DNA of 64,000 nucleotides from Jiella marina (lineage in GTDB: Bacteria; Pseudomonadota; Alphaproteobacteria; Rhizobiales; Rhizobiaceae). The DNA lies in the NCBI RefSeq assembly GCF_024359545.1, contig NZ_JAKQZG010000004.1, positions 310,001 to 374,000 on the forward strand, in the 5' to 3' direction. The notes beneath the pieces were generated by a model. The model was given only the letters and a program-made list of their open reading frames with translations, was not told the DNA's origin and did no database searches. Every line of letters begins with the position of its first letter. Position 1 is the first letter of the stretch. Below, one piece after another: positions 1-64,000 of this stretch. The position numbers and the translations under genes are program-made.

Positions 1-1168
1 CGGCCAGCGCCGAAGCGGCGGTGATGCCCGGTACGATCGCGACCGGGATGCCTTCTCGCTTCAACTCCTTTAGCTCTTCGCCGGCACGACCGAACACCGA
101 GACGTCGCCGGATTTGAGCCGCACGACGCTCTTCCCCGCCTTGGCGAAATTGATCATCATGCGGTTGATGTCTTCCTGACGGCAGCTTTCGCGGGCCGCC
201 CGCTTGCCGACCATCATGCGCTTGGCTTCGCGCCGGGCGAGCTCCAGGATCGCATCCGAGACGAGGTCGTCGAACAGGATGACGTCCGCCGCCTGCAGCG
301 CGCGCACGGCCTTCAGGGTCAGGAGTTCGGCCTCGCCGGGGCCGGCGCCGACCAGCGTCACCTTGCCGAGGCGGGGCCCGTCTTCCGAAATCGGAGTGCT
401 GGCGATCTCGCCGATCAGACGGGCTGCGTCCCGGCCATCCTCGGCGTCCGGGGCGCGGGTCAGGAACGCCTTGTCGGTGAATCGCTCCCAGAAGCTCCGC
501 CGTTCGATGCCGGGAGACAGCCTGTCCATGACGCTCTGCCGCAGATCGGCGGCGAGCTGCGCCCAGCCGGCAAGCGCCGGCGGAAGCAGCGTCTCGATGC
601 GACGGCGAATCGCCTGGCCAAGAATGGGCGCGGCGCCGAAGGTCGAAATGCCGACCACGACGGGTGAACGGTTGACGATCGAGCCGAAGGCGAAGTCGCA
701 ATAAGCCGGTTTGTCGACGACATTGACCGGTACGCCAGCGTCTCGCGCGGCGCAGGCGAAGGCCTGACCCTCGGCTTCGCTCTCCGTCTCGAGGATCGCG
801 AGCGCAAAGCGCGGGCTATCAATGGAGAAGAGATCGATCGCCCAGGGCCGATCGTGGCGGCGGATTCGGCCGGCCTCGGGCTGCTCCTGCGTACCGATCT
901 CGGCCAGCAGCTCTTCCATCTCGCCGTCGAGTTCGTCGGCAGGAGCGTAGAGTTCGACCGCGGCGCCTGCAGCCGCCAGCATTTCGGCCTTCCAGGCCGC
1001 AGCCGCAGAGCCGCCGCCCATCAGAACCGGGCGACCCCTGATCGAGAAGAATACCGGAAGGACGGCAAGCGAACCCAGGCGGCGAGGGCGCGCAGCCATG
1101 GGCTTTCGCCCTTCCCTGGCTTCACGCGGCATTGTCGCCTCGAGCGGTCCGTTCGAGTTGGACGCCAT
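1..1168 (-). CDS. cysG: siroheme synthase CysG (C-terminus cut by window edge)
   Basis: Makes siroheme for sulfite/nitrite reductase: SAM-dependent methylation of uroporphyrinogen III to precorrin-2, then dehydrogenation and iron insertion. The visible 389 residues read in one frame to the left edge without a stop. An N-terminal Rossmann domain (GGGSAA near residue 45) is the dehydrogenase/ferrochelatase part. From about residue 232 comes the methyltransferase domain with VGAGPGEAELLTLKA and VVRLKSGDVSVFGRAGEE. I chose the ATG at 1168, preceded by AAGGGG at good spacing; in-frame ATGs at 1132 and 1099 are alternatives. The last part of the methyltransferase domain lies outside the window. Sulfur-assimilation genes commonly follow in rhizobia, but none can be seen here. 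Confidence 0.93.
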   Translation of the reverse strand, partial: MASNSNGPLEATMPREAREGRKPMAARPRRLGSLAVLPVFFSIRGRPVLMGGGSAAAAWKAEMLAAAGAAVELYAPADELDGEMEELLAEIGTQEQPEAGRIRRHDRPWAIDLFSIDSPRFALAILETESEAEGQAFACAARDAGVPVNVVDKPAYCDFAFGSIVNRSPVVVGISTFGAAPILGQAIRRRIETLLPPALAGWAQLAADLRQSVMDRLSPGIERRSFWERFTDKAFLTRAPDAEDGRDAARLIGEIASTPISEDGPRLGKVTLVGAGPGEAELLTLKAVRALQAADVILFDDLVSDAILELARREAKRMMVGKRAARESCRQEDINRMMINFAKAGKSVVRLKSGDVSVFGRAGEELKELKREGIPVAIVPGITAASALA

Positions 1169-1320
1169 CCATGTTCCCCTTGATCGCTGCGGCAGGAGGG
1201 AGAATTGATCTCTGTCCCATATGATAGGCGAGAAGGGATGCGCGATCCAAGGGCGTCGGGTGCTCAAGGGCGCGCACGAGGGGGAATTGTCGTCTCCCTC
1301 TCGTGCGGAATACGGAAAAA

Positions 1321-1869
1321 TCAGTCGAATATCTCTCCGGGATAGACACCCCAGATGTCTTCCTGCCGGACGAACCCGTCGCGGTTCGAGACGGTGATTT
1401 CGCACCAGCCCGATTCGCATTCCTGCACCTGGGTGACGACGCCCGGTTCCAGCCTTGCGGCCAGGGGGGCATCCACGGCCGGGCTCCGGTGGACGTCGAT
1501 CATCGTCGCCTTGCCCTTCAGCCAGGGCGCTGCGATCGAGGTGCGTTCGCCCGAGAGCAGCGAGTGGTACACCCAGCCCTCCGAGCCTTCCGAATCGCGG
1601 ATGCGGCGCCAGAGCTCGTATTCCTGGATGACTTCCACCGGCAGGCCCGGCTTCAGATAGAGCCAGGAAACGGCATATTGCCGGCCGGGCCCGACGCGAA
1701 CGTTGACGCGGCTGGCTTTCAGGCTCACGTATCGCGGCAGAGGCAGTTTCGAGACCGGGCCGGTCTCGACCGCGGCGGCGGGCAGTGGCAGGGCCGGGCT
1801 TGTGACGAGGGCCGCGATCATGGCCGCAAGGCATGAGCGAAGAATTCGACGAAACATTACGCGCAACAT
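1321..1869 (-). CDS. exported SH3-domain protein
   Basis: A 182-residue protein with an N-terminal signal-like segment (basic MFRRILR, then a hydrophobic Ala/Leu stretch ending near LPAAA). Two bacterial SH3-like repeats follow; the first carries ASRVNVRVGPGRQY, typical of the SH3_4/DUF1058 family, and the second resembles it (SGWCEITVSNRDGFV). Such proteins sit in the periplasm and are thought to bind cell-wall or protein ligands; the exact role is unknown. The ATG at 1869 is favoured over a longer frame to 1941 because it has a GGAG site 9 bases upstream and puts the signal peptide at the N-terminus. It is divergent from the dehydrogenase gene at 2099. Confidence 0.82.
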   Translation of the reverse strand: MLRVMFRRILRSCLAAMIAALVTSPALPLPAAAVETGPVSKLPLPRYVSLKASRVNVRVGPGRQYAVSWLYLKPGLPVEVIQEYELWRRIRDSEGSEGWVYHSLLSGERTSIAAPWLKGKATMIDVHRSPAVDAPLAARLEPGVVTQVQECESGWCEITVSNRDGFVRQEDIWGVYPGEIFD

Positions 1870-2098
1870 GACGATCAACTCCACCGATCGGCCGCGCAGT
1901 CGAAAGCGATCGCGGCCGGCGAAATGGCGGCGGGCCGACATTGTGCCGGGATGCGAGGCGCTTTTTTTCGCGCCGCTCGCTTGCTAGGAATGGCCGCCCA
2001 CCGAGTGTCCGAAAGGATCGGGCATTTGGGTTAACAAGCTCTTAGGCCGGGTCGGCGCCAGCCGGTCGTCACCGTCGAGCCGATCGGGGAGGGGACAG

Positions 2099-3100
2099 AT
2101 GGAAGAACGCAGGAAACCGCGCGTCATCCTGACCCGCAAGCTGCCGGAGCCGGTCGAAAACCGGATGCGCGAACTCTTTGACACGCGTGTCAACGAGACC
2201 GACCGGCCGATGACTCAGCCGGAACTCGTCGCGGCCGCCCGCGAGGCCGACGTGCTGGTCCCGACGGTGACGGATCGGATCGACCGTGCCGTCATCGACC
2301 AGGCCGGCGACCGGCTGAAGCTGATCGCCAATTACGGCAATGGCGTCGACAATATCGACGTCGAGGCGGCGCTCGCGCGCAATCTCTTCGTGACCAATAC
2401 GCCGAACGTCCTCAACGAGGACACGGCCGACATGACCATGGCGCTGATCCTGGCGGTGCCGCGCCGGCTGGTCGAAGGCGGCACACGGCTCGTCGGTGGC
2501 GGGCGCTGGCCCGGCTGGTCGCCCACCTGGATGCTCGGCCGGCGGATCTGGGGCAAGAAGCTCGGCATCGTCGGCATGGGCCGAATCGGCACCGCGGTGG
2601 CCCGGCGTGCCAAGGCATTCGGCCTCGAAATCCACTATCACAATCGCCGCCGCGTGAGCGCCAGGACGGAGGCGGACCTCGCCGCCACCTATTGGGAAAG
2701 CCTCGACCAGATGCTGGCGCGCATGGACATCATCTCGGTGAACTGTCCCTACACGCCGGCGACCTTCCATCTCCTGTCGGCGCGGCGGCTTGCTCTGGTC
2801 CAGCCGCATGCGTTCATCGTCAATACGGCGCGCGGCGAGATCATCGACGAAAAGGCGATGGTGGCCGCGATCGAGGCAGGCAAGATCGCCGGCGCCGGTC
2901 TCGACGTGTTCGAAGAAGAGCCGACCGCTTCGCGCAAGCTGCTGCGGCTGGCCGAAGACAACCGCGTCGTGCTTCTGCCGCACATGGGCTCGGCGACGCT
3001 GGAGGGGCGGATCGAGATGGGCGAGAAGGTCATCATCAACATCCGCACGCTGATGGACGGCCACCGTCCGCCGGACCGGATTCTGCCGGGCAGCTACTGA
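2099..3100 (+). CDS. D-2-hydroxyacid dehydrogenase (glyoxylate/hydroxypyruvate reductase type)
   Basis: NAD(P)-dependent reduction of 2-keto acids such as glyoxylate or hydroxypyruvate. At 333 residues it matches the family length. The dinucleotide motif GMGRIG is at residues 159-164. The catalytic triad is present: Arg245 in NTARGEIID, Glu274 in DVFEEEP, His295 in LLPHMGSAT. The ATG at 2099 follows GGAGGGG, an excellent ribosome-binding site. Overall it resembles the alphaproteobacterial GyaR/GhrB group, but substrate choice between glyoxylate, hydroxypyruvate and other keto acids cannot be settled from sequence. It stands alone, divergent from the SH3 gene and followed by a tRNA on the opposite strand. 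Confidence 0.9.
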   Translation: MEERRKPRVILTRKLPEPVENRMRELFDTRVNETDRPMTQPELVAAAREADVLVPTVTDRIDRAVIDQAGDRLKLIANYGNGVDNIDVEAALARNLFVTNTPNVLNEDTADMTMALILAVPRRLVEGGTRLVGGGRWPGWSPTWMLGRRIWGKKLGIVGMGRIGTAVARRAKAFGLEIHYHNRRRVSARTEADLAATYWESLDQMLARMDIISVNCPYTPATFHLLSARRLALVQPHAFIVNTARGEIIDEKAMVAAIEAGKIAGAGLDVFEEEPTASRKLLRLAEDNRVVLLPHMGSATLEGRIEMGEKVIINIRTLMDGHRPPDRILPGSY

Positions 3101-3277
3101 CCGCAACGCTCACTGCGTGAGATCAAGCAGCGGTTCGTCGGCAGCCTGCCGCCTCTCGCGACATGCACATCGAGATGAGACTCCCGTTCCTTGCAAGATT
3201 GTGGCAAGACGAGCGGCTCGGCGGCGCTCATACAGCTGCGGCCTTCACGGCGCTTGAGTGTTTGTGGGAGTTGTCGA

Positions 3278-3352
3278 TGGTGGGCGTGACAGGGATTGAA
3301 CCTGTGACCCCTTCGATGTCAACGAAGTGCTCTCCCGCTGAGCTACACGCCC
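3278..3352 (-). tRNA. tRNA-Val (GAC)
   Basis: Read on the minus strand this is a complete cloverleaf of 75 nt including an encoded CCA (3278-3280). The acceptor stem GGGCGTG (3346-3352) pairs with CACGCCC (3282-3288), with discriminator A. The D-arm carries AGCTCAGCGGGAGAGC. The anticodon stem CTTCG/CGAAG closes a TTGACAT loop giving anticodon GAC, hence valine. The T-arm contains GGTTCAATCC. No integrase or element lies next to it. Confidence 0.97.
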
Positions 3353-3468
3353 CTTCGACGGAGCGGCATAGACCACAGGTCGGATCGCGGCGTCAATAGG
3401 GAAATCCACTTTGTCGCGCTGCCATGGCGATCGGCTTGAATTCGTGGGTCTTTCTGCCGCCAGGCAAC

Positions 3469-3497
3469 AAAAAACGGCCGCTTCAGGGGAAGCGACC
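3469..3497 (-). terminator. intrinsic terminator of cpdR
   Basis: On the minus strand a 9-bp stem GGTCGCTTC/GAAGCGGCC with a 4-nt loop is followed by GTTTTTT. It lies about 65 bases after the cpdR stop. Confidence 0.85.
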
Positions 3498-3560
3498 GCT
3501 CATGTCTTTCAGATGTCGGCCGAGCGCTTCGGGCGCTCTTGGCCGGTAAAGCCGACGGCG

Positions 3561-3926
3561 TCAGGCCGCGTCTTCGAGAATCTTGCCGACCTCGTCCACG
3601 AGTTCGCGCAGATGGAACGGCTTCGACAGGATCTTGGCGTTCTTCGGCGTCTTCGAATCGGGGTTGAGGGCAACGGCCGCGAAGCCGGTGATGAACATCA
3701 CCTTGAGATCGGGATCCAGTTCCGTCGCGCGGCGCGCCAGCTCGATTCCGTCCATCTCGGGCATGACGATATCGGTCAGGAGCAACGAAAACGGCTCCTC
3801 ACGAAGACGTTCATAGGCGCTGCCGCCATTGTCATACGCGACCACTTCATAGCCGGCCCTTTCCAGCGCCTTAGCCAGAAAGCGGCGCATGTCGTTGTCG
3901 TCTTCGGCAAGCAGTATCTTCGACAT
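3561..3926 (-). CDS. cpdR: CpdR single-domain response regulator
   Basis: A 121-residue receiver domain with no output domain, closely matching the alphaproteobacterial CpdR type. Acidic residues DD (9-10), the phosphoacceptor Asp52 (LLTDIVMPEMDG), Thr in FITG and Lys in LSKPFHL are all present. In Caulobacter, unphosphorylated CpdR brings ClpXP to the pole and primes degradation of cell-cycle proteins; phosphorylation through the CckA-ChpT relay switches it off. The C-terminus ends in Ala-Ala, which in Caulobacter CpdR is a ClpXP degradation signal. It is transcribed divergently from the N-formylglutamate amidohydrolase and ends at a clear intrinsic terminator. Confidence 0.95.
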   Translation of the reverse strand: MSKILLAEDDNDMRRFLAKALERAGYEVVAYDNGGSAYERLREEPFSLLLTDIVMPEMDGIELARRATELDPDLKVMFITGFAAVALNPDSKTPKNAKILSKPFHLRELVDEVGKILEDAA

Positions 3927-4080
3927 TCTGAAAATCCGAATTCGCCGGGCGTCGAAGCCCTGGCTGGTCGTTCATCCTTACACCAATTTCATAGCAGATC
4001 GGACCAATATTTTCTAAAAGGAATTGGCGGTCTTCGGGCAACAGCCCTAATTTTCCGTCGGAGCGAAGGAAGGGATCAGA

Positions 4081-4980
4081 TTGGCGAGAGTTCCGACACT
4101 GAAGACCAGCAATGGCGTGGTGCCGGCGTTTGAGATCGTCGAGCCGAAGGAACACAGCATCCCCTTCGTGTTCTGTTCCCCGCATAGTGGCCGAGACTAT
4201 CCCGTCGACCTGATGAGCGAGACACGGCTTTGCCGTGATTCGATCCGTCGCTCCGAGGATCTCTTCGTCGATCAGCTCTTCGCGCTTGCCACAGAGCATG
4301 GCGCGCCAGTCCTCAGGGCGCGGTTTCCCCGGGCCTATCTCGACGTCAATCGCGAGCCGTTCGAACTCGATCCCAACATGTTCGACGCGACGCTGCCCAG
4401 CTTCGTGAACACCAGTTCGCTCCGCGTCGCAGGCGGGCTCGGTACGATCCCACGGATCGTTGCGGAGAACGAGGAGATCTACCATTCGCGGCTTTCCGTG
4501 CCTGACGGTCTGCGGCGGATCGAGGATATCTACCGTCCCTTTCATGCCGCGCTGGAGCGGCTCCTCTATCGCACTCGGGACCGCTTCGGCTTCGCCATCC
4601 TCATCGATTGCCATTCCATGCCGTCGAGCGTTCGCGCCCTGCCGGGCGGGCGGCGGCCCGACATGGTCATCGGTGATCGATACGGGACCAGCGCGTCCAG
4701 CCGCTTCGTTTCCATGGCGACCGCGCATCTGTCCGCCTTCGGTTTCGACGTCGCCCGGAACAAGCCCTACGCCGGGGGCTACATCACCGAGAATTACGGA
4801 CGCCCGCCGATCGATCTTCACGCCATGCAGATCGAGATCAATCGCGGTCTTTATGCGGATGAAAGGGCGTTCCGGCCCCATGAGGGCTTCGTCCGGCTGC
4901 GGCACCAGCTGGGCCAGTTCGTCGAACGGTTCGCTGCCGACGTCGAAGCCGACTACTCCCGGCCTGCCGCTGCCGAGTGA
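4081..4980 (+). CDS. N-formylglutamate amidohydrolase family protein
   Basis: A 299-residue member of the family that hydrolyses N-formyl-L-glutamate to glutamate and formate, the last step of one histidine-degradation route. Family landmarks include FCSPHSGRDYP near the start, RAYLDVNREPFELDP, LIDCHSMPS, and MQIEINRGLY near the end; the His and Glu residues of these blocks probably bind zinc. The start is TTG at 4081, with AGGAAGGG about 8 bases upstream; no suitable ATG precedes the conserved N-terminal block. No other hut genes are nearby, so the physiological substrate may differ from histidine-derived formylglutamate. Confidence 0.88.
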   Translation: MARVPTLKTSNGVVPAFEIVEPKEHSIPFVFCSPHSGRDYPVDLMSETRLCRDSIRRSEDLFVDQLFALATEHGAPVLRARFPRAYLDVNREPFELDPNMFDATLPSFVNTSSLRVAGGLGTIPRIVAENEEIYHSRLSVPDGLRRIEDIYRPFHAALERLLYRTRDRFGFAILIDCHSMPSSVRALPGGRRPDMVIGDRYGTSASSRFVSMATAHLSAFGFDVARNKPYAGGYITENYGRPPIDLHAMQIEINRGLYADERAFRPHEGFVRLRHQLGQFVERFAADVEADYSRPAAAE

Positions 4981-5037
4981 CGCGGAGCGCGGTCGGTGGC
5001 TTTCCCGGCGCGACATCTTCCCGGAAACGGCTGCCCG

Positions 5038-5120
5038 AAAAAAAGAACCGCACTGTTCGCACAGCGCGGTCTTAAGTCTAGGGAGGAAACGCCCATAAGG
5101 GCAGCGGCAACCGATGCCGC
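5038..5120 (-). ncRNA. suhB/mmgR-like (alpha-r8 family) small RNA
   Basis: On the minus strand, just beyond a promoter-like pair, lies a compact RNA of about 80 nt. It has a short 5' stem (GCCC..GGGC), an exposed TTTCCTCCC anti-Shine-Dalgarno-like segment, and an intrinsic terminator with stem ACCGCGCTGT/ACAGTGCGGT, loop GCGA and a tail of T residues (5038-5044). This architecture, the CCUCCC loop and the position beside an inositol-monophosphatase-family gene match the rhizobial suhB RNA motif, represented in Sinorhizobium by MmgR, a 77-nt sRNA affecting polyhydroxybutyrate storage. Family assignment is from memory of its structure, not a covariance search; ends are estimated from the promoter spacing. 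Confidence 0.72.
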
Positions 5121-5126
5121 ACTGCA

Positions 5127-5155
5127 AAACTATGCTGCGACGCCAAATCTGTCAA
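5127..5155 (-). promoter_or_regulatory. sigma-70-type promoter of the suhB/mmgR-like sRNA
   Basis: Minus strand: perfect TTGACA (5150-5155), 17-nt spacer, TAGTTT (5127-5132), which would start transcription close to 5120. It faces away from the HisN-type gene. Confidence 0.65.
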
Positions 5156-5231
5156 TGGCGATGATCATTCGCTAAGCATTTTTTTGTCGTGTCTTTGTGA
5201 GGGCAGCAGCGCTTTCGAACCGGGGGTCGAT

Positions 5232-6014
5232 GTGAACGCCGAACCTGATGCTGAATTTCTGATGCGGCTGGCCGATGCCGCCGATGCCGAGACCTTGCCG
5301 CGCTTTCGCGCCGGGGGTGGGATCCACAACAAAATCGAGGGGGAGGGCTTCGACCCGGTCACCGAGGCGGACCGAGCGGCCGAACGCGCAATCGTGTCGG
5401 CCATCGGCGCCCGATTTCCCGATCATGCCATCCTCGGCGAGGAGTTCGGGTCGACCGGCGGCGGGGACCGGGAATGGATCATCGATCCGATCGACGGCAC
5501 CCGCGCCTTCATCACCGGTATCCCGGTCTGGGGCACGCTGATCGGCTATTACGTCGCCGGCCGCGCCCGGCTCGGCATCATGTCGCAACCCTTTACGGGC
5601 GAGCGCTTCTATGCCGACGGGACCGCGACCTTCGCGAGCCGCGCAGGTCAGCTGCCGCAGCCGTTACAGGTGCGCAAGACGACCGAACTTGGTGACGCCG
5701 TCCTGTTCAGCACCTCGCCGCGCCTTTTCGAAGGCTCGATGCTCGACCGCTTCGAGGCTTTGGAAGATGCGGCCCGACTGACGCGCTTCGGGACCGACTG
5801 CTATGCCTTCGCCATGCTGGCGTCCGGCCATGTGGATCTGGTGGTGGAATCCGGCCTCAAGCCCTACGATATCGCCGCTCTGATCCCGCTGGTCGAACAG
5901 GCGGGCGGCGTGGTAGCGACCTTCTCTGGCGATCGACCGGAGCGTGGAGGCGATGTCATCGCAGCAGCAACACCGGAACTGCTGGAAGCGGCGTCCGCTA
6001 TTCTGACGGAGTGA
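5232..6014 (+). CDS. inositol monophosphatase family protein (HisN histidinol-phosphatase type)
   Basis: Mg2+-dependent, Li+-sensitive-type phosphatase fold. Motifs: GEEFG, WIIDPIDGTRAFITG (metal-binding DPIDGT), and the distal LVVESGLKPYDIAALIPLVEQAGG block. The phrase ADAADAETLPRFR near the start is typical of the HisN-type histidinol-phosphatases of Actinobacteria and Rhizobiales, so histidine biosynthesis is likely, though inositol or other phosphate monoesters are possible. I place the start at GTG 5232, with GGGGG just upstream; a longer frame to TTG 5184 would add 16 unconserved residues. The upstream region carries the divergent suhB/mmgR-like sRNA, a conserved neighbour in this order. 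Confidence 0.87.
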   Translation: MNAEPDAEFLMRLADAADAETLPRFRAGGGIHNKIEGEGFDPVTEADRAAERAIVSAIGARFPDHAILGEEFGSTGGGDREWIIDPIDGTRAFITGIPVWGTLIGYYVAGRARLGIMSQPFTGERFYADGTATFASRAGQLPQPLQVRKTTELGDAVLFSTSPRLFEGSMLDRFEALEDAARLTRFGTDCYAFAMLASGHVDLVVESGLKPYDIAALIPLVEQAGGVVATFSGDRPERGGDVIAAATPELLEAASAILTE

Positions 6015-6060
6015 TTGCAGCAGGGAAGGCTGCGGTCCCCATTGGTTGAGACCTTCGCTT

Positions 6061-7047
6061 TCAGGCCGCCACCGGCAGGCTGCCGGAGACATAGGCGTCG
6101 AAGGCTTCGAGCGCCTGTTCGCGAAACCGGTCGGCCTCCTGCAGCAATTCGTGCCGGGCAAGCGGGATCGTCACGCTGGAGCCGCAGCGCATGCGCCAGG
6201 CCAGCCTTTCGATCGCCTGCGTCGAGACGACGCTGTCCCCGCCCGCGGTGACGAAGAGCGTCGGGACGGACAGCCGCGCGATCTCGCGCGAGCTTTCGAG
6301 CCGGCGCATCGCCCCGGTGACGGCGGCAAGCCAGGAGACGGTCGGGCTACCCAGGAACAGGTCCGGCGCGGCCTGGGCCAGCCGCCGATTCCGCTCGAAG
6401 CGTTCGCCGTCCGAGGTGAGGGGATTGTCGGCGGGATTGGGGATCTTGCCGGGGATGGCGCGGCGGATCGGGCTCCGCCCGAAGCCGGTCCAGGAGGCGA
6501 GACGGGCGAGCCGGTGAACCGTCTTCAGACCGGGTCGCTCGCGCACGAAGCCAAGGAGTGGCGCGCAAAGAACCATGCACTCGATGGAGTTGGCGAGGCG
6601 TGTCGCGCCGTGGAGTGCGATCAGCCCGCCCATGGAATGGCCGAGCACGACGTAGGGGCCGCGGCAATCGGGCAGTACGACGTCCTGAAGGATGCATTCG
6701 AGGTCGAGAAGATACTGGCCGAAATGGCGCACATGGCCGAGGGATCGGCGACGGATCAGTCGCTCCGATCCGCCCTGGCCGCGCCAGTCGAAGGTCGCGA
6801 CCGAAAAGCCGCGGCGGTTCAAATCGCTGATCGTCTCGAAATATTTCTCGATCGATTCATTGCGGCCCTGGAGAATCAGAACAGTGCCGCGCGACCGGTT
6901 GGGCAGATTGGATACCGCATGGCGAAGCCGACGCCCGTCCGAGGTCTTCAGCGTCCCGACGACGAGGCTCTCGGGCGCAGGATTGCCGGGGATCTCGACA
7001 AGTCGCGGCCTATCTTCGGTATCGGTCATCGCAGGCAGCGAATTCAT
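6061..7047 (-). CDS. alpha/beta hydrolase (lysophospholipase-like)
   Basis: A 328-residue serine hydrolase of the Hydrolase_4 (PldB, monoacylglycerol lipase) group. Landmarks: TVLILQGRNESIEKYFE near residue 54, DWRGQGGSERL, the nucleophile elbow GHSMGG near residue 134, a later Asp in VTAGGDSVVS, and the C-terminal His in LARHELLQE, forming a complete Ser-Asp-His triad. No signal peptide is apparent, so it is probably cytoplasmic or membrane-associated. The ATG at 7047 has CGGAG 7 bases upstream. It converges with the HisN-type gene. Substrate is inferred only from the family: lysophospholipids or monoglycerides. Confidence 0.85.
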   Translation of the reverse strand: MNSLPAMTDTEDRPRLVEIPGNPAPESLVVGTLKTSDGRRLRHAVSNLPNRSRGTVLILQGRNESIEKYFETISDLNRRGFSVATFDWRGQGGSERLIRRRSLGHVRHFGQYLLDLECILQDVVLPDCRGPYVVLGHSMGGLIALHGATRLANSIECMVLCAPLLGFVRERPGLKTVHRLARLASWTGFGRSPIRRAIPGKIPNPADNPLTSDGERFERNRRLAQAAPDLFLGSPTVSWLAAVTGAMRRLESSREIARLSVPTLFVTAGGDSVVSTQAIERLAWRMRCGSSVTIPLARHELLQEADRFREQALEAFDAYVSGSLPVAA

Positions 7048-7193
7048 GGTGTGACTCCGAGGCGGCCGAATGTTCCGGCCGCCTCTTTGATCGAAACTGA
7101 CATTCTACCCTTATCGTCCTGCCGAAGCCTATTGCCAGAGTGGCCGCTTCGCCTCGAGCGCTTCGGTCGAAATCGCGAGCGTCGGGAGCCCGC

Positions 7194-7661
7194 TCAGGCC
7201 TGCGCCGGCGCGCCGCTTTCCGCCGCTTCGACTTCCTTGGCGAAATTGTCGAAGAACTGGCCGGCGAGCTTCTTGGCACTGGAATCGATCAGGCGGCCGC
7301 CGAGCTGGGCAAGCTTGCCGCCCACCTGCGCCTTGACGTCGTAAGTCAGAACGGTTTCCGCGCCGTCTTCCTCCAGATGCACGTCCGCGCCGCCCTTGGC
7401 GAAGCCGGCGACGCCGCCCTTGCCCTCGCCGACGATCGAATAGCTCACCGGGGCATTGATGTTCTCAAGGCGAACCTCGCCGTTGAACTTGGCCTTCACC
7501 GGCCCGACCTTGGCGACCACCGTCGCCTTCATCTCGTTCTCGCCGGTCTTTTCCAGTTCCTCGCAGCCGGGAATGCAGCGTTTCAGCACCTCCGGGTCGT
7601 TGAGCTTCGCCCACACGGTTTCGCGGCTGGCCGGCAGCCGGTGTTCGCCCTTCAGATCCAT
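7194..7661 (-). CDS. CoxG-like SRPBCC carbon monoxide dehydrogenase subunit G family protein
   Basis: A 155-residue START-like (SRPBCC) protein matching the CoxG family from end to end, with the signature CIPGCEELEK, VKAKFNGEV and QVGGKLAQLGGRL. In Oligotropha, CoxG helps anchor CO dehydrogenase to the membrane; most homologues occur near molybdenum hydroxylases. Here no cox genes are in sight, so it is probably a solitary paralogue of unknown function. ATG 7661 has GGGAGGA upstream. It is divergent from the methyltransferase gene at 7806. Confidence 0.88.
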   Translation of the reverse strand: MDLKGEHRLPASRETVWAKLNDPEVLKRCIPGCEELEKTGENEMKATVVAKVGPVKAKFNGEVRLENINAPVSYSIVGEGKGGVAGFAKGGADVHLEEDGAETVLTYDVKAQVGGKLAQLGGRLIDSSAKKLAGQFFDNFAKEVEAAESGAPAQA

Positions 7662-7805
7662 GTCTCGTCCTCCCGGTTCGATCCGGCCGCCCCTGCGGCC
7701 GCTTCAGTTTGGCGGCTCTCTAACTTGACGGTTTTGCGGCTTTTGCCAAGGCGAAAGAGAACCGCTAGAGAGCGAATTCGATCACACAAGGGCAGGAGAG
7801 TCGCC

Positions 7806-8921
7806 TTGGCGCGCAGCCGCCGTCCCCAGAAAACCGACGCGCGCAGCCGTCCGGCCCGTGCCGCACGAGGCGATTCGCGCGGGGCCCGGGACGAGGCGGG
7901 CGCCGCGAAGGCGGCCAAACCTCAAGGGCGGGCAAAGGCACGGGACGAGGCGCCCGCCGAGCCACGTAGCCAGACGAACCGTCTCGAACTGGCCGCGCCG
8001 ATCGGCGAGCGCCCGCGTCTCCAAGCCCCGGTGATGCTGGTGGTGCGGCCGGGCGACGACTATGCCCTGATCGACACGGGAGACAGCGAGAAGCTCGAGC
8101 GATACGGGCCTCATTTCGTGCGCCGGCCGGAAAACCAGGCGATCTGGCCACGCCGCCTCGCCGCGGCCGAGTGGGACGCCGCCCATGCCGTGTTCTCGGG
8201 CGATACCGAGGAAGAGGGACTTGGCCGCTGGCGATTTCCCGGTGAGCCGCTGGGCGAGACCTGGCCGCTTTCGCATGACGATCTGTCCTATCTCGGCCGC
8301 TTCACCTCCTTCCGCCATGTCGGCGTGTTTCCCGAACAGGCCGAGCACTGGGCTTTCATGGAACGGCGCATCGCGGCCCGACTAGCAGCCGGCCGGCAGC
8401 CCCGCGTTCTGAACCTGTTTGGCTATACCGGCCTCGCTTCGCTGCTTGCTGCCCGCGCCGGTGCCGAGGTCACCCATGTGGATGCCTCCAAAAAGGCGAT
8501 CGCCTGGGCGCGGGAGAACCAGGAAGTCGCCGGCCTGCTCGACAAGCCGATCCGCTGGATCTGCGAGGATGCGGTGCGCTACGCCGAGCGGGAGGTGAAG
8601 CGCGGAAGTCGTTACGACATCATCCTTCTCGATCCGCCGAAATTCGGACGCGGTCCCAAGGGCGAGACCTGGGAGCTTTTCGAGGATCTGCCCTATCTCC
8701 TGGGGCTCACCCGGGCGCTTCTCGCCGAACCGGCGGATTCCGTCGTTCTGACGGCCTATTCGATCCGCGCCTCCTTCTATTCGCTCGGCGCCCTGATGGG
8801 CGAAGCGTTCCGGGGCCTTGGCGGGCGCATCGAAGCGGGCGAACTCTTGATTTCGGAAGCCGGAGAAGAACCCCGCCTCCTGTCCACATCGCTCTTCAGC
8901 CGCTGGATCGCCGATGACTGA
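7806..8921 (+). CDS. class I SAM-dependent rRNA methyltransferase (RlmI/YccW-like)
   Basis: A 371-residue protein: a basic Arg/Ala/Lys-rich leader of about 60 residues, then a methyltransferase core. SAM-binding NLFGYTGLASLLAARAGA, a VDASKKAIAWARENQ motif and the catalytic-loop LLDPPKFGRGPKGE define a class I Rossmann RNA methyltransferase of the RlmI/RlmK type, probably modifying 23S rRNA cytosine or guanine. The start is TTG 7806, with AGGAG 8 bases upstream; the open frame extends further upstream but overlaps the divergent coxG promoter. It overlaps the next gene by 8 bases, so the two are probably co-transcribed. Confidence 0.87.
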   Translation: MARSRRPQKTDARSRPARAARGDSRGARDEAGAAKAAKPQGRAKARDEAPAEPRSQTNRLELAAPIGERPRLQAPVMLVVRPGDDYALIDTGDSEKLERYGPHFVRRPENQAIWPRRLAAAEWDAAHAVFSGDTEEEGLGRWRFPGEPLGETWPLSHDDLSYLGRFTSFRHVGVFPEQAEHWAFMERRIAARLAAGRQPRVLNLFGYTGLASLLAARAGAEVTHVDASKKAIAWARENQEVAGLLDKPIRWICEDAVRYAEREVKRGSRYDIILLDPPKFGRGPKGETWELFEDLPYLLGLTRALLAEPADSVVLTAYSIRASFYSLGALMGEAFRGLGGRIEAGELLISEAGEEPRLLSTSLFSRWIADD

Positions 8922-9783
8922 CACCCACCGCAAGGACCTGCCGACTCCTCGCGCCATCGGCGCGCCGGGGCGGGTGAAGGAGGTCGCGAGCGCCGCCAAT
9001 CCGATCGTCAAGGATATTCGCGCGCTCTCCCAGAAGCGCCATCGCGACGAGACCGGACTGTTTCTGGTCGAGGGGCTGAAGCTCGTGCTCGACGGGCTCG
9101 AGGCCGGCTGGCAGTTGAAGACGCTGGTCGTCGCCAAGGCCGCGCTCGAAGGCGGCAGCGAGACCCTGATGCGGGCGGTCTCCCGCGCCGTGGCGCTCGG
9201 CACCGACGTTCTGGAAGCGAGCAACAAGGTTCTGGAGGCGATCACCCGGCGCGACAATCCGCAGACGGCGGTCGGCGTCTTCCAGAAGCAGTTGACGCCG
9301 CTCATGAAATTCGATCTGGCGGCGGGCCGTGTGGCCGTCGCCCTCGACCGGGTGCGCGATCCCGGCAATCTCGGGACCATCCTGCGTACGGCGGATGCCG
9401 CCGGCGCCGAGGCGGTGATCCTGATCGGCGACTGCGTCGATCCGTTTTCGCTGGAAACCGTCCGGGCGACGATGGGGTCGATCTTCGCGGTGCCGATCAT
9501 CCGGACGAAGGAAGCGGACTTCCTCGCCTGGCGGGCAGGCTTCCAGGGCAAGCTGTTCGGAACCCACATGACCGGCACGACCGACTATCGCGAGCCCGAT
9601 TATGGGGCCTCGGCGACGCTATTGATGATGGGCAACGAGCAGGCGGGGCTGACCGCCGGCCTTGCGGAAAGCTGCGACCTGCTGGTGCGCATTCCGCAGA
9701 TCGGGCGGGCCGACAGTCTCAATCTGGCGGTCGCGACCGGCATCATGCTCTTCGAGGCACGGCGGGGGGCACTCAGCCTGTGA
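8914..9783 (+). CDS. TrmH/SpoU-family RNA 2'-O-methyltransferase
   Basis: A 289-residue SPOUT methyltransferase. The N-terminal substrate-binding part (residues ~25-110, with HRDETGLFLVEGLKLV) precedes the knot. The three SpoU motifs are present: DPGNLGTILRTADAAGA, the LLMMGNEQAG loop, and IPQIGRADSLNLAVATGIMLFE. The family methylates the 2'-hydroxyl of a tRNA or 23S rRNA nucleotide using SAM. The ATG overlaps the upstream methyltransferase by 8 bases, and its own stop overlaps lspA by 4, indicating translational coupling in a three-gene unit. The target nucleotide cannot be named from sequence. Confidence 0.9.
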   Translation: MTDTHRKDLPTPRAIGAPGRVKEVASAANPIVKDIRALSQKRHRDETGLFLVEGLKLVLDGLEAGWQLKTLVVAKAALEGGSETLMRAVSRAVALGTDVLEASNKVLEAITRRDNPQTAVGVFQKQLTPLMKFDLAAGRVAVALDRVRDPGNLGTILRTADAAGAEAVILIGDCVDPFSLETVRATMGSIFAVPIIRTKEADFLAWRAGFQGKLFGTHMTGTTDYREPDYGASATLLMMGNEQAGLTAGLAESCDLLVRIPQIGRADSLNLAVATGIMLFEARRGALSL

Positions 9784-10277
9784 AACATCGTCTCCTCCTG
9801 ATCAATCTCCTCGTCGTTACCGTCGCGGTCGTTCTCGATCAGGCCATCAAGGCTCTTGTCGTGGCGACGATGGCCTTGGGCTCCGCCATCGAACTGCTGC
9901 CGTTTCTCGCGCTCTATCACGCGCGCAACACCGGCATCGCCTTCTCGATGTTCTCCGATTTCGGCGATATCGGACTGGCCCTTCTGTCCGGGACAGTTCT
10001 CGTCGTCGTCCTGATCCTGTGGGTGAAGACGCCGCGCGAGCGCAAACTCACGCATTTCAGCCTGGCGATCATCGTGGGCGGGGCGATCGGCAACCTCATC
10101 GACCGGATCAGCCTCGGCTATGTCGTGGACTACGTCTATTTCCATACGCCGCTCTTCGACTTCGCCGTCTTCAATCTGGCCGATGCCTTCATCACGGTGG
10201 GCGCGATCCTGATTCTGCTCGACGAATTCGTGCTCGTCCGCTTTTCCGCGCCTGACGGGGCAGAGAGACGCGATTGA
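9780..10277 (+). CDS. lspA: lipoprotein signal peptidase LspA
   Basis: Aspartyl protease of the inner membrane that removes signal peptides from prolipoproteins after diacylglyceryl transfer. At 165 residues it is the usual length and has four hydrophobic segments. Catalytic aspartates sit in GNLIDRISLGYVVDYV and NLADAFITVG, and the conserved Asn-containing RNTGIAFSM loop is present. It begins with GTG at 9780, overlapping the TrmH-family stop in a GTGA arrangement. Confidence 0.95.
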   Translation: MKHRLLLINLLVVTVAVVLDQAIKALVVATMALGSAIELLPFLALYHARNTGIAFSMFSDFGDIGLALLSGTVLVVVLILWVKTPRERKLTHFSLAIIVGGAIGNLIDRISLGYVVDYVYFHTPLFDFAVFNLADAFITVGAILILLDEFVLVRFSAPDGAERRD

Positions 10278-10335
10278 CAAGCCCGCGCTGCGCCCTTTCT
10301 GCCCTTCTTCGGTCCTTTAGGCTCGGGAGGCGGAT

Positions 10336-11328
10336 ATGGCGGAGCGGTTCAAGGCGATCCTGATTTCGCGGGACGAGGCGAAGAAGCAGTCTGTCGACGT
10401 GGTCGAGATGTCGCCCGACGAGCTGATGGATGGCGATGTCGACGTCCGTGTCGAGGCGACGACCGTCAATTACAAGGACGGGCTGGCGATCACAGGCAAA
10501 TCTCCCGTGGTGCGCCGCTGGCCGATGATTCCGGGCGTCGATCTGGCCGGGACCGTCGAGCGCTCCGACAATTCGCTCTGGAAGCCGGGCGACAAGGTCA
10601 TCCTCAATGGCTGGGGCGTGGGCGAGACCCATTACGGTGCCTATGCCGGGCTCGCGCGGCTCAAGAGCGAATGGCTGGTGCCAAGGCCTGAGCGGTTCTC
10701 AGCCCGTGACGCCATGATCATCGGCACGGCGGGCTACACGGCGATGCTCTCGGTTCTCGCGCTGGAGAAGGCCGGTCTTTCGCCGAAGCAGGGACCGGTC
10801 GTCGTGACCGGCGCGTCGGGCGGTGTCGGCTCGTTTGCGATCGCCCTTCTCGCCAAGCGCGGATGGGAGGTTCTCGCCGTTACCGGTCGCACGGCCGAGG
10901 CGGATTATCTGAAAGGTCTGGGGGCGGCGGAAATCGTCGACCGGGCCGAGCTCTCGGAACCCGGCAACCCTCTGGCCAAGGAACGCTGGATCGCGGCCGT
11001 CGATGCGGTCGGCAGCCACACGCTGGCCAATGTCCTGGCGGCGACGCGCTACAATGGCGTGGTCACGAGCTGTGGTCTTGCCCAGGGCATGGACCTGCCG
11101 ACGAGTGTCGCCCCCTTCATCCTGAGGGGCGTGACGCTTGTCGGGATCGACTCGGTCATGGCTTCGACCGAGAGGCGGGTTGAGGCGTGGCAGCGCCTTG
11201 CGGAGGATCTTGATCAGCAGGTGCTCGAATCGATCGCGAGCGATATCGGATTCGACGATCTCATCCCGACGGCGCAAGCCATCGTGGAGGGCAGGATTCG
11301 GGGCAGGGCGGTTGCGACGATCGGCTGA
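10336..11328 (+). CDS. acuI: acrylyl-CoA reductase AcuI / YhdH-type quinone oxidoreductase
   Basis: A 330-residue zinc-free medium-chain dehydrogenase of the YhdH/YhfP family. NYKDGLAITGKSPVVRRWPMIPGVDLAGTVE is split between the family's substrate and fold motifs in the first 75 residues; the NADPH site is VTGASGGVGSFA near residue 156. In Rhodobacter and Ruegeria, AcuI reduces acryloyl-CoA to propionyl-CoA and detoxifies acrylate from DMSP. No dmd or prp genes are nearby, so the role is inferred from family. The ATG follows GGGAGG. It lies 58 bases after lspA and may be read from the same transcript. Confidence 0.85.
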   Translation: MAERFKAILISRDEAKKQSVDVVEMSPDELMDGDVDVRVEATTVNYKDGLAITGKSPVVRRWPMIPGVDLAGTVERSDNSLWKPGDKVILNGWGVGETHYGAYAGLARLKSEWLVPRPERFSARDAMIIGTAGYTAMLSVLALEKAGLSPKQGPVVVTGASGGVGSFAIALLAKRGWEVLAVTGRTAEADYLKGLGAAEIVDRAELSEPGNPLAKERWIAAVDAVGSHTLANVLAATRYNGVVTSCGLAQGMDLPTSVAPFILRGVTLVGIDSVMASTERRVEAWQRLAEDLDQQVLESIASDIGFDDLIPTAQAIVEGRIRGRAVATIG

Positions 11329-11533
11329 TCGGCATCGCGGGAGGCGGTCTCGCCAACCACGCTCTTGCGGCCACAATGCGCTTTCCTGCAAGACGATTCG
11401 GTAGCTAAGCGCTCTTTATGCCCTTGTCTCCGGGGCTTTCGTACCTTCATAATGTGGCGAACCCGGTCACGAAACCGTTGCCGAAACTTCGTAGAGGCGT
11501 AACGCGAAAGCTGTCGGGTCGAGGGAGAAGACG

Positions 11534-12529
11534 ATGGTCGCTCAGAGCATCGGGGTTGCGCAGGGCACGCGTGGTCTCCGAGATCAGGAGCTCGATGAGG
11601 ATGGAAGCCGAGAACTGATCGGCCAGTCCTCTCAGGGTCTGGCCCGAAAGGAATTGGGCTCCGAAGAAGGCCCGCGCGGCCTGGGTGCGATGCAGGCGAA
11701 AATGTTGCATTTCGTTCGCCGTTTCGACTCCGCATCGCCCTTGCTCGGCCGGATCGGGAATCTCGAGGTGCGGCTGGCGCGCAATGCAGCCGAAGTGAAA
11801 GCCGCCCAGCAGCTTCGCTATCACGTCTTCTATGAGGAGATGAGCGCGCAGCCCTCCAAGCTTCAGAGGATGACGCGGCGCGACCGCGATTCCTTCGATC
11901 GCTATTGCGACCATCTCCTCGTCATCGACAACGACCGGACGGGCGCAATCGGAGACCGGATTGTCGGCACCTACCGCCTGATGCAGGGCGACAGGGCCGC
12001 GCTTGCCGGTGGTTTCTACACTGCGCAGGAATTCGACATTGCGCCGATGCTGGCCCGCCACAAGGGCCGCCGCTTTCTCGAACTCGGCCGGTCCTGTGTC
12101 CTGAAGGATTATCGCGGCAAGCGCACGGTGGAACTTCTGTGGCAGGGCATCTGGGCCTATGTGCTGCGCCACGACATCGACGTTCTGTTCGGCTGCGCCT
12201 CCCTGTCCGGTACCGATGCCAAGGCGCTGGCGGCTCCCCTTGCCTTCCTGCAGGCGAATGCGGCGGCCCCGGCGGAATGGCGCGTGCGCGCGCACGCCCA
12301 TTGCGGGACCTTCTTCGATACCGCAGCGGACACGGATCCGCGTCGCGCGCTGGCCGTGCTTCCGCCGCTCTTGAAAGGCTATCTGCGGCTCGGCGGCTAT
12401 GTCGGCGAGGGAGCCGTTGTCGACCATCAGTTCGGCACGACGGACGTCCTGATCGTGTTACCGCGCGAGAACATCAATCCGCGCTATGTCGGCTATTACG
12501 GAGCCGATGCGGGGCGCTTCGCCGCCTAG
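11534..12529 (+). CDS. olsB: L-ornithine N-alpha-acyltransferase OlsB (GNAT-like acyltransferase)
   Basis: Transfers a 3-hydroxyacyl group from ACP to ornithine, the first step of ornithine-lipid synthesis, a phosphate-free membrane lipid common in rhizobia. The core begins near residue 70 with LEVRLARNAAEVKAAQQLRY and continues with VFYEEM, IVGTYRLM, FLELGRSCVLKDYRG and LFGCASLSGTD, all typical of OlsB/hemolysin-like acyltransferases. At 331 residues it is slightly longer than usual: the first ~55 residues are unconserved, so a later ATG at 11690 is possible, although ATG 11534 has GGGAG upstream. No olsA is in the window. It converges with the ammonium-channel fusion gene. Confidence 0.85.
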   Translation: MVAQSIGVAQGTRGLRDQELDEDGSRELIGQSSQGLARKELGSEEGPRGLGAMQAKMLHFVRRFDSASPLLGRIGNLEVRLARNAAEVKAAQQLRYHVFYEEMSAQPSKLQRMTRRDRDSFDRYCDHLLVIDNDRTGAIGDRIVGTYRLMQGDRAALAGGFYTAQEFDIAPMLARHKGRRFLELGRSCVLKDYRGKRTVELLWQGIWAYVLRHDIDVLFGCASLSGTDAKALAAPLAFLQANAAAPAEWRVRAHAHCGTFFDTAADTDPRRALAVLPPLLKGYLRLGGYVGEGAVVDHQFGTTDVLIVLPRENINPRYVGYYGADAGRFAA

Positions 12530-12626
12530 CTGGCGGCAGGCTGCATTCCTCTTTCGTCAGCCGGCCCGCTCCCTGCATGAGGGCAGACCGGGATCGCTCG
12601 CCCGAAGATCTGCCCAGAGCAACACG

Positions 12627-15600
12627 TCAGGCGAGCGCGGCGCGTCGGATGGCGTCGCCCTCCCGCTGCTTGCCCTTGATCTCGCGCAGCAGTTCACCGA
12701 GGGCCCCGTCGATGTCGCGCAGGACCTCGTCGGAGGGGAGCGGTCTGGAGAACAGATAGCCCTGCACCTCGTCGCAGCCGCGGCCGGCGAGAATCGCCAG
12801 TTGTTCGGCGGTTTCCACGCCCTCAGCGACGATCGCCAGCTTGAGGGCGCGGCCGAGATCCATCACCGCGTCGGCGATCGCCAGCGAACTCTCGTCCGCC
12901 GTCATGTTGGAGATGAAGCTGCGATCGATCTTGATCGTGTCGAAGGGGAAGGTGCGCAGATAGCTGAGCGACGAGTAGCCGGTGCCGAAATCGTCCAGTG
13001 CCAGGCGCACGCCGCGGCGCTTCAGCGCCTTCAGGATCGCGAGCGCCCTGTCTCTGTCCTCGACGAGGATGCTCTCGGTCAATTCGAGTTCGAAATCCTC
13101 CGGCGGAAAGCCCGCTTCGTCCAGCATGGCCAGCACGTTCTCGACGAAACCGCGATTGCGGAGCTGGTGACCGCTGACATTGACGCTGATCCGCGCACCG
13201 CCGAGCCTCTCGAGGCTCTGACGGCAGGCTTCGCGGATCACCCAACTGCCGATCTCCTCGATCTTTCCGGACTGTTCGGCGATCGGAATGAAGATCGCCG
13301 GGCTGATCAGGCCGCGCTTGGGATGGTCCCAGCGCGCCAGAACCTCGTAGCTTTCCACGATGCCGCTCTTCAGCCCGACACGGGGCTGGAAGCACAGGAA
13401 CAATTCGTCATTGGCCACGGCTTGGGCGAGGTCCGCCTCGAGCTCGCGCCGCACCTTCAGTTCCGTATCCATGCCGGGTTCGAAGCCGGCGAAGGTGTTC
13501 CGGCCGCTGCGCTTGGCGTGATAGAGGGCAACGTCGGCGCGTGAGATGATCGTTTCCGGATCGACCGCATCGCGCGGCGCAAGCGCGAAGCCGGCGCTGG
13601 CGCCGGGACGCAGGCGGACCCCATGGCCCACATTCAGCGGGTTTCCCAAAGCCCGCACGACCCGGTAGGCGAGATCGGCCACCTGATTGCTGAAGGACAC
13701 CTTCGGGATGATGATGGCGAATTCGTCGCCACCCAGCCGGGCGATGATTCCGCTGTCCCCAACCGTCTGGCGAAGTCGGTCGGCCGTTACCGTCAGGACC
13801 GTGTCGCCTGCCGGGTGGCCATAGAGATCGTTGATATCCTTGAAGCGGTCCAGATCCAGCGTGATCAGCGCGGCCAGCTGCTTTTTCTCCTTGGCCAATT
13901 CCACCGTCTTCTCCAGATGGCTGGTAAAGAGGATCCGGTTGGGCAGGCCCGTCAGGGCATCGTGATGGGCGGAGAAGCGAAGCTTTTCTTCTGCCGCCTT
14001 GCGTTCTGAGAGGTCGACGAAGGCCATGACCTTGGCCTTGATGCCACGAATCTCGATCTCGCGGGAACGCACTTCCACCGGAATGAGCGCCCCGTCGCGG
14101 CGGTACAGATCCACCTCGAAGGCCTTGGTCTGCTCGTCCTCGATGACGAGTTTGAGGACCTCGCGCTGGTTGGCCGCCACCAGATCGGCGACCGGCAGGC
14201 CCTTCAGCCGTCCATTCACTTCGCCGACAAGACGGGCAAGGGCTGCGTTGGTGTCGACAATCCGATCCTCGACCACCACGGCGAGACCCTCGAAGGCGGC
14301 GTCGGCGATCGCCGTGAGCCTTTCCGCTTCGCGACGGGCCGCCTGCAGCGTCTCCTTGTGGCGGCGGGCGGTCTCGGAATTCTCGATCCCGTCGAGAAAT
14401 GCGTTGAACAGGCGCGTGACGCGCTCGGACTCGTCGCCTGCCTCGACGGGAAGTCGGTGGCTGAGATTCACCTTTCCGCTGATGATCTCCTCGAGCGCGG
14501 TCTCCATGTTGCCAATGCCGAGGGTGGTGTCGTGCTCGGCCTGGTTCAGGCCGCGTTCCTCGTCGGCGGCGCTGACGCGGATCGGCTTGACCCGGTCGAT
14601 GAGCTTGAAGAAGCCGAAGGCCAGCGGGAAGACCCAGAGGAAGTTGATACCCGCCCCCGCACTCTGGAGCGCGAGCTGGGTCAGGCGGTCCTGAGCCGGC
14701 AGCAGCTCGACCGGCGCGAGCAGGGCGAGACCAAGGGTGCCCGTGATGCCGGCAAAGCCATGACAGCCGATGGCGCCCACGGCGTCGTCAATCTTGCAGC
14801 GCTCGACGAGATCATTGCCGCACAAGGCCACCAGCCCGCCGAGAAAGCCCAACGCCATCGCGCCCGATCCGCCGACCAGATGGCATCCGGCGGTGATCGC
14901 CACCAGCCCGCCGATCATGCCGCAGACCGGTTTTTCGGGGAGGGTCAGACCATCCCTGTAGAGGCCGTAGAGATAACCGATCGTGCCGCCGGCGCCGGCC
15001 GCCAGAACGGTGTTGGCGACGATGTGGGCGATATCCGGCGAAGCGGTGATGGTCGAGCCACCATTGAAGCCGATCCAGCCGACGAAGATGATCATCGCCC
15101 CGGCCGTGGCGAGAACGGCGCTGTGCCCGGGAATGCGCCGCGCCGTGCCATCCGGCTGGAATCGGCCAATGCGCGGCCCGAGCACGATGCAGGCAGCGAG
15201 CGAAATCCACGCCCCCGTCGAATGGACGACGGTCGAGCCGGCGAAGTCGACAAAGCCCATATTGGCAAGAAAGGCCGATGAGCTGGGGCCGAGGGCGGCG
15301 CCCCAGGCCCAATGGGTGAAGATCGGGTAGATAAAGGCGGCAATGAAGACCGTGGTCAGCCCGTAGACGGAGAGCCGCAATCGCTCTGCCGCCGCGCCCG
15401 AGACGATGGTGGCAGCCGTGCCGCAGAACATCACCTGGAAGGCGAAGAATGCATATTCACTGCTGCTTACGTTGTTGAGGAAAGCAAAGCGCAGCTCGTT
15501 GCCGAAGCCCCAGCCGGAATCCCGACCGAAGGCCAGCATGAAGCCGACCGCAGCAAATGCGACGATGGAGAGGAGCAGGTCGAGAACGTTCTTCTGGGCG

Positions 15601-15806
15601 ACATTGACCGAGTTCTTCGAACGAACGAGGCCGGCTTCGAGAAGCATGAAGCCCATCTGCATCAGCAACACGAGCGCCGCCGACGTCAGGACCCAGACAT
15701 AGATGTCGGGAGCCGGAAGCGCGCTGGTCGGCTCGAGGACTTCGGACGCTTCGCCTCGAACGGGAAAGGTCAAGAGAATGGTCGCGCAAGCTACAGATCG
15801 CCGCAT
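12627..15806 (-). CDS. ammonium channel fused to PAS-GGDEF-EAL (c-di-GMP signalling)
   Basis: A 1059-residue fusion. Residues 1-21 resemble a signal peptide. Residues ~32-425 form a complete Amt/MEP channel; the twin pore histidines are probably His195 (VVHSTGAW) and His349 (GCHGFAG), and it ends with the usual Amt tail EERGLNQAEH. Residues ~430-500 look like a HAMP or coiled-coil connector, ~495-605 a PAS domain, ~610-780 a diguanylate cyclase with intact GGDEF at 692-696, and ~790-1040 a phosphodiesterase (EVL in place of EAL at 821-823, plus ELTES and DDFGTGYSSL). It probably senses or transports ammonium and adjusts c-di-GMP. No glnK gene adjoins it. The net enzymatic direction cannot be told from sequence. 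Confidence 0.9.
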   Translation of the reverse strand: MRRSVACATILLTFPVRGEASEVLEPTSALPAPDIYVWVLTSAALVLLMQMGFMLLEAGLVRSKNSVNVAQKNVLDLLLSIVAFAAVGFMLAFGRDSGWGFGNELRFAFLNNVSSSEYAFFAFQVMFCGTAATIVSGAAAERLRLSVYGLTTVFIAAFIYPIFTHWAWGAALGPSSSAFLANMGFVDFAGSTVVHSTGAWISLAACIVLGPRIGRFQPDGTARRIPGHSAVLATAGAMIIFVGWIGFNGGSTITASPDIAHIVANTVLAAGAGGTIGYLYGLYRDGLTLPEKPVCGMIGGLVAITAGCHLVGGSGAMALGFLGGLVALCGNDLVERCKIDDAVGAIGCHGFAGITGTLGLALLAPVELLPAQDRLTQLALQSAGAGINFLWVFPLAFGFFKLIDRVKPIRVSAADEERGLNQAEHDTTLGIGNMETALEEIISGKVNLSHRLPVEAGDESERVTRLFNAFLDGIENSETARRHKETLQAARREAERLTAIADAAFEGLAVVVEDRIVDTNAALARLVGEVNGRLKGLPVADLVAANQREVLKLVIEDEQTKAFEVDLYRRDGALIPVEVRSREIEIRGIKAKVMAFVDLSERKAAEEKLRFSAHHDALTGLPNRILFTSHLEKTVELAKEKKQLAALITLDLDRFKDINDLYGHPAGDTVLTVTADRLRQTVGDSGIIARLGGDEFAIIIPKVSFSNQVADLAYRVVRALGNPLNVGHGVRLRPGASAGFALAPRDAVDPETIISRADVALYHAKRSGRNTFAGFEPGMDTELKVRRELEADLAQAVANDELFLCFQPRVGLKSGIVESYEVLARWDHPKRGLISPAIFIPIAEQSGKIEEIGSWVIREACRQSLERLGGARISVNVSGHQLRNRGFVENVLAMLDEAGFPPEDFELELTESILVEDRDRALAILKALKRRGVRLALDDFGTGYSSLSYLRTFPFDTIKIDRSFISNMTADESSLAIADAVMDLGRALKLAIVAEGVETAEQLAILAGRGCDEVQGYLFSRPLPSDEVLRDIDGALGELLREIKGKQREGDAIRRAALA

Positions 15807-16128
15807 GAACGTGTTCCCGCGAGAAGTTCAACCTGTTCGATAAAATGGCTGCCTTATTAATCAAATCTGAAAATTCGCCGCTTTCGGTCCTGTTTTCAAA
15901 AATTTCGTTTGTAACCATTGCCCATCGGACACTCTCCGAGGGGGCTGGGAGGATTAAGGCGGAGCGAACCCGTCATCGCGGGGCCGTCGAGGCGGATGAG
16001 CCGGACTGATTCGGAGCAGCGGGGCGACTTTTTCGATAACCTGGATGCGCGACCCCATTATTCGTTCGTTTCGAGCGCCACGTCTTCGATGTCACTCCGC
16101 CTGTGGCTGTCCGCGGGGACGGCGGCGC
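15807..16128. other. gene-free stretch upstream of the ammonium-channel fusion
   Basis: About 320 bases without a credible gene. The part nearest the fusion gene (15838-15915) is clearly AT-richer than its surroundings and should hold its promoter; a weak candidate on the minus strand is TTGATT (15859-15864), 16-nt spacer, TATCGA (15837-15842). I looked for a -24/-12 sigma-54 element, as often found before ammonium transporter genes, and saw none. The rest is featureless. Confidence 0.4.
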
Positions 16129-17040
16129 TCATTGAGCGGTCGGTTGGGGACCCGGCCCATGAGCGTCGATCGCTTTCCGCATCGCCCTGACGAGTGCCGG
16201 CGTGGTGCCACAGCAACCGCCGACGATCCGGGCGCCAAGTTCGACCGCTCGCAGGGCATAGGCTGCCATCTCTTCCGCCGCCACTTCGTAGACGGCTCGG
16301 CCATCGACCAGCCGAGGCAGGCCGCAGTTCGCCTTGAGGGCAAGAGGGCTCCGGCTGTTCCTGGCGAGTTCGATACCCGCCGTCAGGGTTTCAGCAAGGC
16401 CGGCTCCGCAATTGGCCCCGATGGCGACCGGCGCCGGGTCGAGCTGTTCAAGCGCGGTGCGAAAGGCGCTCGGAGAAACGCCGGTGGCTGTCCGGCCGGC
16501 GCGTTCGAAGCTCGCCGTGACGACAAAGGGCAAGTCGCAGGCGATAGCCGCTCTGGCCGCGGCCAGAGCCTCTTCGACGGTCGCAATGGTCTCGATCCAG
16601 ACCAGATCGGCGCCACCGGCCTTCAATCCCGCAATCTGCTCCGCGAAGGCTTCGCTCGCCGCCTTGATTGAAAGCGTCCCGTGCGGAGCAACACCAAGAC
16701 CGGTCGGGCCGACCGACCCTGCAACGGCTATGATCCGGTCCGAGCGGTCCGCCACGTCGCGGGCGAGCGCGGCCGCGCATCGGTTGAGCGCAAAAGCCTC
16801 TCCTTGGGCATTCCAGGGCCAGAGCCGAAAACGATTGGCCCCAAAGGAACAGGTGAGAATGATGTCCGAACCGTTGGCGACGAAGGCGCTGTGCAAGGCG
16901 GCGATCCGCTCGGGATGACGGGTCAGCCACGTTTCAGGAGCGACACCGGGCGTAAGTCCGACTTCGAAGAGGTTGGTGGCCATCGCACCGTCGGCCAGGA
17001 GTGCCGGTTGGCGCAGGAGACCGGCGAGTCGGTCAGACAT
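16129..17040 (-). CDS. homocysteine S-methyltransferase family protein (possible betaine-homocysteine methyltransferase)
   Basis: A 303-residue TIM-barrel zinc methyltransferase. The three zinc-binding cysteines are visible in GANCG and GGCCGTT, and the LADGAMATNL start and NGSDIILTCSFGANRFRL block are typical. The family moves a methyl group from S-methylmethionine, betaine or a corrinoid protein to homocysteine, making methionine. The nearby glycine betaine importer (17533-20797) makes betaine a reasonable donor, but this rests on context. It is transcribed in the same direction as the importer, but an oppositely oriented small gene lies between them, so it needs its own promoter in 17041-17220. 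Confidence 0.83.
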   Translation of the reverse strand: MSDRLAGLLRQPALLADGAMATNLFEVGLTPGVAPETWLTRHPERIAALHSAFVANGSDIILTCSFGANRFRLWPWNAQGEAFALNRCAAALARDVADRSDRIIAVAGSVGPTGLGVAPHGTLSIKAASEAFAEQIAGLKAGGADLVWIETIATVEEALAAARAAIACDLPFVVTASFERAGRTATGVSPSAFRTALEQLDPAPVAIGANCGAGLAETLTAGIELARNSRSPLALKANCGLPRLVDGRAVYEVAAEEMAAYALRAVELGARIVGGCCGTTPALVRAMRKAIDAHGPGPQPTAQ

Positions 17041-17220
17041 CGGAGAGGTCCCGTTCTTGCAGATCCTGTGGAGGGTCGGCAGGTGAGTTCAACCTGAACT
17101 TCGCCGGCAAGCTTCGCGCCAGCTTGCAGTGCTCAGATTTCCGCAAATGAGGCGGCAAGAAGGCGGCCACGCCGCTGGGTCAGGCCGCTCGCCGGAGTGT
17201 TCTGCTAGGAGATTCTCGCC

Positions 17221-17466
17221 GTGTTCGACCGATCCGTGAAGCGTCTGGAGGATCCGGAAGTGGTCACCGCGCTGATTCGAAGCCTTCTCGAAGCCGGCTA
17301 CGAGCGCGAGACGATCGAGACCGCGCTGATCAGACAGGCGCCGGTCGATCTCGATCTGCTGGCGGATTGTTACCTTCGCCTGACAATGGCCAGCGCCGCA
17401 CTCGCGCAGGCCGCCGAGGAGCACTCCGAAAACGCGGCGCATATCCGGCAGCGTTCGGCGGCATAA
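17221..17466 (+). CDS. small conserved-looking helical protein, function unknown
   Basis: An 81-residue protein I do not recognise. It starts with GTG at 17221 behind TAGGAGA at ideal spacing, which is the main reason to accept it. The sequence is predicted to be all-helical and acidic (LEDPEVVTALIRSLLEAGYERETIETAL), with one Cys and no signal peptide or membrane segment. It stands alone on the plus strand between proV and the homocysteine methyltransferase. A role linked to betaine metabolism is possible only by position. Confidence 0.6.
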   Translation: MFDRSVKRLEDPEVVTALIRSLLEAGYERETIETALIRQAPVDLDLLADCYLRLTMASAALAQAAEEHSENAAHIRQRSAA

Positions 17467-17532
17467 GCTGGCAAAGCGCGGACTGGCGGCGACCAGCGCT
17501 CTGCCCCGGTCGCCGATACGCCGTGCGGCAGC

Positions 17533-18624
17533 CTACGACGGCTGCTTCTCCGCCTCGGCGACACCCGTCTCCTCTTCCAGCGCTTCCTTGAGAACCGGCG
17601 TCGCCATCCCCGCCATGACAGAGCGCATGGTCAGGGTCCCGAGCGGCTTGCCTGCATCGTCGACCACATGGGCGTTGTCGATGCCCTCTTCGGTCATGCG
17701 ACGCGCGACTTCCTCCAGCACCGTGCCTTCCTCGACCGGAAAACTCTCCGAAGCCGCGACCGAAGCCGGGGCCGGGGTCTCCATGATCGTTTCCGCCTGG
17801 ATCACCCGGCCGCGATTGACCTCGCGGACGAAGGACGAGATGTACTCGTCCGCCGGATCGAGCACGATCTCCTGCGCCGTACCCTGCTGGACGATTTCGC
17901 CATCCCGCAGGATGGCGATCTTGTCGCCCAGCCGGAGTGCCTCGTCGAGATCGTGGGTGATGAAGACGATGGTCTTGGCGAGTTCCTTCTGCAGATCCAG
18001 CAGGACGGTCTGCATGTCGGTGCGGATCAGTGGGTCGAGCGCCGAGAAGGCCTCGTCCATGAGAAGGATGTCCGCGTCGGTCGCGAGCGCCCGGGCAAGG
18101 CCGACGCGCTGCTGCATGCCGCCGGAAAGCTGGGCGGGGTAGTTGTCCTCGTAGCCGCCGAGACCCACGCGCTCGATCCAGCGCGCCGCCGCCTTCCTCT
18201 GCTCGGCCTTGGACTTGCCCATGACGTGCAGCCCATAGCAGACATTGTCCATGACGGTCTTGTGGGGCAGGAGCGCAAAGCGCTGGAACACCATGGAGAT
18301 CTTGTGCCGGCGAAACTCCCGGAGTTGCTTGGCCGACATCTTCAGGACGTCCTCCCCATTGACCAGCACCTCGCCGGCTGAGGGTTCGATCAGCCGGTTG
18401 AGGTGACGGATCAGCGTGGACTTGCCGGAGCCGGACAGCCCCATGACGACCTGAATGCTTGCGGCCGGCATGTCGATATTGATGTCCCTGAGACCGAGCA
18501 CGTGCCCGTATTCGGCCAGGAGTTCGGTCTTCGAGAGGCCCTGCTTGACCTTCTCGACCATGGCGCGGTCGTTGTTGCCGAAGATCTTGTAGAGATTGCG
18601 AACCTTGATCGCGGTCTCAGCCAT
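17533..18624 (-). CDS. proV: glycine betaine/proline ABC transporter, ATP-binding protein ProV
   Basis: Energises uptake of the osmoprotectants glycine betaine and proline betaine or proline. 363 residues: Walker A GLSGSGKSTLIRH, signature LSGGMQQRVGLARAL, Walker B DILLMDEAFSALDP, and a C-terminal CBS-like region (VARRMTEEGIDNAHVVDD) that in OpuA-type importers senses ionic strength. The start at 18624 follows GGGAGG and overlaps the permease gene by 8 bases; an upstream in-frame ATG at 18660 would overlap the permease more and lacks conservation. Confidence 0.94.
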   Translation of the reverse strand: MAETAIKVRNLYKIFGNNDRAMVEKVKQGLSKTELLAEYGHVLGLRDINIDMPAASIQVVMGLSGSGKSTLIRHLNRLIEPSAGEVLVNGEDVLKMSAKQLREFRRHKISMVFQRFALLPHKTVMDNVCYGLHVMGKSKAEQRKAAARWIERVGLGGYEDNYPAQLSGGMQQRVGLARALATDADILLMDEAFSALDPLIRTDMQTVLLDLQKELAKTIVFITHDLDEALRLGDKIAILRDGEIVQQGTAQEIVLDPADEYISSFVREVNRGRVIQAETIMETPAPASVAASESFPVEEGTVLEEVARRMTEEGIDNAHVVDDAGKPLGTLTMRSVMAGMATPVLKEALEEETGVAEAEKQPS

Positions 18625-19528
18625 GGGACGCCTCCCGGTGGCGCTGCAGGCGCTGGCCATAGGCCTGGCTGGCGCGGTCGAAGATGATGGCGATGGCGAC
18701 GATCGCGAGACCGTTGAGCACGCCCTGAGTGAAGTACTGGTTGGTGATCGCCTGAAGCACCGGCTGGCCGAGGCCGCGCACGCCGATCAGTGACGCGACG
18801 ACCACCATGGCAAGCGCCATCATGATGGTCTGATTGATGCCGGCCATGATCGTCGGCAGGGACAGGGGAAGCTGCACTTCGACGAGTTTCTGCCAGCTGG
18901 ACGAGCCGAAGGCGTTGGCGGCTTCCAGAACCTCCTTGTCGACCAGCCGGATCCCGAGATTGGTCAGCCGGATGATCGGCGGCATGGCGTAGATCACGAC
19001 GACGATGAGACCGGGGATCAGGCCGATGCCGAGCAGCATGACGATCGGGATCAGATAGACGAAGGACGGCATCGTCTGCATCACGTCGAGAATCGGATTG
19101 ACCGTCGCCTGCAGCTTGTCTGACCGCGACATCAGGATGCCGATCGGCATGCCGACGACGATCGCGAGCAGGGTGCAAACGGTGATGATCGACAGCGTGC
19201 GCATCGTGTCTTCCCACATGCCGAAGACGCCGATGAGGACGAGCGCGACGAAGCTTCCGATCGTGATCTTCTTCGAGCGACTGGCGAACCAGACGATCGC
19301 CGTGATGGCCGCCAGGATGATCCACCATGGCGTTTCGATCAGAATGTTTTCGAACCAGAGAAGAAAGTCGAGAAGGGGCCGGAAGAAGGCCTCGATCGAG
19401 TCACCCCACGCGCGTGAGAAATCGCGGTATTGTTGATCGATCGTCCGCGACATCAGTCGCAGATTGCGACCCGCGATCTGGGGAAATTCCACCAGCCATT
19501 CCGGCATCCAGTTGAACAGCCAATCCAA
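18617..19528 (-). CDS. proW: glycine betaine/proline ABC transporter, permease ProW
   Basis: A 303-residue inner-membrane permease with about six or seven hydrophobic segments. The ABC coupling loop appears as NAFGSSSWQKLVEVQLPLS, followed by LPTIMAGINQTIMMALAMVV and the GVRGLGQPVL segment typical of ProW/OpuAB. The N-terminal region includes the sequence WLVEFPQIAG and a long periplasmic-facing helix as in ProW. It overlaps proV by 8 bases and is separated from proX by 270 bases carrying a strong hairpin. Confidence 0.93.
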   Translation of the reverse strand: MDWLFNWMPEWLVEFPQIAGRNLRLMSRTIDQQYRDFSRAWGDSIEAFFRPLLDFLLWFENILIETPWWIILAAITAIVWFASRSKKITIGSFVALVLIGVFGMWEDTMRTLSIITVCTLLAIVVGMPIGILMSRSDKLQATVNPILDVMQTMPSFVYLIPIVMLLGIGLIPGLIVVVIYAMPPIIRLTNLGIRLVDKEVLEAANAFGSSSWQKLVEVQLPLSLPTIMAGINQTIMMALAMVVVASLIGVRGLGQPVLQAITNQYFTQGVLNGLAIVAIAIIFDRASQAYGQRLQRHREASHG

Positions 19529-19630
19529 TGGTCAGGATCCCTTTGTTGTTCTTGCAGGCGTTTTCGCCTGTCCTTTTCCTGTGAAGTCGATTCTCGGAGT
19601 GTTTGGTAGGCGGCCCACTCCGATCACTCG

Positions 19631-19666
19631 AAAAAAAATCCCGGGCGGCGATGGTGCCACCCGGGA
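19631..19666 (-). terminator. intrinsic terminator/attenuator between proX and proW
   Basis: On the minus strand, an 11-bp stem TCCCGGGTGGC/GCCGCCCGGGA (one G-T pair) with a short loop is followed by eight T residues. It lies 130 bases after the proX stop and 100 bases before proW, so it probably makes proX mRNA more abundant than that of the membrane subunits. Confidence 0.85.
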
Positions 19667-19798
19667 ATTTCTCATTGCGATGCGCCGACTCCGCATTCCT
19701 TCGCGTGACGCAGAGCGCAGCGAGGCCAAGGCGCCGGGTTCGCACCCGTAAAGACAACGGCCCGTGTCGCGCCCACAGCATCGGCTCGCATGGCTAGA

Positions 19799-20797
19799 TC
19801 AAAGCGCGTCCTTGATCTTCTCGGCCGCTTCCGGGGAAACCCAGTCGGTCCAGATGTCCTCGTTGTTTTCCAGGAAATAATAGGCCGTGTCCTCGCCGGT
19901 GGCCTGGTTGTCTTCCTTCCAGGCCAGGAGCTTGTTGACGGTGTCGTTGCCCCAGGCGCGGGTGTTCAGATACTCCTTTACGCCGTTCTTCATCTCGTCG
20001 ACCTTGGGGGTGACGACAGTGTAGACCTCAGACTTGGTCCAGGCGTTCTTCTTCGGATCCTCGCAGTCGGCGACCGTGGTGCAGTTCTGCCATTCCTCGG
20101 GATCATGCTCGACGCCGAAGTCGAGCTTCACCATCGGGTATTTGCCGAGAATGGCGGTCGGGGCCCAGTAGTAGCCGAACCACGGATCCTCGTTCTCGTA
20201 GGCATTGGCGATCGAGCCGTCGAGGCCGGCTGCCGAGCCGGTATCGACCAGCACGAAGCCCTTCTCCTCCGCGTCGAACGCTTCGAAAAGGTTCGCCGAG
20301 GTGATCTGGCAACCCCAACCGGCCGGGCAGTTGTAGAAGGCGCCCTTGGAAGGATCTTCCTTGGAAGGGAAGAGCTCGGGGTGGCTGAAGGCATCCTCGA
20401 CCGTCTTGATCTCGGGATGGGCCTCGGCGAAGTACTGCGGGATCCAGAAGCCTTCCTCGCCACCGTCCGACAGGACCTCGGCAGCGTATTCGACGGTTCC
20501 CTCATCGACGGCGGAGTCGATCTGTTCGCGGAACTGGTTGATCCACATTTCCGGGGCGACGTCCGGCTCCTGCTTTTCCGTCATGGAGGCGAAGGTCGGC
20601 ATGGTGTCGCCCGGGACGAGACGTGCCGAGCAGTCGTAACCCTCTTCCAGAATGATCTTGTCGATCGAGGCCATGACCTCGGCTGATGCCCAGTTCATGT
20701 TGGAAATCGTCAGATCGCAACTCTCCTGCGCGGAGGCGGTCGCGGAAAATCCAAATGTTGCGGCTGCGACCACAGTCGATGCGAGAAGCTTCTTCAT
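19799..20797 (-). CDS. proX: glycine betaine/proline ABC transporter, substrate-binding protein ProX
   Basis: Periplasmic binding protein, 332 residues, with a clear signal peptide (MKKLLASTVVAAATFGFSATASA, cleaved before QES). Aromatic residues expected to box the quaternary ammonium group are plentiful, for example in DPWFGYYWAPTAI and NMNWASAEV. The mature protein is strongly acidic, as in salt-tolerant or marine bacteria. The start at 20797 has GGGGAGAAGG directly upstream; a longer frame to 20827 has no such site. It is the first gene of the importer operon. Confidence 0.94.
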   Translation of the reverse strand: MKKLLASTVVAAATFGFSATASAQESCDLTISNMNWASAEVMASIDKIILEEGYDCSARLVPGDTMPTFASMTEKQEPDVAPEMWINQFREQIDSAVDEGTVEYAAEVLSDGGEEGFWIPQYFAEAHPEIKTVEDAFSHPELFPSKEDPSKGAFYNCPAGWGCQITSANLFEAFDAEEKGFVLVDTGSAAGLDGSIANAYENEDPWFGYYWAPTAILGKYPMVKLDFGVEHDPEEWQNCTTVADCEDPKKNAWTKSEVYTVVTPKVDEMKNGVKEYLNTRAWGNDTVNKLLAWKEDNQATGEDTAYYFLENNEDIWTDWVSPEAAEKIKDAL

Positions 20798-21156
20798 GCC
20801 TTCTCCCCAATTTCTTGTTTTCGACAAGTATCCCGAAGCATACTGTCAGGAACGAGAGTGCACGCTGGTTTCTTTCGCATCATGGTCATCACTGCGAATT
20901 CGACCAGCGCGGTCCGTCGGTGGATGACCACAACGAAGCTAGACTTTGTGGAAGCCAAAGCCAACGCCTTTTTTCTGCTGCAGCCGGCAAACGAACGCCA
21001 CCGATCCAATCTGCGCGGAAATGTCCCGCCGATCGGCAGTCGGCAGCGCAGATGCTTAGCTGTGCGAGCAATTCGGCGGAAGCAGGCGAAACCACCCGGA
21101 TCGCGCGGCGTTCGGCACGCAAACGGAAATCCTGTGTGCGTAAAAGGGGTGTTTCA
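20798..21156. other. gene-free divergent intergenic region (proX / DUF4396 gene)
   Basis: About 360 bases between divergent start codons, so it must contain promoters for both. A small inverted repeat (CTTGT-5 nt-ACAAG) lies about 20 bases before the proX start on the minus strand. I see no convincing -35/-10 pair and no RNA gene. Confidence 0.4.
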
Positions 21157-21891
21157 ATGATACCGGAATGGCTTCATGGGCTCGCGATCGTAATGCTGGC
21201 GATCGGCTTCGTCTCGGCTGCGATCATCGCTGTCGACGTCATGCGTCATCCTCAACATATGACGATCATGAACTTCGTCTGGCCGGTCACCGGCCTTTAT
21301 GCCGGGCCACTCGCGATCTGGGGTTATTGGACCTATGGCCGGCTTGCGCGGCACGAGGTCGCCCATGCCGCCATGCAGAACGACGAGCCAATGCCGCACA
21401 AGAAGCTGACGCCGTTTCCGGTCAAGGTGGGCAAGGGGGCGACCCATTGCGGCGCCGGCTGCACCCTAGGCGACATCGTGGCCGAATGGCTGGTCTTCCT
21501 GGTTCCCGTCATCGCCGTCTGGTTCGGCTATGAAAGCCTGTTCGGGGAGAAGATCTTCGCGGCCTGGATCGTCGACTACATCTTCGCCTTCATCTTCGGC
21601 GTTGCCTTTCAGTATGCAACGATCGTCCCCATGCGCGGCCTGTCCCCGGGCAAAGGGCTGATCGAAGCGGTCAAGGCCGACACGCTCTCGCTGACATCTT
21701 GGCAGATCGGCATGTACGGCTTCATGGCGCTCATGCATTTCTGGGTCTTTGGCGCTATCCTCGGTGCCAAGCTCGAGGTGAACACCGTGGAGTTCTGGGC
21801 GTCCATGCAGATCGCCATGATCTGCGGCTTTCTGACTTCCTACCCGGTGAACTGGTGGCTCATCCGGAAGGGCATCAAGGAGGCGATGTAG
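21157..21891 (+). CDS. DUF4396 membrane protein
   Basis: A 244-residue protein with about six or seven hydrophobic segments. It has the DUF4396 hallmark THCGAGCTLGDIVAEW near residue 93, in which one His and two Cys could bind a metal ion, and a second conserved block GVAFQYATIVPMRGLSPGKG. Function is unknown. The ATG at 21157 has AGGGG 8 bases upstream; the open frame extends to 20686 but that part reads into the divergent promoter region. Confidence 0.82.
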   Translation: MIPEWLHGLAIVMLAIGFVSAAIIAVDVMRHPQHMTIMNFVWPVTGLYAGPLAIWGYWTYGRLARHEVAHAAMQNDEPMPHKKLTPFPVKVGKGATHCGAGCTLGDIVAEWLVFLVPVIAVWFGYESLFGEKIFAAWIVDYIFAFIFGVAFQYATIVPMRGLSPGKGLIEAVKADTLSLTSWQIGMYGFMALMHFWVFGAILGAKLEVNTVEFWASMQIAMICGFLTSYPVNWWLIRKGIKEAM

Positions 21892-21984
21892 GGGACGGCG
21901 CCGCGTCGGGGCGCCGGGGCGTCAACAAATCGCCATAGGGAGCGCTCAAGGAGACGCTCCCCCGAAGCAGAAGATGATTGTCCG

Positions 21985-22323
21985 ATGAAAAAGACCATTC
22001 TCACCCTGGCTGCCCTGGCTGCATTCTCCGCCCCGTCCCTCGCGGCCGATCCGATCCTCGGCAAGTGGCGGGCGCCCGGTGGCGGCATCGTCCATGTGAC
22101 CTCCTGCGGCGGCAGCTATTGCGCCACGGTGGTCAGCGGCCAGCACAAGGGCAAGGCCGTTGGGCGCATGAACGGCCAGAACGGTGAGTATACCGGCTCC
22201 GTGACAGATCCCCGCGACGACCGCACCTATTCCGGCAGCGCCACCGTCGGCGGCGGAACGCTGAAGCTGACCGGCTGTGCCCTCAAGATCTTCTGCAAGA
22301 CGCAGGTCTGGACGCGCGTCTGA
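21985..22323 (+). CDS. DUF2147 small exported protein
   Basis: 112 residues with a clean signal peptide (MKKTILTLAALAAFSAPSLA, cleaved before ADP). The mature part starts ADPILGKWRAPGGG, typical of DUF2147, with a lipocalin-like beta pattern and four cysteines that could form disulfides (SCGGSYC; GCALKIFC). Function is unknown; some family members are induced by stress. It follows the DUF4396 gene by 93 bases in the same direction, with a 7-bp hairpin (21938-21961) between them. Confidence 0.85.
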   Translation: MKKTILTLAALAAFSAPSLAADPILGKWRAPGGGIVHVTSCGGSYCATVVSGQHKGKAVGRMNGQNGEYTGSVTDPRDDRTYSGSATVGGGTLKLTGCALKIFCKTQVWTRV

Positions 22324-22486
22324 TTTGAGCGCCATCGGCAGTGATCGCCGGTCGCGCTCCGGTCCTTCAGGCTATCTCTGATCTTGCACTCGACTTCCCG
22401 GCATCCTGCTGAATGCCATGCGCGGCTAAGCTTGCCGGGCGTCGTCATCAAAGTGCCAACCGCCCGATTGATTACTACCCGACCGG

Positions 22487-24349
22487 TTAAAGGTCCTTCG
22501 TATCCCGGCGCGCGACGACGGTCGGTGTCTCGCAACCCAGCGGACCCGGGTTCTCTTCGCCATGGATGTTGGCGTTGAGATTGCGCGTCAGCGGGACCAG
22601 CGCATGGGACGACAGGCGCTGTCTGAGCTTCCCGGTGTCGCTCGCTTCGGCCGAGACCAGCACCGTATAGGCCTTGGTGAAAGTGATCAGGGTAATCTGG
22701 CGGTTGTCGTCCGAGGTCCCGGTCTTCGCCGCCACGTCATGGATGAAGCGACTGCCATTGGCGGTGCCGTCCGGTCCCGTCGTCGCCAGAAGCATCTTGT
22801 GCAGCGTGTCGAAGCCCCCCACCAGTCGGCTGTCGCTTGGCAGAGGTTCCGCCGATGTCGCGAACACGACCTTCTGGCTTTCGCGGTCGCGGGCTTCCTT
22901 CACGATCAGAGGGCCGTTCGCCACCTCTCCGCAACTCGCCACCGTGACATAGGCATCCAGGAGCTGCATCAGCTTGACCGGCTCGGCACCGAGGGCGAGT
23001 GCGCGATCCGAACCACGGGTGAAGCGAAAATCGGTCGCCATGCGCTCCATGGCCGAATTGGCACAGGGTCGGCCGAACCGGCGCATCATCCGCACGAACG
23101 GCGGATTCCGGCTCATCGCCAAGGCCTTTTCCAATGTAATTTCGTTGAGATAGCGACGGTCGGCATTCCTGACCGGCGGAATGCCGACGGGAGAATCGTC
23201 GACCTTGGTCGCGGCAGTCCAGCCCTGCTCGACGAGGGCGCACAGCGTCAGAAGCGGCTTCACCGTCGAGCCCGGATAGAGGCTCCCATCGGGAGACGCC
23301 ACCATCGCCTCGATCCCGCCGGTCTTGTTGTTGACCACCACGGCCGTCAGCCGGTCGTAGCCCGCCCGTGCGATCCGCGGATAGTATTTCTCGATCGCAC
23401 TTTCGAGATAGAGCTGGGTTTCGGAGGAATAGAAGGTCACCACGTCGAGGCGTTGATCCGCCTCACCGAACTGGCCGGCCAGCCGGGCGATCGCGAGATT
23501 GCGCGCCGAGCCGAACTGGTCCGACAACCGCCGGTGCTCCTTGAAGGCATAGGCGGCAAAGCGCCGCGGCAGGGTGTCGTCGGCGACGGCTTCGGCCGTC
23601 AGGGTCGTCGGCGCGATCCCCATGGTCGTCAGCAAGAGCCGCGCCTGACGCATGTTCAGCGGCTTGGTCGGGTTGCCGGTGGTCGGGTTCTTGATGGTGA
23701 CCGCGAGGCTGGCCGCCATGTCGGGTGTGAATTCCACCCGCTGGGAGCGTTCGCGCTTGAACGAATAATCGAAATAGTAGCGGGCAGCCGCTTCGATGCC
23801 CTTGGTGTTGTGCCCCATGAAGGGCGTGTTCAGGTAGAACTCCAGCAGTTCTTCCTTGCTGAAGCGCCATTCCAGCCAGAGTGCGATCGCCAGTTCGTCG
23901 AACTTGCGTTTGAAGTCGCGGCGGCTGCCCACATAGATCTGCTTGGCCAGTTGCTGGGTGATGGTGGAGCCGCCGCGCGGGTCGTCGCCGAATTGGCTGA
24001 TCAAGGCCTTGCCGATGGCGATCGGGTTGAAGCCGGGGTGATAGAAGAACCAGGAGTCTTCCGACGTGAGGATGGCCTCACGCATGACCTCCGGAACGTC
24101 CTGATAGTCCACATACATCATCTCTTCGGTCGGGGCGTTCCAGGGCTTCGCCCGGTGCTTGTCGAGGTCGACGACGAGACGGTTGGAGTGAACACGCTGG
24201 AGCGTCGTGGCGACGCTGGCGCCGTAACGGGCGGCAGTCGCGTTGACCCAGCTCTGGACGAGAGCGAGCCCGCAGCCGAAGAACAGGATGAGGACGGAGA
24301 TGACGAGCCAGATCGTCGAGTATCGGCGCCCCTCGGCTTCGTCGGTCAT
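22487..24349 (-). CDS. class A penicillin-binding protein (transglycosylase/transpeptidase)
   Basis: Bifunctional peptidoglycan synthase of 620 residues with one N-terminal membrane anchor (residues ~12-32). The GT51 glycosyltransferase domain carries the catalytic Glu in LTSEDSWFFYHPG and the GGSTITQQLAKQIYV block (~130-150). The transpeptidase domain carries all three penicillin-binding motifs: SxxK as STVK in PGSTVKPLLTL, SxN as SRN, and KTG in KTGTSDD. It is short for class A and lacks obvious extra C-terminal domains, so it is more like the PbpG/MrcA-lite forms found in rhizobia. It stands alone. Confidence 0.9.
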   Translation of the reverse strand: MTDEAEGRRYSTIWLVISVLILFFGCGLALVQSWVNATAARYGASVATTLQRVHSNRLVVDLDKHRAKPWNAPTEEMMYVDYQDVPEVMREAILTSEDSWFFYHPGFNPIAIGKALISQFGDDPRGGSTITQQLAKQIYVGSRRDFKRKFDELAIALWLEWRFSKEELLEFYLNTPFMGHNTKGIEAAARYYFDYSFKRERSQRVEFTPDMAASLAVTIKNPTTGNPTKPLNMRQARLLLTTMGIAPTTLTAEAVADDTLPRRFAAYAFKEHRRLSDQFGSARNLAIARLAGQFGEADQRLDVVTFYSSETQLYLESAIEKYYPRIARAGYDRLTAVVVNNKTGGIEAMVASPDGSLYPGSTVKPLLTLCALVEQGWTAATKVDDSPVGIPPVRNADRRYLNEITLEKALAMSRNPPFVRMMRRFGRPCANSAMERMATDFRFTRGSDRALALGAEPVKLMQLLDAYVTVASCGEVANGPLIVKEARDRESQKVVFATSAEPLPSDSRLVGGFDTLHKMLLATTGPDGTANGSRFIHDVAAKTGTSDDNRQITLITFTKAYTVLVSAEASDTGKLRQRLSSHALVPLTRNLNANIHGEENPGPLGCETPTVVARRDTKDL

Positions 24350-24545
24350 GAAACGTTCCCCGTCACCTTATCGGAGCGTTAACCATGTCAACATGGGGAC
24401 GATCCGATTCAGCCGCAACGAAATCGTTGGACTACTCCCGATCGCGACGCCCTCATGGCGCATGGGGCCGACCTCCCGCCGGCACCGGTCCAAGTGGAAG
24501 ACGCAGAAGAGTTTGGTAACCAATTATGCCAGCGAGGCGGCGGGT

Positions 24546-26279
24546 TCAGGCCGGTCGGGTCCGCAGTTCGGCCCCGCCTTCGTCCACGATCTGATGGGCG
24601 AGCTTCAGGGCCGCGTCGAGATCCGGCCGGAACAGGGTCGCGCCGTCCTCCAGGCCCTGCGTGAGCAGAATTCGGCGACTCGCTTCGCCAGCCCCGGCGA
24701 TGACGACACTTGCGTCCCGGCTCTTGGCCTTGTCGACGAAGCCCAGGACCGTCGCGGCCGCCGAACTGTCGATGAACGGCACTTCGGAGAAATCCAGGAC
24801 ATAGACCTTCGGCCGCTCGGCGATCCGGTCGAGCACCGCGCCGACGCTGGCTGCTGCGCCGAAGAAGAAGGCGCCGGAGATACGGCAGACGAAAATCTCC
24901 GGATCGCCCAGCACACGGTCGGAATAGGGCTCCGAACCCTTCTCATAGGTGGAATCGGCTTGATCGGGTGTCGCGATCGCGATGCCGTGGCCCTTGACCG
25001 TGACCTCGTTCGCCATGCGGTGCAGGAAAAGAAGGGCACCGAGTCCGAAGCCCACCAGGATGCCCTCCGTGAGATCCCGGAAGACGACGAGCAGGAAGGT
25101 CGCGAGCACCACCACGGCGTCGCCGCGCGAGGCTTTGATCAGGGCCCAGAATTCGTGCTTTTCCGCCATGTTCCAGGCGACGAAGAGGAGGACGGCGGCC
25201 AGCGCCGCGAGCGGAATGTAGGCGGCGAGGGGCGCTGCCACGAGTACGAAGACCAGCAGGAAGCCGGAATGCAATATGCCTGAGATCGGGCTCTTGGCTC
25301 CGGAGCGCACATTGGTCGCGGTGCGGGCGATCGTCCCGGTGACGCAGATCCCGCCGAAGAGCGAGGAGGCGACATTGGCGACCCCTTGCGCGACGAGTTC
25401 GCAATTGGAGCGATGGCGCCGGCCGCTCATGGAATCGGCGACGACGGCCGACAACAGGCTTTCGATCGAACCCAGAAGCGCGAAGGAGACGGCGGGCGGC
25501 AGGGCCGCCATGACCTTTTCCGCGGACAGATCGGGCAGTGTTGGTGCGGGAAGCGACGAGGGCACGCCGCCGAAGCGGCTGCCGATGGTGGCGATGTCGA
25601 ACCCGCCGATTGTGGTGAGGAGCGAGGCGGCGACGACCGCGATCAGGAGCACCGGCCAGTGCGGGCGAAACCGTCGCACGATGAGGATCAAGGCGAGCGA
25701 GAACAGTGCGATGCCAAGGCTTGCGGGATCCAGCGTGCCGGCAGCCGATGCCAGAGCCGTGAGCTTGTCGACGATCGGGCCCGGCTCGGTGCCGTCGAGC
25801 GTCAGGCCAAAGAACTCGCGCAGTTGGGTCGCTGCGATGATGACCGCGATCCCGGAGGTAAAGCCGACGGTGACCGGGTAGGGGATGTATTTGACGAAGG
25901 TGCCGAGGCGAAAGATGCCGATCGCGGCGAGGATCAGGCCGGAGAGGAAGGTTGCGAGCACCAGCCCTTCGACACCCTGCGCGGCGACGGTCGCCGAGAC
26001 GAGCAGGATGAAGGCGCCCGCCGGACCGCCGATCTGGAACCGGCTGCCGCCGAGGAGCGAGACGAAGAAGCCGCCGACGATGGCGGTGATCAGGCCGCGA
26101 TCCGGCGACACGCCCGACGCGATGGCAATCGCCATCGAAAGGGGCAGCGCCACGATCGCGACGGTGAGCCCCGAGACGAGATCGGCTTTGAAAGCTTCGA
26201 GGCGGTAGCCCTCCTTCAGGACCGTCACGAGCTTGGGGGTAAACATTTCGCCGAAACTGGCCGAGCCGACTCCACTCAT
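24546..26279 (-). CDS. SulP/SLC26 family inorganic anion transporter with STAS domain
   Basis: 577 residues: a 12-14 helix SulP transport domain (residues ~20-430) starting with the YRLEAFKADLVSGLTVAIVALP-type motif and containing FQIGGPAGAF, and a C-terminal STAS domain (~450-560) with DFSEVPFIDSSAAATV. Members carry sulfate, bicarbonate or dicarboxylates; substrate is not predictable here. It lies 130 bases downstream of a small XRE regulator read in the same direction, which probably controls it. Confidence 0.92.
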   Translation of the reverse strand: MSGVGSASFGEMFTPKLVTVLKEGYRLEAFKADLVSGLTVAIVALPLSMAIAIASGVSPDRGLITAIVGGFFVSLLGGSRFQIGGPAGAFILLVSATVAAQGVEGLVLATFLSGLILAAIGIFRLGTFVKYIPYPVTVGFTSGIAVIIAATQLREFFGLTLDGTEPGPIVDKLTALASAAGTLDPASLGIALFSLALILIVRRFRPHWPVLLIAVVAASLLTTIGGFDIATIGSRFGGVPSSLPAPTLPDLSAEKVMAALPPAVSFALLGSIESLLSAVVADSMSGRRHRSNCELVAQGVANVASSLFGGICVTGTIARTATNVRSGAKSPISGILHSGFLLVFVLVAAPLAAYIPLAALAAVLLFVAWNMAEKHEFWALIKASRGDAVVVLATFLLVVFRDLTEGILVGFGLGALLFLHRMANEVTVKGHGIAIATPDQADSTYEKGSEPYSDRVLGDPEIFVCRISGAFFFGAAASVGAVLDRIAERPKVYVLDFSEVPFIDSSAAATVLGFVDKAKSRDASVVIAGAGEASRRILLTQGLEDGATLFRPDLDAALKLAHQIVDEGGAELRTRPA

Positions 26280-26409
26280 GGCTCTGACGTCCCTTCAAAT
26301 TCCCATGCCATTGGCGGCAGGGGGCGACGGATCGGCCGTCGCGGCCTGCCGGGCTTTCGTGGGATCAACCGCGGCAGTTCCGGCCCTTCGCCTCGAAGGA
26401 CGCGGGACG

Positions 26410-26661
26410 TCAGCGGGGCTGTTTCAGCCGCACGCCCCGTCCGGTGCCCTCGCTCGGGCGATGCTCGCCGATCAGCTCGATGCCGGCCTCGTCGAGCGCG
26501 CTGACGACCTTTTCCAGCGTGTCGACCACGCCGCGCACCGTGCCTTCGCTGCCCTCCATCCGCTGGATGGTGGGCAGCGAGACGCCGGCGAGCGCGGCGA
26601 GCTGTCGCTGATCGATCCCGAGCAGGGCGCGGGCGGCCCGCATCTGCGCCGAAGTGATCAC
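26410..26661 (-). CDS. XRE-family helix-turn-helix regulator
   Basis: An 83-residue DNA-binding protein, little more than an HTH domain: AARALLGIDQRQLAALAGVS is a typical XRE recognition unit (residues ~8-30), followed by LPTIQRMEGS. The start is GTG at 26661, only about 3 bases from where the promoter just upstream would start transcription, so the message may be leaderless; an in-frame ATG is 6 codons later. Located directly before the SulP transporter gene, an arrangement common in Rhizobiales, and likely its regulator. Confidence 0.83.
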   Translation of the reverse strand: MITSAQMRAARALLGIDQRQLAALAGVSLPTIQRMEGSEGTVRGVVDTLEKVVSALDEAGIELIGEHRPSEGTGRGVRLKQPR

Positions 26662-26670
26662 AGGGGTTCC

Positions 26671-26740
26671 ATTCTATATGGCATGATAGAAATTTGAAAT
26701 AGCGATGTTGATGTATGAAACATCATAATGAAGGTTTCAT
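26671..26740 (-). promoter_or_regulatory. promoter and inverted-repeat operator candidate for the XRE-SulP unit
   Basis: Minus strand: TTTCAA (26694-26699), 17-nt spacer, TAGAAT (26671-26676). Just upstream of the -35 is a 7-bp inverted repeat ATGAAAC-12 nt-GTTTCAT (26715-26740), and the area is AT-rich against a GC-rich background. It is a plausible binding site for the adjacent XRE protein. Confidence 0.5.
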
Positions 26741-26784
26741 GTCACGACAAGCGGAAGCCTCCACCTCGTGGCATTTTCGGCCTC

Positions 26785-27093
26785 TCACGTTTTCATCCGG
26801 GTCGGTTCGCCCGGTGCGGCCGCTTCGATCGCCAGGGCGTGCACGCCCGCCGCAAGTTCCTCGGCGAGCAACGCGTTGATCGCCCGGTGGCGGGCGATTC
26901 GGCTCATCCCGGAGAAGGCCTCGCTGACCAGGCGGACGCGAAAGTGTGTCTCGCCCGACCCGTCGAAGGTGGCGTGATGGTCGCTGTCGGCGTGGTGGTG
27001 GCCGGCATGCAGATGGCTTTCGTCGATCACCTGCAGGCCGAGGGGATGAAACGTCTCGGTGAGTTTCCGTTCGATCGCCGCCTTCGTGCTCAT
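26785..27093 (-). CDS. bolA: BolA family protein
   Basis: A 102-residue BolA/IbaG-type protein with the family core STKAAIERKLTETFHPLGLQVIDES and FRVRLVSEAFSGMSRIARHRAI. BolA proteins pair with monothiol glutaredoxins to handle Fe-S clusters and affect cell shape and iron regulation. A His-rich patch (HLHAGHHHADSDHH) near residue 30 could add metal ligands. The start at 27093 has GGAGA upstream; the longer frame to 27321 overlaps the divergent J-domain gene and is rejected. bolA divergent from a J-domain gene upstream of cobST is typical rhizobial synteny. Confidence 0.92.
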   Translation of the reverse strand: MSTKAAIERKLTETFHPLGLQVIDESHLHAGHHHADSDHHATFDGSGETHFRVRLVSEAFSGMSRIARHRAINALLAEELAAGVHALAIEAAAPGEPTRMKT

Positions 27094-27256
27094 TGGCCCC
27101 GTCTCCTGTCCTCGTGTTGCCGCCCGTTTTGGTCCGCCCCGCCTCGGCAGAGTTGGTGCGAGGCTTGCGCCGGGTTTCCGGCGGCCAGCCATTTCCGGCA
27201 TTTTCCGGCCTGTCAATTCTTGTTCGTGGCCGGTGGGAGCCCCATAATCGCCGGCG

Positions 27257-27865
27257 ATGAAGCTCGATTCAAAATATTTCGACGGCATTCGCGTCAAAGG
27301 GAAGAGTTCGGCCCGTGCCAAGCCGAAGGCACCGGTCTGTGCCTGGGATGGCTGCGAGGAGGCGGGCGTCTACAAGGCCCCGATGGGACGCGACTATGAG
27401 GGGCAGTACCTCAATTTCTGCGTCGACCACGTCCGCCAGTACAACAAGTCCTACAACTACTTCTCGGGCCTCAGCGACGACGTCATTCAGACCTATCTGA
27501 AGGACGCGATGACCGGTCATCGTCCGACCTGGTCCATGGGTCGCAATGGGTCGGCCCAGAGTAGCGAGAGGAGTGGCCGCCGACCCACCGGTGCGGGACG
27601 CCCGCGCGATCCCTTCGGCCTCTTCGGAGAGGAAGGCGAGCCGCGGCGTGAGGCCCGACGCCCGAAAGTCCGCCCCCTTGAGAAAAAGGCGTTCGAAACC
27701 TTGGGGCTCGAACCCAATGCGTCTGGCGAAGCGATCCGCAGGCGCTATAAGGATCTGGTGAAGCAGTTGCACCCGGATGCCAATGGCGGTGACCGGGGGA
27801 CCGAGGACCGTCTCCGCGAGGTCATTCAGGCCTACAAGCTTTTGAAGCAGTCAGGGCTCTGCTAA
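27257..27865 (+). CDS. DnaJ-like J-domain protein
   Basis: 202 residues with an unusual N-terminal region containing CAWDGCEEAGVYKAP and FCVDHVRQYN (four Cys/His residues that might bind zinc), a low-complexity linker (~95-135), and a C-terminal J domain (~140-200) with the HPD motif in KQLHPDANGG. It should stimulate an Hsp70 ATPase, but the client is unknown. This short form with the J domain at the C-terminus is widespread in Alphaproteobacteria and normally precedes cobS, as here. Confidence 0.88.
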   Translation: MKLDSKYFDGIRVKGKSSARAKPKAPVCAWDGCEEAGVYKAPMGRDYEGQYLNFCVDHVRQYNKSYNYFSGLSDDVIQTYLKDAMTGHRPTWSMGRNGSAQSSERSGRRPTGAGRPRDPFGLFGEEGEPRREARRPKVRPLEKKAFETLGLEPNASGEAIRRRYKDLVKQLHPDANGGDRGTEDRLREVIQAYKLLKQSGLC

Positions 27866-28123
27866 GACCCGAGTTCGGGCTGCGGGTGCCGGTCGATTGT
27901 CCTTCCCTCGCTCCTCTGTTCCCAAGGGCATGTCCGAGGGCTGGGCGAGGGGCCAAGACGGCGTGAGGCGCTGCAACCCCTTCACGACAGATGCGGTCGC
28001 CCTCTGTGCTGCCGCTGACGATTTCCAAGGCCCGGGCGGTGGCGGCATTTCTGCCGACGTGATGGGCGAAGCAGACATTCGGCGCGGGGCAAACCATCCC
28101 AGCCGCGCGCCTCTGGAGGTATG

Positions 28124-29110
28124 ATGAGTGCAGCGGAACAGGAAGTGGCCCCCCTCCCGGATGCCACGGTCTCCGTCCGTGAAACCTTCGGTTTCGACAG
28201 CGATCTCAAGGTTCCCGCCTTTTCGAAGCGCGATCCGCATGTGCCGGAGATCGACCCGGACTACATCTTCGATAAGCCGACGACGCTGGCGATCCTGGCA
28301 GGCTTCGCCAAGAACCGGCGCGTCATGGTCTCCGGCTATCACGGCACCGGCAAGTCGACCCATATCGAGCAGGTCGCGGCAAGGCTGAACTGGCCCTGCG
28401 TGCGCGTCAATCTCGACAGCCATGTCAGCCGGATCGATCTCGTCGGCAAGGACGCGATCACCGTGCGCGACGGCATGCAGGTGACCGAATTCCGCGATGG
28501 CATCCTGCCTTGGGCCTATCAGAACAATGTCGCTCTGGTCTTCGACGAGTACGACGCCGGCCGCCCTGACGTGATGTTCGTGATCCAGCGCGTCTTGGAA
28601 TCGTCCGGCCGGCTGACCCTCCTCGATCAGAGCCGGGTGATCCGGCCGCATCCCGCCTTCCGCCTGTTCGCGACCGCCAACACGGTCGGTCTCGGCGACA
28701 CGACGGGCCTCTATCACGGCACCCAGCAGATCAACCAGGCGCAGATGGACCGCTGGTCGATCGTCACGACGCTGAACTATCTGCCGCACGACACCGAGGT
28801 CGGCATCGTTCTGGCGAAGGCCAAGAGCTTCGACACCGAGGAAGGCCGCAAGATCGTCTCGAAGATGGTGCGGGTCGCCGATCTCACTCGCTCGGCCTTC
28901 GTCAATGGCGATCTCTCGACCGTCATGAGCCCCAGAACCGTGATCACCTGGGCCGAGAATGCCGAGATCTTCGGCGATGTCGGCTTCGCCTTCCGGCTGA
29001 CCTTCCTGAACAAGTGCGACGATCTGGAGCGGTCTCTGGTCGCTGAGTTCTATCAGCGGGCGTTTGGGGAGGAATTGCCGGAGAGCGCGGCGAACATCGT
29101 GCTGGATTGA
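28124..29110 (+). CDS. cobS: cobaltochelatase ATPase subunit CobS
   Basis: AAA+ subunit of the aerobic, ATP-dependent CobNST cobaltochelatase that inserts cobalt into hydrogenobyrinate a,c-diamide during cobalamin synthesis. Walker A is [13 protein letters not shown] near residue 73, Walker B is LVFDEYDAG, and sensor and arginine-finger regions follow ([16 protein letters not shown]). About 328 residues, as in Pseudomonas denitrificans and Brucella CobS. Two ATGs occur in a row at 28121 and 28124 behind GGAGGT; the second gives the better spacing. cobN is not in the window. Confidence 0.95.
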
Positions 29111-29186
29111 TGCGGTGTCACTACCCGGCAATAGAGTTCAGTTGGCGGTAATCATGAAGCCCTGATATGGCAAAGCTGCGTGTATC

Positions 29187-29840
29187 GTGTCAGGGTTTAT
29201 GAAAATGGTAATACAAGCCAGCATCGACGGATCAAGTCGCACAGTTTTCGTGTCTGGCTCGGCGGCTCGTTCTGATGGCTACTCTCGGGTCGAGATTTTC
29301 CGATCGTCTGGCAGCCTTTCGGTTACGGACAATGGTGCGGTCGGCGTCTCCGTTCCTGTCACGGGGCAGGTCTCGCTCGCTCAGCACGTGAATGCGCACG
29401 GCGTGGAAGGTGCGGGCGTTTTTGTCAACTGGTACGATCCCCGCAGCAACTGGGTGATCGGCAGCAACCAGGACGATTCCATCTACAGCCAAGGTGGTGG
29501 CTATGATGCGGTTCGAAGCGGTGGTGGCGATGACACAGTGGTGACGGGTGACGGCAACGACCGCGTCTATGGTGGTTGGGGCAATGATCGGCTGAACACC
29601 GGTGGAGGCGACGATCTCGTCGCGGGTGAGCGCGGCAACGACGAGATCGATGGTGGTGACGGTTCCGACACGCTTCTCTTGAGTGGAAGCCGGGCCGAAT
29701 ACGATCTCAGCATTGTCGACGGGAACTATCGGCTCTCCCACCTGAACGGGGCGGGCCTGGACGGCATCGATACATTCGCCAATATCGAGGCCCTGCAGTT
29801 CGCTGATCAGACGGTCGCGCTGGAGGATTGGATCGTCTAG
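29187..29840 (+). CDS. RTX-type calcium-binding repeat protein inserted between cobS and cobT
   Basis: 217 residues. About residues 100-160 contain tandem glycine/aspartate-rich nonapeptides (GGGDDTVVTGDGNDRVYGG, then GGDDLVAGERGNDEIDGG), the calcium-binding beta-roll of RTX proteins. A C-terminal block (LSHLNGAGLDGIDTFANIEALQFADQTV) resembles the type I secretion region of RTX proteins. There is no signal peptide. The start is uncertain: GTG 29187, or ATG 29199 or 29205. The first third is less GC-rich and uses codons less like its neighbours, which suggests acquisition. It is followed by a terminator-like hairpin. No type I exporter genes are near. The role is unknown. Confidence 0.75.
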   Translation: MSGFMKMVIQASIDGSSRTVFVSGSAARSDGYSRVEIFRSSGSLSVTDNGAVGVSVPVTGQVSLAQHVNAHGVEGAGVFVNWYDPRSNWVIGSNQDDSIYSQGGGYDAVRSGGGDDTVVTGDGNDRVYGGWGNDRLNTGGGDDLVAGERGNDEIDGGDGSDTLLLSGSRAEYDLSIVDGNYRLSHLNGAGLDGIDTFANIEALQFADQTVALEDWIV

Positions 29841-29888
29841 TCTGGCATTTCGGCCCAGGCAAATTACGTTCTCTTAAGGCGATGCGTC

Positions 29889-29917
29889 GAGTCGCGGATC
29901 CTCTGCGGCTCGTTTTT
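29889..29917 (+). terminator. candidate intrinsic terminator after the RTX gene
   Basis: A 7-bp stem GAGTCGC/GCGGCTC (one G-T pair) with a 9-nt loop is followed by GTTTTTA. It ends only 20 bases before cobT. Confidence 0.55.
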
Positions 29918-29937
29918 ATGACAGGCATGACGTTGAA

Positions 29938-31878
29938 ATGACCGCTGCTTCCACGCCCCGCTCCGGCGACAATAAACGTCCACCCCAGGGCAAGAGCATC
30001 GACCGCGAGCCGTTTCGGCGTGCGGTGGCGGGCGCTTTGCGCGCGATTTCCGGCGATCCGGAGATGGAAGTCACCTACGCCGCGGACCGGCCGGGGCTCG
30101 CCGGTCACAAGGCGCGGCTGCCGGAACTGCCGAAGCGCGCGACCAAGAACGACGTGTCCGTCACGCGCGGCCTCGCCGATGCCATGGCGCTGAGGAAGGC
30201 GCGGCACGACACGCGCCTGCACGCCAGCCTTTCGCCTGACGGCAAGGGCGCTCGCGCCGTCTACGACGCGGTGGAGCAGGCGCGCTGCGAGGCGATCGGC
30301 GCCAACGCCATGAGCGGTGTCGGCGACAATCTCGCGGCGATGCTGGAGGACAAGTATTTCCGCTCGAATCTCGCCGACGTGACCGACAAGTCCGAGGCGC
30401 CGATCGAAGACGCGGTCGCCATGATGGTGCGTGAGAAGCTGACCGGGCGGCCGATCCCTGAGAGTGCCCGCGCCCTCGTCGATGTCTGGCGGGATTTCGT
30501 CGAGGACAAGGCGGGCAAGAATTTCGAGCGCTTGCCCGAGGTTCTGGAGGACCAGCAGGCCTTCGCTCGCGCCATGCGCGACATGCTCGTCTCCCTCGAG
30601 ATGGCCGAGGAACTCGCCGAGGAAAACCCCAGCGAGGAAGACGAGAACGAAGACGAGGAGCAGGGCGACAACCAGAGCCGCGATTCCGAAGAAAGCGGCT
30701 CAGAGAAAGACGCCGGCTCCGAGGAGGCGGAGGCCGAGGAGACCGAGACCGAAGGCGAGAACCAGGAGACGGCGGAAGCCGAATCCTCAGAGGTCACGGC
30801 CGAAGACCCCGTCGACGATGACAGCCAGGACACGGAGACGCCGGGCGAATCCCGCCGGCCCAACCAGCCGCTCGATCGCGACGCGCCGCAGTTCGACTAC
30901 AAGGTCTTCACCAGCCAGTTCGATGAGATGATCGGCGCCGAGGAACTCTGCGACGAGGCGGAGCTCGACCGGCTGCGAGCGTTTCTCGACAAGCAGCTCT
31001 CCTCGCTGCAGGGCGTGGTGGGGCGGCTCGCCAACCGTCTGCAACGCCGCCTGATGGCGCAGCAGAACCGCTCCTGGGACTTCGATCTGGAAGAGGGCTA
31101 TCTCGACACGGCGCGCCTGACGCGTCTTGTCATCGATCCGACCCAGCCGCTCTCCTACAAGATGGAGCGCGACGCCGAGTTCCGCGACACGATCGTCACG
31201 CTCCTGATCGACAATTCCGGCTCCATGCGGGGCCGCCCGATCACGGTCGCCGCGACCTGTGCAGACATTCTCGCTCGCACGCTGGAGCGCTGCGGCGTCA
31301 AGGTCGAGGTGCTCGGCTTCACGACCCGTGCCTGGAAGGGCGGTCAGTCGCGCGAGGCCTGGCTCAAGGCCGGCAAGCCGGCGAAGCCCGGCCGTCTCAA
31401 CGATCTGCGCCACATCGTCTACAAATCGGCCGACGCCCCCTGGCGGCGGGCTCGGCGCAATCTCGGCCTGATGATGCGCGAGGGCCTGCTCAAGGAGAAT
31501 ATCGACGGCGAAGCGCTGATCTGGGCGCACAATCGGCTTCTCGCCCGCCCGGAACAGCGGCGGATCCTGATGATGATCTCCGACGGTGCGCCGGTCGACG
31601 ATTCGACGCTCTCGGTCAATCCGGGCAATTATCTCGAGCGGCATCTGAGGGCGATCATCGAGGAGATCGAGACGCGTTCGCCGGTCGAACTGCTTGCCAT
31701 CGGTATCGGCCACGACGTGACCCGCTACTATCGCCGGGCCGTCACCATCGTCGATGCCGAGGAGTTGGCCGGTGCGATGACCGAACAGCTGGCCGATCTC
31801 TTCGAGGACGAGGATCGGCGCGGCGGTCGCGCGGCCTGGAGCAATTCTCCGCGGCGCCTGGCCAGCGTGGCGCGATGA
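29938..31878 (+). CDS. cobT: cobaltochelatase subunit CobT (VWA protein)
   Basis: Partner of CobS in the CobNST cobaltochelatase; the CobS-CobT complex works like a magnesium-chelatase motor. 646 residues: an N-terminal helical region, a very acidic Glu/Asp-rich linker (~220-300) and a C-terminal von Willebrand A domain with the metal-ion adhesion motif [12 protein letters not shown] (~425) plus SDGAPVDD. All are typical of CobT. It normally follows cobS directly; here an RTX gene and a hairpin lie between, and no strong Shine-Dalgarno is seen before the ATG. Its stop overlaps the next gene by 4 bases (ATGA). Confidence 0.95.
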
Positions 31879-32969
31879 GGCCATTCCCCGGTTCCGGGAA
31901 GGGTAGGGGTTCTGCCAGCCCGGGGCGCCCCATGGGTCGTCATGCCGTCCTGGGTGCGCTCACCGCATTGGTTCTGACAATGATGGCCGACCGGGCCGTT
32001 GCCGCCGATCCGGTCTCCGTCGATGCGGAGTTCATCGCGCAATTCGACAAGGGCTCAAAGGAGACCCGTTTCGGCTCGCTCGTATTTCTTGGTGGTCTGG
32101 AGTTGTCAGCCAGCGACAGCCGCTTCGCCGGCTTCTCGGCGATCCGGCTCGAAGAGGACGGAGAGCGGTTCCTGGCCGTCTCCGACATGGGCAATTGGCT
32201 CGCCGGCCGGATCGAGCGGGACGAGGAGGGGCGGCCGCGCGGCATCGCCGACGCCGAGATGGCACGGTTCATCGGGCTGAACGGTCAGCCGGTGCCGGGC
32301 AAGGCGGCGGGCGACGCGGAGTCGCTGGCGATCGCCGACGGCAAGGCCTTTGTTGGCTTCGAACATTTGCACCGCATTTTCGCCTTTCCGCTGAACGGCC
32401 TTTACGACGGACGGCCGACAAACGTGCCTCTGCCGATCCCGCGACGCGAGTTGCGGGCGAACGAGGCTTTGGAAACGCTGGCCGCAGCGCCGCCGGCCTC
32501 ACCGCTCGCGGGCAGCCTCGTCGCGATTGCCGAAAACTCCATCGATCCCGCAGGCAATCTCTTTGCCGGCATCTTCTCGCCGGAGGGAGGGGAGGCGCGC
32601 ATCTTCAAGGTGCGTCGCGACGAAGGCTGGGCGGTTTCGGACGGCGACTTTATGCTTGATGGTGATCTGCTCCTGCTGGAGCGCCGGTTTCAGGCGTGGT
32701 TCGGCGGGCTCGGCATCCGCATCCGCCGCATCGCCGGCGACACGATCCGGCCGGGCGCTCTTGTCGACGGGCCTGTGGTATTCGAGGCGGATCTCGGGCA
32801 GGAGATCGACAATCTGGAAGGGCTCGATGTCTGGCAGGACGGGGCGGGGCGCACGCGGCTCACGCTGATTTCCGACGACAACAATTCGATCTTTCAGCGC
32901 AATTTGTTGCTCGAGTTCGTCTGGGACGAAGACACGGACGATCATCACGCCGCTGCGGGCGACCGCTGA
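31875..32969 (+). CDS. esterase-like activity of phytase family protein (exported)
   Basis: A 364-residue member of the Phytase-like (PF13449) group: beta-propeller-type repeats with [13 protein letters not shown] near residue 85, [22 protein letters not shown] and [11 protein letters not shown] hydrophobic segment from residue ~24 ending AVAA suggests export; the more likely start may be ATG 31932, which puts the signal peptide at the N-terminus, while ATG 31875 overlaps cobT by 4 bases. The family lies downstream of cobT in many rhizobia, but a link with cobalamin has not been shown to my knowledge. Confidence 0.82.
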
Positions 32970-33030
32970 TACGAGCCCGTCCCGCAAATGACCCACACCG
33001 TCGGTGAGGGACCCCTTCTTCATGACAATG

Positions 33031-33064
33031 AAAAACGGCGTGACCTCCGTCGAAGTCACGCCGT
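33031..33064 (-). terminator. intrinsic terminator of glnII
   Basis: Minus strand: perfect 10-bp stem ACGGCGTGAC/GTCACGCCGT with a 10-nt loop, followed by TTTT. It is about 50 bases after the glnII stop. Confidence 0.85.
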
Positions 33065-33115
33065 CATATCGCTGACTGGAGGTGCCGGCCCGAGAGCCGG
33101 CTCCTGAACTCTGTG

Positions 33116-34156
33116 TCAGGCCGCGGCCTGGGCCTTGTCGCCGGTCGGGACTTCCGAGACCGTCTTCAGGACCTGAGAAGCGATCTGGTAGGGGTCGCCC
33201 TGGGAGTTCGGGCGGCGATCCTCGAGATAGCCCTTGTAGTCGTTCTTGACGAAGGAGTGCGGCACGCGGACGGAGGCTCCGCGGTCTGCCACGCCATAGG
33301 AGAACTTGTTCCACGGCGCCGTCTCGTGCTTGCCGGTGAGGCGCATGTGGTTGTCCGGCCCGTAGACGGAGATGTGCTCGTCGAGGTTCTTCTCGAACTG
33401 CGCCATCAGCTTTTCGAAATACTCCTTGCCGCCGACTTCACGCATATAGGCGGTCGAGAAGTTGCAGTGCATGCCGGAGCCGTTCCAGTCGGTGTCGCCC
33501 AGCGGCTTGCAGTGCCACTCGATGTCGACGCCGTACTTCTCGGTCAGGCGGAGCAGCAGGTAACGGGCGATCCACATCTCGTCGGCGGCCTTCTTGGAGC
33601 CCTTGCCGAAGATCTGGAATTCCCACTGGCCCTTCGCCACTTCCGCGTTGATGCCCTCGTGGTTGATGCCGGCGGCCAGGCACTGGTCGAGATGTTCCTC
33701 GACCATCGTGCGAGCGATGTCGCCGACATTCTTGTAGCCGACGCCGGTGTAGTACTCGCCCTGCGGAGCCGGATAGCCCTGGGCCGGGAAGCCGAGTGGC
33801 CGGCCGTCCTTGTAGAAGAAGTACTCCTGCTCGAAGCCGAACCAGGCGCCGTCGTCGTCGAGGATCGTCGCGCGCGAGTTCGAGGGATGCGGCGTCGTGC
33901 CATCGGGCATCATGACTTCGCACATGACGAGGACGCCGTTGGTGCGGGCAGGATCGGGATAGACGGCCACGGGCTTCAGAACGCAGTCCGAGCTGGAGCC
34001 TTCCGCCTGCATGGTCGACGATCCGTCGAAACCCCAGAGCGGAAGCTCTTCGAGGGTCGGGAAGGATCCGAACTCCTTGATCTGCGTCTTGCCGCGGAGG
34101 TTCGGGACGGGCGTGTAGCCATCCAGCCAGATGTACTCGAGCTTATATTTCGTCAT
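33116..34156 (-). CDS. glnII: glutamine synthetase type II (GlnII)
   Basis: ATP-dependent amidation of glutamate with ammonia. 346 residues: the short eukaryote-like type II enzyme found in rhizobia and some actinomycetes, without the adenylylation site of type I. Landmarks: EYIWLDGYTP, WGFDGSSTMQAEGSSSD, the metal-binding FGFEQEYFF, GSGMHCNFST, and RLTGKHETAPWNKFSYGVADRGAS-type C-terminal blocks with the substrate Arg. The start at 34156 is set by homology; a longer frame to 34276 runs through the promoter. A sigma-54 element lies about 100 bases upstream, pointing to NtrC control under nitrogen limitation. Confidence 0.96.
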   Translation of the reverse strand: MTKYKLEYIWLDGYTPVPNLRGKTQIKEFGSFPTLEELPLWGFDGSSTMQAEGSSSDCVLKPVAVYPDPARTNGVLVMCEVMMPDGTTPHPSNSRATILDDDGAWFGFEQEYFFYKDGRPLGFPAQGYPAPQGEYYTGVGYKNVGDIARTMVEEHLDQCLAAGINHEGINAEVAKGQWEFQIFGKGSKKAADEMWIARYLLLRLTEKYGVDIEWHCKPLGDTDWNGSGMHCNFSTAYMREVGGKEYFEKLMAQFEKNLDEHISVYGPDNHMRLTGKHETAPWNKFSYGVADRGASVRVPHSFVKNDYKGYLEDRRPNSQGDPYQIASQVLKTVSEVPTGDKAQAAA

Positions 34157-34676
34157 GACTGATCTTTCATGAATGGTCGCGGTTGCGCATCGAAACACAT
34201 GGGCCGACCGCCGCGCGAGGGAGCACGCAGCATGACAGCCACGCCAGAGCGAAGCAGGTTCCGTGCCAAAATCCATGAAGTGCCCGCACCGCGAAGGTTT
34301 CGTTCCAAGTTCCGGTGCGATGGTGATCGCCTCGTGGCTCTTTCCGCTTGGGTCCGGCGGAGCTTTGCGCCGCTTCGCAAGTCTACGGAAATGTCAGTCG
34401 GCAAAGGTGTTTTGAGGAACCTGATGTGCGGTTCGCACGGTTATCGGGCCGAGAGGATCTCGCGTTTTCCAGTCGCCCGCGAGAGAGCGCGCCGCATCGG
34501 CGATGGCTCTGGATTCTTGAAGACGAATGAAGGGCGATCCGCAGGCACCCATTGGTCGTGTCCATATAATAGGCAAAAATCAGATTATTTTTTCAGCATA
34601 TTGCGTAACGCGTATGCATACATAAACTAAGGACAACAAGGGCTGTGAAAGCACGAAAAGACAAGTGGTGAGAGAA
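34157..34676. other. 520-base divergent region between glnII and the DUF2735 gene
   Basis: No gene is supported. It holds the glnII sigma-54 promoter (34253-34269). Towards the DUF2735 gene the sequence turns AT-rich, with an exact TATAAT (34565-34570) lacking a good -35, and a 10-bp palindrome GTATGCATAC (34612-34621). Imperfect GCACC/GGTGC half-sites around 34285-34325 could be NtrC sites, but they are poor matches. Confidence 0.5.
34253..34269 (-). promoter_or_regulatory. sigma-54 (-24/-12) promoter of glnII
   Basis: Minus strand TTGGCACGGAACCTGCT: GG at 34267-34266 and GC at 34255-34254 separated by exactly 10 nt, matching the RpoN consensus (TTGGCACG, 4 nt, TTGC) except for one base in the -12 element. 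It would start transcription near 34242, about 85 bases before the glnII ATG. Confidence 0.78.
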
Positions 34677-34874
34677 ATGGATACCAGAACGACAGAGCAC
34701 ACTGCAGAAATCCTGCAGTTCCCCACAGCGGCCAGACGGACTGCGGTGGCCCAGTCCCGGACACAGTCCGCGGCGCAGGTGCCGGACTTCGTCGAATTCG
34801 CGGCCGGCGGCGCGTCCTATCACGAGGCGGCAATCCAGGCTGACGCTCGCGAGCGTAGCGGTAAGGCTCACTGA
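34677..34874 (+). CDS. DUF2735 small protein, glnII partner
   Basis: 65 residues with the DUF2735 pattern: a helix-poor start, AEILQFPTAARR, and a C-terminal FVEFAAGGASYHEAAIQ. DUF2735 proteins are short rhizobial proteins often found beside glnII, as here (divergent), so a role in nitrogen metabolism is inferred from context only. ATG 34677 fits the family; an upstream GTG at 34665 is in frame. No obvious Shine-Dalgarno precedes it. Confidence 0.72.
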   Translation: MDTRTTEHTAEILQFPTAARRTAVAQSRTQSAAQVPDFVEFAAGGASYHEAAIQADARERSGKAH

Positions 34875-34978
34875 TTTCACAGCTGGCGTTCCTGCCCATG
34901 GTGGGAACCGACCGGCTGCCGGTCTGACGCTGTCCGATCTCGCTTGCGCTGGGCGCGATCTCGGCGCATGACCACCGG

Positions 34979-35740
34979 ATGGCGAAAACGAACGATCAGA
35001 CGATGCGGCTCGATGCCGAGCTCGTGGCGCGTGGGCTTGCGCCGACCCGATCACGAGCGCGGGACGCGGTTCTCCGGGGCCATGTCACGGTCGACGGCCG
35101 CGTGGCGACGAAGTCCGGCCTTTCTGTTCGGCCAGGTGCTGAAATCGCCTGCAAAGACCCGGCCAGCGACTACGTGTCGCGCGCGGCTCTCAAGCTGATT
35201 GCCGGGCTCGACGGTTTCGAGATCAATGTCAGCGGCCGCACCGCACTGGATATTGGTGCCTCGACCGGTGGCTTCACCCAGGTTCTCCTCGAGCGCGGGG
35301 CGGATCATGTGGTAGCGCTCGATGTGGGGCACGACCAGATCGACGGGATGATCGCAGCCGACCCTCGCGTCTCGGTCATCGAGGGTCTGAATGCGCGCGA
35401 CCTGACCGCGGAACATCTCGGTGGCCGCAGCATCGATCTCCTGGTCTCTGACGTCAGTTTCATTTCCCTGAAGCTTGCCCTGCCACCGGCTATCGGGCTG
35501 GCGAAACCAGGTGCCGAGGGCATCTTTCTGGTCAAGCCGCAATTCGAAGCGGGCCGGGACGCGATCGGCAGGGGCGGTCTGCTGCGTGATCCAGCGGATG
35601 CGGACAGGATCGCGGCCCAAATGGCGGAATGGCTCGACCAGCAGCCCGGCTGGGAGGCGAGGGGTGTCATTCCGTCGCCGATCGCGGGCGGCGACGGCAA
35701 TCGCGAATTCCTGCTTTATGGACGAAAGGCGCGCCCGTGA
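34979..35740 (+). CDS. tlyA: TlyA family rRNA 2'-O-methyltransferase
   Basis: 253 residues: N-terminal S4 RNA-binding domain (RLDAELVARGLAPTRSRARD, with RGHVTVDGR) and an FtsJ-like methyltransferase (ALDIGASTGGFTQVLLERGA; SDVSFISLKLAL; LVKPQFEAGRD). TlyA methylates 16S and/or 23S rRNA cytidine 2'-OH and its loss gives capreomycin resistance in mycobacteria; older annotations call it hemolysin A. The next methyltransferase starts inside its stop codon (GTGA overlap), so they are translationally coupled. Confidence 0.92.
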   Translation: MAKTNDQTMRLDAELVARGLAPTRSRARDAVLRGHVTVDGRVATKSGLSVRPGAEIACKDPASDYVSRAALKLIAGLDGFEINVSGRTALDIGASTGGFTQVLLERGADHVVALDVGHDQIDGMIAADPRVSVIEGLNARDLTAEHLGGRSIDLLVSDVSFISLKLALPPAIGLAKPGAEGIFLVKPQFEAGRDAIGRGGLLRDPADADRIAAQMAEWLDQQPGWEARGVIPSPIAGGDGNREFLLYGRKARP

Positions 35741-36960
35741 GACTCGTGATCGACAGCCTCGGCGCGAAGGGCGACGGCGTCGCCATGGGGCCGGAGGGGC
35801 CGGCCTATGTTCCCTTTTCGCTGCCAGGCGAGACAGTGGAGGTGTGGAGCGCTCCGTCCCGCGACGCCTCGCAGATGACGGTTCTCGCGCCATCGGCCGA
35901 GCGGTGCCCGCCTGCCTGCCCGCATTTCGGGGAGTGCGGCGGCTGCGAACTCCAGCATGCGAGTGACGATCTTTATCGGACCTTCAAGCGCGGCCTCGTC
36001 GTTTCGGCGCTCCAGCGGGCAGGGATCGAGGCCGACGTCGATGCGCTCGTACCGTGTGCTCCATCGTCCCGCCGCCGGGTGACCCTGACGGCAGTGCGTG
36101 CCGGAAGCCGCATTCTTCTCGGCTATCATGCCGCCCGGTCGAATCGCGTCGTGGCGATCGAGGCCTGCCCCATCGCGGTCCCGGCGATCGTCGAGGCGCT
36201 TCCCTTTCTCAGGGACCTCGCAGCCGTCTTCATCGACCGCAAGCGACCGCTGAAGCTGCTGGTCACCGCGACGACGGCCGGGCTCGATGTGGCCCTGTCG
36301 GATGCGGCCCGTCTCACCGAAGCGAACCGCCAGAAGGGCGTCAGCCTTGCTTTGAAGGAGGGGATCGCGCGGCTGTCGCTTGCCGGCGAAACCCTCCTCA
36401 AGACGCGGCCGCCGCTGGTCGACTTCGGCGGCCTCGCGGTCGAACCGCCACCGGGTGCCTTCCTTCAGGCGGTGGCGACAGCCGAAGCTGCCATGGCCGA
36501 ACGGGTGGCGGCGCATATTGATGGCGCGAAACGGGTGGCGGATCTGTTTTCCGGCTGCGGCACGTTTTCGCTGCGGCTCGCTCGAAGTGCGGCAGTTCAT
36601 GCCGTCGAGGCCGAGCCCTTGGCTTTGGCGGCCCAGGATCAGGCCCATCGTGGAGCCTCCGGTCTGAAGCCTTTGACCACCGAGCGGCGCGATCTCTTTC
36701 GCAGGCCCTTGCCGGCCAAGGAGCTCAAACGTTTCGACGCCGTCGTCTTCGATCCGCCGCGCGCGGGCGCGGAAGGCGTGGCGCGCGAACTGGCAGCATC
36801 CTCGGTCGGCCGGGTTGCCGCTGTGTCCTGCAATCCCGTCACGCTGGGGCGCGACCTGAAGATTCTCATGGATAGCGGCTATCGGCTGACCGCGGTCACT
36901 CCGATCGATCAGTTCCTGTGGTCGCACCATGTCGAGGCCGTGGCGCTCCTTAAACGCTAG
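35737..36960 (+). CDS. TrmA/RlmD-type RNA uracil-C5 methyltransferase
   Basis: 407 residues from GTG 35737. N-terminal TRAM-like part (LVIDSLGAKGDGVA...VPFSLPGE), then an iron-sulfur cysteine cluster CPPACPHFGECGGC near residue 58, and a class I methyltransferase domain with DLFSGCGTFSLRLA, FDPPRAGAEG and the catalytic cysteine in VSCNPVTLGRD. It methylates C5 of a uracil in 23S rRNA (RlmC/RlmD) or tRNA; which one is unclear. The start overlaps the tlyA stop by 4 bases; a longer frame back to 35629 lies inside tlyA. Confidence 0.92.
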   Translation: MRLVIDSLGAKGDGVAMGPEGPAYVPFSLPGETVEVWSAPSRDASQMTVLAPSAERCPPACPHFGECGGCELQHASDDLYRTFKRGLVVSALQRAGIEADVDALVPCAPSSRRRVTLTAVRAGSRILLGYHAARSNRVVAIEACPIAVPAIVEALPFLRDLAAVFIDRKRPLKLLVTATTAGLDVALSDAARLTEANRQKGVSLALKEGIARLSLAGETLLKTRPPLVDFGGLAVEPPPGAFLQAVATAEAAMAERVAAHIDGAKRVADLFSGCGTFSLRLARSAAVHAVEAEPLALAAQDQAHRGASGLKPLTTERRDLFRRPLPAKELKRFDAVVFDPPRAGAEGVARELAASSVGRVAAVSCNPVTLGRDLKILMDSGYRLTAVTPIDQFLWSHHVEAVALLKR

Positions 36961-37006
36961 CCGGCGAGAAAGCTCACCGCGACGACTTGTCGTCGGGACG
37001 AAAGCC

Positions 37007-37693
37007 ATGCAAGCCAACGGGCGAGCCGCTGCCGATTTACAGATCCGGACCTTCGTGACCGATTATCTCGCCCATTACGGCTATGCCTTCCTGTTTCTGG
37101 TGGTGCTGCTGGAATCGACCGGTCTGCCGCTTCCTGGCGAGAGCCTCGTCGTCGCAGGCGGCCTCCTGGCCGGTGAGGGGACGTTCAACATCTTTCTCGT
37201 GCTTCTGACGGCCTGGGCTGGCTCGGTCGTCGGCGACAATCTCGGCTATGCCGTCGGGCGTCGCTACGGGCGGAAGATCGTCGTGCGGTGGGGCGAGCGT
37301 TTCGGTCTGGGCGAAAAGCGCTTCAAGATGGTCGAGGAGCGGTTCCAGGAATATGGCTTCGCCGTTGTCCTCGTCGCCCGCTTCGTCATCATTCTGCGCC
37401 AGTTGAACGGCTTCGTCGCCGGCACGATGCACATGAACTGGGGCGTCTTTCTCCTCTACAATTCCATCAGTGCCGCGCTCTGGTCCCTTGCCTATGGCGG
37501 CCTCGCCTATGCCTTCGGCACCGCGTTTCAGAAGCTCTTCGAGGGATATTCGACTTGGCCGCTCTACGTCGCCGCCGTTGTTGTCTGCCTGATCGGATGT
37601 GTCGGCACTTACAAATTCCTGTTTCGCCGCACCGACGAAGACGAGGACGGGGAAGAGAGCTCACACGCGCCGGTCGAAAATGGCCGGTCGTAA
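37007..37693 (+). CDS. DedA family membrane protein
   Basis: 228 residues with about five hydrophobic segments and the DedA/SNARE-associated core: FLFLVVLLESTGLPLPGE, then GSVVGDNLGYAVGRRYG and FVIILRQLNGFVAGTMHMNW. DedA proteins include undecaprenyl-phosphate and phospholipid flippases and affect membrane potential and antimicrobial-peptide resistance. The start at 37007 follows family alignment; the upstream frame to 36929 overlaps the previous gene. The TAA stop sits in the loop of a 7-bp hairpin (37684-37700, CCGGTCG/CGACCGG) followed by GTTT, a weak terminator candidate. Confidence 0.9.
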   Translation: MQANGRAAADLQIRTFVTDYLAHYGYAFLFLVVLLESTGLPLPGESLVVAGGLLAGEGTFNIFLVLLTAWAGSVVGDNLGYAVGRRYGRKIVVRWGERFGLGEKRFKMVEERFQEYGFAVVLVARFVIILRQLNGFVAGTMHMNWGVFLLYNSISAALWSLAYGGLAYAFGTAFQKLFEGYSTWPLYVAAVVVCLIGCVGTYKFLFRRTDEDEDGEESSHAPVENGRS

Positions 37694-37794
37694 CGACCGG
37701 GTTTCGTGGATAGCCAGGAACGCGTATTCCCAAATCCGGTCAGAGCAGCCATTATCCTGTCTCGAAATGGAACCCGCGCCGCCGGGAGGGGCCT

Positions 37795-38403
37795 TTGGCG
37801 ATCGCTTTTCACGTCCTCAATGCGCCGGGGCAGCACCAGAACGGCTGGCCGGGTCGCATGCTGGTCTGCGGGCAGTCGGAAGCGCGAAGATTTCACGGCG
37901 AACTGGCGCCGACCCATGTCCTGTCCATCAAGACGCCCGGCCGAAACTATCTCGGGCCGAAGGATGTGGCTCCGGAAAACCACTGGATGTTCGAATTCGA
38001 CGATGTCGACGAGCCGGGGCTTGCCGGCGCGCCGACCGCGGAAGAGGTCGACGAGATCATCGCCCGGGTCGCTACGTTGCCGGCTGATGCGAAGCTCCTG
38101 ATCCATGGCCTGCAAAGCGTGAGGCGCGCCCCTGCGGTGGCTCTCGGTATTCTCGCCACCCTCGTCGCGCCGACGGATGCAGCGGCGGCGCTCGTGCCGT
38201 TCTGCCGGCATGCGCCTGATCCCAACCGGCTCGTGGTCGATTTGTTCGATAGCGCCCTTGGCCGCGACGGAGCACTGCGGGCGGCTTGCGACGCGCGTTT
38301 CGTCGCCAGCAGCTCGACATTGCAGCGCCGGAGCGAGGCTGATTCGTCGTCCTTCGACTTCGACATGCTCGCCGCGGCCGATCGGCAGACGGCGAAAGGT
38401 TGA
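37795..38403 (+). CDS. tyrosine-phosphatase-like protein lacking the catalytic cysteine
   Basis: 202 residues resembling the small dual-specificity/tyrosine phosphatase family common in Rhizobiales: a THVLSIKTPGRN strand, FEFDDVDEPG, then LLIHGLQSVRRAPAVALGI where an active enzyme has HCxxGxxR, and a closing VVDLFDSALGRDGAL helix. The nucleophile Cys is replaced by Gly, the loop Gly by Ser and the following residues are shifted, while an Arg remains. It should therefore be inactive as a phosphatase, perhaps a binding protein. It starts with TTG at 37795, behind GGGAGG at good spacing, so it looks expressed rather than decayed. Confidence 0.68.
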   Translation: MAIAFHVLNAPGQHQNGWPGRMLVCGQSEARRFHGELAPTHVLSIKTPGRNYLGPKDVAPENHWMFEFDDVDEPGLAGAPTAEEVDEIIARVATLPADAKLLIHGLQSVRRAPAVALGILATLVAPTDAAAALVPFCRHAPDPNRLVVDLFDSALGRDGALRAACDARFVASSSTLQRRSEADSSSFDFDMLAAADRQTAKG

Positions 38404-38542
38404 TCTTCTTTTTCTAGCGCTTTCGCGCGGGCTTTTGCGGCCCTCCGCGGCGATGGCGGTTTCGCTTTTGAGATCCGGACATTAGGTAAGCGGATAGACG
38501 ACGGTCCCTTGCCGGACCGCACGCGAGCAAGACGACGGGTGC

Positions 38543-41500
38543 ATGACCCAACAGTTTCAGGCCTCACGCCAGCTTTCGCCGACGCGCGATCATTTCGATT
38601 CTTCGAACGTTACCGCCGTTCTCGGCCCGACCAATACGGGCAAGACCTATCTGGCGATCGAGCGAATGATCGCCCATGCTTCCGGGACGATCGGCCTGCC
38701 GCTGCGTCTGCTCGCCCGGGAGGTCTATCAGAAGGTCTGCGACCGGGTGGGCGTCGGCGCCGTCGCACTGATCACCGGCGAAGAGAAGATCAAGCCGCCG
38801 AACGCCCGCTATTTCGTCTGCACGGTCGAAGCCATGCCGCGGGTGCCAGGCACGCATTTCGTGGCGATCGACGAGGTGCAGCTCGCCAATGATCTCGAAC
38901 GCGGCCATGTCTTTTCCGATCGCATTCTGACGGCACGGGGCTTTCAGGAGACACTGCTTCTCGGCTCGTCGACCATGCAAGGGGTGCTGCAGCAACTTCT
39001 GCCGGGCGTGACCATGACCACCCGGCCGCGCCTGTCGAACCTCACCTATGCCGGCTCGAAGAAGATCACCCGCCTGCCGCGACGCAGCGCCATCGTCGCG
39101 TTCTCCGCTGACGAGGTCTACGCTATCGCCGAGCTGATCCGCCGCCAACGGGGCGGAGCGGCTGTCGTCCTGGGCGCGCTCAGCCCGCGCACCCGCAACG
39201 CCCAGGTGGAGCTCTATCAGACCGGCGAGGTGGACTATCTGATCGCGACCGACGCCATTGGCATGGGCCTCAATCTCGATGTCGATCACGTCGCCTTCGC
39301 ACAGGACTGGAAGTTCGACGGCTACCAATATCGACAGCTGACGCCGGCCGAGCTTGGCCAGATCGCCGGGCGCGCCGGGCGGCATGTCCGCGACGGCACC
39401 TTCGGCGTGACGGGACGGGTCGATCCACTGTCCGACGAACTGGTGGAAGCTGTCGAGGGGCACGCGTTTGCGCCGGTCCGCGTTCTGCAATGGCGCAGCG
39501 GCGATCTCGACTTCGCTTCGATCGACGATCTGAAGGCGAGCTTGGAACGTCCGCCGCCGAGCGATGCGCTCACCAAAGCGCTGCCGGCTGTCGATCAGCG
39601 TGCGCTGGAATTCCTTTCCAGGGACTCCGAAATCACCGGCAAGGCGCGCGGCGCCCGGCGTGTCGAAATGCTGTGGGAAACCTGCAAGCTGCCGGATTAT
39701 CGCCGCATCGCGCCGGCCCAGCATGCCGAGATCATTGCCACCATCTACAACGACCTTGCCGACAACGGCCATGTCTCGGAAGATTACATGGCCGCCCAGG
39801 TGCGCCGGGCCGATCGGACCGAGGGCGATCTCGATACCTTGTCCCAGAGGATCGCCGAAATCAGGACCTGGACCTATATATCGCATCGGCCGGATTGGTT
39901 GGCCGATCCGACACACTGGCAGGAAAAGACGCGTGACATCGAAGACCGTCTTTCCGACGCACTTCACGACAGGTTGACGAAACGCTTCGTAGACCGCAGG
40001 ACAAGCGTCTTGACGAAGCGGCTGAGAGAGAACGCATTCATGGAAGCCGAGATCGCCAGCGACGGCACGGTCATGGTCGAAGGCCATGCCGTGGGTGAAC
40101 TGCAGGGATTCAGGTTCTCGCCCGACACCAAGGCGGAGGGAGCCGACGGACGTGCCGTGCGTGCGGCCGCCCAGAAGGCGCTATCGGGCGAGTTCGAGAA
40201 GCGGGCCGAGCGGTTTGCCAACGCGCCGAACGGCGATCTGGCGCTGGGCTCGGACGGTCTTGTGCGCTGGCTGGGCGCGCCGGTCGCGACGCTCACCGCC
40301 GGCGAAGAGCCGCTGAAGCCGCGGCTCGTGCTCCTGGCCGACGACCAGCTGACGGGCCCGATGCGCGACAAGGTCGCTCACCGTGCCGAACGTTTCGTCA
40401 CCTATCAGATCTCGACGCTTCTGAAGCCCCTTGTCGACCTCCAGACCGCTGAAGGTCTCGACGGCATTGCGCGAGGCCTTGCGTACCGGCTGGTGGAGAA
40501 TTTCGGCGTGCTCCAACGCCGGGATGTGGCCGAAGAGGTCCGCGGCCTCGACCAGCAGGCCCGGGCGGCGCTGCGACGCTGCGGCGTGCGCTTCGGTGCC
40601 TACCACATCTTCGTCCCGACCCTGATCAAACCCGCGCCGGCGAGCCTGCTGACGCTGCTCTGGGCGATCCAGAACGACGGCCGGGAGCGGCCGGGCTTCG
40701 GCGACGTCACCCATCTTCTGTCGACCGGCCGCACGTCGGCCGTGGCCGATACGAGTTTCGATCCGGTCTTCTACCGCCTGGCCGGCTATCGCCTGCTCGG
40801 GCGTCGCGCCGTGCGCGTCGACATTCTCGAGCGGCTGGCCGATCTCATCCGTCCGGCGCTCTCCTGGAAGCCGGGAACCGGCAAGCGGCCCGACGGCGGC
40901 TTCAACGGGGCTCAGTTCCTGGTGACGCCGCCTATGATGTCCATTCTGGGCGCCACCGCCGACGACATGGACGAGATCCTCAAGGGTCTCGGCTATCGAC
41001 CCCAGACGATGGATGCCACTGCGGTCGAGGGCGAACTCCAGCGGCTGGACGCCGAAGCCGCCGCTCGCGAGGAAGCGGAAAAGGCGGAAGCCGCCCGAAA
41101 GGCTGCCGAAGCCGCTCAGGCGAGCGCGGACGCGGCGGCCGCCGCTTCGGCCGAGAGCCCCGGCGATCGTGCTGCGGCCGAGGCCGCTGCGGATGCCATC
41201 GTCGGCTCCACCGCGGATCCAACTTCCGACGCGCCGCAGACCTCTGCGGCGGACACCGCTGAGGAGGTCGCCGTCGAATCGCCGGTGCTTTCCGATGCCC
41301 AGAGCGTCGATGCGACCGATCTTCAGGCCCCGGCGGAGGCACCCCAGGTCCAGGTCGAGGCAGCCGAGGACCAGCTGGCGGTCGAGACCGCGGTCGAGGC
41401 CGGGGTGACCGACGCGCCCGACGAGGCGCAGGAAGCTGCCGCTGCTGGTGACGCGACGGGCCAGCCGGTATCCGAGCCGTCCGCCGAAATTGCTTCCGCT

Positions 41501-41896
41501 GAAGGCGAGAGCGCGGCCGAGACCCCAGCGCCCGCCGAGTCCCCGGCTGCCGCGGAGACGCCGGCCGAGCCGGCCGAACCGCGTGTCGTTCAGGTCTGGC
41601 GGCCGCATCGCGGCGGCGATCGCAACGCGGCTCAGAACCGGCAGGGACGCCGCCCGCGGCGTCAGGGGCAGGGCGAGCAGGCCGGCGGCGCGCAGGAGCG
41701 CGGCGATCGCTTCGAGGGGAAGAAGCGGCCGCAGAAGGATTTCAAGAAGAATCGCCCCGATCGCGGCAAGGAGGGCGGCGGCAACCGTCGTTCCGACAAT
41801 GCGCCTGGCAAGGGTCCGGGAAAAGGGCCCCAGCGCGTCGACCCGGATTCGCCCTTCGCCAAACTCGCGGCCCTGAAGGAAAAGCTTGGTCGCTGA
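38543..41896 (+). CDS. Suv3-like DExH RNA helicase with low-complexity tail
   Basis: 1117 residues. Residues ~18-160 form helicase domain 1 with Walker A GPTNTGKTYLA and motif II DEVQ; residues ~180-340 form domain 2 with SPRTRNAQVELYQ, ATDAIGMGLN and the QIAGRAGRH motif VI. This matches the bacterial relatives of mitochondrial degradosome helicase SUV3. Residues ~345-820 are a large family-specific region. Residues ~830-1000 are an Ala/Glu/Pro-rich acidic stretch, and the last ~110 residues are Arg/Gly/Lys-rich, probably binding RNA. It heads a conserved unit with the S4 protein, fdxA and carD. Confidence 0.9.
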   Translation: MTQQFQASRQLSPTRDHFDSSNVTAVLGPTNTGKTYLAIERMIAHASGTIGLPLRLLAREVYQKVCDRVGVGAVALITGEEKIKPPNARYFVCTVEAMPRVPGTHFVAIDEVQLANDLERGHVFSDRILTARGFQETLLLGSSTMQGVLQQLLPGVTMTTRPRLSNLTYAGSKKITRLPRRSAIVAFSADEVYAIAELIRRQRGGAAVVLGALSPRTRNAQVELYQTGEVDYLIATDAIGMGLNLDVDHVAFAQDWKFDGYQYRQLTPAELGQIAGRAGRHVRDGTFGVTGRVDPLSDELVEAVEGHAFAPVRVLQWRSGDLDFASIDDLKASLERPPPSDALTKALPAVDQRALEFLSRDSEITGKARGARRVEMLWETCKLPDYRRIAPAQHAEIIATIYNDLADNGHVSEDYMAAQVRRADRTEGDLDTLSQRIAEIRTWTYISHRPDWLADPTHWQEKTRDIEDRLSDALHDRLTKRFVDRRTSVLTKRLRENAFMEAEIASDGTVMVEGHAVGELQGFRFSPDTKAEGADGRAVRAAAQKALSGEFEKRAERFANAPNGDLALGSDGLVRWLGAPVATLTAGEEPLKPRLVLLADDQLTGPMRDKVAHRAERFVTYQISTLLKPLVDLQTAEGLDGIARGLAYRLVENFGVLQRRDVAEEVRGLDQQARAALRRCGVRFGAYHIFVPTLIKPAPASLLTLLWAIQNDGRERPGFGDVTHLLSTGRTSAVADTSFDPVFYRLAGYRLLGRRAVRVDILERLADLIRPALSWKPGTGKRPDGGFNGAQFLVTPPMMSILGATADDMDEILKGLGYRPQTMDATAVEGELQRLDAEAAAREEAEKAEAARKAAEAAQASADAAAAASAESPGDRAAAEAAADAIVGSTADPTSDAPQTSAADTAEEVAVESPVLSDAQSVDATDLQAPAEAPQVQVEAAEDQLAVETAVEAGVTDAPDEAQEAAAAGDATGQPVSEPSAEIASAEGESAAETPAPAESPAAAETPAEPAEPRVVQVWRPHRGGDRNAAQNRQGRRPRRQGQGEQAGGAQERGDRFEGKKRPQKDFKKNRPDRGKEGGGNRRSDNAPGKGPGKGPQRVDPDSPFAKLAALKEKLGR

Positions 41897-42317
41897 GGCG
41901 GATAAGCCCGTTGGGGAAGTCGGCGCGGGCGGGGCGAGCCAGCGGGTCGACAAATGGCTCTTCTTCGCGCGGATCGTCAAATCCCGCACGCTGGCCCAGA
42001 AGCTCGTCCAGTCGGGCGGTGTGCGGGTGAACCGGGACAAGATCGACAATCCGGCCCGTCAGGTGCGGGTGGGCGATACGCTGACCATCTCCTATGCTCG
42101 GGCCGTCCGAGTCCTGACGATTCGCCAGCCGGGGCTTCGGCGCGGCCCGGCGCCCGAAGCGGCGACGCTCTACGAAGAGATTGTTCCCGCAACGCCGGAC
42201 AAAGACGACAATCCGTCGTCCCGCGGTCCGGCCGCGGCACCCGAGGCCGGGGCAGGGCGCCCGTCCAAGAAGGATCGCCGGGCGTTGCAGCGCCTGAAGC
42301 AGGGCGAGGCGGGCTGA
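41886..42317 (+). CDS. S4-domain RNA-binding protein (Hsp15-like)
   Basis: 143 residues with an S4 domain at ~20-80 (QRVDKWLFFARIVKSRTLAQKLVQSGGVRVN) and an Arg/Lys-rich C-terminal tail. Hsp15/HslR of E. coli rescues stalled 50S-nascent chain-tRNA complexes after heat shock; the homologue here probably binds ribosomal RNA likewise. It starts at TTG 41886, overlapping the helicase stop by 11 bases, with AAGGA inside the helicase gene as its ribosome-binding site, so it is translationally coupled. Confidence 0.88.
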   Translation: MVAEADKPVGEVGAGGASQRVDKWLFFARIVKSRTLAQKLVQSGGVRVNRDKIDNPARQVRVGDTLTISYARAVRVLTIRQPGLRRGPAPEAATLYEEIVPATPDKDDNPSSRGPAAAPEAGAGRPSKKDRRALQRLKQGEAG

Positions 42318-42504
42318 GACGCCGGCCCGGCCCGCTCAGCATTTGAAACAGCTTTGCCGAAATGCACCATTTGACGACAAGCTTTGCGCTTGCATGGGCA
42401 AGGGGGAGTGGCTACGTCCACCCACGAATGATGCGACTGCCGTCGTCCAGGCAGGCGCGCGCATGACACGGCTGCCCGTCAGCGGCTGTTCGAGAGGATG
42501 TTGA

Positions 42505-42843
42505 ATGACCTACGTCGTGACCGACAATTGCATTCGGTGCAAATACATGGACTGCGTCGAGGTGTGTCCGGTGGATTGCTTCTACGAGGGAGACAACATG
42601 CTCGTCATCCATCCTGACGAGTGCATCGACTGCGGAGTCTGCGAGCCCGAATGCCCCGCCGAGGCGATCAAGCCCGACACCGAGCCCGACCTCGAGAAAT
42701 GGCTGACGGTCAATGCGGAATATGCCGACAAGTGGCCGAACATCACCGTCAAGCGCGAAGCGCCCGAGGATGCCGAGAAATACGACGGTGAAGCGGGCAA
42801 GTTCGAGAAGTACTTCTCGGCAGAGCCCGGCCAGGGGGACTGA
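42505..42843 (+). CDS. fdxA: seven-iron ferredoxin FdxA
   Basis: 112 residues, typical FdxA with a 3Fe-4S and a 4Fe-4S cluster. Cys9, Cys12, Cys17 and Cys21 ([18 protein letters not shown]) and the second group [12 protein letters not shown] are all present, and the C-terminal extension is the usual acidic/aromatic type. It is an electron carrier; the essential partner in Alphaproteobacteria is not known with certainty. ATG at 42505. Confidence 0.95.
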
Positions 42844-43462
42844 GCGCGGCTTCCGCGTGATCTAGTCGGGATCGGCTTGGTCGGTGCAGCCTCGCGAAGG
42901 TCGCCGTGAGCCTGGTTCAGGGCTGCGGCTGCCCATCGCACAGGACTTGCGATGCCATCTCATGAGCGGCCGCAGTTGCATCGTGAGAACGACCGGACTT
43001 GGCGTCCAAGGGTGGTCCGGCTGTGCCGGCTATGATCGATCACGCTTCTCGGATAGCCACTCTGCTGCAAATGTGAGCGGCGACGGGACATCAGCTAACC
43101 GGATTCGTCCCAAAATCAGACGAATCCGGTTGTTGCGCTGCACATTGCTGGCAGACACCCGAAATCCTTGAATTTTTCCGCAGAATATCGTAAGCTACGG
43201 GCACAGTCGGGCGTAAGGCGCAAAACGTCACCCCAATCGGCGCTCGCAGGTTTCCGGAAGGATGCTCTCCCACTCGCAACCATGTCGGCGGTTCTCGAAG
43301 ATGAACCGTTCCGTTCATGCGTCTTGCCAGCAGGGGCGTCTTTCGACGGCCGACTGCGGTCTGTCGACCCCGACGGGGTCGGCGCAAATCGGTGGCCGGT
43401 TCGCCACCGCCCGTGTCTAGCGGCTGTCATGGCCGGACACAACAGGGAGTTAGAAAAAGCGT
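42844..43462. other. 620-base region between fdxA and carD with strong inverted repeats
   Basis: No gene is supported on either strand. A perfect 13-bp inverted repeat (43097-43109 with 43119-43131, loop 9 nt) stands out. A possible promoter follows: TTGAAT (43168-43173), 17-nt spacer, TAAGCT (43191-43196), which would give carD a leader of about 265 nt. That leader contains two more perfect 7-bp hairpins, CGACCCC/GGGGTCG and CGGTGGC/GCCACCG, near 43369-43410. A 7-bp repeat CATCGCA/TGCGATG lies near 42937-42957. This may be a regulated leader or an unannotated small RNA. Confidence 0.5.
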
Positions 43463-44071
43463 ATGAGCAGTCAGAAAAAGGCAACGGCCAGCCAGGGTTT
43501 CAAGACGGGCGAGAGCATCGTTTACCCGGCTCACGGCGTTGGGCAGATTGTCGCGATCGAAGAGCAGGTCGTTGCGGGGATGACCCTCGAACTGTTCGTC
43601 ATCGATTTCGAGAAGGACAAGATGCGCCTGAAGGTTCCGGTTGCCAAAGCGAAGTCGGTCGGCATGCGCAAGCTGTCCGAGACCGATTTCGTCGATCGTG
43701 CGCTGAAGGTTGTCCAGGGCCGTGCCCGCGTGAAGAAGACCATGTGGAGCCGCCGCGCTCAGGAATACGACGCCAAGATCAATTCCGGCGACCTGATCCA
43801 GATCGCGGAAGTCGTGCGCGACCTCTACCGCGCCGAGAGCCAGCCCGAGCAGTCCTATTCCGAGCGGCAGCTTTATGAAGCCGCGCTCGGCCGCATGGCT
43901 CGCGAACTGGCGGCGGTCAACGAGGTCTCCGAGACCGAGGCTGTGCGCCTGATCGAAGTGAACCTCAACAAGGGTCCGAAGCGCGGCGCCAAGGCCGAGG
44001 CGGATGAATCCGAGGCCGAGGGCGACAGCGAAAGCGAAGAGGTCGACGAGACCCAGGAGCGCGCCGCCTGA
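43463..44071 (+). CDS. carD: CarD family transcriptional regulator
   Basis: 202 residues: N-terminal Tudor-like RNA polymerase interaction domain (FKTGESIVYPAHGVGQIVAIEEQ, then LELFVIDFEKDKMRLKVPV) and a helical DNA-contacting C-terminal domain (SRRAQEYDAKINSGDLIQIAEVVRDLYR). It ends with a Lys/Ala/Glu-rich low-complexity tail. CarD binds the RNAP beta subunit and stabilises open complexes, notably at rRNA promoters. Located between fdxA and rpoH2 as in many rhizobia, and followed by a strong terminator. Confidence 0.95.
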   Translation: MSSQKKATASQGFKTGESIVYPAHGVGQIVAIEEQVVAGMTLELFVIDFEKDKMRLKVPVAKAKSVGMRKLSETDFVDRALKVVQGRARVKKTMWSRRAQEYDAKINSGDLIQIAEVVRDLYRAESQPEQSYSERQLYEAALGRMARELAAVNEVSETEAVRLIEVNLNKGPKRGAKAEADESEAEGDSESEEVDETQERAA

Positions 44072-44170
44072 GCGCGATGCGTCGCGGCGTTTCCTGAGGC
44101 TCGAAGCCGACCTCTCCCGCGCTGGAGTGGGATCGGCAATTCCCTCGAACGGCGGAGACCACCAGAAAAA

Positions 44171-44206
44171 GACCGGCCAGCCTTTTCGGCGGCCGGTCTT
44201 TTTTTT
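44171..44206 (+). terminator. intrinsic terminator of carD
   Basis: 8-bp GC-rich stem GACCGGCC/GGCCGGTC followed by eight T residues, 100 bases after carD. Confidence 0.9.
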
Positions 44207-44310
44207 ATCGGTCGGCGATGTTACAAGTATGAAACGTGAGCGTTATCTGAATGAAACGCTTGCCTTTTTCGCTTCCCCTTCTACATCGCCGCAAAAAGTT
44301 TGCCCTTTTG

Positions 44311-44335
44311 GGAACGTTTGGATCATGTCCGCGTT
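44311..44335 (+). promoter_or_regulatory. EcfG (general stress sigma) promoter of rpoH2
   Basis: GGAAC (44311-44315), 16-nt spacer, CGTT (44332-44335): an exact match to the EcfG/RpoE2 consensus GGAAC-N16-17-CGTT, about 75 bases before the rpoH ATG. In Sinorhizobium meliloti rpoH2 is under RpoE2 control, which fits. Confidence 0.75.
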
Positions 44336-44409
44336 AACCGAGGACCCGGGGCGTGTGTCCACGCGCGCCAGACGCATCACAAGCCGTTCTGATCGACCGG
44401 AGGGTTCTC

Positions 44410-45276
44410 ATGAAATCTCAGTCTGCTCGTCGCACCATGATCCGTGCCGCGATGGCCGCTCCCTATCTCCAGCGAGAGGAAGAATACGAGCTGGCGGTCC
44501 GCTGGAAGGAACAGGGCGACCAGGAGGCCCTGCATAAGATCACCTCGGCGCATATGCGCCTGGTGATTTCCATGGCATCCAAGTTCCGCCATTTCGGTTT
44601 GCCGATGAGCGATCTCATCCAGGAAGGCCATGTCGGTCTTCTCGAAGCGGCGGCGCGTTTCGAGCCTGAACGGGAAGTGCGGTTCTCCACATACGCGACC
44701 TGGTGGATCCGCGCCTCTATCCAGGATTACATCCTGCGCAACTGGTCGATCGTGCGCGGCGGCACCTCTTCCGCCCAGAAGGCACTCTTCTTCAATCTGC
44801 GCCGGCTGCGGGCCCGCCTCAGCCAGGGCTCCGAAAGCATCTCCGGTTCGGCGATGTATCGCGAGATCGCGACGGCCCTGAAGGTTTCCGAGGGCGATGT
44901 CGCGTTGATGGATTCGCGCCTGTCGGGGCCGGACTCGTCGCTCAACGCGCCGCTGATCGAGGATGAATCCGGAAGTGCCGATCGCCAGGACTTCCTGGTT
45001 TCCGATGCGCCCCTGCCGGACGAGATGGTCTCGAGCTCGATCGACGACGAGCGCCGCGTCACATGGCTGAACACGGCGCTGGATGTGTTGTCGGAGCGCG
45101 AGCTCAAGATCATCCGCGAGCGCCGGCTTCAGGACGACGGTGCCACGCTGGAAGCGCTTGGCACGAAGCTGGGCATCTCCAAGGAGCGGGTTCGTCAGAT
45201 CGAGACGCGGGCGCTGGAGAAGCTGCGGGTCGCTCTTCTGGAGACGAATGGCGACCGGACGGCCTATGTGAGCTGA
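44410..45276 (+). CDS. rpoH2: heat-shock sigma factor RpoH (RpoH2 type)
   Basis: 288 residues. Region 2 contains the DLIQEGHVGLLEAAARFEP core-binding segment and RFSTYATWWIRASIQDYI; the RpoH box QKALFFNLRR follows; region 4 carries LEALGTKLGISKERVRQIETRALEKLR. The start is ATG 44410 with GGAGGG upstream; a longer frame to 44353 has no such site. Rhizobia carry two rpoH genes; the position after carD and an EcfG promoter point to RpoH2, which in S. meliloti handles late or oxidative/stationary stress. It ends at a clear terminator. Confidence 0.93.
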   Translation: MKSQSARRTMIRAAMAAPYLQREEEYELAVRWKEQGDQEALHKITSAHMRLVISMASKFRHFGLPMSDLIQEGHVGLLEAAARFEPEREVRFSTYATWWIRASIQDYILRNWSIVRGGTSSAQKALFFNLRRLRARLSQGSESISGSAMYREIATALKVSEGDVALMDSRLSGPDSSLNAPLIEDESGSADRQDFLVSDAPLPDEMVSSSIDDERRVTWLNTALDVLSERELKIIRERRLQDDGATLEALGTKLGISKERVRQIETRALEKLRVALLETNGDRTAYVS

Positions 45277-45311
45277 CGCGGCTGCCAACCAGCTGATTCA
45301 TGAGGAATGTG

Positions 45312-45352
45312 CAGCGCCGGTGGGCCGAAGGGCCAGCCGGCGCTGTTTTGTT
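45312..45352 (+). terminator. intrinsic terminator of rpoH2
   Basis: Perfect 9-bp stem CAGCGCCGG/CCGGCGCTG followed by TTTTGTT, 35 bases after the rpoH2 stop. It also marks the border between the core genes and the minus-strand sugar region. Confidence 0.88.
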
Positions 45353-45362
45353 CGGAGAAACC

Positions 45363-47426
45363 TCAGCCTGCCGCCAGTCGGAGGGGATTCTCGTCTGTGG
45401 AATCTTCCCCAACAGAAAGGGCCTGCGGTGGCAGGCCGGCGGCATGGCGTTCATGGACCAGACGGTAGGCGCGTTCGAGATTGCGCGTGTAGCGCTCGCT
45501 CTGAAACAGTGGCGTGGTCAGGCGGTTTTGGGCAAGCTTTTCGCGCAAGGTGGCGTGCTTCTCACGGTCACGGGCGATCTCGAGCGCCAACTGCTCATAG
45601 GCTTCGTCGCTTTTCGTGATCAGTTCAGGCAGCCCGATCGCCGTCAGGACGCTGGCGGCGACCCGTGCCGCGAACTGGTCGCCGATCCGGGTCAGGACAG
45701 GCAGGCCTGCCCAGAGCGCGTCACTGGCCGTCGTGTGAGCGTTGACGACAAAGGTGTCGAGGAACAGGTCGGCAAGTCCTTGTCGTGCAAGATGGCTGGC
45801 GTGATCGGTCTTTTCGGCAAAGACAATGCGATCCGGATCGATGCCGTAGCGCGCCGCGGCCTGCTTCAGATTGCTCTCGGCCTCGGAATGAGACCGGAGA
45901 AGCCAAAGGCAGCTGCCCTCGACCCTTCGTAGGAGACGCATCCAGATCGCGAATTCTCGCGGCGTGATCTTGTAGGTCCCATTGAAGCAGCAGAAGACGA
46001 AGCCGGATGGAGGCAGGCCGAAATCCTCGCGGGTCAGGGAGGTGTCGGGGATCGCGCGCGTGTCGTCCGTCGCCTGATAGGTATGGGGCAGGCGGATGAT
46101 CGCTTCGCTGTAGTGCTTCTCCAGATCGGGTGGGATGATCACGGGATCGGCGACGAGATAGTCGATGGCAGGCGCCCCCATCGTCGCCGGGTAGCCGAGA
46201 TAGCTGATCTGGATCGGCGCTGCGCGGTGGAAGAAGATGCCCGGCCGCGAGTTCTTGGTGAACCCCTTGAGATCGACCGCGATGTCGAGACCGTCGGCTC
46301 GGGCGCGCTCGGCAATCTCACGGTCCGTGAGCGCACGGACATCGTCGAACCGGCTCACTGATTTCTTCAGGTCCGCCGTGATCCTTTCGTCCGTTTCAGT
46401 GCCGAAGGAATACAGGAGGATATCAAAGGCATCGCGGTCGTGATGGGCGAAGACCTGTGACATCAGGCACATGGTGGCATGGGAGTGGAAGTCGGCCGAG
46501 AAGTAACCGACCCTGATCCGATTTGATTGCCCGGAGACCAGCGGCGAAGGGAGCGGTTCTGAAGCAGTGAACCGTTCCACCCATCGCTCCGACCGCCGGC
46601 GCTGACGCGCCGGCGCATCTTCCAGCGCCAAGGTCGTGAACGGGTCGACCGCCTCAGTCGTCAGGCCGAGGTTTTCGAGGTCCTGACTGTACATCTCGAA
46701 GCGTTGCCAGTCGCACAGATGGGCGAGTTGATGCAGGAGATAGGCACGCGCCTTGCCGTGACCGGGCGAAAGCTCCAGCGTCCGGATGAAGTTTGCGACG
46801 GCTTCGTCGGCGTTTCCCATCATCTGATGGGTGCCGGCGATATTGTAGAACAGGTCGGGATCGTCCCTGGCGACGCGCGCCGCCTCGCCATAATGCGTCA
46901 GCGCCTCGTCATACCGATGCTGATCGCGCAGAAGGCCGCCGAGGTTCGTCCGCGCGCCGGCATGGGTCGGCGAGAGCGCGATCGCTTTCTCGAACGCGGC
47001 GCGCGCATCATTCTTGCGGTTCTGCGCCTTGAGAACGACACCCAGATTGTTGTGCGCGTCGGCATCCTGAGGGTTGGCCGCGACGGCGTTCCGGAAATTC
47101 TCCATCGCCGCGTCGAGGCGACCAAGACTCTTGTTGGCGCTGCCCAGGATGTTCCACAGGGTTGCCGAGCGGGGATAGGTCTTGGCCAGCACCGCGCCGC
47201 GCAGCGTCACGGCGCCGAAGTCGCCGCGATGATAAAGTGCTGCCAGTTCGTTCAAGCTTTCGATCGGCGGATCGAAGGCCCGTCCGCGCAAGGCTTCCAG
47301 CCCCTTTTGAGCGCGCTGGTTCTGCGGAAACCTGGCAAGGATGCTGGTATAGAGGCCGATCGCTTCGGCGAACTCGCCATTCTTTTCGTGGCGCCTGGCC
47401 TGAGCAATCAGCTTGTCGAGTTTCAT
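45363..47426 (-). CDS. TPR and SPINDLY/OGT-like glycosyltransferase
   Basis: 687 residues. The first ~250 form about six tetratricopeptide repeats (for example DADAHNNLGVVLKAQNRKNDARAAFEKAI). From ~290 to 660 comes a GT41-type catalytic region: GYFSADFHSHATMCLMSQ, DLKGFTKNSRPGIFFHRAAPIQISYLGYPATMG, FNGTYKITPREFAIWMRLL and LDTFVVNAHTTASDALWAGLPV, parallel to O-GlcNAc transferase. It should transfer a sugar from a nucleotide donor to Ser/Thr of a protein bound by the TPRs. It is the last gene of the minus-strand sugar run and its only recognisable glycosyltransferase. The acceptor could be flagellin or a surface protein, but none is in the window. Confidence 0.88.
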   Translation of the reverse strand: MKLDKLIAQARRHEKNGEFAEAIGLYTSILARFPQNQRAQKGLEALRGRAFDPPIESLNELAALYHRGDFGAVTLRGAVLAKTYPRSATLWNILGSANKSLGRLDAAMENFRNAVAANPQDADAHNNLGVVLKAQNRKNDARAAFEKAIALSPTHAGARTNLGGLLRDQHRYDEALTHYGEAARVARDDPDLFYNIAGTHQMMGNADEAVANFIRTLELSPGHGKARAYLLHQLAHLCDWQRFEMYSQDLENLGLTTEAVDPFTTLALEDAPARQRRRSERWVERFTASEPLPSPLVSGQSNRIRVGYFSADFHSHATMCLMSQVFAHHDRDAFDILLYSFGTETDERITADLKKSVSRFDDVRALTDREIAERARADGLDIAVDLKGFTKNSRPGIFFHRAAPIQISYLGYPATMGAPAIDYLVADPVIIPPDLEKHYSEAIIRLPHTYQATDDTRAIPDTSLTREDFGLPPSGFVFCCFNGTYKITPREFAIWMRLLRRVEGSCLWLLRSHSEAESNLKQAAARYGIDPDRIVFAEKTDHASHLARQGLADLFLDTFVVNAHTTASDALWAGLPVLTRIGDQFAARVAASVLTAIGLPELITKSDEAYEQLALEIARDREKHATLREKLAQNRLTTPLFQSERYTRNLERAYRLVHERHAAGLPPQALSVGEDSTDENPLRLAAG

Positions 47427-47536
47427 CGTCTCACGCAGTGGGGATAGGGCATGGGTGCCCCAAGGCTAGCGTGAGCCTCTTGCATCTGGCTGACTTCGAG
47501 CCCCTCGGCCCCTGACCGGTTGGGGCAAAAGGCCGC

Positions 47537-48289
47537 TCAGCTGATCTTGAGCCGCATCACCTCGCGCTGCGCGTCGCTGACGCGGTCCATCAGCGCGTCG
47601 CTGAAGGTGAGATGGAACTTCGTCCAGTCCGGCATGTAGCCGACGCTGTAGCAGTAGTAGAGCGTGCGGCGCCCGCGACCCGAGACATTGGGAAAGCTGC
47701 CATGGGTCATGGCTTCGGTGAAGATGATCGCGTCGCCTGGCTCCGTATCGAGAGGGATCAGGCCGATCTCGTCGCCGCTCGCATCGCCGGGCCGGGGAAA
47801 ATTCGCCTTGTGGGAACCGGGGATCGCCGCGAAGCAGCCATCCTCGATGCCGTGATTGGCGATGGGGAACACGACCTTGGTCAGGACGGAGAAGATCTGG
47901 CCGTTGCGGGCCTCGTAGTGCGCCTTCGGGTGAATCGGCGTTCCGGCCATGTGAAGCGGCGTTTCGCCGCCCTTCCAGTGGTAGATCGCATAAGTGTGGT
48001 TGAGGCGGAACAGCCCGAGGGTCGTTTCGCGGATGACGTCGAGGACTTGCGGGATGTCGATCAGCGCCTCGAATTCCGGCCCCGCCTCGGCGATGTTCGA
48101 CAGATAGAGCTCTTCGGCGGTACGCGGCTTGCTGCACACGACATGGGGCGGCAGGGCCTCTTCGGCGGCATTCTCCATCTCGTCCATCCGCGCATTGATG
48201 CGCGCGATCTGTTCCGGCGAAAGCACGTTCTTCAGGACCACATAGCCGTTCAGGTCGAAGAGATAGCGGGTGAGCTCATCCATGGGCAT
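47537..48289 (-). CDS. PhyH-like dioxygenase family protein without the usual HxD
   Basis: 250 residues of the phytanoyl-CoA dioxygenase fold: LNGYVVLKNVLSPEQIARIN at the start, VIPGSHK-type block AAIPGSHKANFPRPGD, PGDAIIFTEAMTHGSFPN with the distal His, and an Arg (GRGRRTLYYCYS) for 2-oxoglutarate. At the place of the HxD iron ligands it reads LHMAGTPIHP, an HxA pattern, as in a subfamily that usually reads LHGG. Activity may therefore not be a normal Fe/2-oxoglutarate hydroxylation. It overlaps the E1 beta gene by 14 bases. An alternative ATG is two codons in. Confidence 0.8.
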   Translation of the reverse strand: MPMDELTRYLFDLNGYVVLKNVLSPEQIARINARMDEMENAAEEALPPHVVCSKPRTAEELYLSNIAEAGPEFEALIDIPQVLDVIRETTLGLFRLNHTYAIYHWKGGETPLHMAGTPIHPKAHYEARNGQIFSVLTKVVFPIANHGIEDGCFAAIPGSHKANFPRPGDASGDEIGLIPLDTEPGDAIIFTEAMTHGSFPNVSGRGRRTLYYCYSVGYMPDWTKFHLTFSDALMDRVSDAQREVMRLKIS

Positions 48290-49253
48290 GGCCGATTGTC
48301 CGGTCTGTCACTGAGAATTCGGATCTCGCGATCCATTCGAGAACGGCCGCCTCGTCCAGGACGAAGCGATCGGGATTGGGAGAGAGGTCGCGCCTGTCGA
48401 TCCTGCGGTAAAGGGGCAGGGCACGGTGCGCAATGCCGCGATCGGCGAGGGCGCTCCGCAGGCGTTCGCCCGGGCGGTTCATCGAGCGGGAATCGTCGAT
48501 CAGGATCAGCCGGCCGGTGCGCGCGACCGATTCGGCGATGGCCGTCCAGTCGATGCGATTGACGGCGGCGACCCCGAAGAGATCGGCCGGGTGCCCGGCC
48601 GCTGCCAGGACCGCGCGCAGGCTGCGTGCCTGAGGCCAGGCGAAGTTGAAGGCGACGACCGTGGCGGCATCGCCGGACGCGAGCTTGAAAATGCCGGCCT
48701 CTCCGTCGATCCCTTCCGGCGCTTCCTGGTCCGCGGCGCTGCGGAACAACCGCTGGCTTGGCGCCAGAAGGCGAAAGCCCGGTGCCACGAGATGACGTGC
48801 GATAATCGTCTCGGCCGCATTCGCATCAGAGAGTGCATAGGCCTCGAAGTCGCCGAGCGAACAGAAATCGGCGAGATTGTTCAATCGCGACTGGGGCCCT
48901 TCGAAGCCGCTGTCGACCACGATCGGCACGATGGTGAAGGAGCCGGTCGCGCCCGCCTGACGCGCCATGTTCCAGGTGTTGACCATCTGGTCGGCCGCAA
49001 GCAGCAGGAAATCGAGCTGCTTGACGAAGAAGATGGAGTCCACGCCTTCGAGCATCAGGCCGAAGCCGAAGCCGGCCATGGCGTTTTCGCAGTTCGGCGT
49101 GTTGATCGCCTCGATGCCTGCATGCACCGCAAGGTCTCGCGTCAGACCCGAGAGGCAGCTGGCGACGGTGATGTTCTGGCCGAAGCAGACGACGCGGTCC
49201 GCCCTGGCGAGCCGCTCCCTGATCGCGGCATTGATGATTTCGACAAAGGTCAT
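48276..49253 (-). CDS. thiamine-diphosphate enzyme E1 beta subunit-like (transketolase C-terminal type)
   Basis: 325 residues of the pyrimidine-binding/transketolase C-terminal type: FVEIINAAIRERLARADRVVCFGQNI, HAGIEAINTPNCENAMAGFGFGLMLEG with the conserved Glu region, and a C-terminal RLILIDDSRSMNRPGERL domain. It pairs with the E1 alpha gene upstream, overlapping by 4 bases. Pyruvate and branched-chain dehydrogenases have this two-gene E1, but no lipoyl E2 or E3 is nearby. In a sugar cluster the pair may instead transfer a C2 or acyl unit to a keto sugar. That is inference. Confidence 0.8.
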   Translation of the reverse strand: MTFVEIINAAIRERLARADRVVCFGQNITVASCLSGLTRDLAVHAGIEAINTPNCENAMAGFGFGLMLEGVDSIFFVKQLDFLLLAADQMVNTWNMARQAGATGSFTIVPIVVDSGFEGPQSRLNNLADFCSLGDFEAYALSDANAAETIIARHLVAPGFRLLAPSQRLFRSAADQEAPEGIDGEAGIFKLASGDAATVVAFNFAWPQARSLRAVLAAAGHPADLFGVAAVNRIDWTAIAESVARTGRLILIDDSRSMNRPGERLRSALADRGIAHRALPLYRRIDRRDLSPNPDRFVLDEAAVLEWIARSEFSVTDRTIGHAHG

Positions 49254-50224
49254 GCCAGGAACCCGTCCAAAGGCGCGCGGGCTTCCGCGACAAGCCGGCG
49301 CCAGGTTTCGGCAGGAAGTCGGCCCGAAAGCCGATAGAGCGGATCGCGCTCGCTTTCTTCGATGATCGGCCCCGCTTCGTAGCTGATATGGGCCGCGCCG
49401 CCATGGTGGTAGTTGATGGTGCGTGGCGGCTTGCCTTCTTCGGTGACCTCCCGGTCGCCGAGGGTCGCCAGGGTCACTTCCACGATGGCCGGCCTCTGCG
49501 CTTCGGCGACGTCGGCCCGGAGCGCCGTCATCCCCTTGAGACAGGCCTCGGCGTCATCCCCGGAAAGTCTGCGAAAGGGAATCGCGAAAGCCTCGGCCAA
49601 TCGCTGTAGATCCAAGGCGCAGCGGCGTTCGGCGACGCGGGTATACATCGACCAGTCATTGTTCTCGACGAGGAAGATCAGTGGCAGGCGCAGGCTCGTC
49701 GCCATCATGAGGGCTTCGTAAAAGGCGCCTTCTTCGAGCGCCCCGTCACCGGTCACCGCGAAAGTCACGGCGTCGGCCTGCTTGACCGCGCGGCCCTTCG
49801 CGACACCCACCGCAACGGGCAGGCAATTGCCGAGAATGCTCGACGTGTAGACGATACCGTTCTCCGGAGCGATCAGGTTCATCGCTCCGAAGCGGCCGCC
49901 GCCTGGCGCGTCCCTCTCCAGCCGGTACTCGGCGATTTCGGCCGCGAGATCGGCATTCCGGGCGATGTTGTAGTGAATGTTGCGGTGGGTCAGCAGCAGG
50001 CGATCATGCGCGCCCATCGCCATGGAGACCGCGACCGCGACGGCCTCGTGGCCGAGCGCCAGATGGATCGGCACCTGAAAGGCTCGCCGTTTGACGAGTT
50101 CGTTGACCACGAGCATCGACAGGCGCAGGCGCAGCATTTCCCACGCGAGTGTCTCCATCACTTCGCCGGCCTGCTCGATCGAATCTCGGGCAAGGGGAGA
50201 CTTGCTGGTTTCAAAGGCTTCCAT
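49250..50224 (-). CDS. thiamine-diphosphate-dependent E1 alpha subunit
   Basis: 324 residues with the complete diphosphate-binding motif GDGALEEGAFYEALMMATSLRLPLIFLVENN split as GDG (~166) and NN about 28 residues later, LGHEAVAVAVSMAM near residue 60, and LTHRNIHYNIARN. It is clearly a 2-oxo-acid dehydrogenase E1 alpha-type enzyme. The start at 50224 is chosen because it overlaps the upstream epimerase by 14 bases in the same style as its neighbours; the frame to 50422 is inside that gene. Its partner is the E1 beta gene. Substrate is unknown. Confidence 0.83.
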   Translation of the reverse strand: MEAFETSKSPLARDSIEQAGEVMETLAWEMLRLRLSMLVVNELVKRRAFQVPIHLALGHEAVAVAVSMAMGAHDRLLLTHRNIHYNIARNADLAAEIAEYRLERDAPGGGRFGAMNLIAPENGIVYTSSILGNCLPVAVGVAKGRAVKQADAVTFAVTGDGALEEGAFYEALMMATSLRLPLIFLVENNDWSMYTRVAERRCALDLQRLAEAFAIPFRRLSGDDAEACLKGMTALRADVAEAQRPAIVEVTLATLGDREVTEEGKPPRTINYHHGGAAHISYEAGPIIEESERDPLYRLSGRLPAETWRRLVAEARAPLDGFLA

Positions 50225-50804
50225 GGTTGGCTCTGAACTCGGCGAAGGAGGAATAACTGGCGTGCTCGTCCGATAGTTGCGGCTGGTGGTTGTCGAGCGG
50301 CCAGTCGATGGCCAGTTCCGGATCGTTCCAGGCGATACCCGCTCCGGCTGCGGCCGCATAGTCGCGATCGGCGAAGATGACCAGATCGGCGTGGGCCGAA
50401 AGGGAGAGGCAGCCATGGGCAAAGCCCGGCGGCACCTTCAGACCCGCTGCCCCGCCCTCCGCTTCCGGCGAGAGCCTGAAGCCCTGCCAGCGTCCGAAGC
50501 TGCGGCTTTGTCTGCGCAGATCCACCACTACCCAGAACATCTGGCCCGAGACGGCGGCGATGACCTTGCCTTCGCTGTGGGGGGCAAGTTGGCAGTGCAG
50601 GCCACGCAGGACGTACGGTTCGCGCGTTGCGGAGAAGAGTACCTGCTTGGCATCGACCGCCAGTCCCTCGGCCGTCATCCTTCCACCGGCCACGAGCTTC
50701 ACCAGTGAACCGCGCCAGTCCACATGGCGTTGAAACGGTGCGGTGACGACCGGCGGCAAGACGGGATCGAAACAGGTCATGGCGTTGGATGGCGAGGTTG
50801 TCAT
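50211..50804 (-). CDS. dTDP-4-dehydrorhamnose 3,5-epimerase (RfbC) family protein
   Basis: 197 residues with the RfbC cupin core: FQRHVDWRGSLVKLV, the catalytic-His motif VLRGLHCQLAPHSEGK, KVPPGFAHGCLSLS and GIAWNDPELAIDWPL. It should epimerise C3 and/or C5 of a nucleotide 4-keto-6-deoxysugar. No rfbA, rfbB or rfbD is in the window, so the substrate is probably not dTDP-glucose-derived; the GDP-4-keto-heptose expected from the upstream genes is a candidate. It overlaps both neighbours. Confidence 0.87.
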   Translation of the reverse strand: MTTSPSNAMTCFDPVLPPVVTAPFQRHVDWRGSLVKLVAGGRMTAEGLAVDAKQVLFSATREPYVLRGLHCQLAPHSEGKVIAAVSGQMFWVVVDLRRQSRSFGRWQGFRLSPEAEGGAAGLKVPPGFAHGCLSLSAHADLVIFADRDYAAAAGAGIAWNDPELAIDWPLDNHQPQLSDEHASYSSFAEFRANHGSL

Positions 50805-51661
50805 GGGCGACCCGCCAGGACCGAAAGGGCGTAGTGCCCACGCGGGCTCTTCGTACGCCGCATCCGCAAGGAGGACAATCCGACCTCCGAGAGAAGGGTG
50901 ATCAGTGCGGGTGGATCGAACATCCAGAGATGACAGGCGTTGAAGATGTCGTCTTCGGGTGGTCTGCGCTGAAAGGCGAGGGCGTCCGGCACCTCGATAT
51001 AAAGCGCGCCTCCTGTGGCCAGATTGGCAGCGGCAGTCTGCAGGACGGCGCGCGGATCGGCGACATGCTCGAGCAGATAGTTCATCGTGATCAGGTGAAA
51101 CAGCCCTGCCGCGAAGGCGTCATCGAAGCGGCGCTGAAAATAGCCGATGCCAAACCGTTCCACGAATTGGCCCTGCGCACCGGGATCGACGATCGCAGCC
51201 GACCAGTCGGAGGCGTTTCTGCCCGCCTGCTGCCGAAAGACATAGACGAAGATGCCGTTGCCGCCTCCGACATCGAGCATTCTCAGCGGTCGATCCCTGG
51301 CGTCCGCCAGCACGCCATCGGCCGTCAGTTCGCCAAGGTCCATGAGGATCGTCTCCGCGCGCCGCGCGGACTCCGATTCGGCGGGAGGCAGCGCTACGAT
51401 CCGTTCGAACGTCGCTTCCGCGCTCTCGCGCCGAAAGCCGCCGGCCTGATCGCGATAGGCGTGATCATAGATGGTGTGGATGATCTGGGGATCGCGACCA
51501 TAGCGCGAATAGTGAAAGCCGCACCGGGTGCAGCGCACCCACGCGCGGCGATAGCCTTCTTCGGAAACGCCGACGGCCCGTTCGTAGATGTCCGGCGTCT
51601 CATAGGAAAACACCGTGGACGCGTCCGGGCATCTGCAGATCAGACAGGCGTTCGGGATCAT
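50801..51661 (-). CDS. class I SAM-dependent methyltransferase with N-terminal zinc-finger-like region
   Basis: 286 residues. The N-terminus has CLICRCPD and CTRCGFHYSRYG, two CxxC pairs likely to bind zinc. The methyltransferase core includes LRMLDVGGGNGIFVYVFR near residue 125, MNYLLEHVADPRAVLQ and GALYIEVPD. This layout is common among sugar-tailoring methyltransferases in O-antigen and glycan clusters. The position methylated cannot be told. It overlaps both neighbours by 4 bases. Confidence 0.84.
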   Translation of the reverse strand: MIPNACLICRCPDASTVFSYETPDIYERAVGVSEEGYRRAWVRCTRCGFHYSRYGRDPQIIHTIYDHAYRDQAGGFRRESAEATFERIVALPPAESESARRAETILMDLGELTADGVLADARDRPLRMLDVGGGNGIFVYVFRQQAGRNASDWSAAIVDPGAQGQFVERFGIGYFQRRFDDAFAAGLFHLITMNYLLEHVADPRAVLQTAAANLATGGALYIEVPDALAFQRRPPEDDIFNACHLWMFDPPALITLLSEVGLSSLRMRRTKSPRGHYALSVLAGRP

Positions 51662-52587
51662 GCGTCAGGGCTTTCGACAGGCTTTGCCGGCAGCAGGCCC
51701 AGAAACTGCGCCACGTCCCGTAACCCGGCTTCGAGGTCGGTTTCGGCCCGCCAGCCAAGGGACTGAGACGCAAGGACGCCCGAGACGTTCCGGATGCTCG
51801 GATGGTCCGGGTCGCTTTCGACCAGTCGGCATTCGTGTCCGAGAAGTCCTGCAGCCGTCTCGACTACTTCGCGCAAGGTGATCGGCCGGTCCGGCTGGAT
51901 GTTGAAGACCTCGAAGCCAGTGCGGTCTCGTGCTGCCAGAATCGCGCGCGCGATGTCGCCCACATGCAGAAAGCCGCGCGCCGTACGGGCGGAGCCCACC
52001 ACGACGTTGCCGCCCTCGGCCACCTTGGCAAGAAGCGCCTCGACCGCCGACCAGTTGTCATGGCGCGGCCCGTAGATGATGCCGAAGCGCAGGACCGTGA
52101 CCGCGATCTCGGGATGACGTGCCTGCTGTTGTTTCAGAAGAGCTTCGCCCGCCAGCTTCGAGAGCGCGTATTCGGAGGTGAGCGCCAGTGCGTCGATCGG
52201 CGTGTCTTCGGTTTTCGCAATGCCGGGATCGAACCGGTCATAGACCCACTCGCTGGATGCGAAGATCAGGCGGGAAATGTTCCGTTCGACCATGGCGCGA
52301 AACAGATTGGCCGTGCCGGTGACGTTGACGTCGAAGCACGCGACCGGATCGCGGCGGCAGTCGCTGTCGCGGGCGATGGCCGCCAGATGAACGACCGCGT
52401 CGATCCCTCCCGGGAGCCGCTTGGCGAGATCCGGGTCGCGAATGTCGGCTTCGATGAATTCGTCGCACGCTTCTGCCGGGGGCGCCCTGTCGAGCCCGAC
52501 GACCCGAATGCCGGCTGCGCGGCATTGGCGAATGAGCTCGGCGCCGACGAAGCTCGACGCGCCGGTCACGAGAAGTGTCATGCCCAC
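51658..52587 (-). CDS. NAD-dependent epimerase/dehydratase (extended SDR)
   Basis: 309 residues, extended short-chain dehydrogenase fold: MTLLVTGASSFVGAELIRQC (GxxGxxG), FDVNVTGTANLFRAM, IFASSEWVYD, and catalytic YALSK near residue 145, ILRFGIIYGP-like TVLRFGIIYGPRHDNW. It acts on a nucleotide-linked sugar as 4-epimerase, dehydratase or 4-reductase; which one is not clear. It overlaps the next gene by 4 bases and the previous by 10. Confidence 0.86.
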   Translation of the reverse strand: MGMTLLVTGASSFVGAELIRQCRAAGIRVVGLDRAPPAEACDEFIEADIRDPDLAKRLPGGIDAVVHLAAIARDSDCRRDPVACFDVNVTGTANLFRAMVERNISRLIFASSEWVYDRFDPGIAKTEDTPIDALALTSEYALSKLAGEALLKQQQARHPEIAVTVLRFGIIYGPRHDNWSAVEALLAKVAEGGNVVVGSARTARGFLHVGDIARAILAARDRTGFEVFNIQPDRPITLREVVETAAGLLGHECRLVESDPDHPSIRNVSGVLASQSLGWRAETDLEAGLRDVAQFLGLLPAKPVESPDA

Positions 52588-53507
52588 GCCCCCGCAGTCT
52601 GGCGTTCTCGGGCCCGCATCAGGCCATGGGCGAGCGAAAGCACGTTGTCGAGCGAGGTCGACTGCGGACGGAAACCCAATGCCTCGGCTGACCTGTCGAG
52701 CGAGAGGCGAGGGGGGAGGGCGGCCAGTTCGATCGCTTCGGCCGGCTCCTCCGTCTCCCAGGCGAGGCCAAACTCACGTTTCAGTGCATCGAGGATACGC
52801 ATCTTGCTGGTCGGTGCAGCGCTGAGCAGATCGTAGCCGCCATTGCGCCGGCCCGCGCCGATCCAGGCGTCGATCAGCCCGACAAGGTCGCGGAGTCCCA
52901 CATAGTCCCGGACGATATCGGCCGGCTGCGTCACGAAAACTGCCCTTTCCACCAGAGCGTCGAGCATTTGCGCGACCAGAAAATCGCTCCCGAGATCGAT
53001 TTCAGGGCTGACATAACCGAAAAGCCGGACGTCCGCGATCGAATGGCGGGACAGGCGCCGGTGCCGATCTTCGGCTTCCAGCTTGGCGCGGGCATAGAAA
53101 TTGTCGGGCGCGAGCGATGCTTGCGGTGCCTGCTCCGGCCTCAAGGCCCCCGCATAGTCGGGCCCGTAGATCGCGCCGGTGGAGAGGAAAACATAGCCGC
53201 AGGTCGGGTGGCGCTCGAGATAGGACAGGCAGAACGCGTCGAAATGGGCCGTCACATCGAGAATGTCGGCGCCTGCCGCGCGAATGCGCCCGGGGACGCC
53301 ATCGCCGACGGCGTTGATGATGAGATCGAATTCTCCGTCAGCGAGGCGGTCGAACGGCAAGGCTTCGGCCTTGATCCCGTCTGCCTCGGCCAGGCTCGCC
53401 GCCCGGTCCGGTCGGCGCGCGAAAAGCGTCAGCCGGGCGCGATCGTGATAGGCGCGGGAAAGCCCGCGGCCGATCTGACCGGTCGCACCCAGAATGGCGA
53501 TCCTCAT
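52578..53507 (-). CDS. NAD(P)-dependent sugar reductase/epimerase (SDR)
   Basis: 309 residues beginning MRIAILGATGQIGRGLSRAY (dinucleotide GxxGxxG). LDVTAHFDAFCLSYLERHPTCGYVFLST is split over the central sheet, with FLSTGAIYGPDYAG and the catalytic YARAKLEAE. Probably a 4-keto reductase or epimerase of a nucleotide sugar, similar to the reductases of GDP- or dTDP-deoxysugar routes. The start at 53507 gives the usual 4-base overlap (ATGA) with the upstream oxygenase gene; a frame to 53579 is not supported. Confidence 0.82.
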   Translation of the reverse strand: MRIAILGATGQIGRGLSRAYHDRARLTLFARRPDRAASLAEADGIKAEALPFDRLADGEFDLIINAVGDGVPGRIRAAGADILDVTAHFDAFCLSYLERHPTCGYVFLSTGAIYGPDYAGALRPEQAPQASLAPDNFYARAKLEAEDRHRRLSRHSIADVRLFGYVSPEIDLGSDFLVAQMLDALVERAVFVTQPADIVRDYVGLRDLVGLIDAWIGAGRRNGGYDLLSAAPTSKMRILDALKREFGLAWETEEPAEAIELAALPPRLSLDRSAEALGFRPQSTSLDNVLSLAHGLMRARERQTAGAWA

Positions 53508-54349
53508 GCCGCTTGCCGATCCAGCGGAAAGGCTCGGGTTTCGCCGGGCATGGCGGGCGTCAGGTCTTCGCTCCGGCAAAAGCGCATCTCGAAATTGTAG
53601 CGCATCCGCGACATGGATGGCTTGAAGCCCGTGCGATGAATCGACCAGCCGTCGAGACAGATCACGTCCCCGCGGTTCAGCACTGGCGACCAGGGCTCTA
53701 CATCGCCAACGGCCTCACGAATGGCCGCCTCGTCGATCTCGAAATTCGAGTACATGCGCTGGCGCAGTTCGCCTGTCGCGCCGCGGCGCGAACAGTTCAC
53801 GATCGCGTCGAGGGATTTCGGATAGAACTCCAGCCCCGGCGCCGAATGGCCGGCGCCATCGGTCAGCGGCACCCAGAAATTCAGGAGCCGGCCCGCCTGC
53901 ATCCGCATCACGCTCGCATCCTGATGCGGCGGCACGGGACGGCCGATCTGGTCCGGCCCCTGCCGGCGGACATGACAGGCTTCCATCAACTGCGTGACCC
54001 GCTCCCCGAGATACCGGCGAATGATGTCAGTGAGCAGAGGCTGGCGGATCAGGGCTTCCATGGCCATGCGCATCGGCTGGCCGTCGCCGAGCGGCAGGTC
54101 GTCCTCGAAGGGCCTCAGAATGCCATAGGAATGGCAGCGTCGCTCGGTCTCGGGGCTCAGCGTTCCGGCCTGGTGGCCGGCATCGAGCGCAGCATAGCCG
54201 TCGAGGACCCGCCCCTCGATCGCCTCGATCGTCTCCAGCGGCATGGCATTGCGGATGACGAAGCAGCCGCAGCTTTCGAGCGCCGCCGACACGCGGGCGG
54301 GACCGAGACCCTCGGCCGGAGCGTCCAGTTCCTCGTCGGCGTGGCTCAT
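53504..54349 (-). CDS. PhyH-type Fe(II)/2-oxoglutarate dioxygenase
   Basis: 281 residues with an intact iron site: the HxD pair in PPHQDASVMRMQAGRLLNFW and the distal His in LDGWSIHRTGFKPS, with an Arg shortly after (SRMRYNFEMRF). It starts with a normal PhyH N-terminus (ESCGCFVIRNAMPLETIEAIEG). Likely hydroxylates or desaturates a cluster intermediate using 2-oxoglutarate and O2. Unlike the other PhyH protein at 47537, it keeps the full triad. It follows the radical SAM gene by 36 bases. Confidence 0.87.
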   Translation of the reverse strand: MSHADEELDAPAEGLGPARVSAALESCGCFVIRNAMPLETIEAIEGRVLDGYAALDAGHQAGTLSPETERRCHSYGILRPFEDDLPLGDGQPMRMAMEALIRQPLLTDIIRRYLGERVTQLMEACHVRRQGPDQIGRPVPPHQDASVMRMQAGRLLNFWVPLTDGAGHSAPGLEFYPKSLDAIVNCSRRGATGELRQRMYSNFEIDEAAIREAVGDVEPWSPVLNRGDVICLDGWSIHRTGFKPSMSRMRYNFEMRFCRSEDLTPAMPGETRAFPLDRQAA

Positions 54350-54385
54350 CTGGATTGTTTCCCCGTTTCTGTCATCGGTGAGCGC

Positions 54386-56290
54386 TTAGGGCGCCAGCAC
54401 CGTATCCTCGAATTGGCGGTGGTCCTGCGGCAGGGCGCCCGGCAGCAGCCGCGGGATCTCCTTGTTGCGGAAATCCGCCTCTTTCAGGTCGTCCACCGAA
54501 AGTCCAAAGGCCTGGAACCGATCGGCCCAATAGGGTGAACCGGCGAGCCGCCGTTCCAGACGCTCGATGATCGCCGGGTCGATCGTCCCGCCCAGACGGT
54601 GCTGCAGAAAGCCGGTGAAGTAGAGCGCAAAGCCGTGCTCGGGCGAGATCACGTCGCTCAGCGCGCCGAGATTCATGAGCTGCTGGCGGATCTTCGCGGG
54701 CCGCGTCTCGCCGAAGAGGCGATGGAAATTCAAATGATAGTTCATGAAGAACCAGATGTCGTCGAGCTCGGTGGCGCTCGGTACGGCATCCATGGCGATG
54801 GCGCGGAACGCCTCCTCGAAGTTCTGGGAGGCGAGGCGCAGGCCCATATCCACCTGATCCTGCTTGCCGTAGCCGCCAGAGTTGAAGCGGGTGTTCTTGC
54901 TGCCGACCGGCTCGATCAGCCCTTGCGCCACCATGGAGTCATAGATCGGCGTGTTGGGCAGCGGCTGCAGAATGGTGATGCCGCACCAGTCGAGATCCAT
55001 CGCTCGCGCGACATTTATCGTGTCGTTGATCTGGCCGAGCGTCTCGCCGGGAAATCCGAGCATCAGGAAGACGCGGGCATGGATCTCCTCGAAGCGGCGC
55101 AGGACCTCCGCCGCCTTGAGGAAGTTGTTCACGGTGCCCGGCTTCTTCACCTGCTTCAGGATCTCCGGATTGCCGGATTCCATGCCGATATTCAGGGCGA
55201 TGCAGCCGCTCGCCGCCATCGCCGCCACGACCTCCTCGGTGCAGGATGCCGCGATCACGCCATTCGTGGCATCCCAAGTGAGATCGAGGCCTCTTGCGAC
55301 CATCCCGTCGAACAGGGCGATCGCCCGGGCATGGTCCTTGAGGAGATCGTCGTCGAGCCAGGTAATATGGCCGACACCGTGCACTTCCTTCAGATGCTGC
55401 AGCTCGTCGAGAACGTTCTCGACCGAGCGCTGGCGAACCGACTTGCCGTTGAAGCTGCGCACGCTGCAGAAGGTGCATTGGGCTCGGCAGCCGCGATTGG
55501 AGAGGCTCGTCGCGAAGCGCGTTCCACGCGGCTTGAAGCCGTGGAAATTGCCGATGACGCCAACCTCGGACAATTCCTCGATCGCGATCAGGTCGTGGGC
55601 GGGGAGGATGTCGAGATCGCCCGCGGCCGGCTGCGCCTCGCCGAAGAGCCGCACCCGTTCTCCGCAATTGGCATCATTCACCACGAGTTGGCCGAGCCGG
55701 TCCGTGTCGATCTCGCCGGCGACCGCGTCGACGAACAGGCCGAAAGCCCGGTCGGCCTCGCGCAGGAAGGCGAAATGCGCGGCGGGAATATCGTCCAGAA
55801 CCCGATCGACGTCGTTCGTCACATGGACACCGCCGATCGCGACCGGAACGTCGTGGCCGGCAGCATGCTCGCAGACCCGCTTCAACGAAGGATGGGTCAT
55901 CGTGAACATGCAGGTGACGCCGACGAGGTCGGGCGCGAAATCGGCGATCGCCGCCTCCAGTTCACGCTGCCAGACCGCGTCGAAATCGAACGCCGCCTCA
56001 TCGGTGCAGCGATTGGCGGCCTTGAGGACGAGGTGGTTCAAATTGACGATCCGAACCGCGACGCCCTTCCGGCGCAGATTGGCGGCAAGCACGGCGAGGC
56101 CGTAGGGCGGATAGTTTGGGTAGCGGCGGCGCCGGGCGGTCTCGATGCGAAACAGATCCGCCTCTCCATCGGGCGGATTGACCAAGAGGACACGCTCGAT
56201 GCGGCCTTTCGGAAACTGGCGCGCCAGGAAATCCGAGAGGGTCCATGCCCGGGGCGCGGATCGCGTCGCACTGTATTCCTCAAGCATCAC
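54386..56290 (-). CDS. B12-binding-domain radical SAM protein
   Basis: 634 residues: an N-terminal cobalamin-binding-type Rossmann domain (~35-180, with RVLLVNPPDGEADLF and LVGVTCMFTMTHPSLKRV), then a radical SAM barrel (~255-470) with the cluster motif CRAQCTFC and HITWLDDDLLKD, and a C-terminal extension. Such enzymes include methylases acting on unactivated carbon and ring-forming enzymes. In this setting it may C-methylate or rearrange a sugar; the aerobic cobalamin genes cobS/cobT in the same window would supply the cofactor. Substrate is unknown. A 220-base space separates it from the gene upstream. Confidence 0.87.
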   Translation of the reverse strand: MMLEEYSATRSAPRAWTLSDFLARQFPKGRIERVLLVNPPDGEADLFRIETARRRRYPNYPPYGLAVLAANLRRKGVAVRIVNLNHLVLKAANRCTDEAAFDFDAVWQRELEAAIADFAPDLVGVTCMFTMTHPSLKRVCEHAAGHDVPVAIGGVHVTNDVDRVLDDIPAAHFAFLREADRAFGLFVDAVAGEIDTDRLGQLVVNDANCGERVRLFGEAQPAAGDLDILPAHDLIAIEELSEVGVIGNFHGFKPRGTRFATSLSNRGCRAQCTFCSVRSFNGKSVRQRSVENVLDELQHLKEVHGVGHITWLDDDLLKDHARAIALFDGMVARGLDLTWDATNGVIAASCTEEVVAAMAASGCIALNIGMESGNPEILKQVKKPGTVNNFLKAAEVLRRFEEIHARVFLMLGFPGETLGQINDTINVARAMDLDWCGITILQPLPNTPIYDSMVAQGLIEPVGSKNTRFNSGGYGKQDQVDMGLRLASQNFEEAFRAIAMDAVPSATELDDIWFFMNYHLNFHRLFGETRPAKIRQQLMNLGALSDVISPEHGFALYFTGFLQHRLGGTIDPAIIERLERRLAGSPYWADRFQAFGLSVDDLKEADFRNKEIPRLLPGALPQDHRQFEDTVLAP

Positions 56291-56511
56291 TGCCGCAGAC
56301 CGTCCCTGGCGTGTCGGACCCCGGCGAGATGGTCGCCTCCGGGCCCTGTCCGTCGAATCGGCTTTCAGGTCTACGCGTCGATTCGATGGGTCTCAAGCGT
56401 GGATCGCTCAAATCCGCCTTTCATGCTCGTGCGGGCCAAGGCCCGGACAAGCCACAGGAAATGCCCCGCGCCTTTGGTGATGGGCACAGGTGGCGCCCAG
56501 TGGTTCAAAGC

Positions 56512-57264
56512 TCAAGACGCCCGTCTGCGCAGGAAACCATCGGGCACGCAGGTTGCGCCGAAGCGCTCGAAATGCCGATCCGGCTCGAACTCCGACGTCG
56601 AGGCCAGAAACTCACGCAGCGCGGTAAGCGGATTGTCCTCCGCCCACTCCGGCTTGCCGCGCGGGATGTCCGCGACAAGCGCCTGTGCGCCATCCATCAC
56701 CACCAGATAACTTCCGGGCGTGACCAGTCGTTCATAGAGGCGGATTTCTTCGGCCACATGCGCGTAACTGTGATTGCTGTCCAGGACCACCATCACCGTG
56801 CCGGCCCCTTCGCATCGCCGCTCGACCTGTTCGACCGTCGCGGGGTCGATCGAACTTGCCTCGACGAGATCGATGCGGTGGGCGAGGGGATGCGCTTCGA
56901 TGGCGGTGCGGTTGTGCGGACGGATATCGACGTCGACGCCGATGACCCGGCCCTTGCCGATCAACTCCATGATCGCGGCATAGAGTGCCAGCGAACCGCC
57001 ATGGGCGACGCCGCATTCCACGACCATGTCGGGCTGAAGGTGCCAAATCAGCTCCTGCATCGCGACGATGTCTTCGGGAAGCTGAATGATCGGGACACCG
57101 AGCCAGCGCGGCTCGTACATGCGCTTGAACTCTGCGGCCTGCTTCAGGCGCAAGGCATCGACGAGGGCCATGCCTTCTTCGGAGTAAAGATCGACGGTGG
57201 TTTCGCGGCCGCCGCTCGAGAGCGTCAGCTTCGCATCGCTCCCGGCCTCGACGTCTCGTCTCAC
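56512..57264 (-). CDS. CmcI-type (cephalosporin hydroxylase family) methyltransferase-fold protein
   Basis: 250 residues matching the CmcI/rhamnosyl O-methyltransferase group: YEPRWLGVPIIQLPEDIVAMQELIW, the SAM-binding VVECGVAHGGSLALYA near residue 85, GVDVDIRPHNR and VVLDSNHSYAHV with acidic/His metal ligands. Family members are Mg2+-dependent SAM O-methyltransferases, several of them acting on sugars. A methylated hydroxyl on the glycan is the likely result. It overlaps the C-methyltransferase gene by 4 bases. Confidence 0.86.
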   Translation of the reverse strand: MRRDVEAGSDAKLTLSSGGRETTVDLYSEEGMALVDALRLKQAAEFKRMYEPRWLGVPIIQLPEDIVAMQELIWHLQPDMVVECGVAHGGSLALYAAIMELIGKGRVIGVDVDIRPHNRTAIEAHPLAHRIDLVEASSIDPATVEQVERRCEGAGTVMVVLDSNHSYAHVAEEIRLYERLVTPGSYLVVMDGAQALVADIPRGKPEWAEDNPLTALREFLASTSEFEPDRHFERFGATCVPDGFLRRRAS

Positions 57265-58499
57265 GACACCGCCTCCAGATCCTGCAAGGCCGGGATCGGC
57301 ACCACCATGCGCCCGCCGGAGCCGAGATAATCGGAAAACTGCCGGGCGATCTCTTCGGCGAAGTTCCAGGCGAAGACGATAACGAGATCCGGCCGGTCCT
57401 CCAGGATGCGCTCGGGCGCGACGATCGGAATGTGGCTGCCGGGCGTGACCCGGCCCTGTTTGAGGGTGTTGCGATCGGCGATGTAGTCGAGATCGTCCGG
57501 GCCGAGACCGAAAAAGGCGATCATGGTGTTGCCCTTGGCCGGCGCGCCGTAGCCGACGACACGGCCGCCCTTGCGCTTCATTTCGGCGATCAGATCGAGG
57601 AGGTTGCTGCGAATATCCTCGATCCGGGCCACGAGCGTCTCAAAGGGCGCCTTGGTCGTGAGGCCCCGCTCTTCCTCGAGCGCGGCGAGGGCGGCCACCG
57701 CCGGTGCGACCGGGCGCCGACCCTTGCGGCCCGCCCAAACCCGCAACTGGCCGTGATGGATCGGCAGCCGCTCGACATCGAACACTTCGAAACCGTGAGC
57801 GGCGAACAGCGCCTGCATGGGCGTGAGCGCCCAGTAGGAGACATGCTCGTGATAGATTGTGTCGAAGGCGCAGAGATCGAGTAAGTCCATCAGATAATGG
57901 GCTTCGAGAACGAAGACGCCGTCTTCGTCGAGCATGACGTCGATCGCCTGCATCAGACCGGAAAGATCCGGAATGTGAGGAAAGGTGTTGGTCATGGTGA
58001 GGACCGAAGCCGGGCCGTGCGTGTCCCTGAGCTGGCGCGCGAGGGCAAGATCGAAATAGCCCGTGGTCACCTCCGCGCCCTTGGCGCGCGCGGTCTCCGC
58101 CAGATTCGCGGCCGGGTCGACGCCCTGCCGTCTCTCGATTCTGGCTTTGCCAAAGCCTTCCAGCAGCGTGCCGTCATTGCAGCCGACGTCGACGACCAGC
58201 GCGGATGCGCCGAGATCGAGGCTGCGAACGATCTTCGCCGCCAGCCCATGAAGATGGTCGGTCAGCGTCGAGGAGGCCGATGACATATAGAGATAGTGAT
58301 CGAACATCGCCGATGGCGGCACCAGATCGAGCAGTTGGGCGTGGCCACAGGCACGGCACAGGCTGAGCCGCAGCGGATAGAGCGTTTCACCCCCGGCGGC
58401 GGCCTCTTCCGGCTTCAGGAAGTTGTTGGCCGGCGCCGTCTTTCCGAGGTCGAGCACTTCGTCGACCTTCCCGCCGCCACACAGAAGACATCCAGCCAA
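57261..58499 (-). CDS. TylCIII-type sugar C-methyltransferase
   Basis: 412 residues in three parts: zinc-binding N-terminus (CLLCGGGKV, CRACGHAQLLD), SAM-binding core (VVDVGCNDGTLLEGF near residue 103, LTMTNTFPHIPDLS) with the catalytic Tyr-His block DTIYHEHVSYW, and a C-terminal domain with VVGYGAPAKGNTM. This is the layout of TylC3/NovU-type enzymes that C3-methylate 4-keto-deoxysugars. It implies a branched sugar. It overlaps the CmcI-type gene by 4 bases and follows hddA by 41 bases. Confidence 0.88.
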   Translation of the reverse strand: MAGCLLCGGGKVDEVLDLGKTAPANNFLKPEEAAAGGETLYPLRLSLCRACGHAQLLDLVPPSAMFDHYLYMSSASSTLTDHLHGLAAKIVRSLDLGASALVVDVGCNDGTLLEGFGKARIERRQGVDPAANLAETARAKGAEVTTGYFDLALARQLRDTHGPASVLTMTNTFPHIPDLSGLMQAIDVMLDEDGVFVLEAHYLMDLLDLCAFDTIYHEHVSYWALTPMQALFAAHGFEVFDVERLPIHHGQLRVWAGRKGRRPVAPAVAALAALEEERGLTTKAPFETLVARIEDIRSNLLDLIAEMKRKGGRVVGYGAPAKGNTMIAFFGLGPDDLDYIADRNTLKQGRVTPGSHIPIVAPERILEDRPDLVIVFAWNFAEEIARQFSDYLGSGGRMVVPIPALQDLEAVS

Positions 58500-58540
58500 T
58501 TCTCTGGTCCTTTTCTTTGCCTTGTCGGTCCCGGCTGCGC

Positions 58541-59554
58541 CTAGCCCATGCCATAGCTGTGGATGCGCACGCCATTCGGCTCGTAGCCGACCTTCAACTC
58601 CCGCAGATCGCCCATCGCGCCGCGGATCGCGTCGTGTCGCTCAGGCGGCGCGAGAAACATGAGGAAACCGCCGCCGCCTGCACCGCAGAGCTTGCCGCCA
58701 TAGGCGCCTGCGGCAATGCCGGCGCGATACCAGCCGTCGATGGCGCTGGAACTGATCGAGTCGGCCAATTGCCGCTTCATCTCCCAGCCCTCGTTCAAGA
58801 GACAACCGAGAGCAGCGACATCGATGCCGTCGAAGGTCATCTTGCGCATGTCGTCCGCCTGCGCCTTCATCGTGCGCAGCCGTTCGAGATTGAGGTCCGT
58901 GCGGGCGTTCTGGCTTTCCAGGACCTCGCCGGCGTCGCGGCTGATGCCGGTCCAGAACATCAGGATCGAGCGGAACAGCCCGTCGATCTCCCGCGGTGGC
59001 AGGGATTGGGGCTCGACGGTGACGCGATCGTTTTCCAGGAAGCGGAAATAGTTCAGGCCGCCAAAGGCCGCGGCGTATTGATCCTGCTTTCCGATCGGGC
59101 GCTGCAGCATCTCGATCTCGACCGTCGCGGCTTCCTCGGCAAGTTGCGCCGGCGAGACCCGCTCGCCCCTCAGAACATGGAGGGCCGAGAGCAGGCTGAC
59201 CGCAAAGCTGGAGGAGGCACCGAGGCCGGACGAGGTCGGAATATCCGCAATGACGCCGATATAAAGCGGCGGATCGCAGGGGACCAGCTTCAGGCACTCC
59301 CGGACGATCTGGTTGCGGATCGCCTCGACATCGTCGACGATCTCGGCTTCCGAGTAGTTCAGCCGGTAGGTGCGCCCGAAGAACGGGCTGAGGCGCTTCA
59401 CCGTGACATAGACGTGCTGGTCGATCGCCGAGGACAGAACGGCACCACCCTCGCGCCGGTAGAACGCCGGCAGATCCGTTCCGCCGCCCGCGAAACTGAT
59501 CCGAAAGGGCGCGCTGGCGAGAATGTAGCCGGGCCCGCTCGCCAGACTACCCAT
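58541..59554 (-). CDS. hddA: D-glycero-D-manno-heptose 7-phosphate kinase (GHMP family)
   Basis: 337 residues. GHMP-kinase motifs: APFRISFAGGGTDLPAFY at the start, ATP loop IPTSSGLGASSSFAVSLLSAL near residue 105, and the C-terminal LCGAGGGGFLMFLAP. The GGGTDLPAFY phrase is typical of HddA, which phosphorylates D-glycero-D-manno-heptose 7-phosphate at O1 in the GDP-heptose route (an L-fucose kinase-type activity is a less likely alternative). With gmhA and the HddC-GmhB fusion in the same run, the assignment is strong. The start at 59554 has GGGGCG upstream and overlaps the preceding gene by 8 bases. Confidence 0.88.
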   Translation of the reverse strand: MGSLASGPGYILASAPFRISFAGGGTDLPAFYRREGGAVLSSAIDQHVYVTVKRLSPFFGRTYRLNYSEAEIVDDVEAIRNQIVRECLKLVPCDPPLYIGVIADIPTSSGLGASSSFAVSLLSALHVLRGERVSPAQLAEEAATVEIEMLQRPIGKQDQYAAAFGGLNYFRFLENDRVTVEPQSLPPREIDGLFRSILMFWTGISRDAGEVLESQNARTDLNLERLRTMKAQADDMRKMTFDGIDVAALGCLLNEGWEMKRQLADSISSSAIDGWYRAGIAAGAYGGKLCGAGGGGFLMFLAPPERHDAIRGAMGDLRELKVGYEPNGVRIHSYGMG

Positions 59555-60023
59555 GACGAACGCCCCAGTCGTAGGGAACATGATCGCCGAACGGATCGAT
59601 GTAGATCAACTCGCCTGGATCGTGGGGCATGGTGGCGCAATTGGCGAGGATCGCCATCTTGTCGCCGAAAGCCTTATAGCCGTTGGTGATGCCTGGCGGA
59701 ATCTTGACCAGCAGCCGGTTCTGTTCCCCCATGAAGACCTCGGTCAGATTGCCCCGTGTGGGCGATCCCTCGCGGTCGTCGTAGAGCACCAGTTTCAGCA
59801 TGCCGACGACGCAGAAATTGTTAAGCGTCATACGGGTGTGTATGTGCCATGCCTTGACCACGTCCGGGTAGCCGCACGAAAAATAGATCTCGCCAAACTG
59901 CTCGAATTCCGGGTCGGAGGATTTGAGCATGTGGAAGATCGCGCCGCGCTCGTCGGGAATCGTGCGCTTGCGCACGATTTCGACGCCCTCGATCATCGAA
60001 CCCTTCACGCCGTCGATGCTCAT
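59547..60023 (-). CDS. RfbC-like cupin, probable nucleotide-sugar 3,5-epimerase
   Basis: 158 residues, a divergent RfbC-type cupin: RTIPDERGAIFHMLK, FGEIYFSCGYPDVVKAWHIH (catalytic His region), LVKIPPGITNGYKAFGDK and IPFDWG-like end HVPYDWGV. It probably isomerises C3/C5 of the 4-keto sugar made by the adjacent dehydratase, as MlghB-type enzymes do in Campylobacter heptose pathways. Start chosen at 60023, where GGGAGG stands at ideal spacing; in-frame ATGs at 60068 and 60074 would overlap the dehydratase gene. Confidence 0.82.
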   Translation of the reverse strand: MSIDGVKGSMIEGVEIVRKRTIPDERGAIFHMLKSSDPEFEQFGEIYFSCGYPDVVKAWHIHTRMTLNNFCVVGMLKLVLYDDREGSPTRGNLTEVFMGEQNRLLVKIPPGITNGYKAFGDKMAILANCATMPHDPGELIYIDPFGDHVPYDWGVRHG

Positions 60024-60054
60024 CTTTCGGCCTCCCGGCGCGTCGCCGTTGAAA

Positions 60055-61047
60055 TCAGTGTGAGCCATTGGCAACGCGCTCGCGCCAATAGGCGAGCGTA
60101 TCGCTCAAGATCTGTTCGTAGGAAAGACGCGGCTCCCAGCCCGTCAGCGCGCGGAACGGCCCGGTATCGGCGATCAACCGGGGCACCTGCGTCGGGCGAA
60201 CGAACTCCGGATCGATGCGATAGGTGATGCCTTTCACCGTGGACATGGCGATCAGCGCTTCCAGCGCTTCCCGGAAGGTGTGGACCGAGGCTTCGTCCTC
60301 CGAGCCGATCAGGAACATCTCGCCCGCCGGCAGTTTCTCGCTTGCAAGCCCGTAGGCCGCGACCATGTCCTTCACATGGGTGAAGTTCCGCCGATCGTCG
60401 ATATGGCCGACGCGAAGTTCCTTGCCCGCGAGGCCGGCTTCGGCAAGTGCGATCTGATAGGCGTACCAGGGAATACCGAAGACCTTCTCGCGGCGCGGTC
60501 CCTCATGGTTGAAGGCGCGGGTGCGCACCACGTCGAGCCCGTAGGAGGCGTGATAGACGTAGCCGATCAGATCCTGGGCCACCTTCGTCACGGCATAGGG
60601 GTTCACCGGGCGCAGCACCGTGGTGTCGCGGATGGGCAGTTCATGTTCCTCGATCTGGCCGTACTCCTCGCCCGAACCCGGGATCAGCAGTCGGGCCTTC
60701 GAGCCGGTCTGGCGCATCGCTTCGAGGATGTTGAGCGTGCCGTTGTAGTTCACCGCCATGTAGCGATGCGGGTTTTCCCAGGACGGGCTGACGAAGCTCT
60801 CGGCGGCGAAGTGGAAGATCCGGTCCGGGGTCGCCTTCTCGATCGCCGTTCGCGTCGAGACCGGATCGGTGAGATCGCAATCGATGAAGGTGAGGCGATC
60901 GGCAATGTGGCGGACATTGTCCATCCGCGAGAGATGCCACCGCTTGGTCGCGAAGAGCTTCGCCCCGGGGCGGCTCTCGAACAGGTATTCGGCCATGTGG
61001 GAGCCGACGAATCCGGTCACGCCGGTGATGAGGATGTGTTCGCTCAT
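60055..61047 (-). CDS. GDP-mannose 4,6-dehydratase-like SDR (possible GDP-heptose 4,6-dehydratase)
   Basis: 330 residues: ITGVTGFVGSHMAEYLFES (NAD motif), FHFAAESFVSPSWENP, the catalytic stretch PGSGEEYGQIEE and YAVTK near residue 150, and RAFNHEGPRREKVF. These blocks match the GDP-mannose 4,6-dehydratase group. As it sits directly after a complete GDP-D-glycero-D-manno-heptose gene set, it more likely dehydrates GDP-heptose, like DmhA of Yersinia and Campylobacter, giving a 4-keto-6-deoxy-heptose. That substrate is inferred from context. Start ATG 61047 follows the fusion gene by 19 bases. Confidence 0.84.
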   Translation of the reverse strand: MSEHILITGVTGFVGSHMAEYLFESRPGAKLFATKRWHLSRMDNVRHIADRLTFIDCDLTDPVSTRTAIEKATPDRIFHFAAESFVSPSWENPHRYMAVNYNGTLNILEAMRQTGSKARLLIPGSGEEYGQIEEHELPIRDTTVLRPVNPYAVTKVAQDLIGYVYHASYGLDVVRTRAFNHEGPRREKVFGIPWYAYQIALAEAGLAGKELRVGHIDDRRNFTHVKDMVAAYGLASEKLPAGEMFLIGSEDEASVHTFREALEALIAMSTVKGITYRIDPEFVRPTQVPRLIADTGPFRALTGWEPRLSYEQILSDTLAYWRERVANGSH

Positions 61048-61066
61048 GCCGCTATGGTCTGCTGTC

Positions 61067-62308
61067 TCAGTTTGCCGCGGGCCGGGTTTGGGCCCTTTGG
61101 TCCAGAAAGTCGAGGAGGTCGGGAAGGGACTGGGCGAGACCCTTTTCGGGATCGACCGGGAAGAAGGGCTGGTCGGCCTTGGCCGCAGCCTCGCCGTCGC
61201 GCGGATCGTCGCCAACGAAGGGCGTGACGCTCAGATCCAGGGCATGGGCGCGCTGTGCCTCATACAACATTCCGGGGGCCGGTTTGCGGCAGTCGCAACC
61301 GTCGTCCCAGTGATGGGGGCAGTGGAAAACGTCGAGAATCTCGCCGCCCGCCGCGCGAGCCTCGTCGATCATCCGGACGTGAATGGAATCGAGATCGGCT
61401 TGCGTCATCATGCCGCGCGCGATCCCCGCCTGGTTCGTCACCACGATCACGTCGGCGCCATGGCCCTTGAGTGTCGCCAGAGCGTCCAGGGCGCCGGGCA
61501 GCCACTGCCATTCCTCGGGATTCGCGACATAGGTCCCGCGCGGGGCCTTGACGTTCAGGACGCCGTCCCGGTCGAGGATGACGCATGGCCGGCGCGTGAA
61601 GAAGCGGATGGCCTCGGACAGCTTCTCCGGGCTCCCGCAGCTATAGTAGCGATGCGAGGTCTCGAAGGCCGTGAGTTGGCCGCGCGAGGCGAGAAGGGGA
61701 TAGATCGCCGCTTCGAACGAACAGTTGTCTTCGGGCAGGAGATCGACGACGTCGCGTTTCATCACGATGAAGCCAATATCGACGCCGGCAAGATCGGGGT
61801 CCGTCCGCGACTTGTCGTAGGAAGTCACGAATCCGTTCGCGTCGACGCGGATGTTGTCACGCGTGTGGCGGTCACGATTGCGGTAGACCGTCACCTGGGC
61901 GAGAGCTTCAGGCCGGGCTGAAAACGCCTGCCACATCCGGGCAAACGGCATCGGCCAGTAATTGTCGCAGTAAAGCAGGAGAAAGGCCGGATCGAGCTTG
62001 GAGAATGCACGCTTGACCCGGCGTCCCGTGTCGTCTTCTGCCGGGCCGAACGAATAGTCGATTTCAAGGCCGAAGCGACTGCCGTCGCCGCAATGATCGA
62101 CGATCATTTCCGCCTTGTGACCGAGCAGCAGGAGAACGCGGGTGAACCCTTGCGACTTCAACAGTCGGAGAAGATGATCGAGAAACGGCCGGTCGCCCGC
62201 CATGACGAGCGGCTTCGGTCGATCCTGGGTGAGTGCGCCCAGCCTCGTGCCGAGCCCGCCCGCGAGGATGACCGCCTGGTCGGGCCTGCGCGCCGACCCC
62301 ATGCTCAT
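61067..62308 (-). CDS. fused heptose-1-phosphate nucleotidyltransferase and GmhB phosphatase
   Basis: 413 residues with two enzymes in one chain. Residues ~10-235: sugar-nucleotide transferase with LAGGLGTRLGALTQDRPKPL and LLYCDNYWP. Residues ~240-400: HAD-IIIA phosphatase with ILDRDGVLN (nucleophile Asp), VVTNQAGIARG, and the GmhB zinc motif CPHHWDDGCDCRKPAPGM. It would dephosphorylate D,D-heptose 1,7-bisphosphate and then activate the 1-phosphate, the HddC and GmhB steps, which are usually separate proteins. GTP use is assumed from the HddA-type pathway. It overlaps gmhA by 4 bases. Confidence 0.9.
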   Translation of the reverse strand: MSMGSARRPDQAVILAGGLGTRLGALTQDRPKPLVMAGDRPFLDHLLRLLKSQGFTRVLLLLGHKAEMIVDHCGDGSRFGLEIDYSFGPAEDDTGRRVKRAFSKLDPAFLLLYCDNYWPMPFARMWQAFSARPEALAQVTVYRNRDRHTRDNIRVDANGFVTSYDKSRTDPDLAGVDIGFIVMKRDVVDLLPEDNCSFEAAIYPLLASRGQLTAFETSHRYYSCGSPEKLSEAIRFFTRRPCVILDRDGVLNVKAPRGTYVANPEEWQWLPGALDALATLKGHGADVIVVTNQAGIARGMMTQADLDSIHVRMIDEARAAGGEILDVFHCPHHWDDGCDCRKPAPGMLYEAQRAHALDLSVTPFVGDDPRDGEAAAKADQPFFPVDPEKGLAQSLPDLLDFLDQRAQTRPAAN

Positions 62309-62946
62309 GGAGTTTTCCGTGTCTTGTCGCCACCGCAGGCCTGATCGAGCACCGCGTGAATGAGCGAGAGATGTGTAATCTCGACGAAGCCGTAGCTCGT
62401 CGAATCCACGAAGAAGTTGAGGTCGCCGAGACCGCGGAGGGCATTGTCGGGAGAAAAGCCCGACAAGGTGACGACCTCCATGTCGCGGCCGCGCGCCGTC
62501 GCTACCGCGTTGAGGATGTTCGGCGAGCGCCCCGAACTGCTGATCGCCATCAGAAGGTCGCCCGGCTGTCCGTGAATGCCGATCTGGGTCGAGAAGACGT
62601 TCTCATAGCCGAGATCGTTGCTCAGGCAGGTGAGGGCGGCCGCATCGTTGAAAGCCATCGCGCGAAGCGATCCGTTCTTGGCGTAGTCGATCGCCATATG
62701 GCTCGCGATAGCGGCGCTTCCGCCATTGCCGATGAAGACGAGCTTGCCCGGCCCGGCCGCGATATCGAGCGCGCGGTCCACGACCCGGTCGATGGCGACG
62801 CCGAGCGGAACGCCCTGGCCGCTGCGATCGATCACGCTGGTCGACTGTCCCAGACGAGACAATTCCTCGAAATAGGCGTCGATCGCGACATTCGGCGAAT
62901 CGAAGGTCTCAGGCAGGGAAGCGGAGCGTGCGGTCATTCTCGTCAT
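62305..62946 (-). CDS. gmhA: phosphoheptose isomerase GmhA (SIS domain)
   Basis: 213 residues, SIS fold: FIGNGGSAAIASHMAIDYAKNG near residue 90, ALTCLSNDLGYENVFSTQI and AISSSGRSPNILNAV, with a C-terminal ITHLSLIHAVLD helix carrying the conserved His. It converts sedoheptulose 7-phosphate to D-glycero-D-manno-heptose 7-phosphate, the first step of all ADP- or GDP-heptose routes. It is the first gene of the heptose set, overlapping the fusion gene by 4 bases. Confidence 0.9.
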   Translation of the reverse strand: MTRMTARSASLPETFDSPNVAIDAYFEELSRLGQSTSVIDRSGQGVPLGVAIDRVVDRALDIAAGPGKLVFIGNGGSAAIASHMAIDYAKNGSLRAMAFNDAAALTCLSNDLGYENVFSTQIGIHGQPGDLLMAISSSGRSPNILNAVATARGRDMEVVTLSGFSPDNALRGLGDLNFFVDSTSYGFVEITHLSLIHAVLDQACGGDKTRKTP

Positions 62947-63041
62947 TCGAAACTGGCGGCGGCGCCGATACGATCAGCGAAACGCATGAAAACTGAATTC
63001 CGGAGCCGGCGGCCTGCAATACCGGCCGCCTCTCGGCGCGT

Positions 63042-63995
63042 TCAGGTCGCGCTCGTCCTCCACCGTTCCACAGCCTGACGCAGGCCATCATCGAGAACGA
63101 TGCGAGGGACGAAGCCCAACTCGCCGGTCAATCTACGCGTATCGGCGACGATGCATGGCGCGTCGCCGGCTCGTTTCGCACGACTGCCGATTCGCAGCAA
63201 GTCGGCGCGTCCGGTGATGTCGGCAATTCTTCGTGCAATTTCAGCAATCGAGACCGCCACGCCTCGGGCAATGTTGATCGGTCCTTCCACGTCACTGAAC
63301 AGGAGGGCGACCAGCGCCTCTCCCGCATCCTCCACCGCCATGTAGTCCCGCAGGAGATCGCCGGGACCGGTCTCGGCAACTTCGCCTCGGCAAAGCTTGC
63401 CGATCAGGTCGGGGACCAGCCGGGTCGGTTTTTCGCCGGGGCCATAGAGAAAAAACAGACGGGCGTGGGCCGCCGATATCCAAGCGCTTCGGCGCGCTTC
63501 TTCGACGTGGCGAAACAGGCCGATCTTCGCGTCCGCATAGGCGGTGACGGGCAGGAGCGGCGTTTCGGTTTCGTGGCAGGGGGCGGATGAGGCGGCGTAT
63601 TCGGCACAACTGCCCGCTGTCACGAAACGCTTGCCCTCCGCACGGAGGAAGGCGTCGAGCAGGCGTTTGCTGGCGGCGAGCCACGCGGCGTTCTCGTCGC
63701 CCGTCAAATAGCTGCCGGCCTGTGTGTGCCAGGCGAGGTGCAGGAGCATATCGGGTCGCGCCTGCGCCATCAGCGCCTCGGGATCGTCGGTGAGGAGATC
63801 ATGGCGCAGCCATTCGATCCGGCTTCCGCGAGGCGAGGGGCGCGGCGGCTGGGTGGTTGTACAGAGGATGGTGAGATCTGCGCGGCTCTCAAGCGCTGCA
63901 AGGACACTCCGCCCGACGAAACCGCCCGCTCCGGTGAGAAGAACACGCCCCCGACCGCCTTCATCCGGTCGCCATGCTTCCCGCCTCCTCGTCAT
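63042..63995 (-). CDS. NAD-dependent epimerase/dehydratase (extended SDR)
   Basis: 317 residues: VLLTGAGGFVGRSVLAAL (dinucleotide loop), LLHLAWHTQAGSYL, VTAGSCAEYAASSAPCHE, the catalytic YADAK near residue 153, and RLFFLYGPGEKPTRLVP. The THxxW/EYAxx features resemble 4-keto-sugar reductases and epimerases of glycan clusters. A GC-rich 7-bp hairpin GGCGGCC/GGCCGCC lies between it and gmhA (about 63009-63031). The start is close to the right edge, so the operon very probably continues beyond the window. Confidence 0.85.
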   Translation of the reverse strand: MTRRREAWRPDEGGRGRVLLTGAGGFVGRSVLAALESRADLTILCTTTQPPRPSPRGSRIEWLRHDLLTDDPEALMAQARPDMLLHLAWHTQAGSYLTGDENAAWLAASKRLLDAFLRAEGKRFVTAGSCAEYAASSAPCHETETPLLPVTAYADAKIGLFRHVEEARRSAWISAAHARLFFLYGPGEKPTRLVPDLIGKLCRGEVAETGPGDLLRDYMAVEDAGEALVALLFSDVEGPINIARGVAVSIAEIARRIADITGRADLLRIGSRAKRAGDAPCIVADTRRLTGELGFVPRIVLDDGLRQAVERWRTSAT

Positions 63996-64000
63996 GCCCG

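What the first reader, a model, noticed from the sequence alone, without database searches (positions are those of the whole stretch)
45363..63995. 18-gene minus-strand cluster for a heavily tailored heptose, with an OGT-like transferase as the only glycosyltransferase
Seen: eighteen consecutive genes, most with 4-14 base overlaps, combine GDP-heptose synthesis, 4,6-dehydration, epimerases, three methyltransferase-fold proteins, two oxygenases, radical SAM and a thiamine-diphosphate E1 pair. No Wzx/Wzy, no lipid-linked initiator and no ordinary glycosyltransferase is present in the window. Known: GT41 SPINDLY-type enzymes glycosylate proteins. Inference: the cluster may build one elaborate heptose-derived sugar and attach it to a protein through the TPR-OGT. 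I know of no described system with this gene set.
Basis: partly seen in the sequence, partly recalled or inferred. Interest (0 to 1): 0.8.

Follow-up and report, generated by a model that had tools for sequence, protein, structure and literature searches.

The report
Heptose-sugar protein glycosylation gene cluster
A run of 18 genes probably builds an unusual seven-carbon sugar and helps hang it on a surface protein, most likely the flagellum protein; close relatives keep the same two sugar-attaching enzymes but make a different sugar.

Summary
The 18-gene minus-strand run is real (11 of 17 junctions overlap). The claim that the OGT is the only glycosyltransferase fails just past the edge: a divergent GT2 ("x1") starts 174 bp from the first gene's start, and a second GT2 lies 6-7 kb out. 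No Wzx/Wzy was seen among the ORFs scanned before the contig ends.

Relatives are the key evidence. Seven of nine other same-genus (Aurantimonas/Jiella) genomes keep orthologues of this OGT (GT41) and of x1, but with a CDP-glucose-type cassette. This genome lacks the CDP dehydratase and carries a heptose cassette between the two enzymes. x1 and GT41 co-occur (43 of 46 x1 genomes tested). GT41 lies 1-2 kb from flagellin in 16 of 33 genomes, and both enzymes sit beside flagellins in several lineages. A related heptose cassette lies between flagellin/Pse and Maf/FliS genes in another proteobacterium. Changes private to this lineage pile up in x1's donor half, much less in the OGT.

Best reading: flagellin (protein) glycosylation in which GT41 probably starts the glycan and x1 adds the elaborated heptose: a new variant of a known kind. 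Acceptor and sugar are inferred, not shown.

The parts
45363..47426 (-). g18: TPR + GT41 (OGT-like) glycosyltransferase, 687 aa; proposed protein-targeting, chain-starting enzyme
   Evidence: Pfam Glyco_transf_41 288.5 bits plus TPRs; aligns with 110-kDa OGT chains in the PDB; equivalents of H498, K842 and the HTT..D motif kept (numbering and roles recalled); orthologues in 7 same-genus genomes
47537..48289 (-). g17: PhyH-type Fe/2-oxoglutarate oxygenase
   Evidence: PF05721 65 bits; best PDB matches weak, E about 3e-6
48276..49253 (-). g16: divergent E1-beta-like thiamine-diphosphate subunit
   Evidence: sub-cut-off Transketolase_C/Transket_pyr; PDB E1-beta by phmmer, 62 bits; of 396 other genomes of the order only one matches at E<=1e-15, at 23% identity; 45% homologue in G509
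49250..50224 (-). g15: E1-alpha-like thiamine-diphosphate subunit (start uncertain)
   Evidence: PF00676 110.7 bits; 45% homologue next to the E1-beta homologue in G509
50211..50804 (-). g14: RmlC-type sugar 3,5-epimerase
   Evidence: PF00908 120.5 bits
50801..51661 (-). g13: SAM methyltransferase
   Evidence: PF13489 68.7 bits
51658..52587 (-). g12: SDR epimerase/reductase
   Evidence: PF01370 154.7 bits; 51% homologue in G509, 43% in G562
52578..53507 (-). g11: SDR epimerase/reductase (start uncertain)
   Evidence: PF01370 47.7 bits
53504..54349 (-). g10: PhyH-like oxygenase
   Evidence: PF05721 26.3 bits, cut-off 22; no useful PDB match
54386..56290 (-). g09: B12-binding radical SAM enzyme
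   Evidence: PF04055 + PF02310; best named family a P-methyltransferase model far under its cut-off; homologues in 398 Pseudomonadota genomes only 29-36% identical
56512..57264 (-). g08: CmcI / rhamnosyl O-methyltransferase type
   Evidence: PF04989 239.7 bits; homologues 37-46% at x1 loci and 54% in G562
57261..58499 (-). g07: sugar 3-C-methyltransferase type
   Evidence: PF08484 + PF08421; PDB sugar 3-C-methyltransferase 5t64, E 1.5e-90
58541..59581 (-). g06: HddA-type heptose 7-phosphate kinase
   Evidence: PDB 3k85, E 2e-42; NCBIfam HddA 145 bits, under its cut-off of 600
59547..60074 (-). g05: second RmlC-type epimerase
   Evidence: PF00908 40.2 bits; 72% homologue in G509 beside g04 and HddA homologues
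60055..61047 (-). g04: GDP-mannose/GDP-heptose 4,6-dehydratase-like SDR
   Evidence: PDB 2pk3 (GDP-6-deoxy-hexulose reductase) 183.7 bits and 7us5 (GDP-heptose 4,6-dehydratase) 149.9 bits; of the three chains aligned, only 7us5 shares the RW...MDN and GPRR stretches
61067..62308 (-). g03: HddC-type nucleotidyltransferase fused to GmhB-type phosphatase
   Evidence: PF00483; NCBIfam GmhB 154 bits, cut-off 178; PDB heptose bisphosphatase 4pnh and heptose-pathway protein 6jq8
62305..62946 (-). g02: GmhA-like sedoheptulose 7-phosphate isomerase
   Evidence: PF13580; TIGR00441 gmhA 98.8 bits, under its cut-off of 209
63042..63995 (-). g01: SDR epimerase/reductase, first gene of the run. The divergent GT2 x1 starts 174 bp from its start, outside the window (L009:1170-2483, + strand)
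   Evidence: PF01370 105 bits; homologues at x1 loci 30-41%. x1: PF00535 63.4 bits, distance

Best explanation
The locus is a protein O-glycosylation system, most likely for flagellin, made of a conserved pair of glycosyltransferases and an exchangeable sugar cassette. Proposed steps: (1) the TPR domain of the GT41 enzyme binds the acceptor in the cytoplasm and its GT41 domain puts a first sugar on Ser/Thr [inferred]. (2) GmhA-, HddA- and HddC-GmhB-type enzymes make an NDP-, probably GDP-, D-glycero-alpha-D-manno-heptose [enzyme families shown, nucleotide and sugar inferred]. (3) The g04 SDR, two RmlC-type epimerases and three further SDRs make a 6-deoxy-4-keto derivative, epimerise it and reduce it. 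A 3-C-methyltransferase, O-methyltransferases, a B12 radical SAM, an E1-type thiamine-diphosphate pair (two-carbon branch onto a keto carbon) and two PhyH oxygenases decorate it [families shown; order and products inferred]. (4) The divergent GT2 x1 transfers that sugar onto the first one [inferred]. Close relatives keep the two transferases and carry a CDP-glucose 4,6-dehydratase cassette, some with a C-methyltransferase; this lineage has the heptose cassette in its place [shown by comparison; direction of the swap inferred].
For: Conserved pair, swapped cassette: 7 of 9 other same-genus genomes have GT41 and x1 orthologues beside RfbF-, RfbG- and RmlC-type genes; the sister RfbF and RfbG pass the NCBIfam cut-offs for glucose-1-P cytidylyltransferase and CDP-glucose 4,6-dehydratase. 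RfbG and two further sister-module genes have no match in this genome. Co-occurrence: 43 of 46 x1 genomes have a GT41 by Pfam; 25 of 101 relatives do by sequence search (my count from the capped listing; another method). In the same 101 genomes 11 of 11 with x1 have GT41 against 14 of 90 without; 8 of the 11 are one genus. Flagellin link: among 80 x1 loci, 17 of 28 that hold GT41 also hold flagellin, against 2 of 52 without GT41, including Sphingobium, Rubrimonas and Microvirga (Pfam) and Rhizobium Root1203 (tblastn). GT41 lies within 5 kb of flagellin (about 1.1-2.1 kb between matched domains) in 16 of 33 genomes. Sphingobium and Rubrimonas fall next to the window's own GT41 group. Heptose cassette with flagellin: G562 has HddA, HddC-GmhB, C-MT and CmcI homologues between flagellin/Pse genes and Maf/FliS. 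In G509 nine cassette genes (39-72%) lie near a TPR-glycosyltransferase. Division of labour: of positions invariant in five sisters, 51 changed only here and 7 only in A. coralicida for x1 (26 against 1 in residues 20-150), against 43 and 25 for GT41. R. leguminosarum flagellins stain as glycoproteins (PMC2936354, passages).
Against: No flagellin match lies in the window or the 17 kb beyond it; this genome's listed flagellin matches are on contigs C37 and C5 (three of four listed). Two same-genus genomes (G002, G007) have flagellins but neither transferase. G024 has six GT41 places, one of them placed near the window's group, but no flagellin match. x1 relatives also occur in Mycobacterium-type MAGs, which lack flagella (recalled), so x1 is not flagellum-specific. 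Three of 46 x1 genomes lack GT41. In 17 of 33 genomes, among them the sphingomonads, Azorhizobium, Aquabacter and Hyphomicrobium tested, GT41 is on another contig than the flagellins, or 95-260 kb away, or no flagellin was found. 27 of 80 x1 loci lack RfbF/RfbG. Ser/Thr content of the flagellin centre does not separate OGT-plus from OGT-minus species (0.23-0.30; OGT-minus G007 0.24). 13 of the 17 flagellin+GT41 loci are one Neorhizobium-type block, so the counts are not independent. The x1 burst could be relaxed constraint rather than a new donor, GT41 also leans the same way (43 against 25, p 0.04), and the test was made after seeing a first version of the numbers.
Confidence: 0.6

Rival explanations
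1. One reading: the OGT-like enzyme itself transfers the elaborated heptose directly to a protein, and x1 adds something else or belongs elsewhere. (This shares the protein-glycosylation part of the best explanation.)
For: The GT41 gene is the last gene of the same run as the cassette, 110 bases after g17. Its nucleotide-contact stretch differs from sisters at residues 543 and 549-551.
Against: That clustering is not significant (4 of 13 against 35 of 250, p 0.11). Window-only change is stronger in x1 (51 against 7) than in GT41 (43 against 25). In many Rhizobium/Ensifer genomes GT41 sits with flagellins while x1 is more than 10 kb from any GT41, often with the CDP-sugar cassette.
Confidence: 0.2
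2. Same machinery, different acceptor: the pair glycosylates an adhesin or other surface protein, not flagellin.
For: No flagellin near the locus here or within the stretches read for most same-genus species; G024 has GT41 genes without a flagellin match.
Against: No alternative acceptor gene was noticed by eye in the ORF lists beside the locus or its sisters; flagellin is the gene that recurs beside GT41 in several lineages.
Confidence: 0.2
3. A cell-surface polysaccharide (LPS O-antigen or capsule) cluster whose polymerisation genes lie elsewhere in the genome.
For: GDP-heptose and CDP-6-deoxyhexose cassettes are classic polysaccharide genes (recalled); x1 with RfbF/RfbG also occurs in Mycobacterium-type MAGs.
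Against: No Wzx, Wzy or initiator among the ORFs scanned in the 81 kb from window start to contig end; GT41-x1-flagellin association. The rest of the genome was not searched for polymerisation genes.
Confidence: 0.15
4. A small-molecule sugar pathway of orthosomycin type.
For: E1-type pair, C-methyltransferase, O-methyltransferases, GDP-mannose dehydratase and 2-oxoglutarate oxygenases recur in avilamycin/everninomicin pathways (PMC8234114 and PMC10338323, passages read).
Against: No scaffold-making or resistance genes among the 18 proteins; a TPR-GT41 is a protein-targeting kind of enzyme.
Confidence: 0.05

Closest known systems
Flagellin glycosylation islands of Enterobacteriaceae (PMC4875605, passages read)
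   Same: Variable sugar-biosynthesis cassettes with GT2, GT25 or GT41 enzymes; eleven GT41 enzymes carrying the SPINDLY domain; some islands make CDP-4-keto-6-deoxyglucose.
   Different: Those are inserted between fliC and fliA, and each strain's island holds transferases of one family only; here GT41 and GT2 are paired, the locus is away from flagellin, and the cassette is heptose-based. 'Heptose' has 0 occurrences in that paper's main text.
FlmG of Caulobacter crescentus (PMC7591256, passages and section 10 read)
   Same: Cytoplasmic enzyme with N-terminal TPR domain that binds flagellin and a C-terminal GT-B domain.
   Different: Donor is pseudaminic acid made by a NeuB pathway; no NeuB-type gene in this cluster. 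Orthology of FlmG with this GT41 was not tested; the Caulobacter control genome does contain a Glyco_transf_41 match.
OGT and SPINDLY (PDB 7yeh, 2jlb, 7y4i)
   Same: Same GT41 family and TPR-GT layout.
   Different: Whole-protein scores are higher to OGTs (410 bits to 7yeh, 294 to 2jlb) than to SPINDLY (254 bits); TPR stretches add to these scores. A SPINDLY-like GDP-sugar preference is therefore not indicated.
GDP-heptose pathways of Campylobacter, Yersinia and Burkholderia capsules (recalled; PDB 7us5, 6jq8, 3k85 matched)
   Same: HddA-, HddC-, GmhA- and GmhB-type enzymes and a GDP-heptose-type dehydratase.
   Different: Those feed capsules (recalled); here the cassette adds C-methylation, a thiamine-diphosphate pair, radical SAM and PhyH oxygenases and sits with a GT41.
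Avilamycin/everninomicin branched-sugar enzymes AviB1/B2 and EvdU5/EvdS3 (PMC8234114, PMC10338323, passages read)
   Same: Heterodimeric pyruvate-dehydrogenase-like pair assigned or proposed to add a two-carbon branch to a keto-sugar.
   Different: Antibiotic pathways; EvdU5/EvdS3 is stated as a hypothesis there; no orthology was tested here.

Membership tests
GT41 (OGT/SPINDLY) glycosyltransferase | Glyco_transf_41 domain above the curated cut-off | tested here: met
   288.5 bits, cut-off 25
GT41 (OGT/SPINDLY) glycosyltransferase | Catalytic and phosphate-binding residues (H498, K842, HTT..D of human OGT) | tested here: met
   Kept in alignments; residue roles and numbers recalled
GT41 (OGT/SPINDLY) glycosyltransferase | Protein glycosylation activity | not testable with these tools
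   Needs enzyme assay
Flagellin glycosylation island | Located at the flagellin locus | tested here: not met
   No flagellin match in window or 17 kb beyond; listed matches on contigs C37 and C5, cluster on C34. Met in relatives such as Neorhizobium, Sphingobium, Rubrimonas
Flagellin glycosylation island | Glycosyltransferase plus sugar-biosynthesis genes | tested here: met
Flagellin glycosylation island | Acts on flagellin | not testable with these tools
   Only neighbourhood and co-occurrence evidence
FlmG-type flagellin transferase | TPR N-terminus plus GT-B C-terminus | tested here: met
   TPRs plus GT41 domain; that GT41 is a GT-B fold is recalled
FlmG-type flagellin transferase | Pseudaminic acid (NeuB) pathway as donor | tested here: not met
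   No NeuB-type gene among the 18 cluster proteins; rest of the genome not searched for it
GDP-D-glycero-D-manno-heptose pathway | GmhA-, HddA-, GmhB- and HddC-type enzymes present together | tested here: met
   family level only, all under the NCBIfam equivalog cut-offs
GDP-D-glycero-D-manno-heptose pathway | GDP rather than another nucleotide | tested here: inconclusive
   HddC model 76 bits against cut-off 300, MurU 77 and mannose-1-P guanylyltransferase 93 bits, all under cut-off; g04 similarity to GDP-sugar enzymes is indirect support
Wzx/Wzy-dependent polysaccharide cluster | Flippase, polymerase or initiating phosphoglycosyltransferase near by | tested here: not met
   None among the 18 cluster proteins, 10 ORFs right of it and 20 left of it; unscanned ORFs remain and no genome-wide search was done

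The most novel reading that the evidence does not exclude
A modular relay on flagellin: a conserved GT41 starts the glycan, and a cassette-bound GT2 evolves in step with whichever sugar cassette is plugged in. In this species the cassette makes an antibiotic-like branched heptose (3-C-methyl, two-carbon branch from an E1-type thiamine-diphosphate carboligase, radical-SAM methylation, PhyH oxidation or ring closure), a kind of sugar that I did not see described on flagellin in the listings and passages of my ten paper searches.
Probability: 0.3. Interest if true: 0.72.

Novelty: new variant of a known kind. Interest (0 to 1): 0.56.

Why it matters
If right, it separates the constant part of a flagellin glycosylation system (two transferases) from its variable part (the sugar), and gives pairs of sister species in which donor specificity seems to have changed in one enzyme. 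That makes the old question of how bacterial protein glycosyltransferases choose donor and acceptor directly testable by comparing x1 and cassettes between sisters. It would also extend GT41-based flagellin glycosylation from enterobacteria to a broad set of Alphaproteobacteria and connect antibiotic-style sugar tailoring to a protein glycan.

Tried and rejected
GDP-donor (SPINDLY-like) specificity from sequence: rejected as unsupported, because the enzyme scores better to OGT than to SPINDLY. A donor-loop shift in the GT41 was looked for and was not significant. Ser/Thr enrichment of flagellins in OGT-bearing species: no difference (ten flagellins of seven genomes, one of them OGT-minus). Plasmid carriage of the cassette: no match for g16 at E 1e-20 or g04 at E 1e-60. 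Base composition does not mark the cassette as foreign. Proximity of the cluster to flagellar genes in G009 (about 21 kb, with other genes between) was not used as evidence, because the comparable flank in G004 does not lead to flagellar genes (read by eye). Orthosomycin-oxygenase kinship of g17: some of the best PDB hits are such oxygenases by my recollection of the entries, but at E about 3e-6, level with verruculogen synthase, so no claim is made. Literature: ten searches; I recognised no paper on GT41 flagellin glycosylation in Alphaproteobacteria in the listings, but one search listed only 20 of 158 papers and only open-licence PMC papers are held, so this is weak. No structure prediction was run.

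Rows dropped before counts: the tree used 55 of 67 GT41 rows (12 dropped as second copies of a genome already in, or as partial or stacked frames). One search's x1 alignment used 68 rows (loci L162-L231 without internal stops, plus the window). One search counted RfbF/RfbG only at 45% identity or more and C-MT at 33% or more; 15 of its 80 loci are shorter than 20.8 kb because the contig ends. Of the 80 loci I gave 46 to and 33 of those; the 33 left out loci already seen to hold GT41 with flagellin, the three Jiella loci and some others. On check, four things were mended: the number of short overlaps, the Pfam status of g16, the CDP names (now tested) and the absence of flagellin near the locus (now tested).

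Full report
What is there. The window is bases 310001-374000 of contig C34 of a 5.08-Mb, 41-contig assembly that is 99% complete. The 18 genes were re-read from the sequence; frames, starts and stops fit and 11 of 17 junctions overlap, nine of them by 4-14 bases. Pfam gives a fitting family above cut-off for 17 of 18; g16 (E1-beta) is sub-cut-off and rests on PDB similarity and its neighbour. The heptose assignments rest on HddA (PDB 3k85, E 2e-42), GmhB (NCBIfam 154 bits), a nucleotidyltransferase whose PDB matches include a 6-deoxy-manno-heptose pathway protein and a GmhA-like isomerase. All lie under the NCBIfam equivalog cut-offs, so the nucleotide and exact sugar are inferred. g04 scores best to a GDP-6-deoxy-hexulose reductase but shares two distinctive stretches with GDP-heptose 4,6-dehydratase. 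I call it dehydratase-like.

What lies past the edge. The contig continues 17,093 bases. A GT2 gene, x1, starts 174 bp from the start of the first cluster gene, on the other strand; a TetR regulator, DUF2585, a 5'-nucleotidase, an RmlC-type gene and a second GT2 follow. No Wzx/Wzy was seen among the 10 ORFs given to Pfam.

Same-genus comparison. In a search of 101 genomes (own plus 100 relatives), seven of nine other same-genus genomes (G001, G003-G006, G008, G009) carry an orthologue of the OGT; six near-full-length alignments are 52-53% identical and G001's is in pieces. The same seven carry x1. In all seven the OGT and x1 lie with nucleotidyltransferase, dehydratase and RmlC-type genes; an RfbG query taken from one of them finds the dehydratase in all seven at 75-100%. 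The nucleotidyltransferase and dehydratase of one of them pass the NCBIfam cut-offs for glucose-1-phosphate cytidylyltransferase (397 bits, cut-off 300) and CDP-glucose 4,6-dehydratase (420 bits, cut-off 278). Named records show Aurantimonas and Jiella species; the match between G handles and names is my inference from equal contig lengths. The nearest relative seen is A. coralicida HyVt-316, a MAG, with OGT 59% and x1 57%. G002 and G007 have neither orthologue. The present genome has no RfbG match at E 1e-20 (where 8 of 10 genus genomes match) and no match to two further sister-module proteins, a SPASM radical SAM and a GT4 (the same queries find A. coralicida at 76% and 52%). In the Jiella loci three sugar genes sit between OGT and x1; here the heptose run sits between them and the OGT is inverted.

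Cassette origin. E1-beta (g16) matches one of 396 other genomes of the order at E 1e-15 or better, at 23% identity. The HddC-GmhB fusion matches 15 of 398 Pseudomonadota genomes, own included, at E 1e-40 or better. Two of the others are over 50% identical. G509, outside the class, carries nine of the genes in one stretch at 39-72%: g12, g14, E1-alpha, E1-beta, HddC-GmhB, g04, g05, HddA and the C-methyltransferase. A GT-B-type protein and an SDR precede them; a Sel1-repeat protein and then a TPR-glycosyltransferase follow. No flagellin hit was seen in those 40 kb. G591 is a 4-kb contig with a GT2, HddC-GmhB, g04, g05 and part of HddA. A more distant version in G562 (26-54%) lies in a 40-kb stretch that starts with flagellin, PseB- and PseI-type genes and ends with Maf and FliS. 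That is the most direct link between a heptose cassette and flagellin. Eight marker genes of the cassette (g02, g05, g06, g10, g11, g15, g16, g17) were found at none of the 80 x1 loci.

Flagellin link of the transferase pair. All 80 were examined: 53 hold RfbF or RfbG, 28 hold GT41, 19 hold flagellin; 17 of 28 with GT41 also hold flagellin, against 2 of 52 without (Fisher p 3e-8, ignoring relatedness). Thirteen of the 17 share one Neorhizobium-type block (flagellins, GT41, x1, RfbF, RfbG, RmlC, mostly also C-methyltransferase and CmcI), so they count as about one event; Microvirga rosea, Rhizobium sp. Root1203, Rubrimonas cliftonensis and Sphingobium sufflavum are separate. Flagellin was confirmed with Pfam for Microvirga, Sphingobium and Rubrimonas and by tblastn only for Root1203; Microvirga's GT41 is cut at the locus end but was found in the whole genome. 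I gave 46 of the 80 loci to a GT41 search: 43 of the 46 genomes have one. I gave 33 of those 46 to a flagellin search: 32 have flagellin, and in 16 of 33 the GT41 lies within 5 kb of it, about 1.1-2.1 kb; by record title 15 of these 16 are Rhizobium, Ensifer or Sinorhizobium and one is Mycoplana, so again they are not independent. In the unnamed relatives GT41 lies beside flagellin in G010, G026, G037 and G055 (G055 seems to be the same genome as named locus L230), and about 5 kb from a Flagellin_N protein in G079. A quick tree puts the window's OGT with the Aurantimonas/Jiella set, then with Sphingobium, Rubrimonas and G024 (97% SH-aLRT); the Rhizobium/Neorhizobium enzymes lie in another part of the tree. 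Long branches were flagged, so deep joins are unsure.

Which transferase uses the cassette's sugar. Taking positions invariant in the same five sisters, x1 of this genome differs alone at 51 of 256 and A. coralicida (CDP cassette) alone at 7. For GT41 the figures are 43 and 25 of 349 (Fisher p 0.002 between the two enzymes). In x1 the excess is greatest in residues 20-150, the GT2 nucleotide-sugar half (26 against 1). This points to x1 as the enzyme that adapted to the new donor, with GT41 supplying a constant first step. It is a post-hoc relative-rate argument on one lineage, not proof.

Results against. Flagellin is not near this locus; two flagellated sister species lack the pair; G024 has six GT41 places without a flagellin match; x1 relatives occur in Mycobacterium-type MAGs; in 17 of 33 genomes GT41 is not near flagellin on the contigs seen; 27 of 80 x1 loci lack the CDP genes; flagellin Ser/Thr content is uninformative.

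Chemistry. An E1-type heterodimer is assigned in avilamycin and proposed in everninomicin to add a two-carbon branch to a keto-sugar (PMC8234114, PMC10338323; passages). The same logic is the simplest role for g15/g16, since no E2/E3 partner is among the 18 proteins. The roles of the radical SAM and PhyH enzymes are guesses.

Literature. GT41 enzymes in flagellin glycosylation islands are described for Enterobacteriaceae (PMC4875605, passages). FlmG shows a TPR domain directing a cytoplasmic transferase to flagellin (PMC7591256, passages and section 10). R. leguminosarum flagellins stain as glycoproteins and run heavier than predicted, with no transferase named in the passages read (PMC2936354). 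A review of rhizobial motility discusses flagellar glycosylation in Azospirillum (PMC8429497, passages).

Verdict. Real cluster, real heptose-type cassette, interpretation partly right. It works like a flagellin glycosylation island but does not meet the location criterion, so I do not file it as one.

Noticed in passing
window 12627-15806 (-): One 1059-aa ORF fuses an ammonium transporter to GGDEF and EAL domains.
   Followed up: no
L010:9463-14454 (-), contig C1 of the same genome: A 1663-aa protein with an N-terminal GT2 domain and a partial C-terminal GT41 domain, with an ORF that matches g04 about 5 kb away; a second, distant GT41-like gene in this genome.
   Followed up: partly
L054 (G083:C293), about 13500-17731: Two or more GT41 genes in tandem in long open frames, with CmcI- and epimerase-type genes and a GT2 near by; the named record L234 of apparently the same contig adds FkbM-, GT4- and SPASM-type genes.
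   Followed up: no
G024, contig C1: Six places matching the GT41 query (one with a stop inside) in a genome with no flagellin match; its GT41 acceptor must be something else.
   Followed up: no
L237, L239, L240, L241: x1-like GT2 genes in Mycobacterium/Mycolicibacterium-type MAG contigs, in L237 with RfbF/RfbG and in L241 with RfbF.
   Followed up: no
L009:6520-8262: An RmlC-type gene and a second GT2 facing it, about 5.5-7.3 kb past the window edge; this GT2 had no hit in the sister loci searched.
   Followed up: partly
L051:7158-13010 (G001): In G001 (84% complete assembly) the GT41 and x1 genes match in pieces in different frames, which looks like sequencing error or decay.
   Followed up: no
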